From positions 29,866,501-29,930,500 of the forward strand of contig OY754470.1 of assembly GCA_963575645.1 (NCBI GenBank): a stretch of 64,000 nucleotides of DNA, written 5' to 3'. The first letter of the stretch is position 1. Each line of letters begins with the position of its first letter. The notes under the pieces are model-generated. The model saw only the letters and a list, made by a program, of their open reading frames with translations, was not told the origin of the DNA and ran no database searches. Shown here one piece after another: positions 1-64,000 of this stretch. A program made the translations under genes and the position numbers. This DNA comes from Xanthostigma xanthostigma (lineage: Eukaryota; Arthropoda; Insecta; Raphidioptera; Raphidiidae).

Positions 1-823
1 ATATTGTTTCAACTGATCAATTATTTTTCGAGCAGTTTAACAATGCTTTTCTTTCGGAGAAATAAGTATGGTACAATCTAAGGTTTTCTGCAACCCAGCA
101 CTATTTCTTCCTGAGTAGCATAAGCTATATACAAAATAAAACGTTCATCGTAAAATTTTAATTAAGTTTTAGGCTTCATAACTTTTTTATTTTAATATTC
201 TCCGGAGTGAATCCCAAAGGGCATGTGTGAGACATGCTAGGATAACACGTCACAGGCCCAGAAGTGACACCAGTTACATTAATCGAGCTTCGTGTGGCAC
301 TTTAGGAAGAATATTTCGCAAAATACTATTCGCAGATTCAGTGATGGTATGAGTCTACGTGTACATGCAGTAGTTAAGGTCTATTTAAGTGAAAAATTGT
401 TGTTGTTGGTATCCATTTTGCATTTGTGTGCAAAGAAATCCACGTACTGGCATGCACAAAAATAAAATTGTAAAGAATAGATGAAATTTAAAAAAAAACT
501 AGCATTTTGTCACTAAATTATTCTACAGGGCCTTTTGAAATTAGAAAATATGTGGAAAAACCAATTTCACTTAAAATTTGTCCAGACATGTTAACACTAA
601 TCTTCAGTTCTAAATTACTAAAAAAGTTATAAAGTCTAATTTTACAATGAACGTTTTCTGTGCATCTAGGGAGGAAAAATGGAAATGAGCAGAGAGTAAA
701 AATCTAATACTATCGAGGATTTTGCACGAAAATTCCGAGCTAAATTGGTGAACATTAGTTAACCAAAAACAGATACTGTAAAGTGATATAATATTATAAT
801 ATGTTACTTTCAGATATAAAATC
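1..823. other. AT-rich sequence, no gene seen
   Basis: No long open frame, transposon end or tandem repeat was recognised. Short frames (up to about 70 codons) have no protein-like composition. Confidence 0.5.
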
Positions 824-956
824 AATTCAGAGTATTTATTTCTAGACAGCAGGTATACGTGGAACGCTTTTTTTTAATTTTAATTATTGCCTTGTACATA
901 ATTGTATTTTTAGTAAAAAAATATATCTTATCTTATCTTAATTCAGAGTACCTATT
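824..956 (+). mobile_element. 5'-truncated LINE tail with target-site duplication
   Basis: A 99-bp insert (841-939) ends in a short (ATCTT)n-type tail, the 3' end style of many non-LTR retrotransposons. It is flanked by a 17-bp direct repeat at 824-840 and 940-956 that starts AATTCAGAGTA and differs at two bases. This is what target-primed reverse transcription of a heavily truncated LINE leaves. No coding sequence remains, so the family cannot be named. Confidence 0.6.
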
Positions 957-1063
957 ACAATTTTCAAAAATTGAGTAAAAAAATTGCTGATAGATAATTG
1001 TCCATATGATTTCCGATGCAATTCTAACACAGATCTGTCCAATTATTTTTTTCTAAATATATA

Positions 1064-1737
1064 CAGTGTGTCCCTCGATTGAGTTCACAATAGGTGAGAT
1101 TGACCAAAAATTTTTGAATTTTATATTTTGGGATTCCGCCCTGATTGGTCTGAAACTTATTTTTAGTTTACTTTCGATTTTTTTAAATCAAGTAGGCCTT
1201 CACAGTTGAACAAAACCTCTTTTTGTTTCAGGTAAAGTATCTTTTCCGTTCATAGTACGCAAAAGTGTCACTACGAAAAGTTGTTCACAATGAAAAATTA
1301 TGGCGTTATGCAAATTTTCAGAATGATCGGCCTACTTTGATATATTCCACTCTTGTTTTGTTTTGTTTGAAAAACAATCGCGTGGAGGAAGCCAAATAGA
1401 GTATTGAAGTTTAATTAATTTTTTTTGATAAACTGTAAAAATTTTAATGTCAATTTAAACACTTCTAATCATCTTGTTTTCTCATCTAAGATTTATCATG
1501 TAATCGTTAACAATAAATATTTTTCTACTTCTATTATCAAAGTAGGCCGATCATTCTGAAAATTTGCATAACGCCATAATTTTTCATTGTGAACAACTTT
1601 TCTTAGTGACACTTTTGCGTACTATGAACGGAAAAGGTACTTTAAATCAAGCAGGGCTGAATCTCAAAATATGAAATTCCAATTCAAAAATTTTTGGTCA
1701 ATCTCACCTATTGTGAACTCAATCCGGGGACATACTG
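1064..1737. mobile_element. Palindromic TA-flanked MITE (copy 1)
   Basis: The ends are inverted copies beginning CAGTGTGTCCC, with TA on each side (1062-1063 and 1738-1739), as in Tc1/mariner-type insertions. The inverted repeats extend far inward: the block at about 1190-1342 (AAGTAGGCC... to CGGCCTACTTTG) returns reverse-complemented at about 1537-1650. The element could therefore fold into a long hairpin. There is no transposase, so it is non-autonomous. A second copy lies at 4264-9048. The superfamily call rests on the TA duplication and CAGT-type termini only. Confidence 0.8.
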
Positions 1738-1874
1738 TATTAGTTTTATGTATGACGCTTTTTTACCTCGTTTGGTTTTTAATAAAGTATTCATTCTATT
1801 CTATTCTATATGAGAAAGTTACTCTTGATATTTCCTTGCCAACTAAAATCTTCCCGGAATAATACGAACCGAAA

Positions 1875-2177
1875 GGCTAGTACAGGCCTGGGAAAATGGC
1901 GGCCCGTGGGCCAGATCCGACCCGCAGTAGACTTTTTTCTGGCCCGCGAAGCATTTTATAAATGATTATTAAGAGCACAAAATAGTTTTCCAATATAATT
2001 TGGCGCACATTTTAGAAAAATAGTAAATAGCAAGGGCCACAACAGACGAAAAAAGACTTTTTTGTCGCGGAAATGAAAGGACCTTCTTTTATGCTCTCTA
2101 AATTTTTGGCCCACGATCAAAGTTTCATCAGCAATGTGGCCCGACGATCAAAAGATTTGCCCGCCCCTGGGCTAGTA
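1875..2177. mobile_element. Non-autonomous hAT element with 8-bp TSD
   Basis: The element spans 1883-2169 and is bounded by the exact 8-bp duplication GGCTAGTA (1875-1882 and 2170-2177). Its ends are CAGGCCTGGGAAAA and the inverse of CAGGGGCGGGCAAAT, the CAGRGG-type hAT terminal repeat. The interior keeps GGCCCG-rich subterminal motifs (for example near 1901 and 2141). It is 287 bp with no open frame, so it is a MITE-class hAT. Confidence 0.85.
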
Positions 2178-3660
2178 TGATATATGATTCAAAAAAAATT
2201 ATGTTTAAAATATATAAAACAACTTGAATAGCTAATAAGATTTGTAAATTTACGTTAATGTAAATTAAATCACGTTATACAATTAACGAAAGTATTTTTG
2301 ACACCAACGCGAAACTTGTCAGAACTTTTATATTTTAAAATTACGTAGGCGCGTAATATACGAAAGCACATTTAATCATATTGAATACGAACATAAAACG
2401 CTTAGAATGTGTGTGTAAATATACGTCTTGGGAGCTGTTGAAAATTTCTGTGAAAAATTGGCTCATCTTAAATGGAAATTGCGTGTTTTATACGAAAATT
2501 GCCGTTAATAAATTGTCGTATATTAAATAAATAAAATGACAACTCAACTCATATATCATTTTTTCTTATTTCAAAACATTAATGTTGATTATCGTTATTA
2601 TATGACTAAACATCGGACTTAAGACAAAACCAGGCACAAACTAAAGGCCGCTCGACACGACGATCGTTGCTTTATTTATAGCGCTGGATTTCGTAACGAT
2701 TTTTATGTGTTGGCTTCACATGATGCATGTTTTGAAGCTAGATATGTGAGATTCGAAAGTTAACAGAAGTGGACTTTTATTATCTCTGAACAAAACACAC
2801 GCTATGACGTCATGTTTGTTTATGGACATTGCCCATGTCGCCACGTGACAAGATATTATATTCATATTTCCTCAATAAATCATGTAAAGTTTCTTTGCGT
2901 TAATAATATAATTAGTAGGTATAAATTACTGAGTTATTTACAAATAAGGAAGAAAGAATTTTTCTGTATAAATTAGACCTGTAAATTATTATCTCCCGTT
3001 TGTTCACCATCTTGTTTTTACGGTTTTCATCGGTGGCCAAGGTCACAGGTCTTCAGCGTTCTTAATCCGACCCTGGATATATCGAATAACAAAAAACGAT
3101 GAATACTGAAGGGTAGTTATCGATAGACAATGGTTTTAGTGAAGGCTGTTGTTTTAGTGAAACAACAAGAGCACTTTTGTTGTGATAAGAGGGGTGCACG
3201 TCAAAGGGAGGTTAAGTATCAATCACATTTCAAACACTTTTTGAATACAGAATATTTTTTTTGTTTGATGCATGTTCATAAATTTTTAAATGTGATATCT
3301 ATTCCACTTTTATTTATTTAGTTTTTTGTGATAAGGTTTGTATCTACTATAAAATATAGGTATAGATTGCAATAGAAAGATATAAAAAACACATATTCTT
3401 TTTCTCTCTCTCAACCGTGATTAAAACTTACAGGATATTTCCTGTCATTTGGAATCTTAAAATTTGGGACGGAGAAAGATCTCATAGCACAAATATAGGA
3501 AAAATTCCGAAAATAACTGACTTCTAGTTCTACGTGTAATTATTATCTGACAAACTTGATTTTTTATTACTCTCAAGGCGTGGCTTCTTCTCACACTTGT
3601 CCGCCTTTTTGGTGTTGAATGTTATTTATTCTAAATTATAGAGGTTCGACAAATTAGGTC
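2178..3660. other. AT-rich sequence, no gene seen
   Basis: No supported gene or element. The largest frame (3130-3321) is 63 codons of unremarkable composition. Confidence 0.45.
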
Positions 3661-3665
3661 ATTTA

Positions 3666-3715
3666 CAACAAATAACAAACTTTTCAGCTTTATATTATAT
3701 TAGTATAGGTAAGAT
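3666..3715 (-). mobile_element. Helitron-like 5' end fragment
   Basis: Read on the minus strand this is ACTAATATAATATAAAGC followed by TGAAAAGTTTG, the ACTAATATTATAAA start of the Helitron-like repeats seen elsewhere in the window. The same core recurs at 9099-9133. Only the end is kept. Confidence 0.4.
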
Positions 3716-5250
3716 AGGTACAAAAAAAATAAACAGAAAAAAATTATGAAAACTGAAAATTCGCTCTAGGAATCTTTAAAACTGCTCAATTACGAATAAG
3801 TTACAATTTTATTTATTTGAATTAATTGAGCTAACGTCTGCATAATTCATTAAAAAAACAGCTCTCACAATATGTGGATTTTGTAATCCGTTACTATATG
3901 TTTATTACAATTATTTTTTATAAAACTGAGTAGGTACGGGAATAATAAACAAAACTGACTTTCTTCCTAAAAAGGAGTTTCAATTATATTTGATATTAAT
4001 TTTAGTATATACAAGTTTTTACAAAATTTACCTAAAAAAGAGAAACGACATTAAATATCAATTATTCGCCATTCTTCTCCTAATTAAAACTTTTAAAATA
4101 ATATTCACGAAACTAAATGATAACCTTTAAGAGGCGTTCAATTTTATTCTAATTAGATTACAGTTTTGGCAGTTTTTTTTTGCAGTTCAAAAACTGTTTT
4201 ACCAACCACCGTAAGTGCGAGGGACCATTTCGAAAGAAGCACAACCTATCTTCTTTACATATACAGTGTGTCCCCGGATTGAGTTCACATTAGGTGAGAT
4301 TGACCAAAAATTTTTGAAATGGAATTTCGTATTTTGGGATTCCGCCGTGCTTGGTCTGAAACTTATTTTTAATTTACTTTCGATTTTTAGGCGCGAATAG
4401 CGTAAGCTAAAGCGCCTATATGTACTCGCTTTGTCTGTGAATCTGTGAATCTGTGAGTCACGCTTTTTGTATCCAGCGTACAGCCCAAACGACTTAACCG
4501 ATTTTAAAAAACTTTTTTTTGTTCGATTTGTCTCCGGGTAACTTAGATCCTAACGTCGCCCGATTTTTGAATTTTTGCTCCAGAGGGGAGCAATTTAGAA
4601 AAAACGAAGTTTTTCGCTTATAACTCGCTCAATTTAAATCAGATCGGTTCGAAACCTGTCTTAAACGAAAGAGGAGAAAATTTTACATAAATTTCGTACA
4701 ACAGAATTCGCCCAATCAGTTTTTTTATACACATTTATATAGAAATAAATTCAATCTGATATAACCGATAGCAAACATCTTTCGGTTATCTCTCTCTGTT
4801 GCACGGTATAACATGGTAATATAATTATTGCGTATGTTCAGTCTTAAAATAAAATTGGTCGATAATTTTATTTATGACAATAATGAAATTAAAAGATAGC
4901 ATTTGTTCAAAAACGGATGCCGTTTCGAATATTTCTGAAATGCAACGCCTTCTAAGTTAACAATTTGAATAACTAATTATTAGAACTTAATACTTTGACA
5001 GAAGCAAACGTCACTTTTGACATTTCTTATCATTCCGACACCAAGGATGAGCGGATTGAAACCAAATTTTGGGAGGATGTTTGATATGCAAATATGAAGT
5101 GGCCTATTGTTTTTGGGGAACATCGGCGCATGCGTAAAAGAATATATCTCTTATAATGTTGTTTTATATAATAATAATATAGTTTTTAAGACGGTTTTTA
5201 CTCTATCTATTTTTACTAGAAATTTTTGTAAATTTTTTGGGGAAAATCGG

Positions 5251-7460
5251 TGCCGTCACTCTAAATCCAATATGGCGGACTTCTAAAGATGGCGGACTAA
5301 TTTGATTATGCTTTCCTACAATATGGGTATCAAATGAAAGGGCTTGCTGAGAATAACTCGAAAAATAAAGTGACGTCACTCTAAATCCAATATGGCGGAC
5401 TTCTAAAGATGGCGGACTAATTTTATTATGCTTTCCAACAATATGGGTATCAAATGAAAGGGCTTGCTGAGAATAACTCGAAAAATGAAGTGACGTCACT
5501 CTAAATCCAATATGGCGGACTTCTAAAGATGGCGGACTAATGTTATTATGCTTTCCTACAATATGGGTATCAAATGAAAGGGCTTGCTGAGAATAACTCG
5601 AATCATAAAGTGACGTCACTCTAAATCCAATATGGCGGACTTCTAAAGATGGCGGACTAATGTTATTATGCTTTCCTACAATATGGGTATCAAATGAAAG
5701 GGCTTGCTGAGAATAACTCGAAAAATAAAGTTACGTCACTATAAATCCAATATGGCGGACTTCTAAAGATGGCGGACTAATTTTATTATGCTTTCCTACA
5801 ATATGGGTATCAAATGAAAGGGCTTACTGAGAATAACTCGAAACATAAAGTGACGTCACTCTAAATCCAATATGGCGGACTTCTAAAGATGGCGGACTAA
5901 TTTTATTATGCTTTCCTACAATATGGGTATCAAATGAAAGGGCTTGCTGAGAATAACTCGAAAAATAAAGTAACGTCACTTTAAATCCAATATGGCGGAC
6001 TTCTAAAGGTGGCGGACTTATTTTATTATGCTTTCCTACAATATGGGTATCAAATGAAAGGGCTTGCTGAGAATAACTCGAAAAATAAAGTGACGTCACT
6101 CTAAATCCAATATGGCGGACTTCTAAAGATGGCGGACTAATTTTATTATGCTTTCCAACAATATGGGTATCAAATGAAAGGGCTTGCTGAAAATAACTTG
6201 AAAAATAAAGTGACGTCACTCTAAATCAAATACGGCGGACTTCTAAAGATGGCGCACTAATTTTATTATGCTTTCCTACAATATGGGTATCAAATGAAAG
6301 GGCTTGCTGAGAATAACTCGAAAAATAAAGTTACGTCACTATAAATCCAATATGGCGGACTTCTAAAGATGGCGGACTAATTTTATTATGCTTTCCTACA
6401 ATATGGGTATCAAATGAAAGGGCTTACTGAGAATAACTCGAAACATAAAGTGACGTCACTCTAAATCCAATATGGCGGACTTCTAAAGATGGCGGACTAA
6501 TTTTATTATGCTTTCCTACAATATGGGTATCAAATGAAAGGGCTTGCTGAGAATAACTCGAAAAATAAAGTAACGTCACTTTAAATCCAATATGGCGGAC
6601 TTCTAAAGATGGCGGACTAATGTTATTATGCTTTCCTACAATATGGGTATCAAATGAAAGGGCTTGCTGAGAATAACTCGAATCATAAAGTGACGTCACT
6701 CTAAATCCAATATGGCGAACTTCTAAAGATGGCGGACTAATTTTATTATGCTTTCCAACAATATGGGTATCAAATGAAAGGGCTTGCTGAGAATAACTCG
6801 AAAAAAAAAGTTACGTCACTCTAAATCCAATATGGCGGACTTCTAAAGATGGCGGACTAATGTTATTATGCTTTCCTACAATATGGGTATCAAATGAAAG
6901 GGCTTGCTAAGATTAACTCGAAAAATAAAGTGACGTCAGTCTAAAACCAATATGGCGGACTTTTAAAGATGGCGGACTAAGTTTTTTATGCTTTCCTACA
7001 ATATGGGTATCAAATGAAAGGGCGTGCTGAAAATAACTTGAAAAATAAAGTGACGTCACTCTAAATCAAATATGGCGGACTTCTAAAGATGGCGGACTAA
7101 TTTTATTATGCTTCCCTACAATATGGGTATCAAATGAAAGGGCTTGCTGAGAATAACTCGAAAAATAAAGTAACGTCACTTTAAATCCAATATGGCGGAC
7201 TTCTAAAGATGGCGGACTTATTTTATTATGCTTTCCTACAATATGGGTATCAAATGAAAGGGCTTGCTGAGAATAACTCGAAAAATAAAGTGACGTCACT
7301 CTAAATCCAATATGGCGGACTTCTAAAGATGGCGGACTAATTTTATTATGCTTTCCTACAATATGGGTATCAAATGAAAGGGCTTGCTGAGAATAACTCG
7401 AAAAATAAAGTGACGTCACTCTAAATCCAATATGGCGGACTTCTAAAGATGGTGGACTAA
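5251..7460. repeat. 120-bp tandem satellite, about 18.5 copies
   Basis: The repeat period is exactly 120 bp with no length drift, so copy n starts at 5251+120(n-1). Copies differ by a few substitutions. Each contains TNACGTCACT, a CCAATATGGCGGAC box, a second AAAGATGGCGGAC box 20 bp later, and GGTATCAAATGAAAGGGCTT. The last unit breaks off near 7460. Shared variants reveal partial higher-order structure: copies 5-6 match 10-11, copies 8-9 resemble 15-16, copy 17 matches 7, and copy 12 joins the front of a type-7 unit to the back of a type-3 unit. Because 120 is divisible by three, minus-strand frames stay open for up to 148 codons with a 40-residue period; these are not taken as genes. Confidence 0.97.
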
Positions 7461-7613
7461 GTTTTTGACGTGATAACGTCTTATAAATTGATGAAACACC
7501 AGCTGCACGCACGAAAAAGTGTAACGTTCCGCCTGACCCTGTGCGCGCAAGCGAGAGCGCAGTAATGTATTATTAAATATGATATTCGAGCGGAATACGT
7601 TATCACGTAAAAC
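7461..7613. mobile_element. Short TIR element next to the satellite
   Basis: Its ends are GTTTTTGACGTGATAACG at 7461 and the inverse of GTTTTACGTGATAACG ending at 7613. The interior is more GC-rich than its surroundings (around 7500-7565). It abuts the last satellite unit exactly, so it may mark the array boundary. No TSD was resolved and the family is unknown. Confidence 0.5.
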
Positions 7614-7649
7614 TATCGTCCGTAAACCGACTTTACAGACATCCAATTT

Positions 7650-8085
7650 TTTTATATAATAATGATGTACTTTTTATAATGTTTTATTATTCTACTTTAC
7701 AAGAAAGTTTTGTAAAATGTTTTTTGAGGGAAAGTCGGCGCATGCGCAGAAGAGGTATAAGTTATAAAGTTGTTTGTATATAACAATGGTATACTTTTCA
7801 TAACTGTTTATTATTCGATCTATTTTTACAAGAGTTTTGTATAATTTTTGGGAAAAATCGGCGCATGCGCAAAAGAGATACATGCCATCGTTGTTTTTTA
7901 TATAATAATGGTGTACTTTTTATAATGTTTTATTATTTTATTTTAAAGAAAGTTTTGTAAAAAATTCTTTGAGCTAAAGTCGGCACATATATTATGTTAT
8001 AAAGTTGTTTTTATATAATAATTGGGTACTTTTCATAACGGTTTATTTTTCTATCTGTTTTTACAAGAAAGTTATGAAATTTTTT
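7650..8085. repeat. Degenerate ~120-bp tandem repeats, 4 copies
   Basis: ATATAATAATGRTGTACTTTT-type blocks recur at about 7656, 7778, 7901 and 8014. Each is followed by an AAGTTTTGTAAA stretch and, in the first three, a variant of GTCGGCGCATGCGC (reduced to GTCGGCACAT in the third). Units are far more diverged than the satellite. The CGCATGCG box also lies left of the array (5125-5140), so these repeats are part of the host element. Confidence 0.65.
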
Positions 8086-9098
8086 TTCTAAACTCATAAT
8101 TTCAGAAATATTTTGAAAAAAAATCTGTTGTTCTTTTGTTCTGAAGATGTTAGTTAGGTTTAATTTTTGCATGACACAATAACATATTACATAGAGAACC
8201 ATGAAATTATTAAAATTATATTTTCCTTTCTGTGTTTCATTATTTTCAACTGTTATTTTTTTCTTAGAATAAGTAAATTAAGTTATACTATATTATTCTC
8301 CAAGTGTCGTTAAATATAATTATATATACACCGATTTTCAAACAAAACACCGGGGTATATGACGTAAAATTTCGCGCCTTGTAATTCCTGAATTACTTGG
8401 GCATATACTCCCACTGGTTTTAAATCAAGTAGGCCTTTACAGTTGAGCAAAACCTCTTTTCGTTTCAGGTAAAGTACCTTTTCCGTTCATAGTACGCAAA
8501 AGTGTCACTAAGAATAGTTGTTCACAATGAAAAATTATGGCGTTATGCAAATTTTCAGAATGATCGGCCTACTTTGATAATAGAAGTAGAAAAATATTTG
8601 TTATTAACGATTACATGATAAATCTTAGATGAGAAAACAGGATGATTAGAAGTTTTCAAATTAACATTCAAATTTTTACACTTTATGAAAAAAAATAAAT
8701 TAAACTTCAATTACTCTATTTGGCTTCCTCCTCGCGATTGTTTTTCAAACAAAAGTGGATTTTATCAAAGTAGGCCGATCATTCAGAGAATTTGCATAAC
8801 GCCATAATTTTTCATTGTGAAGAACTTTTCTTAGTGACACTTTTGCGTACTATGAACGGAAAATGTACTTTACCTGAAACGAAAAGAAGTTTTGCTCAAC
8901 TGTAAAGGCCTACTTGATTTAAAAAAAATCGAAAGTAAACTAAAAATAAGTTTCAGACCAAGCAGGGCGGAACCCTAAAATATGAAATTCCAATTCGAAA
9001 ATTTTTGGTAAATCTCACCTATTGTGAACTCAATCCGGGGACACACTGTATACAGACACCGGACAGCCATACCACATTATAATATGTAAAATATATTA

Positions 9099-9133
9099 TA
9101 AACAAACTTTTCAGCTTTATATATTAGTACCGA
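9099..9133 (-). mobile_element. Helitron-like 5' end fragment
   Basis: The minus strand reads TACTAATATATAAAGCTG then AAAAGTTTG, matching the fragment at 3666-3715 apart from a small deletion. Nothing else of the element is recognisable. Confidence 0.35.
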
Positions 9134-9135
9134 TT

Positions 9136-9793
9136 TGACCTTCATTGATGATTAGATTTATAGTAAATTATTGACGTGTAACAACTAGGATCATTAGGGT
9201 CTAAAAAGGCCATTATTGTATTATAAAAGAACCTGCCCAGAGGTCTCTTTATAACCTACTTATTTTTGGTAATAATTTTCAGAGCTGCATTTTAAATGCG
9301 GCATCTCATCTCAACGATCTGGCATCTCACTGACTACTATTATAAAAAAGTGTTTCTAGCTATACGATGAAAGTGTTTTTAAGCCTTACACGCAATAGTA
9401 AAACACAAAAGTTATTTTTATTCGTTGCGCGAACTGTTAATCGAAAACAATGTTTTATGAGCTTTGGACGGCGCTGGCCAGGTCAACCAACATCTCATAA
9501 ACAAAGTTTACGCTGATGAAACGAAATTATGAATACATTATGCTCACTTTTAATCAACGAAGTCTAGCAATCTGGTGATTTTTGACGCCTAAGGCAGCAC
9601 GTAAATTGGAATTTTTATTTCTCTCGATCCGATGTCAGAGCAAACACCATTGGGAAAAAATCGGGCTTCCCTTTCCAATGTGGACACCCACATTCTTGGT
9701 GTTTGTTTTTGCCTTGATATCGTCCATCGTCAGGCGATATCGGGCCGTTAGAAATATAGATCCTACGTAGCAGCAACCTAATAAATAATCTCT
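9136..9793. other. No gene seen; one long imperfect hairpin
   Basis: CAAACACCATTGG at about 9641 pairs with an inverted copy ending near 9709 (CTTGGTGTTTG), enclosing a GC-richer loop. Short frames on both strands (60-94 codons) arise from this richer composition and show no recognisable domain. Confidence 0.4.
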
Positions 9794-10136
9794 GTATAGT
9801 ACGCGCCACGAATCTAAAAGGCTCGGAATTTAGATGCGAATGCGGGCTTGCTTGCGCTTGTACATTCTGTTGAAAAACTACAAACTCGCAACTCAACAAA
9901 ACTAAAATAGCAATAACAACTTGACAATAGCGTGCTCGACTGTACTTTAAAGCAGGAAAGCGACAAATGACAAAGGCAACGAGAGATCACGGCCAATCAC
10001 CGACGAGCGCACGTTCCGTGAAGATAGCTGGCAGGTGGTGGGAGTATCAACGGCTCTGAAATGTGCCTTTGCGACGCTGTTTGTGACTAACTTCCGAAAC
10101 TTTTATATCCGTGGCGCGTACTATACTCCGACTGCC
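9794..10136. mobile_element. 343-bp TIR element
   Basis: The terminal inverted repeats begin GTATAGTACGCGCCACG on both sides (9794 and, inverted, 10120-10136) and continue about 10 bp with few mismatches. The interior is clearly more GC-rich than its flanks and holds no transposase. No convincing TSD, so the superfamily is open. Confidence 0.65.
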
Positions 10137-11084
10137 ACGTTGACAGAAGGAAAAGTTAGAAAAAATATTATAATATTATATATAAACGGGTCAATTTTGC
10201 ATTTTCCTTCGTGTGATGTCCTCAATTAACCGAAAAACAGCAATATAATAGATATATTCTCTGTGTTTTCATATCTCATTAAATGTAATTTGTGCAATAT
10301 ATTTTTATTTTATGTGAAAAATTTCTGACTATTTTTTTACAAAAATAACCTTTATTTGTGAAACAAAAAGCACTTGATCGAATCGTTAATTTGAGTTCAG
10401 TGTGTTGTCAGCCTTAGTGCATTCACTAACACTTGCACACGGAAAGAGGTGTAGGTACAGGGTACACGATCGATAGCACCGTTCTCCCACCACATCATGT
10501 ATAGTACCATACCTATTTCAGGTGAGAGCTGAGTGTGCATAACAGAACGCGGCCTGACCTGTACTGAACAATACAAGAGAAGGGTTCCAAAGGTTGTACA
10601 GGGCCGTACCAGTGATGTAACGAATGTTTATTTTTAGACTTTCGCGAATGCGAATATCTCGTCGGCGATATTCGCTGATACGAACTAAAATGCGAATATT
10701 CAGTTTTCAAATCTGGCGTCATTTGTCCAACGTATGTAAATGTGAGCAAGTGGGGGGAGGAGACCTGTGCCTGTGTTTAAAGTCAACATTATTTTTAAAA
10801 TAAAGACCTTTGGAAATCACATTGCAAAACATTTTTAACACACTTTTAATAAGTTTGACCTGTATGTATGTATTTGTGTTTGTATGTATGTAGTAAAGGA
10901 ATCTTTAAGCGTAATTTTCATCATCTGATTAACTTGAAAATTTGCACGCCAGTCAAGGGCCGATGACACTACAATTATTTCAGGAAAATAAATTTGAATT
11001 TAAAAATTTTGAAAAATATTTGATTTTGAAAATTTTGAAAAATTACTTTTTAGACTAAAAATTAAGAAAACAAATTAAAGTTGA
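10137..11084. other. No gene seen; possible hAT fragment near 10611-10760
   Basis: CAGTGATGTAACGAATG at 10611 resembles a hAT terminus, and GCGAATAT/ATATTCGC motifs follow in both orientations to about 10700, but no matching right end was found. The rest is AT-rich without features. Confidence 0.35.
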
Positions 11085-11371
11085 AAAAAAAACCTAAAAA
11101 ATACACGCTTTAATAGCAAACCGAACTAAAAAGTAGAAGATAATTATTAACAAAATAATTCAATTATAGTAAAAAAATGTGGAGTGCCAATTACTATATT
11201 TTCATTATAACTCTAATTTTATAAAAAGCTACCAATGAAATAATTGTTACATTTAATATCAAGCACCCCACGCTTTTTTATTATATCTAATTGAATTATT
11301 TTGTCAATAATTATTTTCTACGTTTTCGTTCGGTTTGCTCTTAAAGCGTGTTTTTTTTAGTTTTTTTTTAA
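11085..11371. mobile_element. Fold-back (palindromic) element
   Basis: The left arm with ACACGCTTTAATAGCAAACC at 11102 returns inverted as GGTTTGCTCTTAAAGCGTGT near 11332-11351. The arms are about 130 bp around a centre near 11210. No coding sequence and no TSD resolved. Confidence 0.7.
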
Positions 11372-11644
11372 CTATAATTTTTTATATAATATTCAGAAAA
11401 AACACAAGAAAGGATTTTTTCCATTTTTAGATGCAATTCTTTTATAAAATAAAATTTAAAAAAAATGATGAACAAACCTATTGTGCTGAGGTTAGAGGGC
11501 CCTTGTTACGCTGAACACACATATTTCCACCGCGGTAGACACGGTTATATCCACGGTGAACACAGTTATGTGAGACAAAAATGTTTCAGAATTTAAAAAA
11601 AGCGAGTGTGCTTTAGACCACACGACTGAAGTAAAACTTCTTCC

Positions 11645-11745
11645 TGCCATATATAATATATAATAATAAATAATAATATATAATAATATATAATAATATA
11701 TAATAATATATAATAATATATAATAATATATAATAATGATGCAAT
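11645..11745. repeat. (ATAATAT)-type microsatellite
   Basis: About 100 bp of nearly perfect ATAATATATAATA-type repeats. Confidence 0.9.
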
Positions 11746-12875
11746 AATATTCGATAATCTATCACCATATTTTGATTAGACATCCTAATTTAACGACACA
11801 ATATAACCTCACTCTGTAGCATATATTTACAAAAACGAAATGTTTAAAATATAATTTTTGATTAATTAATAGGCAAAATATGTATATATATTAATTAGCA
11901 TAGTTTATAATACATTTAAAAGGATTTATAAACTAACCTACATTATTTCCCGTTACAAAACAATTGTTTTCATTTTTTTAAACGTCAAATAGTTGCCAAA
12001 AAAAAAGATATTCGATTAATGCTCCGTCTTTGTCGCACTCACAACGCATATACTTCCAATATACGAAACGTAACTCTCTCTCTTACTATCTTCACTAACT
12101 TATATCTCCCTCTCAACTACCGTTCGCCTCGAACGATCACGCACCGTTCGCCTCGTCCGATGACACACTTCCGTAAACGCTTTCGTCAGGCATTTACCAG
12201 CTTACTCCCCAGGTCAAGCGTGCCTAAAGAAGTTTTTCTTCAAAACTGTACCAAGACGGAAATACTCCTTGGCACGGATCTGTATTCGCGCCGGGGCCAC
12301 GGAGGGTTGCACTCGTCGCTTTGTGATCACGCAATGTCAACCGATTCAAGAGAATATCTACTTCGAACTCAGTAATCAAACATTGTATGCCCGTTGTTTT
12401 GTAATTACTTTCTCGTACTTTATAACACATTAATCACGCAACTTCTTTTTTGGGGTTTGCAATCGCTAATTAGAGTAACATATAATTTAGGCGAGACCAG
12501 GACACAAAAAATAAAATTATGTGAAATTAATTGAAATAGTATTCAGGGCTACTCGTCGTCTAGATTGCTAGTGCCTATTATAAATATTGATCGAATTATA
12601 AACTGTCTTGTTTTTTGTAAAAATGAAGCCACGCCCTGTCTTCTTCCAATTTCAATATCATATAGTTATTTTTGTTTCTACCGTTCCTTATTAGTTGGGC
12701 CGTAATGATTTCTTGCACCGAAGTTTTTCTTCATCATGTTTTTACTAAAACAACCGATTCTTCTCTTCTTGCACTTTTTCACATCAGTTCCAATCATCTC
12801 TTATTCATCTCGCTTTTTAGGCAGTAAAAAATTCAGTAGAAAACCTGAGCAGAATATTGAAATGGTATACGAGTA
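11746..12875. other. No supported gene; one 118-codon frame
   Basis: The plus-strand frame at 12019-12375 is the longest open stretch. Its sequence is rich in Arg, Ser and Thr with no domain I recognise, and an overlapping minus-strand frame lies at 12224-12430. It coincides with a local rise in GC, which lengthens random frames. I do not call it a gene. Confidence 0.35.
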
Positions 12876-13200
12876 CCATACTTTTCGGGCGATAAGACGC
12901 ATCTCTTTTTAGATGATTTCTAGAAAAATATATTTTTAATGTTACTTTCGCCTAATACTGGCTATTGACGATCATAGACAAAGAGTATAGGTAAATCGAT
13001 TATTTCCCCGTTTGTCTTGAGATAACTTGCGTCATACCTACCGTCAGTGGCGTGCCATATTTTTCAGACTATAAGACTTCCTCAAATTTAGAGACGATTT
13101 ATTAAAAAAATAATGTTACCTTTGGACCATAAGACGCACCCAAAATTTGAGTCCATTTTTCTATGTAAAAAGGTGCGTCTTATAGTCCGAAAAATACGGT
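12876..13200. mobile_element. MITE with ACCGTA-TTTTTCGG-type ends (ISL2EU/IS4EU-like)
   Basis: The right end (13170-13200) reads on the minus strand ACCGTATTTTTCGGACTATA and continues AGACGCACC. The left end starts ACCATACTTTTCGGGCGATA and continues AGACGCATC. Two further inner copies of the motif (about 13057 and 13126) suggest nested or rearranged ends. This terminus is widespread among PHIS/ISL2EU-IS4EU elements in animals; that assignment is from memory. No coding sequence. Confidence 0.6.
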
Positions 13201-13275
13201 ATATACCTATTATTTTCATGACATCAAGAATCTAAAACTTAGTAAGCCTCATAATTTCTCATGATTTCCATAAAA

Positions 13276-14151
13276 ATGGCGGACAGTGATAGAAAGCGCA
13301 CGAGAAGTGAATCTAAAAAAATAGAATTCGATGAATCGGATTTGATAGAAAATTTCAAAAAGTTCATACAATCATCCAGTTTTATCAATATTCTGAATGA
13401 AAGTATTAAAATATGTGTAAGTGAAGCCAATAAACCTTTAATTGAAGAAATAAACAATTTAAAGCAAAGCAACGTGAAATTAGCCAAAGAAATAGAATGC
13501 CTAAAACAGGCCACAGTTATTCCTATTGCGAAGTGTTCAGTGGCGTCGCAAACGGAATTAAATAGTGATCAGGAAGGGAGGAACTACAAAGAAGCGGTGA
13601 TTAAATCCAAAAAGCCTACAGCGAATACGAATAAAATAAGGGCAGTAAATAAAAATATAAAAACCAATGTTGATACAGAAGCAGCCACAAATGCAAGTAC
13701 TTCCAAAACAAGAGAAGATGGCAGTAATTTATCGGAAATGAAGGACAGTGAAGATACTGATGATGAAGAAGTATTTTCTAGCGCAAGTGTCTCAGAAACG
13801 GAAGAAAAATTTACAAAAGTAGAGTATAAAAGAAGAAATAAAAAATCTATTATTGGAAGCAACAAAAGCGAGTCAAACTTTACGGCAAATAACAAGAGAA
13901 CATGGATGTTCATAGGCAGAGTAAATCCTGATGTTACAGAAGAAACGGTAAAAATTTACCTAAGAAAAAAATGTCCGAACGATGAATTCATTGTTGAAAA
14001 ATTAATAACCAAAAGTGACTTGAACTGTTTCAAAGTCGGTGCGGATTTTGCATTACATAACATGCTAAATGATCCTGATTTCTGGCCCTACGGGGTAAAG
14101 GTCAGTAGGTTTGTGTTTTTTCGGAGACGAACAGGACAATGGCAAGTATAA
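13276..14151 (+). CDS. LINE ORF1 protein
   Basis: About 291 residues from ATGGCGGAC at 13276; an in-frame ATG at 13261 is possible, but 13276 has the better context (AAAATGG). ORF1 proteins of this group bind RNA and form the ribonucleoprotein with ORF2. Visible parts: a charged N-terminus rich in Lys, Arg and Ser; a short helical, coiled-coil-like stretch at about residues 50-85 (repeated Leu/Ile with Lys/Glu); an acidic Ser-rich linker around 145-185; and a C-terminal domain from about 210 with WMFIGRVNPD and WPYGVKVSRF. That C-terminal block recurs in ORF1 or gag-like proteins of insect LINEs. No CCHC zinc knuckle was seen. The frame is intact and the end overlaps ORF2. Confidence 0.8.
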   Translation: MADSDRKRTRSESKKIEFDESDLIENFKKFIQSSSFINILNESIKICVSEANKPLIEEINNLKQSNVKLAKEIECLKQATVIPIAKCSVASQTELNSDQEGRNYKEAVIKSKKPTANTNKIRAVNKNIKTNVDTEAATNASTSKTREDGSNLSEMKDSEDTDDEEVFSSASVSETEEKFTKVEYKRRNKKSIIGSNKSESNFTANNKRTWMFIGRVNPDVTEETVKIYLRKKCPNDEFIVEKLITKSDLNCFKVGADFALHNMLNDPDFWPYGVKVSRFVFFRRRTGQWQV

Positions 14152-15208
14152 AGAAAAGACTAAAGATATAAAAATACTTCATCAAAATACACAATGTGTC
14201 GGAAATAAGGTGGAACTTTTAGAAGTGGTCCTTAAAAAAGAAAATATAGATGTGCTCTGCTTAAGCGAACACTGGCAAAGAGAGGATGCTATTGACTCGA
14301 TAATTCTTCATGGGTACAAGTTATGCAGCTATTTTTGTAGAAGCATTTACATTCACGGTGGAGTTGCCTTATACATAAAAAGCTCCAACATGAGCTATGA
14401 AGATATTAATTTGAAGAAACTGTGTATTGAGAAACATTTTGAATGTGCAGGAATAAAAATCAAAGATAATAATAATTCTAATTTATATATCATCGTCATC
14501 TACCGCTCTCCAACTGGAGATTTAACATTATTCACAGATAAGTTAACAGATGTCTTAGAACATATTAAACCTGAAAAAAATAAAGTTATTTTGTGCGGAG
14601 ATTTCAATATCAATATCTTAACTGATTCCGTCCAAAAACGTGAACTAATAGATTTATTAAATGGGTATAACTGCAAAATAATAGACTCGGTCGCTACCCG
14701 AGTAACCGCCACCACTGAAACTTGTTTAGACTTTTTCGTTATTAATGACAATATTGATTACAAATACGAACAAATACTTGACACGTGTATCTCCGATCAT
14801 AAGGGGCAGCTGCTTGTGTTAAATATTTCTGAAAATCTGCCATCCTCGTCACCCAAATTAAATAAAAAAAGACAGTTTAATGAAAGTAACACACAACAAT
14901 TTATTTATGAACTATCAAAAATTGACTGGTCATACTTATTTACACGCAATGACGTGAATGACATTTACAGTTGTTTTTTTGAAAATCTTAACTTCTGTTT
15001 TAGCATAAGTTTTCCTCTCATTACTGTGCGGAAAAACAGCAATAAGAATTTAAAAAATTGGGTCACGCAAGATATTATACAGAAAAGTCAGCACCTCAGA
15101 GACATATACAAATTTAAACATATCAGTGCCGAGTGGGAGTTAACCTATAAACATTACAAAACAAAGCTCAAATTAGATGTTGCGGAAGCAAAAAAATTAC
15201 ATCAATAA
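14111..15208 (+). pseudogene. LINE ORF2, endonuclease part
   Basis: 365 codons, the N-terminal portion of ORF2. The exonuclease-endonuclease-phosphatase fold nicks target DNA to prime reverse transcription. Visible catalytic blocks: HQNTQ (Asn near residue 26), LSEHW (Glu 53), HGGVALYIK (82-90), YRSPTGD (131-137), GDFNIN (163-168) and SDH (228-230), all in the expected order and spacing. Homology continues past the endonuclease and then stops at a TAA (15206-15208), 10-15 bases after a run of seven A at 15190-15196. Removing one A would connect it to the next frame, so this is a single-base insertion in a homopolymer. It could also be a sequencing error. The first in-frame ATG overlaps the end of ORF1. 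Confidence 0.9.
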
Positions 15209-16685
15209 TCAGGTAACATGCAATATGAATACAAAACAACTATGGCAAAAAATAAACAAATCTTTAGACAAAAAAAGAACTAATAACAATAACATAGCAT
15301 TGCAATGTAATAATATTGTAATTAATAATCTAGAAGTCGTTGTAAATATTTTTGCTAATTATTTCAAAAATTCTGTGAAAGACAAATTAAAACAGAACTT
15401 TAATAGCGTACAGAATCAGTGTACCCTACCAAAAGAAAATGTTAATTCATGTATGTTTTTAAATCCTTCAAATAATAAGGAAATAATGGAAGTAGTAAAT
15501 TCTTTTAAAAATAAAATATCTGTAGGTTTTGATGAAATTCCAACAATTGTTCTGAAAAGTTCTATGCCAGTGCTATTAGACATTTTTCTTTTTATAATAA
15601 ATAGGATCTTCCAAACGGGGGTATTTCCAGATAGGATTAAAACAGCTGTAATAAAACCACTTCACAAGAAAGATGATAAACTTGATATTAAAAACTACCG
15701 GCCAATTTCATTATTATCAGTAATTGCAAAACTTATCGAAAAAATAATATGCAAGCGACTAAATTACTTTTTAGAAAAATATAATATTTTAAATTCTGCA
15801 CAACACGGTTTTCGCAAAAAAGTTTCAACAACATCCGCTTGTTTTGAGCTTTCGAAGTTTGTAACACAAAAGTTGGATGACTCTAAAATTGTCATAGGTC
15901 TTTTCTTTGATTTAAGTGCTGCTTTTGACACTGTAAATCATCAGCATCTTCTGAAAAAACTATACAGAATGGGTATAAGAGGCTTACCAAATAATTTAAT
16001 TAAAAATTATTTAGAAAATCGCGAGATGTTTGTACAAATCGAAAATTATAAATCTCATATAAAAGAAATAAAAATCGGGCTTCCACAAGGAAGCAATTTA
16101 GCTCCTCTTCTTTTTATTTGCTTTACCAACGATCTTATTGATCATATAACTGCCGATAAAATCATAATGTATGCTGATGATATTACAGTGTTAATAGCAG
16201 CATCTTCCTATTATGAAGCAGAACAAAAAATTAAGTGTGTGATCGAGCAATTCTCAAATTGGTGCCTGAATAACCAACTAATAGTAAATATGGACAAAAC
16301 AAATTATATAACATTCAAAATAAAAGACAATGTAAATACAGACCGACCTTTTTTAATAGGAGACATAAAAAAACGTAACGAGGTAAAATTTTTAGGACTA
16401 CAGGTAGACAGTAAATTAAAATGGACTGACCACATAACGGCACTCTGCAAAAGACTAAATAGACAATACTACATTCTAAAAATACAGAAATCATATTTTA
16501 ATTTAAATAACCTAATGGTAATATATTATGCTTTTACACATAGCTTGTTAAAATACGGAATAATAAACTGGGGTAGGTCCGCGGAAATGGATAGAGTCTT
16601 CAAAATTCAAAAAAAAATTATTCGACTTATCTTCAGTCTGCATTACAATCATGTCGGGGCAAATTTAAAGAAAATAAAATTATGA
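15177..16685 (+). pseudogene. LINE ORF2, reverse transcriptase part
   Basis: 502 codons continuing ORF2 in the +1 frame; the apparent ATG at 15177 is not a biological start. RT blocks are all present: YRPISLLSVIAKLIEKI (residues 174-190), AQHGFRKK (208-215), FFDLSAAFDTVNH (243-255, with the first catalytic Asp), GLPQGSNLAPLLF (301-313), the YADD active site (332-335, bases 16170-16181), and FLGLQVD followed by LKWTDHI (the FLG and thumb-side motifs). Catalytic residues are intact. The frame ends at ATGA (16682-16685), where the C-terminal part resumes in the frame of the endonuclease, so one base has been lost here. Confidence 0.93.
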
Positions 16686-16969
16686 CTGTATATGGCATTT
16701 ATGCCTACGAAGTTTTAAAACATATGTGTGCACTGGGTTATTTTAACAAACCAACTGAGAAAGAAAAGCATTACGACACAAGAAACAATACTATTATTAT
16801 TCCTCATAGAACAACTTTCTTTGAGAAAGGTCCGGTATACACTGGAATAAAACTTTATGAACATTTGCCAAGTAACATAAAGTATGAAAAAAATTGCAAA
16901 AAATTTAATAACTTATTAAAGCAGTACATAATAACGAAAGAACCGTATAACATACATGAATTATTATAA
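16682..16969 (+). pseudogene. LINE ORF2, C-terminal part
   Basis: 95 codons that complete ORF2 after the second frameshift. The YDTRNN, then GPVYTGIKLYEHLPSNIK pattern is the usual C-terminal block of CR1/Jockey-type ORF2 proteins. The ATG overlaps the preceding TGA as ATGA. That resembles a reinitiation site, but simple loss of one base is the likelier reading because the homology is continuous. The natural stop is followed by a 3' UTR of about 90 bp. Confidence 0.85.
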
Positions 16970-17061
16970 AATTATGTATAGGTATTATTGTAATGTAACT
17001 TCGTAGTATTCTTTGTAACTGACGATTGTAACCTATTGGGCTATGCAATAAATTCATATTA

Positions 17062-17085
17062 TTATTATTATTATTATTAATAGAA
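17062..17085 (+). repeat. (TTA)n tail of the LINE
   Basis: Eight ATT/TTA units close the LINE. A trinucleotide tail rather than poly(A) fits the CR1/Jockey-like assignment. Confidence 0.8.
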
Positions 17086-17429
17086 ATCTAAATATTCACA
17101 GAACATTCTGGTATAATATCGTGACAACACCAGCAAAAATTTGATTTTTTATTTTTAGTCACGGAATAAAATGCTATATTATGTATTGCAAAATGGAAAT
17201 TATAAGAACAGAAGGTGCAAATATGAAACAATCATTTCATAGAAAGTTTTGTTCATCGTGATTTAAAAATATTCTTGACTCTGACATTTCAACTAATTTA
17301 CAAAGCTTCACTTGGGCTAGTAGAAAATAAGATATGTTTATTGCCTACAATAAATAAAGAATTTACACGGCTATTTATTGGCAGTAAATTTACGAAATAC
17401 GGCTGCGTCAATAATAATTTAGAAGGCCT
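17086..17429. other. AT-rich sequence, no gene seen
   Basis: Nothing recognised between the LINE tail and the Harbinger pair. Confidence 0.5.
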
Positions 17430-18553
17430 TTAAGGCCCCCATACACCTCGTTCTTTTTTGGCAGTTTTCATCGTCACGATAAAACACGTCGGTAAAAACC
17501 GAAGTGTATGGGCAAAAACTGTCGATGAAACACGGCAGTTTTTTTATCTGCCGAATCTTGATTTTAAACACGACGTGTTTGCTGGTTGTCGTTTTAAATC
17601 GTAATGTGTGGCGCTTTCCGATAGAATCGACGTGTTTATTCAGTGGTGCGACGTACAGCAAATAAGTCATATTAATTAAATGATTGTAATTAGTTTGAGT
17701 ATTGATTTATATTTTAACCGTTTTAGTGCTAAGCAATTTTGACAAAAATAAATGAAAATTGCTATAAACATATTGATTAATTTAGAGGAAAAAATAATGG
17801 TGTCAAATAAAACACTCTAATTTAGACAAATATCAATCAATTTTATTAATTATTTTTGCATTATATTGTTTATTAATGTTTATTAAACATAAAATAATAT
17901 CAATATTATTGTATTTTATTTCTTTTAGAAAATAAAAAATCTAAAAAAATAGCTCTCAACACACTGAAACTGATACTCGCAGCGCTTTTGCGCTGCGCCG
18001 CAATTTTCGATACAAACGATCGCAGCGCTTTTGCGCCGCATAGCATTCTAACGGTTAATAATAACTCAAAATAAGTATGTTCGTCCATTCTCAGGTAATT
18101 GAACCAATCCCCAGGTTCAAGTTTCAGCTCGTTCAATTCATACAATTGTATCGAAAATTAAAGCAATCTCCTGGTTCTAGTCGTAATTCATTTAGAAGAT
18201 TTACGTGTGAAAATTGCCTGCGTTTAAGTAACCATTCTTTAGTCCATTTTGAACGTTTTCTTTTTGAAAATTTTAATTTTATAGCCACTGCGGCTGCAAC
18301 TGCTAACGTTGTCGTAGGATCCATCAAAGCAGATCGTATTAATGATGCCACGACTTCAGAAAAACTGAACGAAACTACGCCTCTGTGTGGATATGGCCGT
18401 TGTTCGTGTTTAAATTAACCGTACAGTTTTACCCGTGCGGTTAAAACTGCCATAAAAGAACGAGGTGTATGGGGATGGCCGTTGTTCGTGTTTAACCGTA
18501 CAGTTTTACCCGGCGGTTAAAACTGCCAAAAAAGAACGAGGTGTATGGGGGCC
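17430..18553. mobile_element. Harbinger deletion derivative, tandem copy 1
   Basis: The ends are AGGCCCCCATACACCTCG and its inverse. TTA on the left (17430-17432) pairs with TTA at 19679-19681 beyond the second copy, the 3-bp TSD of PIF/Harbinger. About 1.12 kb long. The interior encodes on the minus strand the N-terminal part of a Harbinger-type transposase. A GC-rich hairpin (GCAGCGCTTTTGCGCTGC, near 17981) replaces the catalytic part. A second, partly duplicated terminus lies just inside the right end (about 18420-18480). Confidence 0.85.
17906..18351 (-). pseudogene. Harbinger transposase N-terminal remnant (copy 1)
   Basis: Two overlapping minus-strand frames (18351-18133 and 18145-17906). 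The first carries KRKRSKWTKEWLLKRR then LLNELRLEPGDCF. The second restarts with LNELKLEPGDWFNYLRMDEH followed by TYFELL. In HARBI1-like transposases this region precedes the DDE nuclease; the KxxWxxxWL and FxxLRM patterns fit. The LNEL-LEPGD motif occurs twice, so a short internal duplication broke the frame. Sequence after TYFELLLTVRML is unrelated, and no DDE residues remain. Recognition is from motif pattern only. Confidence 0.65.
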
Positions 18554-19681
18554 TTAAGGCCCCCATACACCTCGTTCTTTTTTGGCAGTTTTCATCGTCA
18601 CGATAAAACACGTCGGTAAAAACCGAAGTGTATGGGCAAAAACTGTCGATGAAACACGGCAGTTTTTTTATCTGCCGAATCTTGATTTTAAACACGACGT
18701 GTTTGCTGGTTGTCGTTTTAAATCGTAATGTGTGGCGCTTTCCGATAGAATCGACGTGTTTATTCAGTGGTGCGACGTACAGCAAATAAGTCATATTAAT
18801 TAAATGATTGTAATTAGTTTGAGTATTGATTTATATTTTAACCGTTTTAGTGCTAAGCAATTTTGACAAAAATAAATGAAAATTGCTATAAACATATTGA
18901 TTAATTTAGAGGAAAAAATAATGGTGTCAAATAAAACACTCTAATTTAGACAAATATCAATCAATTTTATTAATTATTTTTGCATTATATTGTTTATTAA
19001 TGTTTATTAAACATAAAATAATATCAATATTATTGTATTTTATTTCTTTTAGAAAATAAAAAATCTAAAAAAATAGCTCTCAACACACTGAAACTGATAC
19101 TCGCAGCGCTTTTGCGCTGCGCCGCAATTTTCGATACAAACGATCGCAGCGCTTTTGCGCCGCATAGCATTCTAACGGTTAATAATAACTCAAAATAAGT
19201 ATGTTCGTCCATTCTCAGGTAATTGAACCAATCCCCAGGTTCAAGTTTCAGCTCGTTCAATTCATACAATTGTATCGAAAATTAAAGCAATCTCCTGGTT
19301 CTAGTCGTAATTCATTTAGAAGATTTACGTGTGAAAATTGCCTGCGTTTAAGTAACCATTCTTTAGTCCATTTTGAACGTTTTCTTTTTGAAAATTTTAA
19401 TTTTATAGCCACTGCGGCTGCAACTGCTAACGTTGTCGTAGGATCCATCAAAGCAGATCGTATTAATGATGCCACGACTTCAGAAAAACTGAACGAAACT
19501 ACGCCTCTGTGTGGATATGGCCGTTGTTCGTGTTTAAATTAACCGTACAGTTTTACCCGTGCGGTTAAAACTGCCATAAAAGAACGAGGTGTATGGGGAT
19601 GGCCGTTGTTCGTGTTTAACCGTACAGTTTTACCCGGCGGTTAAAACTGCCAAAAAAGAACGAGGTGTATGGGGGCCTTTA
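18554..19681. mobile_element. Harbinger deletion derivative, tandem copy 2
   Basis: A second 1.12-kb copy offset by exactly 1124 bp; I saw no base differences from copy 1. The junction GGGGGCCTTAAGGCCCCC has only TTAA between the facing ends, so the copies share one target trinucleotide less one base. The right flank TTA at 19679-19681 completes the TSD for the pair as a unit. Confidence 0.85.
19030..19475 (-). pseudogene. Harbinger transposase N-terminal remnant (copy 2)
   Basis: Same two broken frames as at 17906-18351 with identical translation (19475-19257 and 19269-19030). The lack of any difference means the duplication is very recent, the copies have been homogenised, or the assembly repeats one unit. 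Not functional: no catalytic domain. Confidence 0.65.
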
Positions 19682-20074
19682 GTTTAGACTACGTGGTATA
19701 ACCTTTTGAAATAAATCTATTTCATTATTATGTAATGTGATCTAAGGGTCAAACTCATTTAACCAAACTATATTTAGACGTAAATTAGTACAAACATTTT
19801 TTTTAAATAAGTAGGTACCAGTTTCCAAAAAAACACAGATTGACTTAAATTAAATTCAACTATTTTCTTTCAATTTTTCGGCGTTCAAGTTTTTTTTTTA
19901 GTTATGGTTATGGTACTACTCATATAAAACGTATTTCAAAAAAAAGTCTTCGCCATTTTTCAAAAAAATAGACTTTACATTTTTGTAGTATTTTCTAAAT
20001 GTTTTTAATACATATTCTATTCTTCTATTAATGTGCAATCAATGAACCTGTTTTTTAACAATATGCATCCAAAA
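19682..20074. other. AT-rich sequence, no gene seen
   Basis: No recognised element. Confidence 0.45.
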
Positions 20075-20345
20075 CGCAAAACATAAACCAAACCGATCCG
20101 ACCAAAATTACGATCTGTAGAGCTCGGACATGCGTACATACGTACGTACAAACCAACCGACAAGTGCTTTTCGAGATTTTCAATTACAATTTTAGAAGTA
20201 ATTATTAACCCTAATCAATCTATAAATGGTCACGTTTTATAAAACAGAAATATAATCTTTTCAAAAAGCTATAATTTGAATGGATTTCGTGCGAAATTAA
20301 CGTAGACATAACTTCTTGTAGGAACGAACCACAGCACTGAAGCGC
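20075..20345 (-). mobile_element. ACGT-repeat-bearing interspersed repeat (copy 1)
   Basis: On the minus strand this runs from ATTATCGCTTTGCGCTTCAG, through AATTTCGCACGAAATCCATT and GTTGGTTTGTACGTACG, to ATTTTGGTCGGATCGG. The same order occurs at 50237-50575 on the plus strand, so it is a dispersed family. The 5' end near 20345-20360 has a CGCTAGCG palindrome like the terminal hairpin of the other copy. No protein coding. Confidence 0.6.
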
Positions 20346-20523
20346 AAAGCGATAATATAGTACTTCCGCTAGCGTAGCCATAACTAACAGAGAGGTCTGT
20401 CATTTTTATTTTCTAAACAGAAAATTGCATTTACTTCCGAAACGACCTTAAAATTTCCGACTCTCAAAATTGTTGTACTCTGCATAACTGTGCAAATTGA
20501 GGGAATGGACGGTATAAAATATA

Positions 20524-21740
20524 ATTAATATTAGTGATGTGTCGCTCCTGATAATAAACGACTTCTCTCTCGGAGCGGAGCGAGTCGCTCTTTTGTTTTG
20601 TGAATGACTCACTCCGAGCGCCATTGCTCTGTGCTGAGCTAAGTTTCGGACATTTACAGAGCGCACACAGCACTGGTCACAAAGGCACTAGTGAATTTTG
20701 CACGTACGGAATTGTCTTTGCTGAGTCATTTAATGTTGAACACTGTCAGTGTACTAAACTTATAGTGACTTAAACCATTCACATTGACGTCGTTGCTAAA
20801 GATGTAGTAATATTGTAACAATAAACATTATTGGAAGATTTAAAAGGAAGAATCCTGGTGGCATAGGATCGATGAAACAAAGCAAATACTGAAGGTTTTT
20901 ATTGCATTTTATTGTCTGACGTTTCGGCAATCTTTATGTCATCTTCGGAGAATCTAGAAGAAAAGTTTTAAATTATTGTTGTTTCAGTTGTTATTGTTAA
21001 AGTTAATTGTTCTTAAAGTTGTTATTGTTAAAATTATTGTTGTTAAAATTAAAGTTAAAAATTGGAAGTAAAATAAATAAACTTACCAATGCTGTCTGTT
21101 TTCTCAGTATTGTTGTTATGTTATTTTATACATAACAACAATACTGAAAAAACAGACAGCATTGGTAAGTTTATTTATTTTACTTTCAATTTTTAACTTT
21201 AATTTTAACAATAACAACTTTAAGAACAATTAACTTTAACAATAACAACTGTAACAACAATAATTTAAAACTTTCCACATATGAATCGTCTAGATTCTCC
21301 GAAGATGGCATAAAGATTGTCAAAACGTCAGACAATAAAAAGCAATAAAAACCTTCAGTATTTGCTTCGTTTCATCGATTCTTCCCTTTTAATCTTCCAA
21401 CATTGTAACAGGGTCATCATCACTCTAAATTATTAGAGTTATTTTTTCACAATAAACATTATTATTGTTAAGCTTTTATTATACTTTATAGTTTATCCGA
21501 AATGCAAATAATATCATAATCATATTAAAATGAGCTCAGAGCTAAATGTGAGTATTGTGCAACGCTACATGACTCATGTATGGTGACAGTTCACACCTCT
21601 GCAGTCTGCACTCTTATGTAGTGCGTACTGTCAAGTGTCGCTCCTTTGAACGACTCGCTCTGAGCGACTCTTTTTAGTGAGCGGAGCGCACAGAGCCAGC
21701 TCCAAATAAAGAGTCATATGAACACATCACTAATAAATAT
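20524..21740. mobile_element. hAT element with TAGTGATGTG ends, holding a PLE fold-back
   Basis: The left end TAGTGATGTGTCGCTCC starts at 20532. The right end is its inverse, finishing CACATCACTA at 21732. The flanks ATTAATAT (20524-20531) and ATAAATAT (21733-21740) match at 7 of 8 bases, the expected 8-bp hAT TSD. Both ends also share GAGCGACTC-type subterminal motifs. No transposase. The interior contains the separate insertion at 20833-21448. Confidence 0.75.
20818..21463. mobile_element. Fold-back PLE-type element A with 15-bp TSD
   Basis: The 15-bp duplication ACAATAAACATTATT (20818-20832 and 21449-21463) brackets a 616-bp palindrome centred near 21118. Each arm carries a hammerhead-like core, both degraded here (CCGAAGA at 20942-20948 minus with intact GAAAC; CCGAAGA at 21299 plus with AAAAC). 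A short tail outside the symmetric part (ATCATCACTCTAAATTATT) also ends the related element at 46937-47529. Confidence 0.85.
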
Positions 21741-22512
21741 ATTATGAGCGTGCAGTAATATGTAACTGTGCGAGGGGTAAAGGGGTTGATTAAAATCAGA
21801 GCGTCGTTGGTATGAGTATAGTGAGGCAAAGCACCGCAAGTTCAATCAGATTACAAGATTAGTGAGTATCGCCCACATGTTCTGAACGTGTGAGCTGAAT
21901 ATTGGCCCCACAATGTACGTTGTCCACATGACGGTGTGGTCGTATAGGGCTGTGCTATGCTAGACAAAAATCATTGTTACCAACAACAATCTCTATATTT
22001 AAAAGCAGAGCTATAGATATTATGACCCGAATCACTTAGAATTCGAATCCTTCTTGAGGATTCGAGTTCGGTATTCGTGATCTGAAATCGTACGACAAAA
22101 AAATGGCTCGAATTTGAATACTCAGTGTTTGTATACGAATTCTTCTGAAAGGAATCGAATCATCACGAATAATTCGAATCCAAAAGCTGAGTAGTCAAAT
22201 ACGAATCCTTTTTTTATTTTTCTTAGAAATTTGGATCACGAATTTCGATTTATCTTTAAAAACAACGAAGTTTTGTTATTTCAAAGTTTAAATTTGATCT
22301 CAGTGCAGGTGGCGCAACGCGGCTCAAGTGTCATATTTATTGTAACTAATAATATAGTAAGTAATGAATGTAAGATAGTAAGTAATTATGAAGGCTACAG
22401 AAAATTATCAGTTGAATAGATGTAAAAATGATTGTAATATCAATTAGGGAATTTGACATTTAAATATATACATTCATGATTTACTATATTATTACTTACT
22501 ATAACCACTAAT
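21741..22512. other. No gene; GAATTCG-rich stretch 22030-22240
   Basis: The stretch is full of GAATTCGAATCC-type motifs in both orientations, reminiscent of hAT subterminal repeats, but no pair of ends or TSD was found. A 15-mer TGTGCTATGCTAGAC at about 21951 recurs at 33460. Confidence 0.35.
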
Positions 22513-22840
22513 ATAACACCTTATTAAGATGAAGGAAGGTTTTGGTTGATGATCATAAAATAAGCTTTACCAGTGTTTCGCTAGTGGCCAACGTTTCGAA
22601 AAATTTATTTTCATCTTCAGGGCCTATGAACATGTATATATTTATATAATTTAGAACATATTGTATCACAATATATACATATATTCATGTTCATAGGCCC
22701 TGAAAATGAAAATAAATTTTTCGAAACGTTGGCCACAAGCGAAACACTGGTAAAGCTTATTTTATGATCCTCAACCAAAACCTTCCTTCATCTTAATATT
22801 CTATTGGATCAACACTACTTTATACTGAATAACACCTTAT
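22513..22840. mobile_element. Fold-back PLE-type element B with 12-bp TSD
   Basis: The exact duplication ATAACACCTTAT (22513-22524 and 22829-22840) flanks a 304-bp palindrome. The left arm (minus strand) has an intact core: CTGAAGA, T, a stem GAAAAT/ATTTTTC, then GAAACGTTGGCC (22593-22620). The right arm has CTGAAAA instead. An asymmetric tail of about 35 bp follows the right arm (ATTCTATTGGATCAACAC). Confidence 0.88.
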
Positions 22841-23640
22841 GCCGCGTGACGTCGCAATGAACGGCCAAACGTGCATTTCACCTGAACTGACTGACAACGT
22901 GATAACTTCAATGTTATTAAATTTTATTGCAGAAATATTTACACAACCCTAATGCGTAGCATCTCTCAACCTACATAATATAGGTACTCGCTTAGGGTGT
23001 GAAAAACTGTTCACCCGTTAAAATTACTTATTATAAGTTACCACACTTATAAAATTTTAGTGCATTTTCCGCGTAGATGCAGATGGAAAACTAAAAAAAA
23101 ATAAACAAAAATAAAAGGTGAATAATTTTAGATAACATTATGTTCATAAATGAAACTAAACTTTTCTACTTTGTTCAATTTAATTTGCGTTTACAAATTA
23201 AATTGATTATTGACAATTATTTAATGTTTAACGGTTTTAGTTAAGAGTCCCAAGTAAAAACAATCTTCCAAGAAACAAACTTTACAAATTACAGCTTTAA
23301 CATTATCCAAATTTTCTAAATTAATATTATTATTTTATAAAATGTAGTAGTTTTGTATCTCCCCTTTTATTTTAGGTATAAAAATTCCAGCCAATTGGAC
23401 GACGAGAGATTCAAAAATATTGACATTTGATAAAATATAATAAAAAGAATAAAATTTCTGATATCGCGTGAGGTGACGCTGGTAATGGCTGGTATTCAAT
23501 ATGATATTTGCTATTCGTTGCCATGGTTACCTATAAAATATATTCGTCATGTAAAAATTAATAAAAGCATGTTTAATTAGTTTATTTCTGACAGATCTAC
23601 AAAACAAAAGAACAGCTGATTTTTTCAAAATATAAAGTTT
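22841..23640. other. AT-rich sequence, no gene seen
   Basis: No element ends or coding sequence recognised. Confidence 0.45.
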
Positions 23641-24010
23641 AGAAAAAAAATGTTTCGACGAAACTTTTTTGAAATATTAAATATAATAATAAGCCGTTAT
23701 GAAAAGTAGACCATCATTATATAAAAAACACCGTTATAGCATATATCTCTTCTGCGCATGCGCCGATTTTCCCCAAAAACAATAGGACTCTTCATATTTG
23801 CTTACCAAACATCCTCCTAAAATTTAGTTTCAATCCGCTCATCCGTTTGCCCTGTATCGTGTTCACAGACTAACAGACGCACAGAGTTTCTCCAAAAATA
23901 TGTTTTTTTGGGTTCAGGGGACCTCAAAACAGAAAGATAATGTAAAATATTTGAAAAGTGATTTTTGACCTAAACTTGTGCCATTCCCCACTTGTGGGTT
24001 GGAATGGTAA
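23641..24010 (-). mobile_element. Relative of the satellite-bearing element
   Basis: On the minus strand it reads ATTACCATTCCAACC, later GATGAGCGGATTGAAAC, then TTTTTGGGGAAAATCGGCGC and ATGCGCAGAAGAG, then ATATAATGATGGTCTAC. This matches the order at 5042-5200 and the copy at 62920-63200. It lacks the 120-bp satellite. Confidence 0.6.
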
Positions 24011-26429
24011 TATGTTAAAAATTACTGTCTTAAAAAAAAGTTGATAAAACGAAGGCAGTTCAATTTGAAGTCTCAACTTGAAAACAAATATTGCCTAGAA
24101 CACAATCATTTAATGGTGTCAAAAAGCGGAGCCAATTTTTTTAATTAAGTAGTTACCTACATCATTTCAATCTAAGTATTAGTATTAAAATAACCATAGT
24201 CTATAATATATCTGTGACAGGTACATCCTCCATTAAGGATGTGTATAACATTTTTGGATTCAAAGATTTTTGTCTAAATTTAAAATATGTTATACAATTA
24301 GACCTCCTGGATCGATTAAAACCAAAAAATAGATACCTTACCGACTTTTTTATGAAAAAATTAATTTTAAAATCACCATTCACTTAATGTTATTTCTACC
24401 GGAAGTGTTAAAAATTTTGAGAAGATTAAAACATTTATCATTTTATTTATGATGAAAATTTATGATTCAAAAACTTATTATCAGTTTCTTTGTACAATTT
24501 GCGATTTTAAAAGCCCAAAAACACGTGGGGTTGCCGGCAATTCCACGGAAATATTTTATTTTGAAAGTGATGAAATCAATTCTCAAAATCTTAATCTTAA
24601 TTAATTGCTTGATTGTTTTTGACTAAAGTCACAGTAGTCAAATTAAATGTTAAATATTTGTTCATAATATTTAATTATAGGTAAATTTTTAGAAAATCTA
24701 TCATACAAAATCATTAAAATTAACACGCAAATGAAAATTTTTATATATTTATGATATTGAAAATTTTATTTGATGTACTACACAATTTGACCTTATACAC
24801 ATCCTTAAATTAAAAACAAATAGGTAAGGTCTATCTCTGTATAATCTAAGGTATCAGTCTATAAAATATTCATTCTGAAATGCCTAGCTATTTGAATGAT
24901 ATTTGCAGGAAGTCATATACATATCTTAAGACAGCTCTTGCTTTACAAAGACACTAAAGCTACCTCACGCAGAGTCTGAGAACGTCAAGTGAATAAATAT
25001 GTGCATAATAAATAGCTTTAAGAGCTTCATGAAAAGAGCTTATCATTTTTCTCAGTGTGAAGTGTATACAAATGTCAATTTAAGGTTTAGAAGCAAAATA
25101 AATTTATTTGATAAAACAGAAAGTGACACAACGAAGTACCATATTACTTGGCGCCATGGTCAGTTTTAAAGTCTGGCACCGCATACAAATTTAGTGCTCA
25201 CTTCGAGGAGACAAGGGTTTCTTTTTGTTATTGATTCACTATGTGGTTAGCAAATGTTTTTTTGAAAATTAGCTATTCATAGTGTATCTGTTGTTTTATT
25301 GTCATCAATTGCTTATTATTAGCTTTGCTGTCTCATCTCAACGAGAAATATACATTATTTTCAAAGGAGAAATTTGCAATGTTCTAGCGGCGCCACCGAT
25401 GATACGCAATAAACTAATAATATATACATGCTTGTGATCTGACACAAAAATTCGATGCAGTGACGTCAGATCACGTTGACTTGGCGTTTTGGCGCGAATT
25501 AAAAAAAGTCATATTTTAATATGCGTGTTTGAAATGACTGCTGCATATTTTTAATTTTTCGTTTTAAATATATTTATGTGAGACTTAAATCTTTCTTTAC
25601 GCTGAAAAAAACATACGTACAAGTTCTCTACGGAATTCAACACGAGAGTACATATTTTATGACTTACGGCAGTCAACGCAAAGTCTACTTTCGAAGTAGA
25701 CACATCTTTGACGATTTTTGATTCGACTTTCAGTTTTAAAACTTGATTTTATAATGTCATTTGTTTTCGACATAATGCGGAGGTCTCCATTTAGTTGAAA
25801 ACAAACAGCATTTTTAAATGTAGATTTAATGTCGAAAGTCGTACCAGAATTCCACCATAAATCTAATTTCAAAGTAGACTGAGCGTGCCCAAACCGAGCA
25901 TTAGTATTATTGATTATTTCATTTGTAGGATTTTTTTATTTCGTATATTATAAAAAAAACACTAACTGAATCTAATAGCTAGATGTAATACCTTTAACTG
26001 GGTATTCTAATCTAATTTATAGACTATTAAATATAAATTTAAAAAAAGTCTCAAACAATTTTTCTTTATTATTGCTTTTTATATTAATAAATTTAAAGAA
26101 ATAAGGACTTTTTCATCGATATTTCTATATTGATATCAATAATATTGACTTTATTTTCTCTTGTAAATCGCTGAATGTTCCAGAATAATTTTTACTGTGA
26201 CAATATGACTTACTACATTCAGAGAAAGCTTTTAGCTTGTAGAACTCGAGCAGCAGAATACTACAAAAACACAAAAAAATCGGGGACTATTAATAACTAT
26301 TCAAAAAGTTTTGTCTTAATAATATTTCAGACGCATTATAAAATATGACATTGCATCTAAAAACAAAGTGCAACGGACGTTATCCAGAGACAGTTTTGAC
26401 CTTTACATGACCTTTATTATGACGGCTGA
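24011..26429. other. AT-rich sequence, no gene seen
   Basis: About 2.4 kb without a recognised element. Minor inverted similarity links 24228-24250 (AAGGATGTGTATAACAT) with 24788-24808 (TTATACACATCCTTAAAT). Frames up to 71 codons only. Confidence 0.4.
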
Positions 26430-26660
26430 TAAAATACCCGATCGAACGCAGCGGGGGGCGGGTCGTGCGGGGCGTGCCGCACGTCACGCGTAGGCGGGGT
26501 CCGCAGGAGTGGTTTCTCTGTACACACACATACACACACTTGTGCAGGATAAACTGACAGAGTTGAACTACAGTAGCAGGAGTGAGGTACTAACGCACAG
26601 TTAGCAGGAATACAACATACCTGCTGCATCGATGCATGTTTCATATTATACTACAACTCA
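26430..26660. other. Local CpG-rich patch
   Basis: 26435-26515 is strikingly rich in G, C and CpG for this window (GATCGAACGCAGCGGGG, CGCACGTCACGCGTAGGCGG), followed by a short (CA)n run. Such a patch could be a remnant of a GC-rich element or sit near a promoter. No gene start, TATA box or conserved exon was recognised beside it. Confidence 0.3.
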
Positions 26661-26909
26661 GTAGCGGCGAAACAAAAGAGAGCTATGACTGTCTGCGCCG
26701 ACGTCATATTCTTGTTCAAGCAATTAAACATAATTACTTTTAAGCAGTGTTATAAAATTACCGGTAGGTAATTTATAATAATAAAATTACAGTATGCGCC
26801 AACAGATACATTGTTGATATGCGAGTTAATGTTTAATGAATATATTTTATTTTATATTTTGTATACCGTTTGTATATTGTTTAATATATAGTAATATTAT
26901 CTATATAGT

Positions 26910-27237
26910 ATATTAAACAATTTAAACAAAGTCCCTGTCTGTCTGAACGCGATAAATTCAAAAACTACCGGACGGATTCTTATACGGTTTTCACTAATAG
27001 AAAAAGCGATAAACGAAGAACGTTTCTGTATATATTTTGTACAAAATGGCTGAACTATGACGGTGTTTTCTCAAAAAAAAAAACTGTTTTCGTACGCTTA
27101 CATGGCTAACGTTGGCCAAATCTTTAGAGATACATCAATACAATGTGCTTTGATAGTTCTGCTGTGTAGATGGGAAGGACAATATAATAATTCCAGAACA
27201 GTTCTGCACCTAGGTAAAACCGGGACGGGCCGCTAGT
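26910..27237 (+). mobile_element. Helitron-like non-autonomous repeat (3' end CTAGT)
   Basis: It ends GGGACGGGCCGCTAGT (27222-27237), the CTAG-T terminus of Helitrons after a GC-rich inverted stretch. The interior carries CCCTGTCTGTCTGAACGCG (26932) and a GGACGGATTCTTATACGG block, typical of abundant insect CTAGT-ended repeats. The 5' end is vague. Confidence 0.5.
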
Positions 27238-27425
27238 ATTATATATTATATTATAAAGAGGTAAAGTTTGTAAGTTTGGATGTAAAAGATAATCTTCGAA
27301 ACTAGGTATTCATCCGATTTTAAAAATTTTTTTACTAATATTTAGAATGGATCTTCAGGAGACCCACTTTGCAACGTAAGACGACGAAAAAACGGTAACC
27401 ATCTACAAACTACAGACGTAAAATT
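27238..27425 (+). mobile_element. Helitron-like repeat, ATTATAAAGAGG family, 3'-truncated
   Basis: Starts ATTATATTATAAAGAGGTAA and continues AGTTTGTAAGTTTGGATG, then ATTTAGAATGGATCTTCAGG and AACGTAAGACGACG. This family has further copies near 29150, 32690, 42303, 45727, 51432 and 55597. The copy directly follows the CTAGT end of its neighbour and lacks a CTAG end itself. Confidence 0.55.
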
Positions 27426-28121
27426 TCCATAAATGATCACCTTTCAAGGCATGTAATTCTTAAAGTATCACATTTGCAGAAAAAAACAAGACAGATTTTT
27501 TGTAGAGAATTAATTTTCCTACTAAATTGTTAGGTTCAAAATTTGTTACAATTTTTTCCAAGGGGTAAAAATCGGGGAGAGGGGGCAATTTGAAGATGTT
27601 CTCGAAGAAAACAAATTGTGGGACCCATTACCGTGTTCAGTGACCTCGAAAACGGGGGGGGGGGGTCTCTAGATTGACGCTCTGGCAAAGAAAAGTAAAA
27701 TCCCCAAAAAATCCCGACTCTTGACCTGGACTATTTCATTTGATTTGAAAATCGAATATTAAAAAAGGAAAAATTTACTACATGCACTGACTGTTAAAAA
27801 TGTAAAGTCGTAGCCCCATTTACCTTGAAATTTCGACGCCAATGATACACCTACGTAGTACGTACACGATCGATACCGTAGCAGTTACGTTCTGTGTTTT
27901 GTCTGTCTAGTCAGAACTAACCTGAATGGAATTATTATTTACATAGACTGGTAACCTAAATCAATTCACAACCTATTTACACTTATCTCATTCCATTGAA
28001 TGGGATTATTTTAAAAAGAGTTTATTCACAAATTCACAATAAAAAAATATTTTGCATCATTAATTAATTATATAAAAAATATTTAAAAAATTAAATCTCA
28101 GCGTCTCTAATCTACAATCTT

Positions 28122-28160
<39 letters not shown>

Positions 28161-28718
28161 AACTGCAAATTAGTGTCAGTGCTGACAATAAATAAAAAAT
28201 GTACTAAAAATACGCATTACAACAAATCGTTACACTGTTTCTGTTTTTACTGTGTCATATTTATTTTGCTACATGATATCAGAAAATTGAATGTTTTTAG
28301 TGCAAAAACATATTCAGCTAATTATTCAAAGGTTTTGTTCAATCAATAACATTAAGATTTTCTGCACACCTAAGGAAAATAATTTAAAGAGAAGAAAGAT
28401 AGTAGTTATCTAACAAATTGTTATTATAATAGTTATAAATATTAATGAGTTCTCATATACCGATTTCATAAAGTAAATAATGTTTTAAACGTTAGTATTT
28501 TTACTTAATCGTATCGTGTACTATTGCTTTTTGTTCATATTATTATATTATACTCAAAACTTGAGTCGATTTGAATGTGTTTTTACAAGAAATAAGAATA
28601 ATGATATTTATTTCCTAAATTTTTTAATTGTACACTAATGTTGTTTTCATAAGAATATTAAAAATTAAAAAATAGTCTTTTTGACATGATATGTGTTTCA
28701 GATCTATTAATTTTAAGC
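27426..28718. other. No gene; G-run and (CT)n microsatellite inside
   Basis: A run of more than ten G lies near 27653-27665. A (CT)n repeat of about 35 bp lies at 28122-28156. The rest is AT-rich and unassigned. Confidence 0.5.
28122..28156. repeat. (CT)n microsatellite
   Basis: About 17 perfect CT dinucleotides. Confidence 0.95.
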
Positions 28719-28748
28719 TTGAGGAAGTTTTAATAAGTAAAACGAAAC
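28719..28748 (+). other. Solitary hammerhead-like core
   Basis: TTGAGGA, A, stem GTTTT/AAAAC around AATAAGT, then GAAACGTT: the same layout as the PLE fold-back cores with one change (T for the first C). No inverted arm or TSD was identified, so it may be the remnant of a decayed PLE end. Confidence 0.4.
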
Positions 28749-28946
28749 GTTGCGATTAAAAATATAGCTTAATAGCATTATCTTTATTGATCTAAAATCC
28801 TCTGAAAAATAATATTATAATAGTCTTTTAACAAGTTTTTAAGATCACAATTAGTGTTGAAACGCCATCAACTACAAATTTATTTAAAATTGGTATTCAT
28901 CTCGACTTATATTTTGTTTCGCCATTACAGTATAAAGTCAATTGAT

Positions 28947-29086
28947 TACAGAGGTTACCTCGTTCCACGAATGACGTCAGTTAGAGAACCGTTCATATTT
29001 TTATCAACCGCGCGATATCAATTGACAAGTCTGCCAGATGACGTTGCCTCCCCACTACTATCCAACGGAACGAGGTAACCTCTGTA
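28947..29086. mobile_element. Small TA-flanked MITE with near-perfect TIRs
   Basis: CAGAGGTTACCTCGTTCC starts at 28949 and its exact inverse ends at 29084. TA flanks both sides (28947-28948 and 29085-29086). Only 136 bp, with a TGACGTCA palindrome inside (28972). Tc1/mariner-like by TSD and CAG ends. Confidence 0.8.
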
Positions 29087-29149
29087 ATTTAATGCCCTTG
29101 ATTACAGTAAACTTTCCTTCTGTGGTAGCTCGAATCAAACGGCAACCTT

Positions 29150-29259
29150 ATATTTAATTAGAGGCCCGGTGCGGCTCCGCTTGAATTTGTAGACTGCCAC
29201 CGTTTTTTCGTTGCCAAATTAGCCTTCACGCGAGAAGCGCTTCTATTTTAATGCGATAA
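29150..29259 (-). mobile_element. Helitron-like repeat, 3' part
   Basis: On the minus strand it reads TTAAAATAGAAGCGCTTCTC, later AACGAAAAAACGGTGGCAG and GCGGAGCCGCACCGGGCCTC: the 3' half of the ATTATAAAGAGG family. The PLE-type element C sits at its inner edge. Confidence 0.5.
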
Positions 29260-29541
29260 TATATCCTGAAATAAGTAAAAAACAAGCGATCCAAAAATTA
29301 GTTGTTAACAATTTTGTAGGCAACGTCTACAGTAGCCAAAGGATCCAGAAAAATGCAGTTACAGATATTAAATTTGCATATATTTTATTTATTCATTTGT
29401 TGTACTCTGAGGATGAAGGTAAATCCTTCGAAACGTTAGTCAATAAATGCAAATTTAATATCTCTAATTGCGTTTTTATGGATCCTTTGGCCACTGTAGA
29501 CGTTGTCTACAAAATTATTAACAACTAGGTATATCCTGAAA
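29260..29541 (+). mobile_element. PLE-type fold-back element C with 12-bp TSD
   Basis: The exact duplication TATATCCTGAAA (29260-29271 and 29530-29541) brackets 258 bp. The two arms (GTTGTTAACAATTTTGTAG... and its inverse) enclose a single intact core in the loop: CTGAGGA, T, GAAGG/CCTTC stem, GAAAC (29407-29434). This is the simplest member of the set, one core between one pair of arms. Confidence 0.88.
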
Positions 29542-29818
29542 GTTACGGACGTTGAGCCGTTTTACGAAGATAATGAAAAAAATCTGAAATAAAGTTTTTT
29601 TAATAGATTTTTTATGACAAAATTTTCTGTAAAAAATCCAAAATCATTAGGAGATTTATAAAGTTAAAAATTAAAAAAAAATTTACATGTAGTCTTATGG
29701 AAAATATGTCAACCTAGCATGCAAATTGTTCATTTTATTTTTTTGCAAATAACCAAATAATGTCAACAGTTCCGAAAACTAACTATGTAAAGCATCGATG
29801 TCTTACGCGTATTTTAAT

Positions 29819-30375
29819 ATCTTAAAAAAAAACTTCGGAGAAGTAAAAACTTCGTTCTGTGCTAAATTCAAAAACTTGAGGCGACTGAATCTCAGAATTA
29901 TAACTTAAAAAAAAAAGATATTCGAGGCAGACAAGAAATTGAAATCAAGCTCGAAATTCTGTGCCTAAGACGTCGAAAAAAAAAAGGAATTTTGAGGCAG
30001 ACAAGGAATTGAAATCCAACTTCGAAATTCTGTGCTTATAAAAGCTACAAGAGCAACAGCAAAAAATGCAAAGACGGTGTTCGCATAACTCCTTTAGTTA
30101 CCACTAAAAAAACGCCGTCTGTGCACTTTTTTTTTGCTGTTGCTCTTGTAGCTTTTATAAGCACAGAATTTCGAAGTTGGATTTCAATTCCTTGTCTGCC
30201 TCAAAATTCTTTTTTTTTTCGACGCCTTAGGCACAGAATTTCGAGCTTGATTTCAATTTCTTGTCTGCCTCGAATATCTTTTTTTTTAAGTTATAATTCT
30301 GAGATTCAGTCGCCTCAAGTTTTTGAATTTAGCACAGAACGAAGTTTTTACTTCTCCGAAGTTTTTTTTTTAAGA
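29819..30375. mobile_element. Large near-perfect hairpin (~250-bp arms)
   Basis: The left arm (29819-30068) and right arm (30122-30375) are inverted copies with few mismatches. The spacer of about 50 bp itself pairs (AGACGGTGTT with AACGCCGTCT). Each arm contains two diverged direct copies of a GAGGCAGACAAGRAATTG unit ending in TTCTGTGC. A 103-codon frame inside the right arm is a by-product. No TSD was settled. Transcription through it would give a long double-stranded RNA. Confidence 0.85.
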
Positions 30376-30790
30376 TTTCACGTCTTTTTCCAAAGTGTGA
30401 GACATTATTTTTATTTTTTCTCCAAAAAATAAACATATGTGCATTTTTAGAATTAAGAGGCCACAGATTCCATGAAGGCAAATTTTGAAGGCATGAAAAA
30501 AAATCAATGAACAAGACCAACCATTAAAAATACAAAAAATTTTTCATATCATTTGTAAAATACTTATTTTGCATTAAAAAAGAAGTTTCACTTTGAAAAC
30601 TTTCCTCTTTTTAATTTTTGTTGCACTTTTTATGATGAATATGTTTTTTAATAAATTAAATTATTTAAATCTAACTTCAATCATATATTTTGTTATTTTT
30701 TAATAAAAAATTTGACGAAAGTGTATTTTTCAAAAAACAAGAAAAAAAAATTAAAAATTAAAAAAGAAATAAAAATATGTATATGAGAAA
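30376..30790. other. A/T homopolymer-rich sequence
   Basis: Extremely A-rich; nothing coding. It merges into the tail of the SINE that follows on the minus strand. Confidence 0.5.
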
Positions 30791-31023
30791 AAAATTGAGA
30801 AAATAAATTAAAAATAAAAAAAACAGTTAAAAATATAAAAAAAAATTTTAAATTAAAAAAAAAATAAAAATAAAAAATATGATTATACCTATATAAATAT
30901 CAAGTGGAAATAAAATGGAGTAGAAAAAAAAAATTTCCAATGATGCCGGCGGGAATCGAACCCGAGACCCTGTTATTAGTGTTATTACTAGTCTAACGTC
31001 GTAACCGTTAGTCCACGGGCACA
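30790..31023 (-). mobile_element. tRNA-derived SINE (copy 1)
   Basis: The head (31022-30942) reads GTGCCCGTGGACTAACGG, then CTCGGGTTCGATTCCCGCC on the minus strand, i.e. A-box- and B-box-like promoters of RNA polymerase III. The acceptor stem is imperfect (GTGCC against GGCATC), so it is not a functional tRNA. The body has CCATTTTATTTCCACTTGAT and AT-rich tracts, matching the body after the head at 50791-50864. Two copies with the same head-body order define a SINE. Confidence 0.65.
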
Positions 31024-31552
31024 CACGCAGTGTAAGCTGTTATTGTGGCACAGAAGTATATATGGGTGATACGAAAAATCGGTCCTATGAAAGTCACGTG
31101 GTCACAGAACTATAAAACTTGGAAACTCGTCTCATATACACGGCGTTATATGGGAGCTAGGCAAAATCAATGTATAAGAATACGTTAGAGATACGTCGGC
31201 ATTTAGCACAGAAAAGAATCTCTAACGAGATTCTTCGATTTTTTCCAATTTAATTGGGAGACTTTTAATCAATAAAAAAAAATTATTAAACCTTAGCACT
31301 TTTCGATTATGGATTTTTATTCTTGACAGTTTTAACAATTTTAACTGAATTATCAACTTTTTAATGATTTAATTTAAATTTTTATTACTTCTAATTTCTT
31401 TTTTTAATTATTTACTGCAAAAAATATAATATTAAATACAGATATTTACATAAATTTATTTTTTTTAACCTAACTTTGTACAAAAAATTCAAAAGTTAGT
31501 CTATTAAGTAAAATACTGAAATAACTAATTAATATTAAAAAAAATATTTATT
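31024..31552. other. No gene; perfect short hairpin at 31208-31236
   Basis: AAGAATCTC-TAAC-GAGATTCTT followed by a T-run stands out at about 31212-31243. In a bacterium it would pass as a terminator; here it is more likely chance or an element edge. No coding sequence. Confidence 0.4.
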
Positions 31553-32604
31553 CAACACGCGTGAGTAATATGTAATTTCGGGGCCCTGCTAAACGTGGGA
31601 GAAATAATATATTACTTCACTATAGTGTAATAATGAATTTTCTGGCGTGGGAGAAATAATGTATTACTTCACTAGTGTAATAATGAATTTTCTGGACCAA
31701 TAGAAACTCAGTAGCAAGCCCAAGCGCTAAATAATGAAAAAAACTGCAAGTAGCTTCTGGACCAATAGGAACGTGGTAGGCGGTATTGTATACTTACATA
31801 TATGAAAACAGCATCGCAATTCAGCGAAATCATGGCAATCTTGTGTATACACTGACGGTGGTACGTCAATCAATGAAGTGATTTATTATTTTTCCCTCTT
31901 TTATCAGGGCCCCGATTACATATTACTCCTGCTAGTTGAATAAAGTATTATGTGCGACTATTGATCGAAGGAGAATATTCCACTCGCGTGTGTTTTACCG
32001 CACTCGCTGCGCTCGTGCGGCAAATTTCACGCTCATGGAATCTTCTCCTTCTCTCACTAGTCGCACAATATACTATTATTCAACACGCGTGAGTAATATG
32101 TAATTTCGGGGCCCTGCTAAACGTGGGAGAAATAATATATTACTTCACTATAGTGTAATAATGAATTTTCTGGCGTGGGAGAAATAATGTATTACTTCAC
32201 TAGTGTAATAATGAATTTTCTGGACCAATAGAAACTCAGTAGCAAGCCCAAGCGCTAAATAATGAAAAAAACTGCAAGTAGCTTCTGGACCAATAGGAAC
32301 GTGGTAGGCGGTATTGTATACTTATATGAAAACAGCATCGCAATTCAGCGAAATCATGGCAATCTTGTGTATACACTGACGGTGGTACGTCAATCAATGA
32401 AGTGATTTATTATTTTTCCCTCTTTTATCAGGGCCCCGATTACATATTACTCCTGCTAGTTGAATAAAGTATTATGTGCGACTATTGATCGAAGGAGAAT
32501 ATTCCACTCGCGTGTGTTTTACCGCACTCGCTGCGCTCGTGCGGCAAATTTCACGCTCATGGAATCTTCTCCTTCTCTCACTAGTCGCACAATATACTAT
32601 TATT
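31553..32604. repeat. Tandem pair of a 528-bp palindromic element
   Basis: The block from 31553 repeats from 32081 (offset 528 bp, then 524 after a 4-bp loss in TATACTTACATATATG). Each unit has two nested inverted pairs. CAACACGCGTGAGTAATATG (31553) pairs with its inverse near 31926-31945. TATTATGTGCGACT (about 31948) pairs with AGTCGCACAATATACTAT at the unit end. CGGGGCCCTG blocks mark the inner ends. No transposase. The unit may be a MITE that duplicated by unequal exchange. Confidence 0.85.
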
Positions 32605-32689
32605 TACGCCTTTATGACAATAATTTATTGGTACCTATCATCGACTTATAACCTTTTGTAAAAATGTATTATGGAAAAGTTCCCATTTA

Positions 32690-32845
32690 GAATTCGACTT
32701 ACTTTTTATTGGGACTGTAACGGATCAACCTTAATTCTAAATTTTTCAAATATATGCAGTGGTTCCGGAGATTACCCTCCACATACATACAAACTCCCAA
32801 AATTCGCAGTCTCTCTTTATAATATTAGTATAGTATAGATTAACT
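32690..32845 (-). mobile_element. Helitron-like repeat, 5' part
   Basis: The minus strand starts CTATACTAATATTATAAAG (32839 downward), then GGGAGTTTGTATGTATGTGG and AGGGTAATCTCCGGAACC. This is the family's 5' end. It is truncated toward 32690. Confidence 0.5.
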
Positions 32846-33508
32846 ACCTTTGCTTTTGGTCCAGTAATAGTTGTCATGTTTTTGATCCAAATAATCGGCA
32901 GATCTTAAGTTAATCGTATATACGTAGGTACTATATGAGAAAGTATAGAATCTGTGTTTATTAAAGAAAGTTTTTGAAGATTCAATTAATTTTTAATTAC
33001 ACAGGAGATTGATATATCGCGTTAATTAATAAAAATAGCATCTATGTGCAAATATATACGTAACTTACGTTTTTTGTGTTAATTATTACAAAACATAAAA
33101 CAATTTCAAAAGCGATTTTTTTCTTATAACATAAACGGAAACTTGCATCTATTACTTAAATAATTTATGATCCGAGCTCTGACCGTACAAAAGTCTACCG
33201 AACAACAATATTAAAAAATATTGATTTTAACACATAATATGATGAAAAACATCGAAACGGTAGGAGACTAATTAAATTTTTTTATCATTTTTGGAGTTTA
33301 ACGTTATATACGGAAATTATATGAGTAGTAAAATCAATTGGTGAGGCGTTACGCTCCACCGCTTCAAGAGTGGCGTTACGCTCGTCCGCTTCGAAAGAGG
33401 CAAACATATATATCTGTAGGATCGTGCGAAAGAGTGAGATGGAATACATTACACTTGTGCTATGCTAGACTAATGTTGTATATATGTATAGAGACAAACA
33501 TTGTAACA
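32846..33508. other. No gene; short direct repeats 33340-33400
   Basis: GGCGTTACGCTC occurs at 33344 and 33373 in a small GC-richer patch. GAGATGGAATACATTACAC at 33436 recurs at 34060. The 15-mer TGTGCTATGCTAGAC at 33460 is shared with 21951. These suggest diverged repeat copies, family unknown. Confidence 0.4.
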
Positions 33509-34020
33509 TACAGTGTAAACTCTTTATAACGAAACTCAAGGGACCGAGCATTTTTTGTCGTTATAGAGAGTTACCGTTATATGGAGTGAAGAAAGAAAAA
33601 CAACCAAATTAACAATAATCTTCAATGTACTGTATAATCTCTTTATAACGAATTTTAAGGGACCGAACATTTTGTTCGTTATAAAGAATTTTCGTTATAT
33701 GGAGGGAAGAAAGAAAAATAATCAATTTTCACAAAATTAATTTATTCCAAACACATATAAAAACACATATACCTATAGTTTGGCGTCATCAAGTGCTTGT
33801 TGAATAGATGGTGATGGTTCAGAATGGTCCTCTTTATGTCTGTAAACATTTGCTGACGCCTAAATATGAACATATTTCTTCGTAATAGAGAATGGCTGTT
33901 GCGTTATAAAGAGGGTACTAATGTATAGGTTTTAAGGTAAACCAACCAAATCGTAAAAATTTCGACGTTATAGGGAGTTTTTCGTTATAACGAAGCACGT
34001 TATTAAGAGTTTACACTGTA
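33509..34020. mobile_element. TA-flanked MITE, CTCTTTATAACG family (copy 1)
   Basis: Starts CAGTGTAAACTCTTTATAAC at 33511, ends with the inverse CAGTGTAAACTCTTAATAACG at 34018, with TA on both sides. GTTATAAAG and CGTTATA motifs repeat through the ends, and an inner second copy of the left end begins near 33632. These are Tc1/pogo-type termini. Copy 2 is at 41800-42302. Confidence 0.8.
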
Positions 34021-34189
34021 TTATATAATATGTCTGTAGGATTTAACGTGAGAAAGAATGAGATGGAATACATTACACAGCGTATCTAAGGAGTAAACAC
34101 ACACATACAACACTTTTTGTTACCAATATCTCGAATACGCGATTCAACAATACTTGATTTTGTATCAATTATTTCCAGTTATCGTCGAG

Positions 34190-34345
34190 TCTTGCATTTT
34201 TTTTAAAACCCGACAGACATAAATAAAAAATAAAAAATAGTTACTTCTTACACAACAGTTTTATTAGCCGATGTACATTTCGGGAGCAAACATTTATCCA
34301 TTTGGAGAAAGGTTTGCTATAGGTATGCAAAAAATGTTTGCAAGG
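34190..34345 (-). mobile_element. PLE-type fragment with GAAATGTACATC end
   Basis: The minus strand reads TTTGCTCCCGAAATGTACAT, then CGGCTAATAAAACTGTTGTG and AAGAAGTAACTATTTTTTAT. It matches 63742-63830 after the core. The upstream CTGANGA half is not recognisable here. Confidence 0.45.
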
Positions 34346-35084
34346 CAGAGGAGGATAATTTTAAAAAATTGATATTTGATCTGGAACTTGAGATAAACAA
34401 CTTGTGGTACGCGTCACTTTGACAATAACATTCCAACGATCCCGGCTATTCTCAAGTCCAAAGAGATAAAAAACCGGTCAACGAACATAAATGTTGCAAT
34501 CAGTAAAATATTGCAAGAATTTACAAATAAATGTAACTTCATTGCACAGTAATTAAGATGGAATGAATAGATAAAAGAAAACAAATTTGATGAAAATGTG
34601 TAGGTGTCGTCATTTAATAAGATGAATTGCATTGTCTATCCAATTAAAATGTTACAATAAAATTTAACTAAGTACCTACCTACAATAAATTGATTTAATT
34701 TAGAAGCAAACAAATGCTAGTGTTGAATCTCCTCGTTAGCATATAGAACAGTTCACATAATTAAAGTGTTTTATTCGTGATGACATTACGACATAATATA
34801 GCATGTACATTATTAATATTGCATACATCTTAATTGAGTAATTAAGCGTTCAGAATAGGTCTGTTTTATTTGTTTACAGTACGTAATAAATTGATGAAGA
34901 CCCAGTTCGACCCATATTCAATAAACGTCTCAGAAATATAATAGCTACTAGTACGAAACCCTCCATGTACAAACGGAGTTGGCAGTTGATCGATTTTTTT
35001 TTAAACAGAAGCTCATCCCAATTTTTATTTTCCTGAGTTTAGATACTAGTTCTGAACTTCTGATGCACATAACACATATGTGCT
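34346..35084. other. AT-rich sequence, no gene seen
   Basis: No recognised element; frames up to 72 codons without protein-like features. Confidence 0.45.
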
Positions 35085-35737
35085 CTAAAGCATATCGCGT
35101 CCTTGGATTTCGATTCGTAATATGAAAGACTTTAAAAATATTGATGCCATGATATTATTGTTTAGGTCATTAGTTTTATCAATATTGGAATACTGTTCTG
35201 TTGTTACGTTGTATGGTCTCCGCATTATGCGGTGTATATTGATATATGATCGAAAATGACCAGAGAAAGTTTTTTAAAATTTCTATATTTAAAAAAATTT
35301 GGTAATTACCCTGAGCAAGGCTTTCCCTATACTATCCTTCTATCTAAATTTAATTCCAAGCTCCTGTCTGTCCGTCGTAAAAATTTTGCTATTACATTCC
35401 TATTTAAAATTATTCACAACTACGTCGATGATCCGCATCTTCTTAGTCCTTATCCCTTTCAATGCAACATCCTTAAGAACCCGTAAAACTCCCACGTTTA
35501 TCTTCCTTTCCCAAAAACGTCCCAAATGGCAAGCTTCCCTCTGCTTAATATGTGCACTTCTGCCAATGAATTAAATATTGATATTTTTTGTGCTACATTA
35601 AAACAATTAATGAATTATTTACTGTGGTTGTCGTCTTTCAATTGGGATTATTATTTTGTTTATTTTGTACACTGTTTGGAACTTCCTGTTCCGTTGTGTT
35701 TATTGTTCTAAATAAATAAATAAATAAATAAAATAAA
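35085..35737 (+). pseudogene. LINE ORF2 C-terminal fragment with (AAAT)n tail
   Basis: Translation in shifting frames gives the region after the RT domain of a CR1/Jockey-type ORF2: RSLVLSILEYC near 35168-35200, then IENDQRKF, and SKLLSVRRKNFAITFLFKI (35357-35412) in the frame starting at 35256. At least two frameshifts and a stop break it. The 3' end carries AAATAAATAAATAAATAAA (35710-35735), a typical LINE tail. 5'-truncated. The protein differs from the LINE at 13235-17085, so it is another family; a relative lies at 43078-43250. Confidence 0.7.
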
Positions 35738-36942
35738 TTAACAGTCATAAAGTCGTCCATAAGAAATAAATTCTATATATCTTTACGAGTATTCTTCGCG
35801 TTCAACAATTATTTAATTGTTTAGTAGTTTTAATTTAGTAAAAAAAAACCGCATATGTGCTGGTAGGTTATGTATCTAGTGCGTGAATTGTTTTATGACG
35901 CAGTGCGACATTATGGTGAAACGAGAGCCTTGCGTGTTTTAACAGTCATACAAATTATAAATTAAGAACGTTCATACCTCCTTCAAAATAGCTGCATAAT
36001 AAATATACTTGATTCCTTGGTGTTTCGGTCAGTTGCATTCATTTGGGTTATTTAAGGAAACTACACCTGCTTTGTGTTGCTGTGCTATCTCTGTTCATCT
36101 TATAGAATTAAATGGTAACTGGCAGGTTGCTTTTTTAATCCTATTTTGTACGAGGGTGTGCCAAATAACATTTTATTTATTGTCTAAGCTTTGGAAACAG
36201 GGGATAAGTCCAAAGTGCGGGGTTATAAAAAAAATCAAATCATTCATTCTTTAGAAAAATCATAGTAAAAAAAAATATTTAAATAAAATTTTCTTTATAT
36301 TTCGTTTACTCATTGTTCCAGTATAAATAGAACGAAGTAATTAATTATATTTGACATTGAACGTTAAATATATTTTGTCGACAAAGGTAATTAAAAATAT
36401 CGTCGAAAAAAACGAACAAAAAAATGCCGCTGAGAAGATGATCTTTTTTGATTCGCAGCAAAGTACTTCCACCTTCAACCTAGGTCAGACTTTTTTGTTG
36501 CTTCTCACTTATTTAATTAGGTCTTCATTTCTTTTACACATCATGAAACTCAATAACTTTATTTTTTGCAGTGGCGTACCGTAAACAAGCATTTTTCCAT
36601 AGGTATATTTTTTTTGTATATGTAAAAATCTAAAAGTTTGATACTCCCTAAATTTCCAAACCTCAGAATTTTAAATAAAATCGCAATTTCGTAAACTATC
36701 CTTATTTGGAAGAAAATTGATAAAACAAAAAAAAATCTTTAAGAAATCCGCTAAACACACTAAATTTTAAATTTTATTTTCTTCCATTGAACGAATCAGC
36801 CAAGCAGCCAGGTTTTTATATACGGATGGACAGCCAGATCTATGTTCAGGAAACAGTAAACGCCTAGTTCCTTCGAAATTTCAAACTTAATTTTTTTGCC
36901 ATTAAAGGACTGCCTACTCAATTGAAAATAAATAACCAGTCA
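35738..36942. other. AT-rich sequence, no gene seen
   Basis: About 1.2 kb with no element recognised. Frames of 77 and 81 codons (36009 and 36351) are unremarkable. Confidence 0.4.
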
Positions 36943-37126
36943 TGTGCGAGCCGAACTCGCTTGAAGAGGGGTCCGTATTCCGTATGTAAAGACTCAGGAT
37001 TTTCGTTTAGGTTTCCCTGTAAACTATAAGTAAAGTCCCATATTCCTATTTAACAAAATTTTATGCTCGGTTTTCTTATATTTTCTTTAATGTCTACTAA
37101 ACTATGCATATTAAAATTATTAAAAA

Positions 37127-37830
37127 AATACATTTTAAAATCTTCTTGGTTTCTGGACTTGTATGCCGTGGCCATTGGTATTTCTACCTGACGTTTCGTC
37201 TACAACTGCGCTAGACATTATCAAAGGCGATGTGGTAGCGGGCGAAGTGTCCTTCTAGGCTGCTCACAGGTAATTGTTTCGACAAATGTGATACTTCCGT
37301 ATTTTATAGTCAGCGTGCTCGTGTTCTCTATTCGGTCGTAGAATGCTCTTCTGTGATTGGTCGTTCCATACAGTGGGTTGGTATTGCACAGTGCTGGTGT
37401 CCAGGTTTTACTTAGATTCAAACCTTCATCTTTGCGGTTGAAATTATTTGTGTGTTTGTGTATTTCTATGGCCTCTCTGTATATACGTGGGTAGTAACTC
37501 GATGTTCTGTCTATAACTTTGGTTTCTTCAAAAAGGATCTTATGGTTGTCTAGAGTCAACGTATGCTCGGCTATTGTAGATTTTGCAGTCTTAAAGACAC
37601 GCATAACAGAACACAAGAGAAGCTGTAGACTGGGACACATCGAAAAATCTGCAATAGCCGAGCATACGTTGACTCTAGACAACCATAAAATCCTTTTAAT
37701 AATGTCTACCGCAGTTATAGACGAAACTTCAGATAGAAATACTAATGGACCGCGGCATACAAGCCCGGAAACCACGAAGATTTGGATCAGCACCGGCTTT
37801 GAAAACCTACATACTTGGATAATACATTTT
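37127..37830 (-). mobile_element. Penelope-like element, 3' part with inverted arm
   Basis: AATACATTTT flanks the insert exactly (37127-37136 and 37821-37830). The minus strand carries the end of a PLE open frame and its 3' UTR. From about 37640 onward the plus strand repeats part of the same sequence in inverse orientation, with a deletion that joins the coding part directly to the 3' UTR core. The UTR has TTGATAA, T, stem GTCTA/TAGAC, GAAACGTC (37189-37228 minus), a hammerhead-like layout with two substitutions. The right arm has the same stem at 37701-37732. Confidence 0.85.
37221..37650 (-). pseudogene. Penelope-type GIY-YIG endonuclease C-terminus
   Basis: Within a 190-codon minus-strand frame (37793-37221), residues 75-136 read AEHTLTLDNHKILFEETKV, then YYPRIYREAIEIHKH, NNFNRKDEGLNLSKTWTPAL. 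This is the C-terminal half of the GIY-YIG endonuclease of Penelope-like retroelements: an invariant His region, REAIEI with the catalytic Glu, and the LS-x-W-x-P end. In a full element it follows the RT domain and makes the nick for insertion. Here the RT and the GIY and YIG motifs are missing; the upstream 50 or so codons are antisense of the inverted arm. The stop is at 37221. Confidence 0.85.
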
Positions 37831-38117
37831 TATTTCTCGTAATGAATACTTTCATTGGATACGTACCCAAAATTTACCCTTAAAATCGAAATTTATTTAT
37901 TTACGCTATATTCCGTCATTGGGTCATCTATCTCTATATTTGTACCATATTTCAATTTTTTCAATCTAGTAGATTCGAAAAAAATAGGTAGTAATCCTAG
38001 AAGGGCTCCGTTTTTTCAACGGATGTACGGAACCCTAAAATATAAATGAATTGGTTTTATTTCAAAATATAAAATATCGTTTGTAGAATAATTAAAAAAT
38101 AATAACAATCGATGATG

Positions 38118-38710
38118 TAGGGTAGGACGGGGGAATGGCGTTCACTTAAGGAAAACATGGTGTATTTTTTAAATTATTTATTTTAAATCAAAATTAAGAA
38201 GAGTAACAAATTTTTTAATTATCGAGTAATCAACAATTGAACAACAAAAGCATATATCTTTCACCTACTAGTAGTAGGGAAACATTATTAAAAAAACATG
38301 TTTGAGCGGCATTGCCCCTCACTTTGGGTAATGCCACTCAGGGTCTCATAAAGAAGTGTACCCAATCCAATCCGGCTGTTTTGCTGCTTTGACCAAAATT
38401 GTTTTTGATATTGTTGCGCTCAGCAAATTTATAAACAAGTTTACGCAAATCGGCAACACTGAGTCCATAGTATAGCGAGCCCAGCAGCTTAACTTGTTCA
38501 GCACCTAATTAAAAATTAGATCAGTGCGGCCGCAAACGAAGAAACGCTCTTCACGGTTGCATGACGCGAGCTGACTGTCCGTTTGCATCGCTGTCTTTTA
38601 GAGGCCCCCTCCCCTCGCGCTTCACGTGACGTGTTGCTACGTTCCTTTTTGACAGAGTTACAGAGGTGAGCGCCATTACCCAGTGAGCGCCATTCCCCCC
38701 CCCTCCGCTA
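38118..38710. mobile_element. TA-flanked pogo-like element with transposase remnant
   Basis: TA at 38118-38119 and 38709-38710 flanks ends of the form GGGTAGGACGGGGGAATGG (left) and GCGGAGGGGGGGGAATGG (right, inverted), each followed by CGYTCAC. A GGTAATGGC motif also recurs inside both ends. About 590 bp with a coding remnant on the minus strand. TIR, TA duplication and protein remnant together support a pogo/Tigger-type derivative. Confidence 0.7.
38338..38508 (-). pseudogene. pogo/Tigger-like transposase fragment
   Basis: A 56-codon open stretch reads AEQVKLLGSLYYGLSVADLR, then KLVYKFAERNN and SSKTAGLDWVHFFMR. It resembles the CENP-B-type DNA-binding segment of pogo-family transposases, where a YG-L---D-RKL-Y-FAE pattern is followed by K-AG-DW---F--R. 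It ends at a stop (38338-38340). No DDE catalytic domain is present. Identification is by motif pattern, so moderate confidence. Confidence 0.6.
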
Positions 38711-39151
38711 CTAAAATAAACATTATGTTTTCCAAATAGGAATACAGTAATTTTATTGGTGTTTTGCTGTAGATTATTTCAGTAATAATTCATGCCTGCC
38801 ACTGCCGTCGTGTTTTTAATTGATGTATATTATTTACATTCATAAAAACGAGTACAGCATCAACGCACTTTTAATGAAAGTATAATATTGAATCACAACG
38901 AAGGTCAATCATCTGAACATCTTCATGATTTCATATCGCATTGATCCTTCAAACAACATTTACTTTAATAACACATAACAGTTCTAATTGCTACAAATTA
39001 GATATTAACTCATTACTAATCAACCTTAAACTAGACATGTCTTCATAAGTACTTGAAAATGATTAATGTAAACAACACAGCAATCAAAGTATTTTGAATT
39101 TATGATCAATGACAATTCACCATCCTATGTCATCAAAATTCCAAAAAATAG
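38711..39151. other. AT-rich sequence, no gene seen
   Basis: No recognised element. Confidence 0.45.
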
Positions 39152-39251
39152 TATATTACACCACAAGGACCGAAAGTTTGATATCCTTGCACTGCCCTCG
39201 GGTAGTGCGTAGTGCAAGAGTATCAAACTTTCGGCCAGTGTGGTGTATATT
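39152..39251. repeat. Compact 100-bp hairpin
   Basis: Arms of about 45 bp (ATTACACCACAAGGACCGAA... with TTCGGCCAGTGTGGTGTATA) pair with few mismatches around a short loop (about 39190-39210) that itself contains CACTGCCCTCGGGTAGTGC. Size and shape overlap those of pre-miRNA hairpins. A small palindromic MITE is the main alternative. Confidence 0.7.
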
Positions 39252-39647
39252 ATTTTTCTCGGTCGTAAGTTTGCTTATTAAATCATTAGTTAATTAATTT
39301 CTTATTAATTACATAAAAACACAGATAAATTCCAAGCAAGCAGCTTTGGGATTGTACGTAAAAACACGAATGACAACTGTTTGTGACTATTAGCTAAAAT
39401 GTAATGGGGTTGCTATGGAAACGACATGATTTTTTCTTTGCTGCCGCCCGAATGAACGTACTTCCTGCACCAGTGCGTGTAATCTCACCAATGCGTAAAT
39501 GTTAGACTTTCTGCCTTACAATTGATGCCGAAAGTATGATCGAGATTTGAAGAAAAAGTATTTTTTCGTGATTTTTCACCTGTAATAATACAGTTAAACT
39601 TGTTGTTAGCCACTGTTCCATGGAAATGGTAAAAGAACTTTGCTTAG
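39252..39647. other. AT-rich sequence, no gene seen
   Basis: No recognised element. Confidence 0.45.
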
Positions 39648-40118
39648 ATAAAAACAGGGATTGAAGGAGATTTATTTGGTTGAGGAACAATTATTGAAAA
39701 ATAAGCTTTACCAAAGTATCGTTTGTGGCCAACGTTTCGAAAAATATATTTTCATCATCAGGGCCTCAATGCAAGTTGAGATGGTAAATTGTGCAAATTA
39801 TTGTAATATACATAGTACCTACCTACAATAATTATTTTCACATTGGACAGAACATTTTTATTAAAAAACCGTTTTATGATATTTTTAAATTTAAAAACTG
39901 TTGAAATTCATAATAAATGATCATGTATATTACAATAATTTGCACAATTTACCATCTCAACTTGCATTGAGGCCCTGAAGATGAAAATATATTTTTCGAA
40001 ACGTTGGCCACAAGCGATACTTCGGTAAAGATTATTTTTCAATTGTTCCTCAACCAAATTAAATCTCCTTCAATACATATTTTTGGAACAAAACTTCTAC
40101 TAACAATAAAACCAGGGA
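39648..40118. mobile_element. Fold-back PLE-type element D with 13-bp TSD
   Basis: ATAAAAACAGGGA (39648-39660) and ATAAAACCAGGGA (40106-40118) flank a palindrome. Both arms keep intact cores: left (minus, 39734-39761) CTGATGA, T, stem, GAAACGTTGGCC; right (plus, 39975-40002) CTGAAGA, T, stem, GAAACGTTGGCC. The stem is GAAAATATATTTTTC. An asymmetric tail ACAAAACTTCTACTAA follows the right arm, as in element E. Confidence 0.88.
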
Positions 40119-40726
40119 ATTATTTCCTGTTTGTAATAGATATCAAATTGCATGGATTATTGAAAAATACCAATTTTTAAAAACACCTGTTATCTGCTGT
40201 GAATGTGCAAGAACAGTACGACAATTAAAAGAATCAATTACTTAATAGATTACATCTATTCATAGAACCTTACTGTAATAATGGACGTAATAAAGAAAAT
40301 GAAAGTGATGAACATTCAACTTTACAGAGAGTGAGTCGCATAATATCTATCTAAGATTCAAATGTTACAGTCGTTAAATTAAATAGTTAAAAAAATAATG
40401 AACTACTGAAAGAAAGGACACTGATCGGTACTACCCCTAAATAGATTTTAATTTACGATCGTAAAAATCATTCAAATTCGAATAATATGCGAAAATGTTG
40501 AAAGCTGACCAAGGAGGATTGAACATAGCTAAAACTTTGCGTCACTGCTGAGACATTTTAGCAGCAATCCAGCGAGGGTGGGAAAGTGATGATGTTTATG
40601 CGTAAAAAATAAAATAATTGCTAAAATTTTGCTCTGTTTATATTTTTATTTTGCGAGAAAATTTTCAAACCTACCGTTTCTGCAAAAAAAAAATAGCTAC
40701 TCTACCCTCCTGAAAGGCGTAAAGAG
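40119..40726. other. AT-rich sequence, no gene seen
   Basis: No recognised element. Confidence 0.45.
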
Positions 40727-41043
40727 AATCATAATCTAATCTTTGATTAACGTCTGAATAGAACTTTTCAAATAAATAAAATTGTCGACCAATTTTTTTC
40801 AGACAATATATTGACAAAAATAAAATATTATAAATCAATAAAACAATATATGACTTTTGATCTGGGTTTAGATCTTCTTCAGAAATATCTAAAAATATAA
40901 AAATAGATATTTCTGAAGAAGATCTAAACCCAAATCGAAACGTTATATATTGTTTTATTGATTTATAATATTTTATTTTTGTCAGTATAGGTATTGTCTG
41001 AAAAAAATTGGTCGACAATTTTATTTATTTCAATCATAATCTA
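40727..41043. mobile_element. Fold-back PLE-type element F with 12-bp TSD
   Basis: Exact duplication AATCATAATCTA (40727-40738 and 41032-41043) around 293 bp. The right arm has an intact core: CTGAAGA, A, stem GATCT...AAATC, GAAAC (40913-40941). In the left arm the stem pairs perfectly (GATCT/AGATC) but GAAAC has become AAAAG. Relatives: 49134-49267 and a fragment at 43505-43570. Confidence 0.88.
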
Positions 41044-41057
41044 GAAAATCAGAGAAT

Positions 41058-41430
41058 CTTTTTAAATATTGAAACATGCTTTTATTTAAATGCTCTAAAA
41101 AGAAGAAAATAAACTTAAAATTACACCAAACCCAACCAGTTATCACATTATACAATTTATACGATATAAAAGCTTGTCGCGAGATTTTTCTGTGTAAATA
41201 AACAAGAATAATTTGAATATGTTACTTGATCTTGGAACAAGTAATTCTAAGAAAAAATGTATGTAGTACATACTTCATAAAATAAAACACAGGAAAATCT
41301 CGCGGCAAGCTTTCATATCGTACCTATAAATTGTATAATGTAATAAATGGTTGGGTTTGATTTAGTTTAAAGTTTATTTTCTTCTTCTTAGAGCATTTAA
41401 ATAGAAGCTTGTTTTCAAAAATGTTTTTTT
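41058..41430. mobile_element. Fold-back element without a PLE-type core
   Basis: GAAACATGCTTTTATTTAAA at 41071 and the following arm to about 41205 return inverted from 41290 to 41416. Arms carry TTGTCGCGAGATTTTYCTGTG. No hammerhead-like motif, coding sequence or clear TSD. Confidence 0.75.
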
Positions 41431-41799
41431 ATTATTATTTTTAATAAACTTCTTTTTATTATGTAACTTTCAGTTAAAATAATATTGAATTATACAGCAG
41501 GCTTACATTTTCCACAAATCTGCATGTAAATATAGCTGCAGTCAAAATAAAATTGATACAAAATGATTGATGTGATGTGTGAAAGTATTTGTAAAAGGCA
41601 AACTAAAATAATCTGTATTTGATATACACAATACGTAACATTACAATCACGTTGTGTACCAACAATCATAGAGAGAACTGCAGACCCACATAAGTGTCAA
41701 AGTGTTATTTAAAAGTTGCACAAAAATACTAAAATAATTCCTAATACGCATAGAACTTTCTATTCTAAATATATGTTTCGAAATTTTTCAAAGGGTTAC
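41431..41799. other. AT-rich sequence, no gene seen
   Basis: No recognised element. Confidence 0.45.
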
Positions 41800-42304
41800 T
41801 TTTTTATAAGGGTTACCTCTTTATAAGGAATCTCAAGGGACCAAGCATTTTCTTCGTTATAAAGAGTTTTCGTTACATGGAGGGAAGAAAGAAAAATAAC
41901 CAAATTTCACCTAATTAATTTATTCCAAACACATATAATCTGTTAACTTTGCCTGACGTTTTTTGCTATGCCAATATTTGTTTAGTATTTTATTAAGTAT
42001 CTTATGCATGTCTTAAGATGTGGTGGAATCATCTTCATTAACAATAGGAATTTTTCGATAAGTTTGGCGGCATCGAGTACTTGTTGAATAGTTAGTGATG
42101 ATTCAGAATCGTCCTCTTTACGTCTGTAAATATTTGCTGACGCCTAAATATGAGCATATTTCTTCGTAATAGAGAATGGCTGTTGCGCTATAAAGAGGGT
42201 ATTAATGTATGGGTTTTAAGGTAAACCAACCAAACTGTAAAGATTTCTACGTTATAGGGAGTTTTTCGTTATAACGAAGGACGTTATAAAGAGGTTACAC
42301 TGTA
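41800..42304. mobile_element. TA-flanked MITE, CTCTTTATAACG family (copy 2)
   Basis: The right end is intact: CGTTATAAAGAGGTTACACTG ends at 42302, followed by TA. The left end is eroded (GGGTTACCTCTTTATAAGG near 41812). The interior matches copy 1 (GAGGGAAGAAAGAAAAATAA, CTTCGTAATAGAGAATGGC). The right edge sits inside the start of a Helitron-like repeat. Confidence 0.75.
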
Positions 42305-42969
42305 TTATAAAGATGTAAAGAAGGAGATTTATTTGGTTGAGGAACAATTGAAAAATAAGCTTTACCACAGTATCGCTTGTGGCCAATGTTTAGAAAAATA
42401 TATTTTCATCATCAGGGCCTCAATGCAAGTTGTGATGGTAAATTGAGGCCCTGATGAAGAAAATATATTTTTCGAAACGTTGGCCACAAGCGATACTCTG
42501 GTAAAGCTTATTTTTCAATTGTTCCTCAACCAAATAAATCTCCTTCAATACATATTTTGGGAACAAAACTTCTACTAATAAAGATGTACAGTTTGTAAGT
42601 TTGGATGTAGCAGGAAATCTCCGAAACTACTCATCCGATTACATTTTTTTTTCACTAATATTTAGAATGGACCTTCAGGATTGACATAGGGTATATTTAT
42701 TCTAAATATTGGTGAAAAAAAAACGAAAAGCGTTTTTATTTTAGGGTCATAGGCTATATATTATATAGCCTATGACCCTATGTCAATCCTGAAGGTCCAT
42801 TCTAAATATTGGTGAAAAAAAAATTGAAAATCGTTTTTATTTTAACGCCATCATATTATGATGGCGTTAAAATAAAAACGCTTTTACGTGGATTTAAATT
42901 TTGCAGCGTAAGTCGACGAAAAAACTGTAACAATCTACAAATTCGTGCAAAGCCGGACCGGGCCACTAG
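42303..42969 (+). mobile_element. Helitron-like repeat with nested palindromes and PLE E inside
   Basis: The start TATTATAAAGATGTA is interrupted by element E and resumes AGTTTGTAAGTTTGGATG (42590). The end is GACCGGGCCACTAGT, with CTAG at 42966-42969. The middle has rearranged into two hairpins: TAGGGTCATAGGCTATATA with its inverse (about 42732-42785) and AACGCCATCATATTATGATG (42842). TAGAATGGACCTTCAGGA occurs at 42662 and, inverted, near 42788. Confidence 0.65.
42307..42588. mobile_element. Fold-back PLE-type element E with 11-bp TSD
   Basis: ATAAAGATGTA flanks it exactly (42307-42317 and 42578-42588); the duplicated bases are the 5' end of the Helitron-like host. 260 bp, a shortened version of element D with most of the loop lost. 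The right core is intact (CTGATGA, A, stem GAAAATATATTTTTC, GAAAC at 42451-42478); the left core reads TAAAC instead of GAAAC. Confidence 0.88.
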
Positions 42970-43077
42970 TTAGTTTAGATAATCGTCAAATATTTTGCAA
43001 TCCTTGATCGACAATAAGGGTGAGGTGTTACGTGTTTGTATAGTTCTTCAATGAGTGGACCAATTTTGGTACGGTTT

Positions 43078-43250
43078 TCTCTATACGTCCCAAATGGCTA
43101 ACTCCCCTCTATTTTGTATGTGTAATTCTGCTAATGAAATTGATATTTCTTGGGCATCGTTAAATGAAGTGAAAAATCATTTATTTTGATTGTATTTATT
43201 CAATTGGGATTATTTATTTTGTTTTTTTTTATCGGATTTGTTTTGTTTTT
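43078..43250 (+). pseudogene. LINE 3' fragment, relative of 35085-35737
   Basis: CGTCCCAAATGGC at 43087 and CAATTGGGATTATTTATTTTG (from 43200) match the 3' part of the fragment at 35517-35660. Only the end is kept and no frame is open. Confidence 0.55.
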
Positions 43251-43504
43251 TTTTTAATTTCTAATTTCTCTTAAATTAAAAAAAAAAACAAAAAGGATGT
43301 TTGTGTGTGTGTGCCACGCTGTAAAAATAAAACTCTCTCACTCACGATCACTTGCTATACTTAAAACTAAAATTTACAGCTACCGTGCTTGTTAATAGTT
43401 AATAGCGTTTTATCTACATCCTTTTAAAATTACTGCGACTAAAAAAATTTTACATCAAACAAGAAATTGCCGACAGCAGTCCTGTAGCTATTTTATATTT
43501 ATTT

Positions 43505-43570
43505 TATATAGGTATTCAATAAATAAAATTATCGACCAATTTTTCAGACAATATATTAACAAAAAATATA
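43505..43570. mobile_element. Arm fragment of element-F family
   Basis: TTCAATAAATAAAATTATCG, then ACCAATTTTTCAGACAATAT matches the outer arm of the PLE-type element at 40739-41031. Confidence 0.45.
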
Positions 43571-44421
43571 TAATTAATACATTAACGTTTCAAATATTAT
43601 AGGTATACAAAAAACATTACTTATCAAAATTTGACGTTACAATTTTAAGTGAATGCCATTCTTTTAAGTGTTTATTTTACAATTCTGGAGATATAAATCC
43701 ATTAATGCTTTTTGAAGGATACTTACTATTGTTTTTGTTAATTTACTGCCTCAGTCACCTTCGATTTTTTTCAACAGAGCACAATTGACCATAAAAATGA
43801 CATTTGAATGCTACTATAAAGAATCTGACAGCAATCTTTAAAAAGTGACAGTTTCATATGTGGGCAGACAAATTGAATTTAGCCTCTTCATCGCTTGAAA
43901 TCAATTAATCACTTCATTCAAAATCATTGTTTTTAGTCAACCATTCAGGTTTGTTGATACATTTTAAATGACTTTCTTGACGTTACGTACTTTTGCAATA
44001 AGTTTTATTTGAAATAGGTCAACAAAAACAAATTACTGTTTCATGATACTTAAGTCTGTCGCACACGAACAAAAAATATCAAGGTTTACGTTCTGATTTC
44101 AGACAATCTCATCTGCAATTTATTGTAACGCATTTTAATGTTTGAGAAAATCATTTGTAATACATTTACCTTGAGTTGCAGTCATACGTTTCTTCATGTA
44201 AAGACAATGACGTCAATTTGTTATGGATGCAGTAAGCCGAGAGAATATGAGGGAATTTTATGCGGAGAGCCCGGACATGAACAATTTAGGGTGTTTTTTT
44301 ATATTCGATCCCATTAGTTAATGTTATTGCGTGGGACTTAAAGAAATTCTCCCAAAATTTCAGCTTCCTACATCAAACCTGTGAACGGCGCAAGCCGTTT
44401 GTTTCCCAATTAATTAACATT
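43571..44421. other. AT-rich sequence, no gene seen
   Basis: No recognised element or coding sequence. Confidence 0.4.
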
Positions 44422-44742
44422 GGAAAAACGACGTTTTTACTCAAACATGGACAGCTGACAGATTTTTTTAAATTTTTGTATAGCAGCATTTTGTAGAGAA
44501 TTAAATTTCCCACCAAAAAGGTCTTTAGTACAAAATCCGTGAATTCATTATTTTCAAAATAAATAAATGAAATTCGATTTTTATGAAAATGTTTAAACGA
44601 ACATATCTTTGAAAATAATGAACTCTCGGATTTAATACCTTTTTTGTGGGAAATTTAATTCTCTACAAAATGGCTTTATCAAAAATTTTAAAAAATGTTT
44701 TTTGCTAGCTATCCATATTTAAGTAAAAACGTCGTTTTTTCC
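44422..44742. mobile_element. Fold-back element (GGAAAAACGACG ends)
   Basis: Ends GGAAAAACGACGTTTTTACT and the inverse; arms of about 135 bp also share TTTGTAGAGAATTAAATTTC. No core motif and no coding sequence. Inverted arms are moderately diverged. Confidence 0.75.
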
Positions 44743-45183
44743 AAATTATGTACAAAAAAGTAAAGTTCAAAAAGACGATAAAAAGTGCAGTCTTGTATAA
44801 TGGAGGTTAATAATGGAAATAAATTTCCTTTATTCAGTAGTTCCAAAGGGAGACGCTATAATATACAACAGTTGACCATCATGACCTTTGAGCAACTCAT
44901 TAAACAGACATCATCGTGTTCACGATCAAATCACTTAGATTTATGATTTATTAAACAGTTATGAAACTCCAAAACAAGTATAATATTTATGCTATGATTA
45001 ATATTAACATTTTCTTGAAAAAACGTGTAATAAAATACGTAACAAATATGTTATAAGTTATTTACATGTGTTGTTTACACGGCTGAAAATTCAATTCCTG
45101 AACATTTGATCGAGTCATTCTAAATTGTGGGGGGTGTGGGGGGAGGTAAAGATGTTATACATAAAAGAAATATATGAGGTTAA
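44743..45183. other. AT-rich sequence, no gene seen
   Basis: No recognised element. Confidence 0.4.
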
Positions 45184-45358
45184 CTCTAGTTCATTAAATA
45201 GAGTAATTGTGATCCTTGAAGACTATTGGAGGAAGTTTTGGGTAAGATTCCGTGAAAAAAGGGTCAATTGATCAATTGATTGCCATGGATTCTTATCCAA
45301 AACTTTCTTCAATAGTCTTCAAGAAGCACAAATTATTGCTCTATTTAATGAATTAGAG
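45184..45358. mobile_element. Short fold-back element (175 bp)
   Basis: CTCTAGTTCATTAAATAGAG at the left pairs with CTCTATTTAATGAATTAGAG at the right, and the arms continue through TTGAAGACTATTGGAGGAAG. The arms are diverged at several sites. No TSD established. Confidence 0.7.
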
Positions 45359-45944
45359 TCCACCTTATATATTTTTTTAGAATCTGTGGCAAAGGATCAA
45401 TCCAAAACTTTCTCAGTAAAAAATACTTGAAAAAAAGTAATGCCCCTATCTGTACGATCGTTGAACTGAACCAACCATTTGAACGCCTTACAAGAGTAAA
45501 GACTTTAAGCGTGCAGTCAACACATGACCAAATCAAAATCTTATAAGATCGTGCATTGTTCTTATATGCATCGAACCGTAGCTTTAATTAATTTAAATTT
45601 CCAAATGATAAAAAATTTCAAGGTACAAAACTAGGTATAACACCGTTATGTCCTCAGTTATCGTGCCTCTATAATCTACAACACTGTTAATAAAAAATTC
45701 AACTCAAAACTTCGTGTACATATCTAGACTAATATTATAAATAGATTAAGTTTGTAATTTTGGATGTAGAAGGTAGTCTCCGAAAATACTCTTCCGATTT
45801 CAAAAAAAAAAATTTGAAAAGAAGTTTGACTCTGCAGGCCATCCCTGTAACTTCCCGCTATTTTCGAGTTCAAAACGCTCAAAAATATATAAAATATAGC
45901 AAGAAGTTTATTTTTTAGCTCTTCGAGCTCAAAAAAAAACACTT

Positions 45945-46500
45945 TGGTACGAAATTTTCGTTCACGATATCTCATGAACAAATGAACCGATTTTGATGCG
46001 ATTTGCGGCAGTCGACGCAATTTTTTTACCTAAAAAAGTAATTTAATACAGAAAAATCGATCTCATAGGAATTTTACGAGTAATTTAAAAAAAACACTTT
46101 TTTACAAATTTTTTGTTCACGATATCTCGTAAACAAATGAGCCGATTTTGATGCGGTTTGCTGCAATCGACGCAGTTTTTTAACCTAAGAAAGTAAATTA
46201 TTACAAAAAAATCGATTTGATAAGAATTTTACGAGTAATTTTAAAAAATTACATTTTTCCTAATTTTTCGTTCACGTTATCTCATGAACAAATGAACCAA
46301 TTTTGATATGGTTTGCGGCGATCGACGCAGTTTTTTTAGCCTAAGAAAGTAATTTATTACAAAAAAATCGATCAGATAACAATTTTAAGAGTCATTTTAA
46401 AAAAACACTTTTTTATGATTTTTTCGTTCACGGTATCTCGTGAACAAATGAACCGATTTTGATGCGGTTTGCGGAAATCAACGCAGTTTGTTAAGGAGAC
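45945..46500. repeat. 155-bp minisatellite, 4 units
   Basis: TTCACGATATCTCATGAAC-type blocks start at 45961, 46116, 46271 and 46427 (spacing 155, 155, 156). Each is followed by AATGAACCGATTTTGATGCG, a TCGACGCA motif and AAAAATCGATC. Units are diverged but colinear. Confidence 0.85.
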
Positions 46501-46924
46501 GAGCTGATTAGATTTTGGAATTAATCGGTTTAGTAGTTTAGAAATTTTTTTACAAAAACAAATTTTTAAAAATTTCTGGAACTTGTTTTTTTAAGATTTC
46601 TCAAAATTTTTTGGGCCGAATCGTTTCAAATTTTCAGGAAGTCTAAGTTCACCAAGATCACGTCAGATGCCGCAAACCGCGTTCAGTCGGACCCTGCGTT
46701 CAAAAGGTATAAAAGGTTTACCTACATACACACACACACACACACACACACATTAGCCCTACGGACATCATCGCCAAAATAGTTTCAATAGCTTTCTGGG
46801 ACCTCAAAATGTCGAGATCTGGCGAAAACTCGATTTTCGAAAATCGGGGTGAAACCAATAACTTCCCGATTTTTGAAAAAAAATTTTTTTTTTTTTAAAG
46901 CGGGAAGTTAAAAATTTCGTCAAT

Positions 46925-47541
46925 ATTTAGAATGGATGAAGATTAAAGGATGAAACCTGGTGGCATAGGATCAATGAACTTTGCAAATACTGAAAATTTT
47001 TATTGCATTTTATTGTCTGACGTTTCGGCAAACTTTATTCCATCTTCAGAGAATTTATAGAAAATTTATATATAAGTTTTAAATTATTGTTGTTAAAATT
47101 GTTATTGTTAAAGTTATTGTTGTTGAAGTTACAGTTAAAAAACTGAAAGTAAAATAAATAAACTTACCAATGCTGTCTGTTTTGTCGGTATTGTTGTTAC
47201 GTAAAAAATATATTAAAATAAAAAATGTCATCAACGGGTATTAAAATTACTATTTTTTCTTGAAAAAAACGACTGATTTTTACTTAAAATTGTATAAACG
47301 TGTCAAAAGTAACTGTTTAACAACAATAATTTAAAATGTTTATATATAAATCTTCTAGATTCTCCGAAGATGGCATAAAGTTTGCCGCAACGTCAGACAA
47401 TAAAATGCAATAAAAATCTTCAGTATATTTGCGAAGTTCATTGATCCTGTGCCGACAGGTTTCAACCTTTAATCTTCGAATATTTAAACAGGATCATCAT
47501 CACTCTAAATTATTAGAGTTATTTTTCACATTTATAATGGA
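46925..47541. mobile_element. Fold-back PLE-type element G with 12-bp TSD
   Basis: ATTTAGAATGGA (46925-46936) and ATTTATAATGGA (47530-47541) flank a 593-bp relative of element A (shared CCTGGTGGCATAGGATC, TTATTGCATTTTATTGTCTG, CAATGCTGTCTGTTTT). The left core is intact on the minus strand (CTGAAGA, T, GG...CC stem, GAAAC; 47032-47059). The right core has CCGAAGA and GCAAC. The centre has lost part of one arm. Confidence 0.85.
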
Positions 47542-47660
47542 CCTTCAGGGTAGACCTCGCGTTAAAATAAAAACACTTTTCATGGAGACCAATTTTGCAA
47601 CGTAAGTCGACGAAAAAACGGTGGCAATCTACAAATTCAAGCGAAGCCAGACCGGGCCGC

Positions 47661-48171
47661 AATAAATAATATTCCGAGATTAATAGTTCCAAAAACAAAA
47701 TATTTCGTCCGCCATTACAAGGTCAATATCGAACAACAATTTTATTATTTTTGCGAACAAATATTCAATTAATTAGTATAAACGTCGCAGAATAGTGCAA
47801 AATGAAAATTTAAAAAAAAATGCCGTTTCCTGGCCGAGTTTTTCTCCTACAGTTTTCCTTTCATTGTATACTGATTCGAATGATTTTTACACTCATGAGT
47901 TACGACTTTACTCTTTGAAACTCTGCATGTAATTGTCTCTCTCAGGTTGCATTTCACAGTATTGAATATAATTACTTACGTGTTTTATTTTAAATGAAAC
48001 ACTGCATGCAGGTGACTCAAGCCTCATAATCGAAAACTAGAGCAAAATGCAATCGTTATAATAACATATCGAATGTATGCATAGATAGATATGAATGTAT
48101 TGTTTCCGCTTGCATAGCACCTAACCACTCGAATTAATGCATTTGCACAGTATCGAATACGATTGCAGTGA
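47661..48171. other. AT-rich sequence, no gene seen
   Basis: No recognised element. Confidence 0.4.
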
Positions 48172-48392
48172 ATATTTTTATCGTTTTACTTGATAGCCAA
48201 CGAAATATATTCAATACATATAGACGACAATCCAGGCAACGAATTTAGTAGTGCTAGAAACACACCAAAGCTTAGCCGCAACACTTTTATCGGTAGCAAT
48301 TTTATTGGTAGCACTTTTATCGGTAGCAATTTTATAGGTAGAAGGACGTCACTTGCTCCTATTGCATCGCTCACGATTGTTTTTCCTTTTTT
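48172..48392 (+). other. Open stretch with FIGSN/FIGST pentapeptide repeats
   Basis: The frame from 48172 to a run-in with the hairpin at 48393 is open for about 73 codons and reads IDDNPGNEFSSARNTPKLSR, then NTFIGSNFIGSTFIGSNFIG. The pentapeptide unit is encoded by a 15-bp repeat (TTTTATCGGTAGCAA and variants, 48286-48341). The composition is more protein-like than other frames here. No ATG start and no family is recognised, so it could be a stray exon or a minisatellite. Confidence 0.25.
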
Positions 48393-48420
48393 AGGCGCGA
48401 TTAGCGTAAGCTAAAGCGCC
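48393..48420 (+). mobile_element. Solitary hairpin terminus (GGCGCGATTAGCG)
   Basis: AGGCGCGATTAGCGTAAGCT, then AAAGCGCC forms a hairpin (GGCGC/GCGCC and TTAGC/GCTAA with a GTAA loop). It differs at one base from the left end of the satellite-bearing element (4389-4416) and likewise follows a T-run. It marks another, probably truncated copy. Confidence 0.6.
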
Positions 48421-49119
48421 TTATTTAAAATTCAGTTTTAAAAAATAAAACTTGAAACTCAAATACTTATACATTTTTTTAACGCTGAATTACATATATT
48501 TTAGGTATAATTACTGGCATAATTTTTTTCTCTAATAAAAATTGTAATGATCAAAAATAGCCCTACCTGGTACAAGGAAGACGTCAGTGTTGTTAAGCCT
48601 GTGTTGAGTTGCAGCACATATTTAAAGTTTGTCACGACACACGCAAACTTTTTTATGATTTTAAAAACTATACGAAGAAACTTGAAAAATAACGAAATGT
48701 TACACATTTTGAAACACTACTGAAATAAACTGTCTATTCACAGTCAAAACTGTGGCGTATGCTACAATTTTTTTAGTAGGTATTGCATAATATTTTTCTT
48801 ATAATGTACCTTTGATTAAGCAATTGCTAGATCAATTCATTATTTATCTAAGCAGATTTGAAAGAAACCACTAACTGATTATTTAATGAACTGGGATGAC
48901 TGTACAGTACCCAACTCCGTTGTTTAGTAGTTGTTGAGCGTCTATAATCTACAGTTCCTCTCTCTGGCCTACAGATAAAACTCAAAGAAAACTAAACTGC
49001 ATATCAGATTTTTTTTGTAATCAAAGGTTAGTCTTTACAGATACGGTGCAAGAAAAATCCTATTATAACAAAAATGTTTTTAGTTTAAACCTAATTTAAG
49101 TGGACATTAAGGTTCAATG
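48421..49119. other. AT-rich sequence, no gene seen
   Basis: A 68-codon minus-strand frame (48707-48501) is the longest and is not recognised. Confidence 0.4.
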
Positions 49120-49281
49120 TTAAATAATTATATCCAAATCTTTGTTAACGTCTGATTATATTCAATAAATAAAATTTTCAGGTAATTTTTTAGACAATTA
49201 TTGAAAACATTAAACAATATTGTTTCATCAGTGTCTAAAAAATTAGTCGAAAATTTTATTTATTGTATTAAATAATTATAT
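49120..49281. mobile_element. Reduced element-F family member with 14-bp TSD
   Basis: Exact duplication TTAAATAATTATAT (49120-49133 and 49268-49281). The 134-bp insert keeps both arms (ATAAATAAAATTTTCAGG and inverse; TTTTTTAGACAATTATTG) but has lost the core. It shares TTAACGTCTGA with element F. Confidence 0.8.
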
Positions 49282-50236
49282 ATTCATTTATTATAGAAGC
49301 AACCGTGAGAATAAACAACAAATTCGAAACTAATTTCAAAAAGAGTACAAAACTGCTATCTTTTATAATATATTTAACAATATTCCTCTATACGTTTCCT
49401 GAATTAAAAATAGACCGCAGCGTTTTTGCACGTTTTTTTTTTTATTCCATGCCTAGTTTTCGTAGAGTAACTTTTCCTATAGTCAATCAACGTGTCCACT
49501 CATTTTGTATAAACGTAAAAAATAAAAAGTATTTTGCAAATATCCTCTGCTAATTTCGTAAACGAAAATATACAGAAACAACTACAATTTACACGTCTTG
49601 TTTTTGAATATTTTATACAATTTTAACATTTTAAAAGAAGCTAGATTTTTAATTCCAGGCTTTCTGTTTCAGATACACCTTATATAATATGTATGTAACT
49701 GCTCTCTTATAAATATTTAATAAAAAGTTATGTATCAAAGCATTCTCTCTCATAACCTTAATATAAAAATGCATTGTAAAAAGTATAATAGTTTGATTGA
49801 ATTTTTGCTATTAGAACTATTTCTTGAACTTGAATTGCAATGAAAATTACTATTTTTTATTTATTATTTATTTTATAATTGTTCACAAATTCAACAATAA
49901 TTATGATGCCTAAATTATTATACTATGCATATTGATTGGTATAAGCTTTATTATAGGTATTCATATTAATGTGACAAAAGGTACAAAAAATGAGATTTAT
50001 TTACTTTCATATAGACGACTATATAATTTGAGAACAGTGCAAATTACTTATTATTATGTTAGACAGCTGTTTCGATCCATCAAAAGCATAGAATAATAAA
50101 ACTTTTAATGGCACACGCCAGATATCAATATTACATCCGCGTTGCGTGTAAATTAAATAACTTTGAACTCATTGATTTTGAAATAAAAAGTATTTTTAAT
50201 TAAACGAATCTATTTAAAATCGGTCTATTATCTTTA
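49282..50236. other. AT-rich sequence, no gene seen
   Basis: An 82-codon frame at 49305-49553 has no recognisable domain. No element ends found. Confidence 0.4.
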
Positions 50237-50575
50237 TATTGCACATACCGCTAAACTAGCGGTATGTGCTTTATTATCGCTTTGTGCATCAGAGCTGACT
50301 TTCGTTCAGATAAGAAGTTATATCTAAGTTAATTTCACACGAAATCCATTCAAAATGAAACTTTTTGAAAAGAGGAGATTCTGATCTATAAAACAGAACC
50401 ATTTTTAAATCAATTCGAGTTCATAAATACTATTAAAATTGTAATTGAAAATCACAAACAGCAGTTGTCGGTTGGTCTGTACGTATGTACGTACGTACGT
50501 ACGTACGTACGTACGTATGTACGTACGTCACGACTCTACAGATCGCAATTTTGGTCGGATCCCCTTGGGTTATAT
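50237..50575 (+). mobile_element. ACGT-repeat-bearing interspersed repeat (copy 2)
   Basis: It begins with the hairpin CACATACCGCTAAACTAGCGG, read as ATACCGCTA / TAGCGGTAT (about 50244-50266), and continues ATTATCGCTTTGTGCATCAG, AATTTCACACGAAATCCATT and (ACGT)n to CGCAATTTTGGTCGGATC. Colinear with the inverse of 20075-20345. A third start, CACATACCGCTAGTGTAGCGG-like, lies at 51027. Confidence 0.65.
50478..50530. repeat. (ACGT)n microsatellite
   Basis: About 12 ACGT units, a self-complementary tetranucleotide, part of the dispersed repeat around it. Confidence 0.9.
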
Positions 50576-50790
50576 TTTATTCACTTTGTTTACTATCAGA
50601 CCAGAACCCTATTTAAATTCACTAAAATGTGTTCAGTAGTTTAATTTTTATAAACAGTTTTTTTTTAATTATTTTTGACAGCTAATTAAAATAAAAAAAC
50701 AAAAAACATAATAAATATACTCAATTAATGTAGTATGATACGTAAAATAACTGCTACACTTCTATACCATAATAACAAAGGCGTTGTACG

Positions 50791-50960
50791 GCATCGGTGT
50801 GGCCGAACGGTTAAAGCGTAAGTCCTGTAATCCCAAGGTGCCGGGTTCGATTCCCGCTGACATAAGAATTTTTTTTTTTTTTATATTCCCATTTATTCCA
50901 CTTAATTCCACTTAATATTTATATATTATATATAATATATTTCTCATATATTTTTTTTAT
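50791..50960 (+). mobile_element. tRNA-derived SINE (copy 2)
   Basis: The head 50791-50864 has GTGTGGCCGAACGGTTAAAG (A box) and GCCGGGTTCGATTCCCGC (B box). It resembles a tRNA, but the acceptor ends (GGCATCG and TGACA) pair poorly and the anticodon arm is not clear. The body CCATTTATTCCACTT, then AATATTTATAT matches the minus-strand body at 30790-30941. A real tRNA gene is less likely. Confidence 0.65.
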
Positions 50961-51022
50961 TATTATTTTTTTTTTTTCATTTTATTTTTTTCATTTTAAT
51001 TTTTTAATTGTTTTTTTTAATC

Positions 51023-51060
51023 TATTGCACATACCGCTAGTGTAGCGGTGGGATATTCTT
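51023..51060 (+). mobile_element. Truncated start of the ACGT-repeat family
   Basis: TTGCACATACCGCTAGTGTA followed by GCGGTGGGATAT repeats the terminal hairpin of the 50237 copy, then diverges. Confidence 0.45.
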
Positions 51061-51429
51061 GAAAAATAGTGTTTTGGGATATTGTGTCTATAAAATGCGT
51101 TCTTCGATAAACTAGAAAGTCAATAAACTAGGACAAGAAACTCAAAAAATCGGGATTTTTGAGAGCAAAACCCGTGCATAATTGCTAAAAAAAATTTCTT
51201 ATTTTACTAATGTTTCTCGTATATTTTTATTTTTTTTTTATTTGTTTTAATCTATTTTCTCAATTTTTTTCATTATTATATAATGTACAGTGGAAAACTT
51301 GCGGGATGTGCACTTTTGGTTTTGCCAACTATTTCAATTATTTGACACGGTATGCTTTTCCCCGCAATTCTGTCAAATATAATTTTCATAACAGGTGGCT
51401 ATTATCCCCAAGTAAATACGGCTAGTTTA
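51061..51429. other. T-rich sequence, no gene seen
   Basis: No recognised element apart from homopolymer tracts. Confidence 0.4.
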
Positions 51430-51431
51430 TC

Positions 51432-51667
51432 TATAGAACTAATATTATAAACAGGTAAAGTTTGTAAGTTTGGATGTAGGAGATAATCTTCGAAACTACT
51501 CATCCGATTTCAAAAATTTTTTCACCAACATTTTAAAATGGACCTTCAGGATGGAAGTTAAAATAAAAGGGCTTTTCTTGGGCACCAATTTTGTAACGTA
51601 AGTCGACGAAAAAAAAACGGTGGCAATCTACAAATTCGTGCGAAGCTGGGTCGGGCCGAGTATCTAG
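51432..51667 (+). mobile_element. Helitron-like repeat, short complete copy
   Basis: Starts GAACTAATATTATAAACAGG and runs GTTTGTAAGTTTGGATGTAG, AAAATGGACCTTCAGGATG, GACGAAAAAAAAACGGTGGC, to TCGGGCCGAGTATCTAG. About 236 bp; one of the best preserved members of this family in the window. Confidence 0.6.
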
Positions 51668-52461
51668 ATAAAAATAAAACAGCATTTCTCAAACTTTCTC
51701 CGTTTTCATGATTTCATTGGCAAAAATGCGCTAATTGACAATGATGTTCCCTTGCACAATAATTTTTTATTTTTTTTTTTGCATAAATAGCATCGTAAAC
51801 TCTAATCTTCTCACCTGTAGATAGAATTCTTATTGCCTGAAGTATATTTTGATCATAAAAGACATATTTTAATGACTCATTATTGTCTTAATATGCCTAC
51901 TGGGTATAGAAACTTGACAATGTTTCAGAGTAACGATAATTATACACAATGGGTAACGAAATACCTCTTTTTCATTTTGAAATTTCTCTTCCCGTGAAAT
52001 TAAAAGCTATTTTACATCACCGTGAAATAACACTCTGTACGAAAAAAATCTTCCGTAATCAATACCAATGTATAACAATTGAACGGCATTATAATACCAT
52101 TATTTTTGGTACTAGGCCCGGGGAACCCTAGTCATTGGTTAATATAAAAATTATAGTATATTTCGTTACTAAAAATTATATTTTCTATATAAAAAATATG
52201 TGCGAAGATTACGAGTAATGTATGATATATAAGAACGTATGCTTCATTTATTTCACAATATTTTCTAATTAACAGGTAATAAAATATTCAAACGCATTAC
52301 CAAATTTGCTTTTACTCATGTAATAGTTGGCAATTATTTATTGGAAAAATTAATTGCTAAGCATATTCGATTAGATTTGAATTTCTATGGACCGCTAGTT
52401 GTTGAAATAACATCATGCAAGTGTAAAATAATAGTCCAAGAGGTAGTGACCTTTTTGAACC
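51668..52461. other. AT-rich sequence, no gene seen
   Basis: No recognised element. Confidence 0.4.
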
Positions 52462-53335
52462 CTGATTTAGGCATGATTGTGACATATTAATTTATAACGT
52501 AGTTTAATCAGTGCAAACAATGTAAATGACATTTTGCGTCACCGACTCCAGTCGTTTCAAAGTTGTCAAAAATTATTTTAAAAAAATGTTGAGAGAAACA
52601 AAGCAAATGTTTTGTTTGGCGAGTGTCTATAGCCCAGAGGTGGCAAAACTTTCTACACTTACGTGCCAGTTTTTTTCAAAAATTTTTAATGTAGCCATGA
52701 CGTGCCGACAAGCAGCCAAAGAAATTTAGTTGTCAAAAAAATCAATCACAAATAGATTAAAATGATAATTTTGATAATACATTGACCGCCATGAAATTTT
52801 TTCGGAATTGCTGTCTGGTGATAGTCAATTGTTTTCGGCATCTAGCATATTTTTTATTATTTCGATTTTGCACCTCATTCAATGCCGTGCTAGCAATAAT
52901 TAGTCGCGTGCCACCTGTGGCACGCGTGTCATAAGTTCGCCACTCCTGGTCTATACAGTCATATCGCACAAAGAGAGTGCTATAACTCGGTTGTTAAGGG
53001 GTGACAGGACGCCTCTAACATGCGCAACAGGAATGTAAATTGAAATTAATTTTTTCAAATGTGAAATTTTGACAGCAGTGTTTCAATTACACCTTTTCTA
53101 AGCTACATTTAAAAAAGCAGACCAAAATTCCAACCGGAACACCTGATAGAATGCCTTTGTCATCCCTCAACTCAATAACACAGAGGCAGTGCAAAATCTC
53201 AGTCGCGAATTTTAACTCATTTTGGGAAGACAGATTTTGACAAAATTTCAATTACACCTTTACAAAATGTCAATTTAGTTGTTTGCACTGATTGAACTAC
53301 ATTATAAAATATTTCACATTCATGCCTAAATCAGC
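52462..53335. mobile_element. ~870-bp inverted-repeat element enclosing a hAT
   Basis: CTGATTTAGGCATGATTGTG (52462) pairs with its inverse ending at 53335. Homology runs about 80 bp inward on each side, through AATCAGTGCAAACAA and TGACATTTTG. No coding sequence or settled TSD. The hAT at 52633-52948 is an independent insertion within it. Confidence 0.7.
52625..52956. mobile_element. Non-autonomous hAT element (CAGAGGTGGC ends)
   Basis: Left end CCCAGAGGTGGCAAAACTT at 52633; right end the inverse of CAGGAGTGGCGAACTTATGA, finishing at 52948. Flanks GTCTATAG (52625-52632) and GTCTATAC (52949-52956) match at 7 of 8. A GTGCC/GGCAC pair sits just inside both ends. About 316 bp, no transposase. Confidence 0.75.
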
Positions 53336-54927
53336 TTCTAAAAGTTCAGTTAGTCTATTACACTATTACATAGTTCACTCAAGTTTTTTTTAATTCAATA
53401 TTACATTTTTAAAGAAAAAATTTAACTGACATGTACCTAAGTATTTTAATAAAATTATTGTCATGTTCAAAAATTTCAACACTATAATATCTAATGTATT
53501 TCGCGCCATTCATGTAAATATCCCAACATTTACATCTATATAATACCGATAATAGATATATAAAAAATTTTAGGAATTACAACTGTCACACTGTAATCAA
53601 TTATTTTTGTCATAAAATGCAAAATATATGTTATTAAATAACACTATTATTAATAACTAAAATACTCAACTCATGATGACAAAAATAATAGTTCACCATG
53701 TTATTATTCAAATCATCCAGTTCTTAACTTTCTAATTTATCAGTGAGGAATTTGAAAATTTGCAAACAAATAGCGTGATTGTATGTCTTTAATATAATAA
53801 CATTTCAAATTGTCAAGGACTCAAAATTAACACCTTAATTTGATTTTTTACCAAAACTAGTCTTACGATGACTTCGTATGTCAAAATTTGTAACAAATGT
53901 TTTTTCAAGTAAAATGTTTTATACGTACTTTGTCATAATCCACACTCGGAAATAAAAATTTAATCAATTTAAACACATCCTTTTTTATTTCTAAATCCTT
54001 AATTCAAATAAATTTCAAGGAGATCTTCGTAATAACATAAGCAAGTTCCGTTTTATTCAAATCGCTCATAAATATGCTAATTATTTTCTCTAATGAACCG
54101 GTTTTGTTGTGAATAAACTCTATAATAATGCTATTTGCGATTTTTACAGTTTTTGTTATAAAAATATAACAGTGGCGTTGGCAGGTTTTAGCAACTTCAG
54201 ACACTGTAAACTTTAAATTTTTAGGGGGGCATGATTGCCAAATGGAAGACAAATAAACTAACCAACAAGATTGAAGTTAAGTTAAGAAATTACAACAAAT
54301 AGTTACTCAAACATCACATTATAAGATAATTAAAAGTATTTCCCACTGTCAAAAAGAAAGATGACAATGATGGTTTGATCGTTGTGTTTTATTGTCCAAA
54401 TTCCCGTGAACCTGTTCTTAATTTATAATATACTGGATATAAACATTATACCTAATTATAATATTAATTACAGATTTTATGATTTCACTTCGGACAACCA
54501 TTCAACTTAATTTTGAAAAGTATTATTAATTTGCAATTACTTTTCTCTGAAATTATTCCCACGGCCCTTTTTCCGCCTTTAGAGAAGTTTCTAATGAAAA
54601 ATATAACAGAAAAAAATAGTCAAAAGTGTATAACACAAATTATCTATAAATTGCAATAAAACGGACATAATGATTTGCAAATTAGTAATATTTCTCAATA
54701 AATGTTTTACCTTTCCTCTTATGTAAACAGGTTTCGTTTAATAATTACAAAACCGTGAAATATGTGACTATAATAAATTGTACACCGCCAATTGATGTTG
54801 CCCAAAGGATGTGAACATATCATGTGTCTATTGTTTCAAAATCGGTTACAGTGAAACAACAAACAATTTATAAATTCTTTAAACTGGTCAACAGTGCAAT
54901 CTGATATCCTCATGAGAAAGAACATTA
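53336..54927. other. AT-rich sequence, no gene seen
   Basis: About 1.6 kb without recognised element. The longest frame (54252-54004, 82 codons, minus) has no domain. Confidence 0.4.
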
Positions 54928-55394
54928 TAGTCCAAGCGGCGAGCGTAAAAAATGATTCCGATTTTATAGAGGAGTAAACTTCCAGAAAAGGAGGTACATA
55001 TTAGTTGTATTCATTTAGATTTTAGTCTCATAGAGTTAGAGTAGTTTATTTTTATGAATTTGGTGATCGGTAAGAAAGAGTCATTCAGGAATATAATATA
55101 TGGTTACCGTCTTCAAATTAAACATGATAACTCAGTTAATACATGAAAAAAATACTGAGTTGCCATGTGTTTAATTTAAGTCGGCAACCATAAACTAGAG
55201 AACTTATCGACCAACAAACTCATAAAAAATTAGAAGCTCTAATTGTATGGGGCTAGTAACTACATCAAAATGAATACCAGAAGTTGTGTTTCTCGCTATT
55301 GGATCAGGTTCTCACAGTGATGCTGTACTACATTTTCGGAAATTTTCTTCTTCTATAAAATCGGAACAATTTTTTACATCATCCGCTTGGACTA
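54928..55394. mobile_element. Palindromic MITE (TAGTCCAAGCGG ends)
   Basis: TAGTCCAAGCGG at 54928 and its inverse at 55394; the arms of about 220 bp share GTAAAAAATGATTCCGATTT in near-matching form and a central pair AACTCAGTTAATAC/GTATTTTTTTC-like region near 55130. No coding sequence. The 3-bp flanks ATT and TTG do not form a convincing TSD. Confidence 0.7.
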
Positions 55395-55596
55395 TTGCCA
55401 ATTTATAATTGTTATAAAAAAAGATATAACAAAAACTTGACTACAAAACAGAAATTACTCCTATCTGCGTCTACCATACAAAAATTCTTCAACGGCGGGC
55501 ACTGACGTTATGAAATTAGCACAGCTAGTTCTCCTTGGCAAATCCAGATAAATATAACTATTTTCAGTTCGCCGAACGGGGCAGCTATTTCTGTTC

Positions 55597-55775
55597 GGGC
55601 TGCCCTGATGCAAAATGTGTTTCCACGTAAAGCGCTTTTATTTTAACGCGCTAATGGCCATTCTCGAGGTCCATTCTAAATATTGGTGAAAAAAAATTGA
55701 AATCGGAAGAGTAGTTTCGGAGATTACCTCCTACATCTAAACTTGCGAACTTAAGCTCTTTATAATATTGGTATA
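55597..55775 (-). mobile_element. Helitron-like repeat, 5' part
   Basis: The minus strand reads TACCAATATTATAAAGAGC, then ATGTAGGAGGTAATCTCCG and CACCAATATTTAGAATGG, ACCTCGAGAATGG. Truncated at the 3' side. A small GC hairpin, GGGCAGC...GCTGCCC, lies just outside at 55579-55604. Confidence 0.5.
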
Positions 55776-56889
55776 AATAAATATGATACAAATAACCACA
55801 TAATAATTCTACAGATATTAAAGCGAATTTTAAAGTTATTGAATCAACGAATTAATTATAATTCTAATAATAAATATATGTTTATTGCTCCTACTTACAA
55901 GGTACAGGATTTAAGCATATGCTTGGTCTTCCATCTGCCCATATGTACAAAAGACAATTTACAAAATTCACTATAAAAAATATTAATAGTAGGTACACTT
56001 TAAAACTATTACAAGGAAACCAAGATTGGATAATAAGCCAAGTTATTCTACTATCCAATAGAAGCTTATTTATAATATTAGATAAACGTTAGTATATTTC
56101 TAATAATGGTTCCTGCTCAACATATCGTCATCTTGTCGGGCAATAAAAAAATTCGACTGCGTATCAAGTCATTTAAAATATCACAGTGTGAAAATTAACG
56201 TACTATTCAACTGTAACCATATGTTTAAAAGAGACTGCAATAAAACACCAACAATGTGGGAAATCTTTTGTGATCAGGAAACATCAAATAAAGAACGTGT
56301 CAGCAGATTTATAATTAAGTAACTGCTTATTGCTTCGGGTTTTATTTGGTAAAAATTATGTAAGAGACAAAAGATTATAGTAAAGCATCCTTGGCTAACT
56401 CAAAAGTATAATGTTTATTTAATTAACCTTTTTATGCCTTTCAGTGACGAAAGTTATTAATGACGGGGTATTAATTTCTCTTTGTTAATGTTTAGTGTTA
56501 ATATTTCAAACATTCAAATTTTATTGATTTTATTGATTGCAGTTATGAGCAAATTTACAGTTAACCTTATTCAGAAAAAAGCTATTCACAACTACAAAAA
56601 TAAATTGCGCTTTAAAAAAAGGATAGGTTAGTCTTCTTTCATTGGTTTTTCCACTCATCTAAACCTTTTTAGTATATTTTAAATTTTTGAATTAGAAAAC
56701 AGTTTCTGAAGTCAGTCTGTAAATGGTACCAATCATATATATTAATACGCTAAGGTTACAGATGTTTGCCTCCCTTTTTAGAAAAAACCTCACAATTTCT
56801 CCACATAAATGATATATCATTTTACAGATAATTGCTTGCTCTACTGACATCGACAACTAAAAAAATTATTATTGCCTTTGTTTTTGTAA
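55776..56889. other. AT-rich sequence, no gene seen
   Basis: No recognised element. Confidence 0.4.
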
Positions 56890-57230
56890 ATTAATTAAAA
56901 TACAGCAACGCTGAACAACGTCTGCCATCTAACGGCTTTAATTTTGAAACAACGTCAACACTTCGATCTGTCATCTGACCTTCATATTGTAATACAACAG
57001 ACACAATACTGCATACTGCCATCTGACGGTTTTAATTTTGAAACAGCAAGCAACACTGAACAACGTCACAGCAATGCTGCATGATGCCATCTGGCTTAGC
57101 TCAACGCTTTTGCTACTTGCGCCTCTATATGACAATTTTAGTAAAATATTTCTTCGATCTATCATCTGAGCTTCATATTGTAACACAACAAAAAGAAGAA
57201 CGTTATAAGCAGTGTGCAAAATTAGAAACG
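56890..57230. repeat. Degenerate direct repeats
   Basis: GCCATCTAACGGCTTTAATT (56926) recurs as GCCATCTGACGGTTTTAATT (57020). CTTCGATCTGTCATCTGACC at 56961 recurs as CTTCGATCTATCATCTGAGC at 57153, each followed by TTCATATTGTAAYACAACA. The order suggests an old tandem duplication of about 190 bp with rearrangement. A 91-codon frame here is a by-product. Confidence 0.65.
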
Positions 57231-58549
57231 AATTGAATACCTGCAATCATATTTAAAAAATAATTTTGTAAAGTGATAATTATTATACTTATTTAGTGCG
57301 AATAATTCGCACAGGTCACACTAGTTTTCATTTATTACAGAAAAAAAAACTGCAAGAAATTCCAGAATTCTACAAGTTTAATGTTTTATGTGTCACCTTC
57401 AAAATGAAATGTAAATTGTTCTTACAATTTGTTTATAAACTATTTCATATTTTAATGGCATAAGACGTTAAGTGATAGCTCAGGTAGCGGTTTCTTTCAG
57501 ACACAAAGGGTTTTCAACAACTTAATAAATTAATAATACAGGTCCTTTAAACGTCACGCAGTTTAATACCTCAAGAGAATAATACCATTAAATAGTTTTT
57601 AATAAATTAATATAACAATTAAAAACATTCATAGAGATAATTTAAAAGAGTTTGAGTTCAGCAAGTCACGCACTTTTTGTGACTTATTGAGCTCATCATT
57701 GACTGTTGTCGTTTGCGCTGTGAATGCAGGTGGAGCAATAACATACATTTACGCAGCAAAATTATATAATAGACCCATTAAAATCACTTTGAAACAAAAT
57801 AATGACAGATTAACATTAACCTAACAGAGAAAGTTCTTAACTTGACTCTCATCTGTTAACAAGCATAATAAATATCCACAAGGCAAAGAAGTTTATGTCG
57901 TATTTTTATTGTTTATATTTTAATATTCACAGTTTGTCAGTTAAGTTTGATTTTTTAGAATAACACTACATACATAGGTACATACATCATTGAAGTCACT
58001 TTTTAGGGGTTGAAAAATGTTTCAGGACCCAAAAATATCAGAAACATTCTCAGAACCGTTTCAAAATTGAAATTTACCCTATATTTCTAAATGCTGTTAA
58101 AATTTTAATACAATTAGCCCGACAGGACCGGATTTACACATTTGATGTAAACAGTAGTTTGTTATTATGTCTATACTTATTGAAAAGTGAAGGGTGTAGG
58201 TGCAAATGCTGGATTGACAATAATATTGAAATTAAAAAAAAAAATATTATTTTAAGGGATGTATAAAGAGGTTAAAATTTTTATTTAGAATAGATGATAA
58301 TTTAACTGCCGTGATAGTGGAATAACACTGGGTGTTTCTTCGAAGAGTATTCCCGCTTGTAATTGTAATTACAATGAATTCAGATGGACTACTGTGATGT
58401 ATTGTACCGCGTGGCTATATCTGATAGCCTAGTTGTCGTACCGTGTTTTATGCGAGACTTCTCACGGCAGCGGACGCGTGTTTTGTATTAGAACTGCTAC
58501 TGTGTACGTGCGTAGCATGTTGTTGCTGTTTAAAAACCCTTTTTTTGTG
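57231..58549. other. AT-rich sequence; one hairpin at 57650-57702
   Basis: GAGTTCAGCAAGTCAC pairs with GTGACTTATTGAGCTC with three mismatches around a 9-base loop. Otherwise nothing recognised. Confidence 0.4.
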
Positions 58550-58733
58550 ATATAACTATAACTTTACGGTTTTAGGATTTTTCCATTTACTTGTGCTATA
58601 AGACATTACTTCTTGCCAAATTTCATGATTCTAGGTCAACGGGAAGTGTCCTAATGGCTTTGATTTCCAAGAGTCTTGACGGACAACAAAGTGATCCTAT
58701 AAGGGTTCCTTTTTAGGTAAGAAACCCTAAAAA
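58550..58733 (+). mobile_element. GGTTCCG-type repeat, 3' end
   Basis: TGATTCTAGGTCAACGGGAA, later CAACAAAGTGATCCTATAAG, GGTTCCTTTTTAGG and GAAACCCTAAAAA: the 3' end of a repeat abundant in Lepidoptera and found in other insects. Related at its end to 36943-38040 and 61111-61910. Confidence 0.6.
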
Positions 58734-59568
58734 GATGTGGATCTGCATTATATTATGCTAAAACAAATCTGACGTAAGCCATTTTACTTCGTGACCACAA
58801 AATTAACTATGCATGCAAGAGGATGTGATGTAACTGATGCTGTTGTTATAAATGCAGACAAAACATAACAGTGAAATAATTTATTACACGAGATTCACGT
58901 TGACTCTGTTTTTTTTTTTAAATTAGATAGAAAGTTCACGGTCACTAAGTGGACTGACCAGTGGACCTAACATGTCTTTTATATTTATTTTTGATGCATC
59001 TGAATTTGTCTGATTAGTGATTATTACCTTCAACATTCTAGTTTTAAGGTCAGAAGGTTGCGTGTTTTATGTTTTTTTTTCTTTTTACTAATGAATAACT
59101 AATCCTCTGTCCTTCGTGAGAAATCTGTGTATATTTTGACAATTTTTCAATTATCAATGATATCTTGTAAAATACCCATAATTACAAGATTTTTATTGAA
59201 TTTGAAAAACGCTTAAAACAAAATCTTAAGGTCGTCAACTACTTTTGTTCTTTATTGTTTTCTAATAAATGTGTATATTGATACATGTACACGAACAATA
59301 AATAAAAACCATGTAAATAATTGAATTATCGGTCCTTTCACGCGTTATCTATCATCTCTTAATCGTTTACACAAATAAGTAAACACGTTGTGCTCAGTGT
59401 GCTACTTTTTATTTTTGCGCGAAATGTAACTGACCTTCCATAATATTGGATTGTTATGCATACGATCTGTATCAACAACTGCATTTAACTAGATATTTAG
59501 TTTACTCTTTTCTGAATCTGCTTTGATATGTTACTAGCAATCTTTCTTTGAAGTCGGTTTAATTTTCA
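58734..59568. other. AT-rich sequence, no gene seen
   Basis: No recognised element. Confidence 0.4.
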
Positions 59569-59970
59569 TTTTAGTAAAAAAAGAGGGGCTCGGTTTTTTG
59601 CTTATATCTCAAAAACTATTGCAGATATCTGAAATCACGATAAAGATTCTGAAAGACCAGAAAATTTCCTACATAAACAGAACTCTACCACAAATATTTG
59701 TAATTTTAATTTAGAGGTGAAAATAAAGCTATAATTTTTTTTCTTGAACTAAATAAACCCGAAAATAATGTAAAAAATAGAAAACAACATTTTTAGCCCT
59801 ATTTTCACCTCTAAATTAAAATTAGAAATATTGGTGGTAGATTTCTGCAAGATAGGACTTTTATGTAGGAAATTTCCTGCTCTTTCAGAATCTTTTTTAT
59901 AATTTCAGATATCTGCAGTAGTTTTTGAGATATTCGCAAAAAAACCAAACCCCTCTTTTTTTTACTAAAA
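59569..59970. mobile_element. Fold-back element (TTTTAGTAAAAAAAG ends)
   Basis: Arms of about 180 bp: TTTTAGTAAAAAAAGAGGGG at the left and its inverse at the right, with GCAGATATCTGAAATCA, TTCCTACATAAA and TTAATTTAGAGGTGAAAATA shared further in. No coding sequence. Confidence 0.8.
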
Positions 59971-60513
59971 TGTTTGTAACTTTTGCAATTTTTTCGTCCC
60001 CCACTTCAATTTTTTCAAAAAGTTTCAAGATGTCATTCCGAATCGAATGACACAATGATCATAATTCATAATTTTTGGTGAAAGGGCACTGAAATTTATC
60101 AAAAAAGAACATGTGAACTAGACTTCGAATTTGGTTTCGAGAGAATATTTGAAGATGCAACGAAATTATCGCAAGAACATTTTCTGCAAAACCCAACAAA
60201 TCATGAGAAGAGAGATATGTTAGGTAGGTATTTAGGTACTTACAAAAGAATGATACGATTTTTAAAGTTTTACTCAATAATAATTAGTTCAAAAGTATGT
60301 TAAAAAAACACATAAAGGTGGTCTAAAACATGAAATATTTTGATAACCATTCATGCATAGAAACGATAATTACAGCTACTATAAAGTACCGGATTCATAA
60401 TACTAAGTGTTCGATTTACTGTTGCGTTCAGTTGATACCAAATATGTAAATGGCTTAAGTTCAAAAATTAAAAAAAAAATTGTATCACGCAGCACATCGA
60501 AGAAATAGCGAAT
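59971..60513. other. AT-rich sequence, no gene seen
   Basis: A 72-codon minus-strand frame (60277-60059) is not recognised. Confidence 0.4.
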
Positions 60514-60704
60514 TCACTCGACAATTATCCAAGTGTGTAGGCTTTCACGGCCGGTGTTGATCCAAATCTTCTTGGTTTCCGGGCTTGTATGCCGTGGTCC
60601 ATTGGTATTTTTTAATGTCTACCGCAGTTATAGACAAAACATCAGGTAAAAATACCACGGCATACAAGTCCGGAAACCAAAAAGATTTGGATCACTCGAC
60701 AATT
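60514..60704. mobile_element. Minimal PLE fold-back with 13-bp TSD
   Basis: Exact duplication TCACTCGACAATT (60514-60526 and 60692-60704). The 165-bp insert is a reduced version of the Penelope element at 37137-37820: arms CTTGTATGCCGTGGTCCATT and inverse, around one stem GTCTA/TAGAC (60613-60640). GAAAC has become AAAAC. Confidence 0.88.
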
Positions 60705-61110
60705 GATGTTTATCAGGAATTTTATAAAATCTTAAGCGTAGTTGTGTTATTGGCAGCTGTCTATTAACATGGCGGCCGCTTGCGCAGCTTATATGCGCAA
60801 ATCAGGTTTTATACTTCAGTTTCTTTAAACTAATAAATAATATTAAAATATTGTATATTTGATTTTGTCATGCCCACTGTGTAGAGATATGTTTATATAC
60901 GCCTATTGTTTTGATTCTACTTTAACGAATCTTGAACTTTTTTCGTAAACTTTAAGCACAGAAATCGATATAACTTTACCAATAGATCCATTTCTCTTGA
61001 CATCTAATCCCACGACAACTATAAATAATACCACGGTTTTATTTTGTTCACACCTTACTCGCTATCAACTGTGTACAGTCCCTTCCAATAGCGGTGAATA
61101 TAAAAAAAAC
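60705..61110. other. AT-rich sequence, no gene seen
   Basis: No recognised element. Confidence 0.4.
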
Positions 61111-61910
61111 CGTTCAAGTGCGAGCCGAACTCGCGTGGAGAGGGTTCCATATCATTCCGTTTTCCCTGATAACTTAACGACTTGGGATTTTCGTTTAGGT
61201 TATCCTGTAAAGTATGAGTGAAGTCCTATAATCCCTAATTTTTTCAAAATTTTAGGCTTACTAGGTTCGTGTATTTTCTTCAATATTTTTTAAACTATGC
61301 ATTTTAAAATTAAAAAGTATAAACCGAGCGAGGTGGCGTAGTGGTGAGAGCACTAGACTCGCATTCGGAGGGTATTGGGTTCGAATCCCGGCGGAGGCAG
61401 ATGTGGCTGGAACTTTTTCCTGCTGCCTCTCGCCGAGAACCGATAATTCCTGTACCGGCCATCTTGTTGAGGTTTTCCATGGTTTCCCTCAATGATGCCA
61501 GATAAATATCGAGACTGTTTCTTATTCAAGGCCATGGCCGATTATCTGTCAAACTCCTATGCTCAAAATTTGCCTACCTTATCCTAAATTTCTAAAATTC
61601 CTTCATTCGTCCAATGCTGTTAGTATAATATATTATTTGTAATTCTCATAACGAGCCCTTTCATTTGATATGTCGCAAGATTCACTAGAAATGTTTTTCT
61701 AAGTTGCCACCGAAAGTTAACTCCCAAAATCGGTATTTATTTGTTTACACTACACGTCCGTGACTGGGTAATCTGACTCTATATGTGTACCAACTTTTTC
61801 GTCCAATAGATTCTCAGAAGATATAAGCTGTGACAAACGAACAGACAGACAGATACGAGAGTGTTCCTAGAAGGGTTTCGTTTTTTCGTTAAATGTACGA
61901 AACCCGAAAA
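61111..61910 (+). mobile_element. GGTTCCG-type repeat, split by a SINE
   Basis: Starts CAAGTGCGAGCCGAACTCGC, has GATTTTCGTTTAGG and AAACTATGCAT like the 36943 copy, resumes after the SINE with CGAGCCCTTTCATTTGATAT, and ends AGAAGGGTTTCGTTTTTTCG, then GTACGAAACCCGAAAAA. The CCTTTCATTTGATA motif is also present in every unit of the 120-bp satellite. Confidence 0.65.
61316..61628 (+). mobile_element. tRNA-derived SINE with conserved central domain
   Basis: The head (61323-61400) has GGTGGCGTAGTGGTGAGAGC (A box) and GGGTTCGAATCCCGGC (B box). The body has GTTTTCCATGGTTTCCCTC, then ATGCCAGATAAATATCGAG and AAGGCCATGGCCG, a central block seen in many insect SINEs. Flanks AGTATAA at 61316-61322 and 61622-61628 may be a short TSD. 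RNA polymerase III would start at the head. Confidence 0.8.
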
Positions 61911-62687
61911 ATATAGCTGTGTCTTTGCAACATAGACGCAAAGGCATTTCGAAAGAAAAGTATTTAATCATCTAACATTTTAGGAAAGTTCGCTGCAAAT
62001 ATCGATACAAAGTCGTTGTTTGCATAGCAAAAAAAAATTGAAAAAGTGATTTGGTGCATAACAGAAAAAAAACAAAATGAGTGTCAGTATATTTAATAAC
62101 CTTCCGAAATATTTCTCAAAGTCGTCCTGTAATATAGAAATAATAATGATAATACATAAACGTATGTAGTCATTAAATTAGCATGCATCTAGCAGTCGTG
62201 TACGCGATATAAAATGAAAGGTTTTAATGAAGCCTAACGATTTTTAAACATCTAATTATGGTACGCAGCGGGCATCTTCTTTTTGTTTATCTTAACACGC
62301 GACCCACTTGACACATTACTGCGTTACCGACTGTCGTTAATTATTAGTACTATAAGTGAAATGCTACTTTGCTCTTATGAATGATAACGTGATCATTTGA
62401 TTGTTTGCGCTACACCAGGTAATTTAATTGTGATGTAATATTCATAAAATACCTGATTATTACTAGAATAATAATTGTTACGTGTGCATTTAATTTTCAT
62501 TTCGTGTATAGATTTAACTGTTAGTTTATATTTTTCTTCACTTTCAATTTGGACATACAAATTGCATTACTTCAAAGAATGTCTTTTCCCAATTACTCAA
62601 ATATAATGCGTAGAGATGATGATTTCAGTTTTAATATAGGTATAGCCTAAAAACAAACTACCTGCGCTGTTCCTGTTATTAATATAC
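61911..62687. other. AT-rich sequence, no gene seen
   Basis: No recognised element. Confidence 0.4.
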
Positions 62688-62845
62688 TTCCGGTGCGTCC
62701 CGGTTTCACCCGGGTAGATGAGTACGCACATTCATCTTAGTTTACCGAGACGAATGCTGTGTACAAATTTCATGATGATCAGAGTTATCGTTCAAAAGTT
62801 TTTGTCAGACGGACAAATTTTGAGTTTTATATAATAATAATCTGC
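62688..62845 (-). mobile_element. Helitron-like or related insect repeat
   Basis: The minus strand reads ATTATTATATAAAACTC, TTTGTCCGTCTGAC, AACTCTGATCATCATGAAAT, TACCCGGGTGAAACCGGGAC, then GCACCGGAAG. A GC-rich inverted stretch (CCCGGGT) near the 3' side fits the Helitron-like repeats, though the CTAG end is missing. Confidence 0.45.
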
Positions 62846-62919
62846 CTTATAATCCTTTCTTTCACTAAAAATGTTACTAGTTTTGGCGTTAAATGATCCA
62901 TGGTAATTATAATTGTGTA

Positions 62920-63205
62920 AATCTTACCATTCCAACACCACATGTGAGGAATGGTTCTAATTTAGGTCAAAATTTTCTTTTCAAATTTTTTTCATTTTGA
63001 GCTTCCTCGAATCTAAAAAACCCATTTTTGTGCGTCTGTTATTCTGTTTGTGAATACGACACAGGTCAAACGAATGAGCGGATTTTAATCAAATTTTGGG
63101 ATTATGTTTGATATACAAATAGGAAAAGCTCTATTGTTTTTGGGGAAAATTCAAAATTGGTGCATGCGTAGAAGAGTGATATATCGTCGTTGGTTCTGTA
63201 ATAGC
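62920..63205 (+). mobile_element. Relative of the satellite-bearing element
   Basis: ACCATTCCAACACC (62927), then AACGAATGAGCGGATTTTAA, TTTGGGATTATGTTTGATAT, TTTTTGGGGAAAATTC and GCATGCGTAGAAGAG follow the same order as 5042-5150 and the inverse of 23720-24010. No satellite units. Confidence 0.6.
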
Positions 63206-63571
63206 TCTTACGTGCATAGTTGGCAGATTTTACGTTTTTTAAATGAAAAGATTCAGGAAACGGAGCTCTATACACTAGTAATACCTCCAAATTAATTTTA
63301 CAGTAACCAACAAGGGGAAGTAATTCTTATGTGAAAAGTTGTATCAAATAATTCGTCCCATGTGCCAATAAATCCGAAATTAACGTTAAATATTTTTTAA
63401 GAAAATACTTCGTCTTAATTAAACACGTATAGTGAAGATAAGTATGAATTAGTAATATACCTCTGAAATTGCTAGTTCTTACCATCCATTGCTGAAATAA
63501 CCACTTTTTGACCTTTCCTGCACATTTTACTTTTTACACATAAGAGGTATTACAGAACCAACGACGATATG
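63181..63571. mobile_element. Fold-back segment (TCGTCGTTGGTTCTG arms)
   Basis: ATATCGTCGTTGGTTCTGTA followed by ATAGCTCTTACGTG at about 63180 returns inverted at 63537-63571 with three mismatches. The loop is about 320 bp and unassigned. Confidence 0.6.
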
Positions 63572-63741
63572 CTAAAAAGTTGTTTTTTTACACTAGGTAG
63601 AATAAAATGAACTGAGCAGTAATAATCTAGTTCACCCTCTTTGCAGAAAAGCAACTATAATATGAGACCCAATGAGCACATAAATCTTCTAATTTGCACT
63701 GATTTTTCACTCGGCACTTACTGATCTTCAGCAAGTGTTTG

Positions 63742-63840
63742 CTGAAGATGAGAGCATAGCTCCCGAAATGTACATCCGCTAATAAAACTATTGTGGTAGG
63801 AAGTAACTATTCTTTATTTTTTTAATTATGATCACTTTGT
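63742..63840 (+). mobile_element. PLE-type fragment with intact core, GAAAT variant
   Basis: CTGAAGA, T, stem GAGAGC/GCTCCC (one mismatch), GAAATGTACATCCGC (63742-63775), followed by TAATAAAACTATTGTGGTAG. The segment after the core matches the minus strand at 34190-34281. A small hairpin TTCAGCAAGTGTTTGCTGAA overlaps the start (63727-63747). Confidence 0.5.
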
Positions 63841-64000
63841 ATATATTTTTTTTGATACATAATAAGAGCTGGTTATTTTATTTTAAATATTAATGACGTT
63901 AAAATTTTCATTTTAGATATCATATTAAGATTAAAATCTAAAACTATACCTTTTTAATTTTACGTAAAAGCATACAATATTTATTTGTCTCATAGACATA

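What the first reader, a model, noticed from the sequence alone, without database searches (positions are those of the whole stretch)
20833..63769. Many unrelated-looking fold-backs share a hammerhead-like core
Intact copies of CTGANGA, one base, a stem, then GAAA(C/T) occur at 22593-22620 (-), 29407-29434 (+), 39734-39761 (-), 39975-40002 (+), 40913-40941 (+), 42451-42478 (+), 47032-47059 (-) and 63742-63769 (+); degraded copies sit at 20921, 21299, 22700, 28719, 37189, 37701, 40857, 42396, 47352 and 60613. The stems differ completely in sequence but still pair, which looks like conserved structure. CUGANGA...GAAA is the hammerhead catalytic core, and hammerheads are known in Penelope-like retroelements. 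A consistent deviation is one extra base before the stem, where canonical hammerheads have a G-C closing pair. So this may be a hammerhead variant, a decayed one, or a different structure with a similar core.
Basis: partly seen in the sequence, partly recalled or inferred. Interest (0 to 1): 0.8.

Follow-up and report, generated by a model that had tools for sequence, protein, structure and literature searches.

The report
Penelope retroelement hammerheads in inverted pairs
The repeated fold-backs are small Penelope-like retrotransposon insertions, each made of two copies pointing away from each other; the shared core is the hammerhead-ribozyme motif these elements are known to carry, and the way the two ends differ hints at how the elements insert.

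Summary
All 18 listed sites are copies of one RNA motif, in seven sequence families. It is a minimal hammerhead: helix I, helix II, a two-pair loopless helix III and a NUH cleavage site. Helices I and II covary between families. The "extra base" is not decay. A studied Penelope-like element, PAc from Anolis (PMC11167929), has it too, as the U of its ORF start codon; that ribozyme cleaves only with its protein present. Rfam models miss this form.

The surroundings explain the fold-backs. Sixteen of the 18 motifs lie in nine insertions (165-684 bp), each two arms joined 5' to 5', flanked by 10-15 bp direct repeats. Family E encodes Penelope protein ends. These look like inverted pseudo-LTR pairs of Penelope-like elements, a published structure (PMC3846280).

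Less expected: in nine of nine insertions one arm ends at a proximal site and the other 25-53 nt further on, like PAc's two reverse-transcription start sites. This favours two target-primed initiations, one per DNA strand, over a single snap-back cDNA. Cleavage was not tested, and the host genome search did not complete.

The parts
20818..21463 (.). Insertion B1: element 20833-21448 with 15-bp target-site duplication ACAATAAACATTATT at 20818-20832 and 21449-21463; left arm short, right arm with tail
20914..20952 (-). B1L hammerhead motif (core CCGAAGA)
21295..21333 (+). B1R hammerhead motif (core CCGAAGA, GAAA changed to AAAA)
22513..22840 (.). Insertion A1: element 22525-22828, 12-bp target-site duplication ATAACACCTTAT; right arm with 33-nt tail
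22586..22624 (-). A1L hammerhead motif, intact core, helices I and II fully paired
22696..22734 (+). A1R hammerhead motif (core CTGAAAA)
28715..28755 (+). G: isolated motif, core TTGAGGA, stem II fully paired; possible old insertion with an 11-bp direct repeat at 28671/28819 (weak)
29260..29541 (.). Insertion C1: element 29272-29529, 12-bp target-site duplication TATATCCTGAAA; left arm has the tail and stops just 3' of the predicted cleavage site
29403..29441 (+). C1 hammerhead motif (core CTGAGGA)
37127..37830 (.). Insertion E1 (coding Penelope-like family): element 37137-37820, 10-bp target-site duplication AATACATTTT
37224..37583 (-). C-terminal part of a Penelope-like ORF (59-61% identical to P0001), ending RRTLRPLPHRL*; its TGA stop overlaps the hammerhead core. 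The GIY-YIG core of P0001 itself lies upstream of this stretch and is not in the window
37186..37228 (-). E1L hammerhead motif, core TTGATAA (C3 to U with G8 to A)
37692..37734 (+). E1R hammerhead motif and start of an ORF (MSTAVIDETS...)
39648..40118 (.). Insertion A2: element 39661-40105, 13-bp target-site duplication (one mismatch); right arm with tail; 109-nt loop between arms
39727..39765 (-). A2L hammerhead motif
39971..40009 (+). A2R hammerhead motif
40727..41043 (.). Insertion D1: element 40739-41031, 12-bp target-site duplication AATCATAATCTA; left arm with tail
40847..40886 (-). D1L motif: core and stem II intact, GAAAC region degraded
40909..40948 (+). D1R hammerhead motif (extra base A instead of T)
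42307..42588 (.). Insertion A3: element 42318-42577, 11-bp target-site duplication ATAAAGATGTA; right arm with tail
42381..42419 (-). A3L motif (G12 changed to T)
42447..42485 (+). A3R hammerhead motif (extra base A)
46925..47541 (.). Insertion B2: element 46937-47529, 12-bp target-site duplication (one mismatch); right arm with about 50-nt tail
47015..47053 (-). B2L hammerhead motif
47360..47398 (+). B2R hammerhead motif (GAAA changed to GCAA)
60514..60704 (.). Insertion E2 (coding family): element 60527-60691, 13-bp target-site duplication TCACTCGACAATT; left arm with tail, same distal end as E1
60605..60647 (+). E2 motif: 5' part of core not recognisable, stem II intact
63738..63776 (+). 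F: isolated motif, core intact, GAAAT, one stem II mismatch; no insertion boundaries found

Best explanation
The motif is the minimal hammerhead ribozyme of Penelope-like retrotransposons (PLEs). Helix I is 3-4 pairs in the better copies, helix II is closed by an invariant G-C after one extra U or A, helix III is a loopless AC/GU, and cleavage is predicted after the H of NUH. It lies at the start of the PLE ORF, so the extra U is also the U of AUG. The fold-backs are PLE-type insertions in which two 5'-truncated copies of the pseudo-LTR/ORF-start segment are joined head to head between 10-15 bp target-site duplications. Families A-D show no PLE coding sequence in the window, so they are either non-autonomous or fragments of elements elsewhere. 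Likely mechanism (inferred): the PLE protein cuts both strands of the target. Each 3' end primes reverse transcription inside the element RNA, one from a proximal and the other from a distal start site. Both cDNAs run toward the RNA 5' end and are joined in the middle, giving an inverted pair with one short and one tailed arm. The hammerhead may process the RNA, helped by the protein. Shown here: motif, covariation, boundaries, duplications, orientation, end asymmetry, protein relatives of family E. Inferred: cleavage activity, mobilisation in trans, and the joining step.
For: Descriptor 6 hits vs 0.02 expected. Pairing and covariation in 17 distinct window rows: 85.0% of cells paired vs 61.8% shuffled, score 0.620 vs 0.189, 0 of 500 shuffles, best slid control 0.230. 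One row per family: 0.727 vs 0.220, 0 of 500, best slid control 0.254. Helix I was not used to pick the sites, yet its innermost pair forms in 7 of 7 families and the next in 6 of 7. A model built from families A, B, C, F finds D1R of an untrained family (E 0.0047). Direct repeats of 10-15 bp at 9 of 9 insertions; of six other inverted repeats checked, four have no flanking direct repeat of 7 bp or more and two have 8 and 11 bp. One short and one tailed arm in 9 of 9 (C1 and E2 read by eye). Copies of one family end within about 4 nt of each other (A2/A3, B1/B2, E1/E2). Family E: C-terminus 59-61% identical to P0001; of P0001's 69 listed proteins (itself included) 7 carry GIY-YIG and 4 carry RVT_1, none both, from beetles, cockroaches, lizards and a snake where named; the ORF start resembles PAc (14/44 identical). 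PAc has the same extra U, two start sites bounding a 'tail', and cleaves and extends both strands (PMC11167929). Inverted pLTRs with 8-10 bp duplications and a 31-bp tail on one of them are described in PMC3846280.
Against: No Rfam hammerhead model matches, even with E up to 10 on 161 bases. Helix I is weak at its outer end (outermost pair fails in 9 of 17 rows). The number of pairs with a double change (9 vs 7.1 shuffled) was reached by 33 of 500 shuffles (23 of 500), and related rows can beat shuffles without structure. In family E the core departs from CTGANGA. The model does not report E1R, E2, D1L or G at E up to 10 and gives E1L only 0.55. The GIY-YIG core itself is not in the window, and Pfam finds nothing in the window segment or in P0001. 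Two of nine flanking repeats (B2, E1) score 9 on a scale that 14% of random placements reach. No autonomous copy with the pLTR of families A-D was seen in the window. Arm-versus-arm substitutions do not tell one RNA template from two (0 informative sites in A; in B 4 grouping arms by element and 2 by side). PAc in vitro shows no difference in start site between strands, so strict asymmetry is not predicted by it.
Confidence: 0.87

Rival explanations
1. Same PLE identity, but the inverted pairs arise by snap-back: one cDNA (or an antisense template) self-primes and copies itself, as proposed for Adineta Penelope elements.
For: PMC3846280 proposed it from palindromes at the junctions. B1 and D1 have arms that match almost to the centre (loops of 8 and 12 nt). 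Unequal inner ends, as in A3 and B2, fit this model as well as the other.
Against: Copying one cDNA should give both arms the same outer end (my inference). All nine insertions have different outer ends, at two positions nearly fixed within a family.
Confidence: 0.22
2. The motif is conserved as a protein-binding or start-codon RNA structure and no longer cleaves.
For: PAc hammerhead mutants still insert, and no cleavage was seen without protein (PMC11167929). Several copies here have damaged catalytic bases while stem II still pairs (A3L, B2R, E2).
Against: In the better copies catalytic bases, helix I, the A15.1-U16.1 pair and H at position 17 are all kept. E1L keeps the C3-G8 pair as U3-A8, a change reported in natural hammerheads and active in vitro (PMC3088659).
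Confidence: 0.3
3. The fold-backs are DNA transposons (MITEs or foldback elements) with terminal inverted repeats that happen to carry the motif.
For: They are short, inverted-repeat elements with flanking duplications.
Against: The two termini do not match (one has an extra 25-53 nt), duplication length varies from 10 to 15 bp, and centres differ between copies of a family. Family E encodes PLE protein ends.
Confidence: 0.03
4. Metazoan retrozymes: tandem non-autonomous repeats with type I hammerheads that spread through circular RNA.
For: They are non-autonomous, carry type I hammerheads and co-exist with PLEs (PMC7229834, passages).
Against: Retrozymes are direct tandem repeats with canonical tertiary contacts. 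None of the nine insertions is a direct tandem of whole units, and these motifs are the minimal type.
Confidence: 0.03

Closest known systems
PAc, the Poseidon Penelope-like element of Anolis carolinensis (PMC11167929; section 3 in full, passages elsewhere)
   Same: CUGAGGA-U-G...C-GAAAC-GUC-AGG: same core, same extra U as part of AUG, loopless AC/GU helix III and 3-pair helix I as I read the printed RNA; two reverse-transcription start sites bounding a tail, the main one 111-118 into the ORF (E1 long end is 118 nt after A9); both target strands cut and extended.
   Different: PAc sits in tandem coding repeats. Families A-C here have 15, 2 and 8 codons after the AUG, and D lacks the AUG. The section read does not state one short plus one tailed arm as a rule.
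Adineta vaga Penelope families (PMC3846280; passages only)
   Same: Inverted pLTRs, most often head to head, 8-10 bp target-site duplications, a 31-bp tail on one of the inverted pLTRs, pLTR reaching into the first ORF codons.
   Different: No hammerhead is mentioned (0 occurrences in the main text); the tail is called optional; self-priming is the favoured model.
Minimal hammerheads of PLEs (Cervera and De la Pena 2014; not held, known here only through passages of PMC6155905 and PMC7229834)
   Same: Minimal type I hammerheads lacking helix III and tertiary contacts.
   Different: I could not check whether the extra base is stated there.
Hammerhead core variants (PMC3088659; passages only)
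   Same: Natural U3-A8 in place of C3-G8, as in E1L.
   Different: The insertions named in the passages seen are at other core positions (after A6, in GAAA, near C3), not between A9 and helix II.

Membership tests
Hammerhead ribozyme | CUGANGA and GAAA core strands | tested here: met
   CTGANGA is exact in 10 of 18 copies, with one or more changes in the other 8
Hammerhead ribozyme | Three base-paired helices around the core | tested here: met
   Helix II 90.6%, helix I 76.5%, helix III 88.2% of cells paired over 17 distinct rows; helix III is only two pairs, without a loop
Hammerhead ribozyme | Helix II follows A9 directly (10.1-11.1 pair) | tested here: not met
   One extra T or A in 18 of 18 copies; also in PAc and in nine viral-contig motifs
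Hammerhead ribozyme | Match to a curated covariance model | tested here: not met
   The models also do not report eight viral-contig motifs with the extra U
Hammerhead ribozyme | Self-cleavage | not testable with these tools
   needs transcription in vitro
Penelope-like element | ORF with reverse transcriptase and GIY-YIG endonuclease | tested here: inconclusive
   Family E: only the extreme C-terminal stretch and the N-terminus, with relatives of which 7 carry GIY-YIG and 4 RVT_1 out of 69 listed, none both. Pfam finds nothing in the window segment or in P0001. No coding sequence was recognised in A-D, F, G
Penelope-like element | Hammerhead at the pLTR/ORF start | tested here: met
   ORF start AUG overlaps the motif in E1L, E1R, E2
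Penelope-like element | Inverted or tandem pLTRs, short target-site duplications, optional tail | tested here: met
   9 of 9 insertions
MITE / DNA transposon | Matching terminal inverted repeats and fixed duplication length | tested here: not met
   one terminus longer by 25-53 nt in 9 of 9; duplications 10-15 bp
Retrozyme | Direct tandem units with canonical hammerhead | tested here: not met

The most novel reading that the evidence does not exclude
Each insertion is made by a coupled pair of reverse transcriptions: one target strand always primes at the proximal and the other at the distal start site of the element RNA, as if two protomers on one RNA are assigned different sites. The head-to-head arrangement and the 'optional' tail would then both be footprints of a single asymmetric two-strand reaction, and the hammerhead plus two start sites would be all that a non-coding parasite needs to ride on a PLE.
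Probability: 0.35. Interest if true: 0.65.

Novelty: new member of a known kind. Interest (0 to 1): 0.42.

Why it matters
How Penelope-like elements insert, and why their repeats are inverted with a tail on one side, is unsettled in the papers seen: self-priming was proposed in 2013 (PMC3846280) and two-strand cutting and extension was shown in vitro in 2024 (PMC11167929). This 64-kb window holds nine bounded insertions from five families with the same asymmetry, a pattern that separates the two models and can be tested genome-wide. It also shows that curated hammerhead models overlook forms with the extra base.

Tried and rejected
C/D snoRNA or kink-turn: snoRNA models appear only as weak hits (best 15.6 bits, E 2); not pursued further. 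MITE origin: rejected on unequal termini. A paper search for the motif letters listed three papers whose titles are unrelated. Arm-by-arm substitutions to tell one template from two: uninformative. The first 13-copy alignment for a covariance model was visibly misaligned for D, E and G, so the model was built from nine copies of A, B, C and F. A model hit at 61809 (E 0.093, better than E1L) was looked at by eye and not accepted: no clear stem II and no GAAA after it; a degraded relative of family B is not excluded. Close relatives of the PLE segment in viral contigs and of P0001 in prokaryote genome contigs: none. The host genome search did not complete.

One lead stays weak: in C1 and E2 the shorter-reaching arm begins about 5-7 nt 3' of the predicted cleavage site, as if copied from a cleaved RNA; two cases of nine are too few.
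Full report
WHAT WAS CLAIMED AND WHAT IS THERE. All 18 sites carry the motif; one coordinate (47032-47059) is about ten bases off. An exact descriptor with one spacer base finds 6 copies (four of family A, one each of C and D), against a mean of 0.02 in 200 dinucleotide shuffles; with zero or two spacer bases it finds none. By flanking sequence the 18 sites fall into seven families: A (6 copies), B (4), E (3), D (2), C, F and G (1 each). A covariance model built from nine copies of A, B, C and F recovered the three other A and B copies left out (A1R, A3L, B1R) strongly, D1R of an untrained family at E 0.0047, and E1L only at E 0.55, below an unaccepted hit at 61809 (E 0.093). At E up to 10 it did not report E1R, E2, D1L or G.

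IT IS A HAMMERHEAD, OF A MINIMAL KIND. Read as a hammerhead, the copies offer helix I around the motif, helix II inside it, and a two-pair, loopless helix III (A15.1-U16.1, C15.2-G16.2 in GAAACGU), then the cleavage-site base. For 17 distinct rows (A1L and A2R are identical pieces; stem II loops left out), 85.0% of cells form pairs against 61.8% when partners are shuffled. The covariation score is 0.620 against 0.189; no shuffle of 500 reached it, and the best slid register gives 0.230. A weaker measure, the number of pairs with a double change (9 against 7.1), was reached by 33 of 500 shuffles. With one real row per family the score is 0.727 against 0.220, again 0 of 500; the pair count was reached by 23 of 500. 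Shuffling ignores relatedness, so the one-row-per-family count and the slid registers matter most. Stem II helped to choose the sites, so it is not a clean test. Helix I did not: its innermost pair forms in 7 of 7 families, the next in 6, the third in 5 and the outermost in 3. The closing G-C of helix II is invariant. In 17 of 18 copies the cleavage triplet is NUH; the exception is D1L, whose GAAAC region is degraded.

THE EXTRA BASE. It is T in 14 of 18 copies and A in 4 (A3R, D1L, D1R, G). The RNA template printed in PMC11167929 for PAc, a Poseidon-type Penelope-like element of Anolis, has the same base in the same place: its ORF starts at stem II and the base is the U of AUG (section 3 seen in full, other parts as passages). 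Its hammerhead cleaves in vitro only when the PAc protein is present, also with endonuclease-dead protein. So the base is a design feature. In families A, B and C the AUG is kept although it opens reading frames of only 15, 2 and 8 codons in the copies translated; family D and A3R have AAG instead. Rfam finds no hammerhead in the window at its gathering scores, at E up to 10, or at E up to 10 on a 161-base stretch.

SAME VARIANT ELSEWHERE. A script ranked their 121 matches by stem II; 16 have at least 4 pairs. Eleven loci were read by eye, and nine of them (L112, L107, L102, L096, L082, L108, L010, L016, L119) show a complete hammerhead with the extra U, a real helix III, and helix I and II pairs that covary (seven rows after merging three loci: score 0.579 against 0.140, 0 of 500). 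L067 and L120 lack a helix III. The other loci were not examined for helix III. Rfam at gathering does not report the eight given to it (all but L119), nor L112 on 191 bases at E up to 10. The extra base is thus compatible with a full three-helix hammerhead.

THE FOLD-BACKS ARE INSERTIONS. Sixteen of the 18 motifs lie in nine inverted-repeat elements: A1, A2, A3, B1, B2, C1, D1, E1, E2 (165 to 684 bp). In the seven with a motif in both arms, both motifs have their 5' side to the centre; in C1 and E2 the single motif belongs to the arm that reaches furthest 5'. Each element is flanked by a direct repeat: 12, 13 (1 mismatch), 11, 15, 12 (1 mismatch), 12, 12, 10 and 13 bp in the order above. Some were first seen by eye, and the exact ends rest partly on these repeats. 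Scored on windows of 90 by 90 bases, the nine give 9 to 15. Random placements in the window reach 9 in 14%, 10 in 4.7% and 12 in 1.3% of 1,500 trials, so B2 and E1 (score 9; E1 has 10 exact bases, which the scoring understates) are unremarkable alone and the set is not. Six other inverted repeats served as a contrast: four had no flanking repeat of 7 bp or more, two had 8 and 11 bp. F and G are isolated; F has no boundaries and G only a doubtful 11-bp repeat.

ONE SHORT AND ONE LONG ARM. In nine of nine insertions one arm ends at a proximal site and the other runs 25-53 nt further (for seven; C1 and E2 by eye). From A9 (the A of AUG) the nine short ends lie at 76-116 nt and the seven long ends that can be measured at 118-159 nt; between families the ranges nearly touch, so the contrast is within insertions. 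Within a family the ends repeat within about 4 nt: A2 and A3, B1 and B2, and E1 and E2, whose distal ends both read CTTGGAT. If each arm chose its site independently, nine mixed pairs would have probability 0.002 at best (0.5 to the ninth power). PMC11167929 reports that PAc starts reverse transcription at two sites bounding the known 'tail', the most common 111-118 into the ORF, and that it cuts and extends both target strands, without a difference in start site between strands in vitro. PMC3846280 describes inverted pLTRs, mostly head to head, with 8-10 bp duplications and a 31-bp tail optionally on one of them in Adineta (passages). The window's insertions have this structure.

THE PLE LINK. 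Family E carries Penelope protein ends. The segment 37224-37583 (-) is 59-61% identical to P0001 and ends in the same RRTLRPLPHRL. It covers the stretch after the GIY-YIG core that I recognise by eye in P0001; the core itself is not in the window. P0001 finds 68 other proteins at E 0.001 or better; of the 69 listed, 7 carry GIY-YIG (PF01541) and 4 carry RVT_1 (PF00078), none both (the search only takes proteins of similar length); named hosts are beetles, cockroaches, lizards including Anolis sagrei, and a snake. Pfam and NCBIfam scans of P0001 itself give nothing, nor does Pfam with the window segment. The ORF start in E1R resembles that of PAc (14 of 44 identical, E 3e-5 for the pair). In E1L the upstream ORF's TGA stop lies inside the hammerhead core and the next ATG at stem II. 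Its core TTGATAA has both C3 to U and G8 to A, a compensatory change found in nature and active in vitro (PMC3088659, passage). I recognised no coding sequence in families A-D, F and G; whether coding relatives exist elsewhere in the genome is unknown, because the genome search did not complete.

HOW IT LIKELY WORKS. The proposed order is: transcription of an element; the PLE protein binds the segment after the AUG; it cuts both strands of the target with a 10-15 bp stagger; both ends prime internally, one proximal and one distal; both cDNAs run toward the RNA 5' end, stop at various places and are joined. This predicts head-to-head orientation, duplications, fixed outer ends, variable inner ends (loops of 8 to 218 nt in the eight insertions measured) and one tail. 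A single snap-back cDNA would predict equal outer ends, which is not seen; unequal inner ends fit both models. What the hammerhead contributes is not shown; PAc mutants without it still insert.

LIMITS. One window; no cleavage test; arm differences do not reveal the number of templates; the 2014 paper on PLE hammerheads was not held. Word searches around Penelope-like elements, hammerheads, inverted repeats and pLTRs listed no paper that I could see describing the strict asymmetry or non-coding hammerhead fold-back PLEs. I saw titles and abstract starts for most, passages of six, and the library lacks most subscription journals.

Domain counts, viral-locus counts, the weaker shuffle results, the two low-scoring repeats and the unequal inner ends were corrected or added. 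Confidence in the best explanation went from 0.88 to 0.87 because the GIY-YIG core is not in the window, and the snap-back rival from 0.20 to 0.22 because unequal inner ends do not count against it.

Noticed in passing
L112:174, L107:1273, L102, L096, L082:4418, L108, L010, L016:11740, L119 (viral contigs): At least nine of 120 fetched viral-contig loci (11 read by eye) hold a complete hammerhead with an extra U between A9 and helix II, at least four just upstream of a likely ribosome-binding site and ATG; Rfam models do not report the eight tested. Possibly an unlisted viral hammerhead subtype.
   Followed up: partly
37186-37228 (-): Core with U3-A8 in place of C3-G8, and the upstream ORF's stop codon inside the core with the next ATG at stem II.
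   Followed up: partly
29272-29529 and 60527-60691: In two insertions the shorter-reaching arm begins about 5-7 nt 3' of the predicted hammerhead cleavage site, as if copied from a cleaved RNA.
   Followed up: partly
5134-7593: Tandem array of a 120-bp satellite, about 19 register positions, inner copies mostly 94-97% identical.
   Followed up: no
14099-16682 (+): LINE-type retrotransposon with endonuclease and reverse transcriptase domains in two overlapping frames.
   Followed up: no
17425-17724 and 18549-18848: Direct duplication of at least 300 bp at 1,124-bp spacing, 99% identical.
   Followed up: no
31548-32604: Head-to-tail duplication with 524-528 bp spacing, 100% identical over the parts compared.
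   Followed up: no
29819-30376: Long, nearly perfect fold-back (arms about 263 nt, loop 29 nt) without a model R1 hit or a flanking repeat of 7 bp or more.
   Followed up: partly
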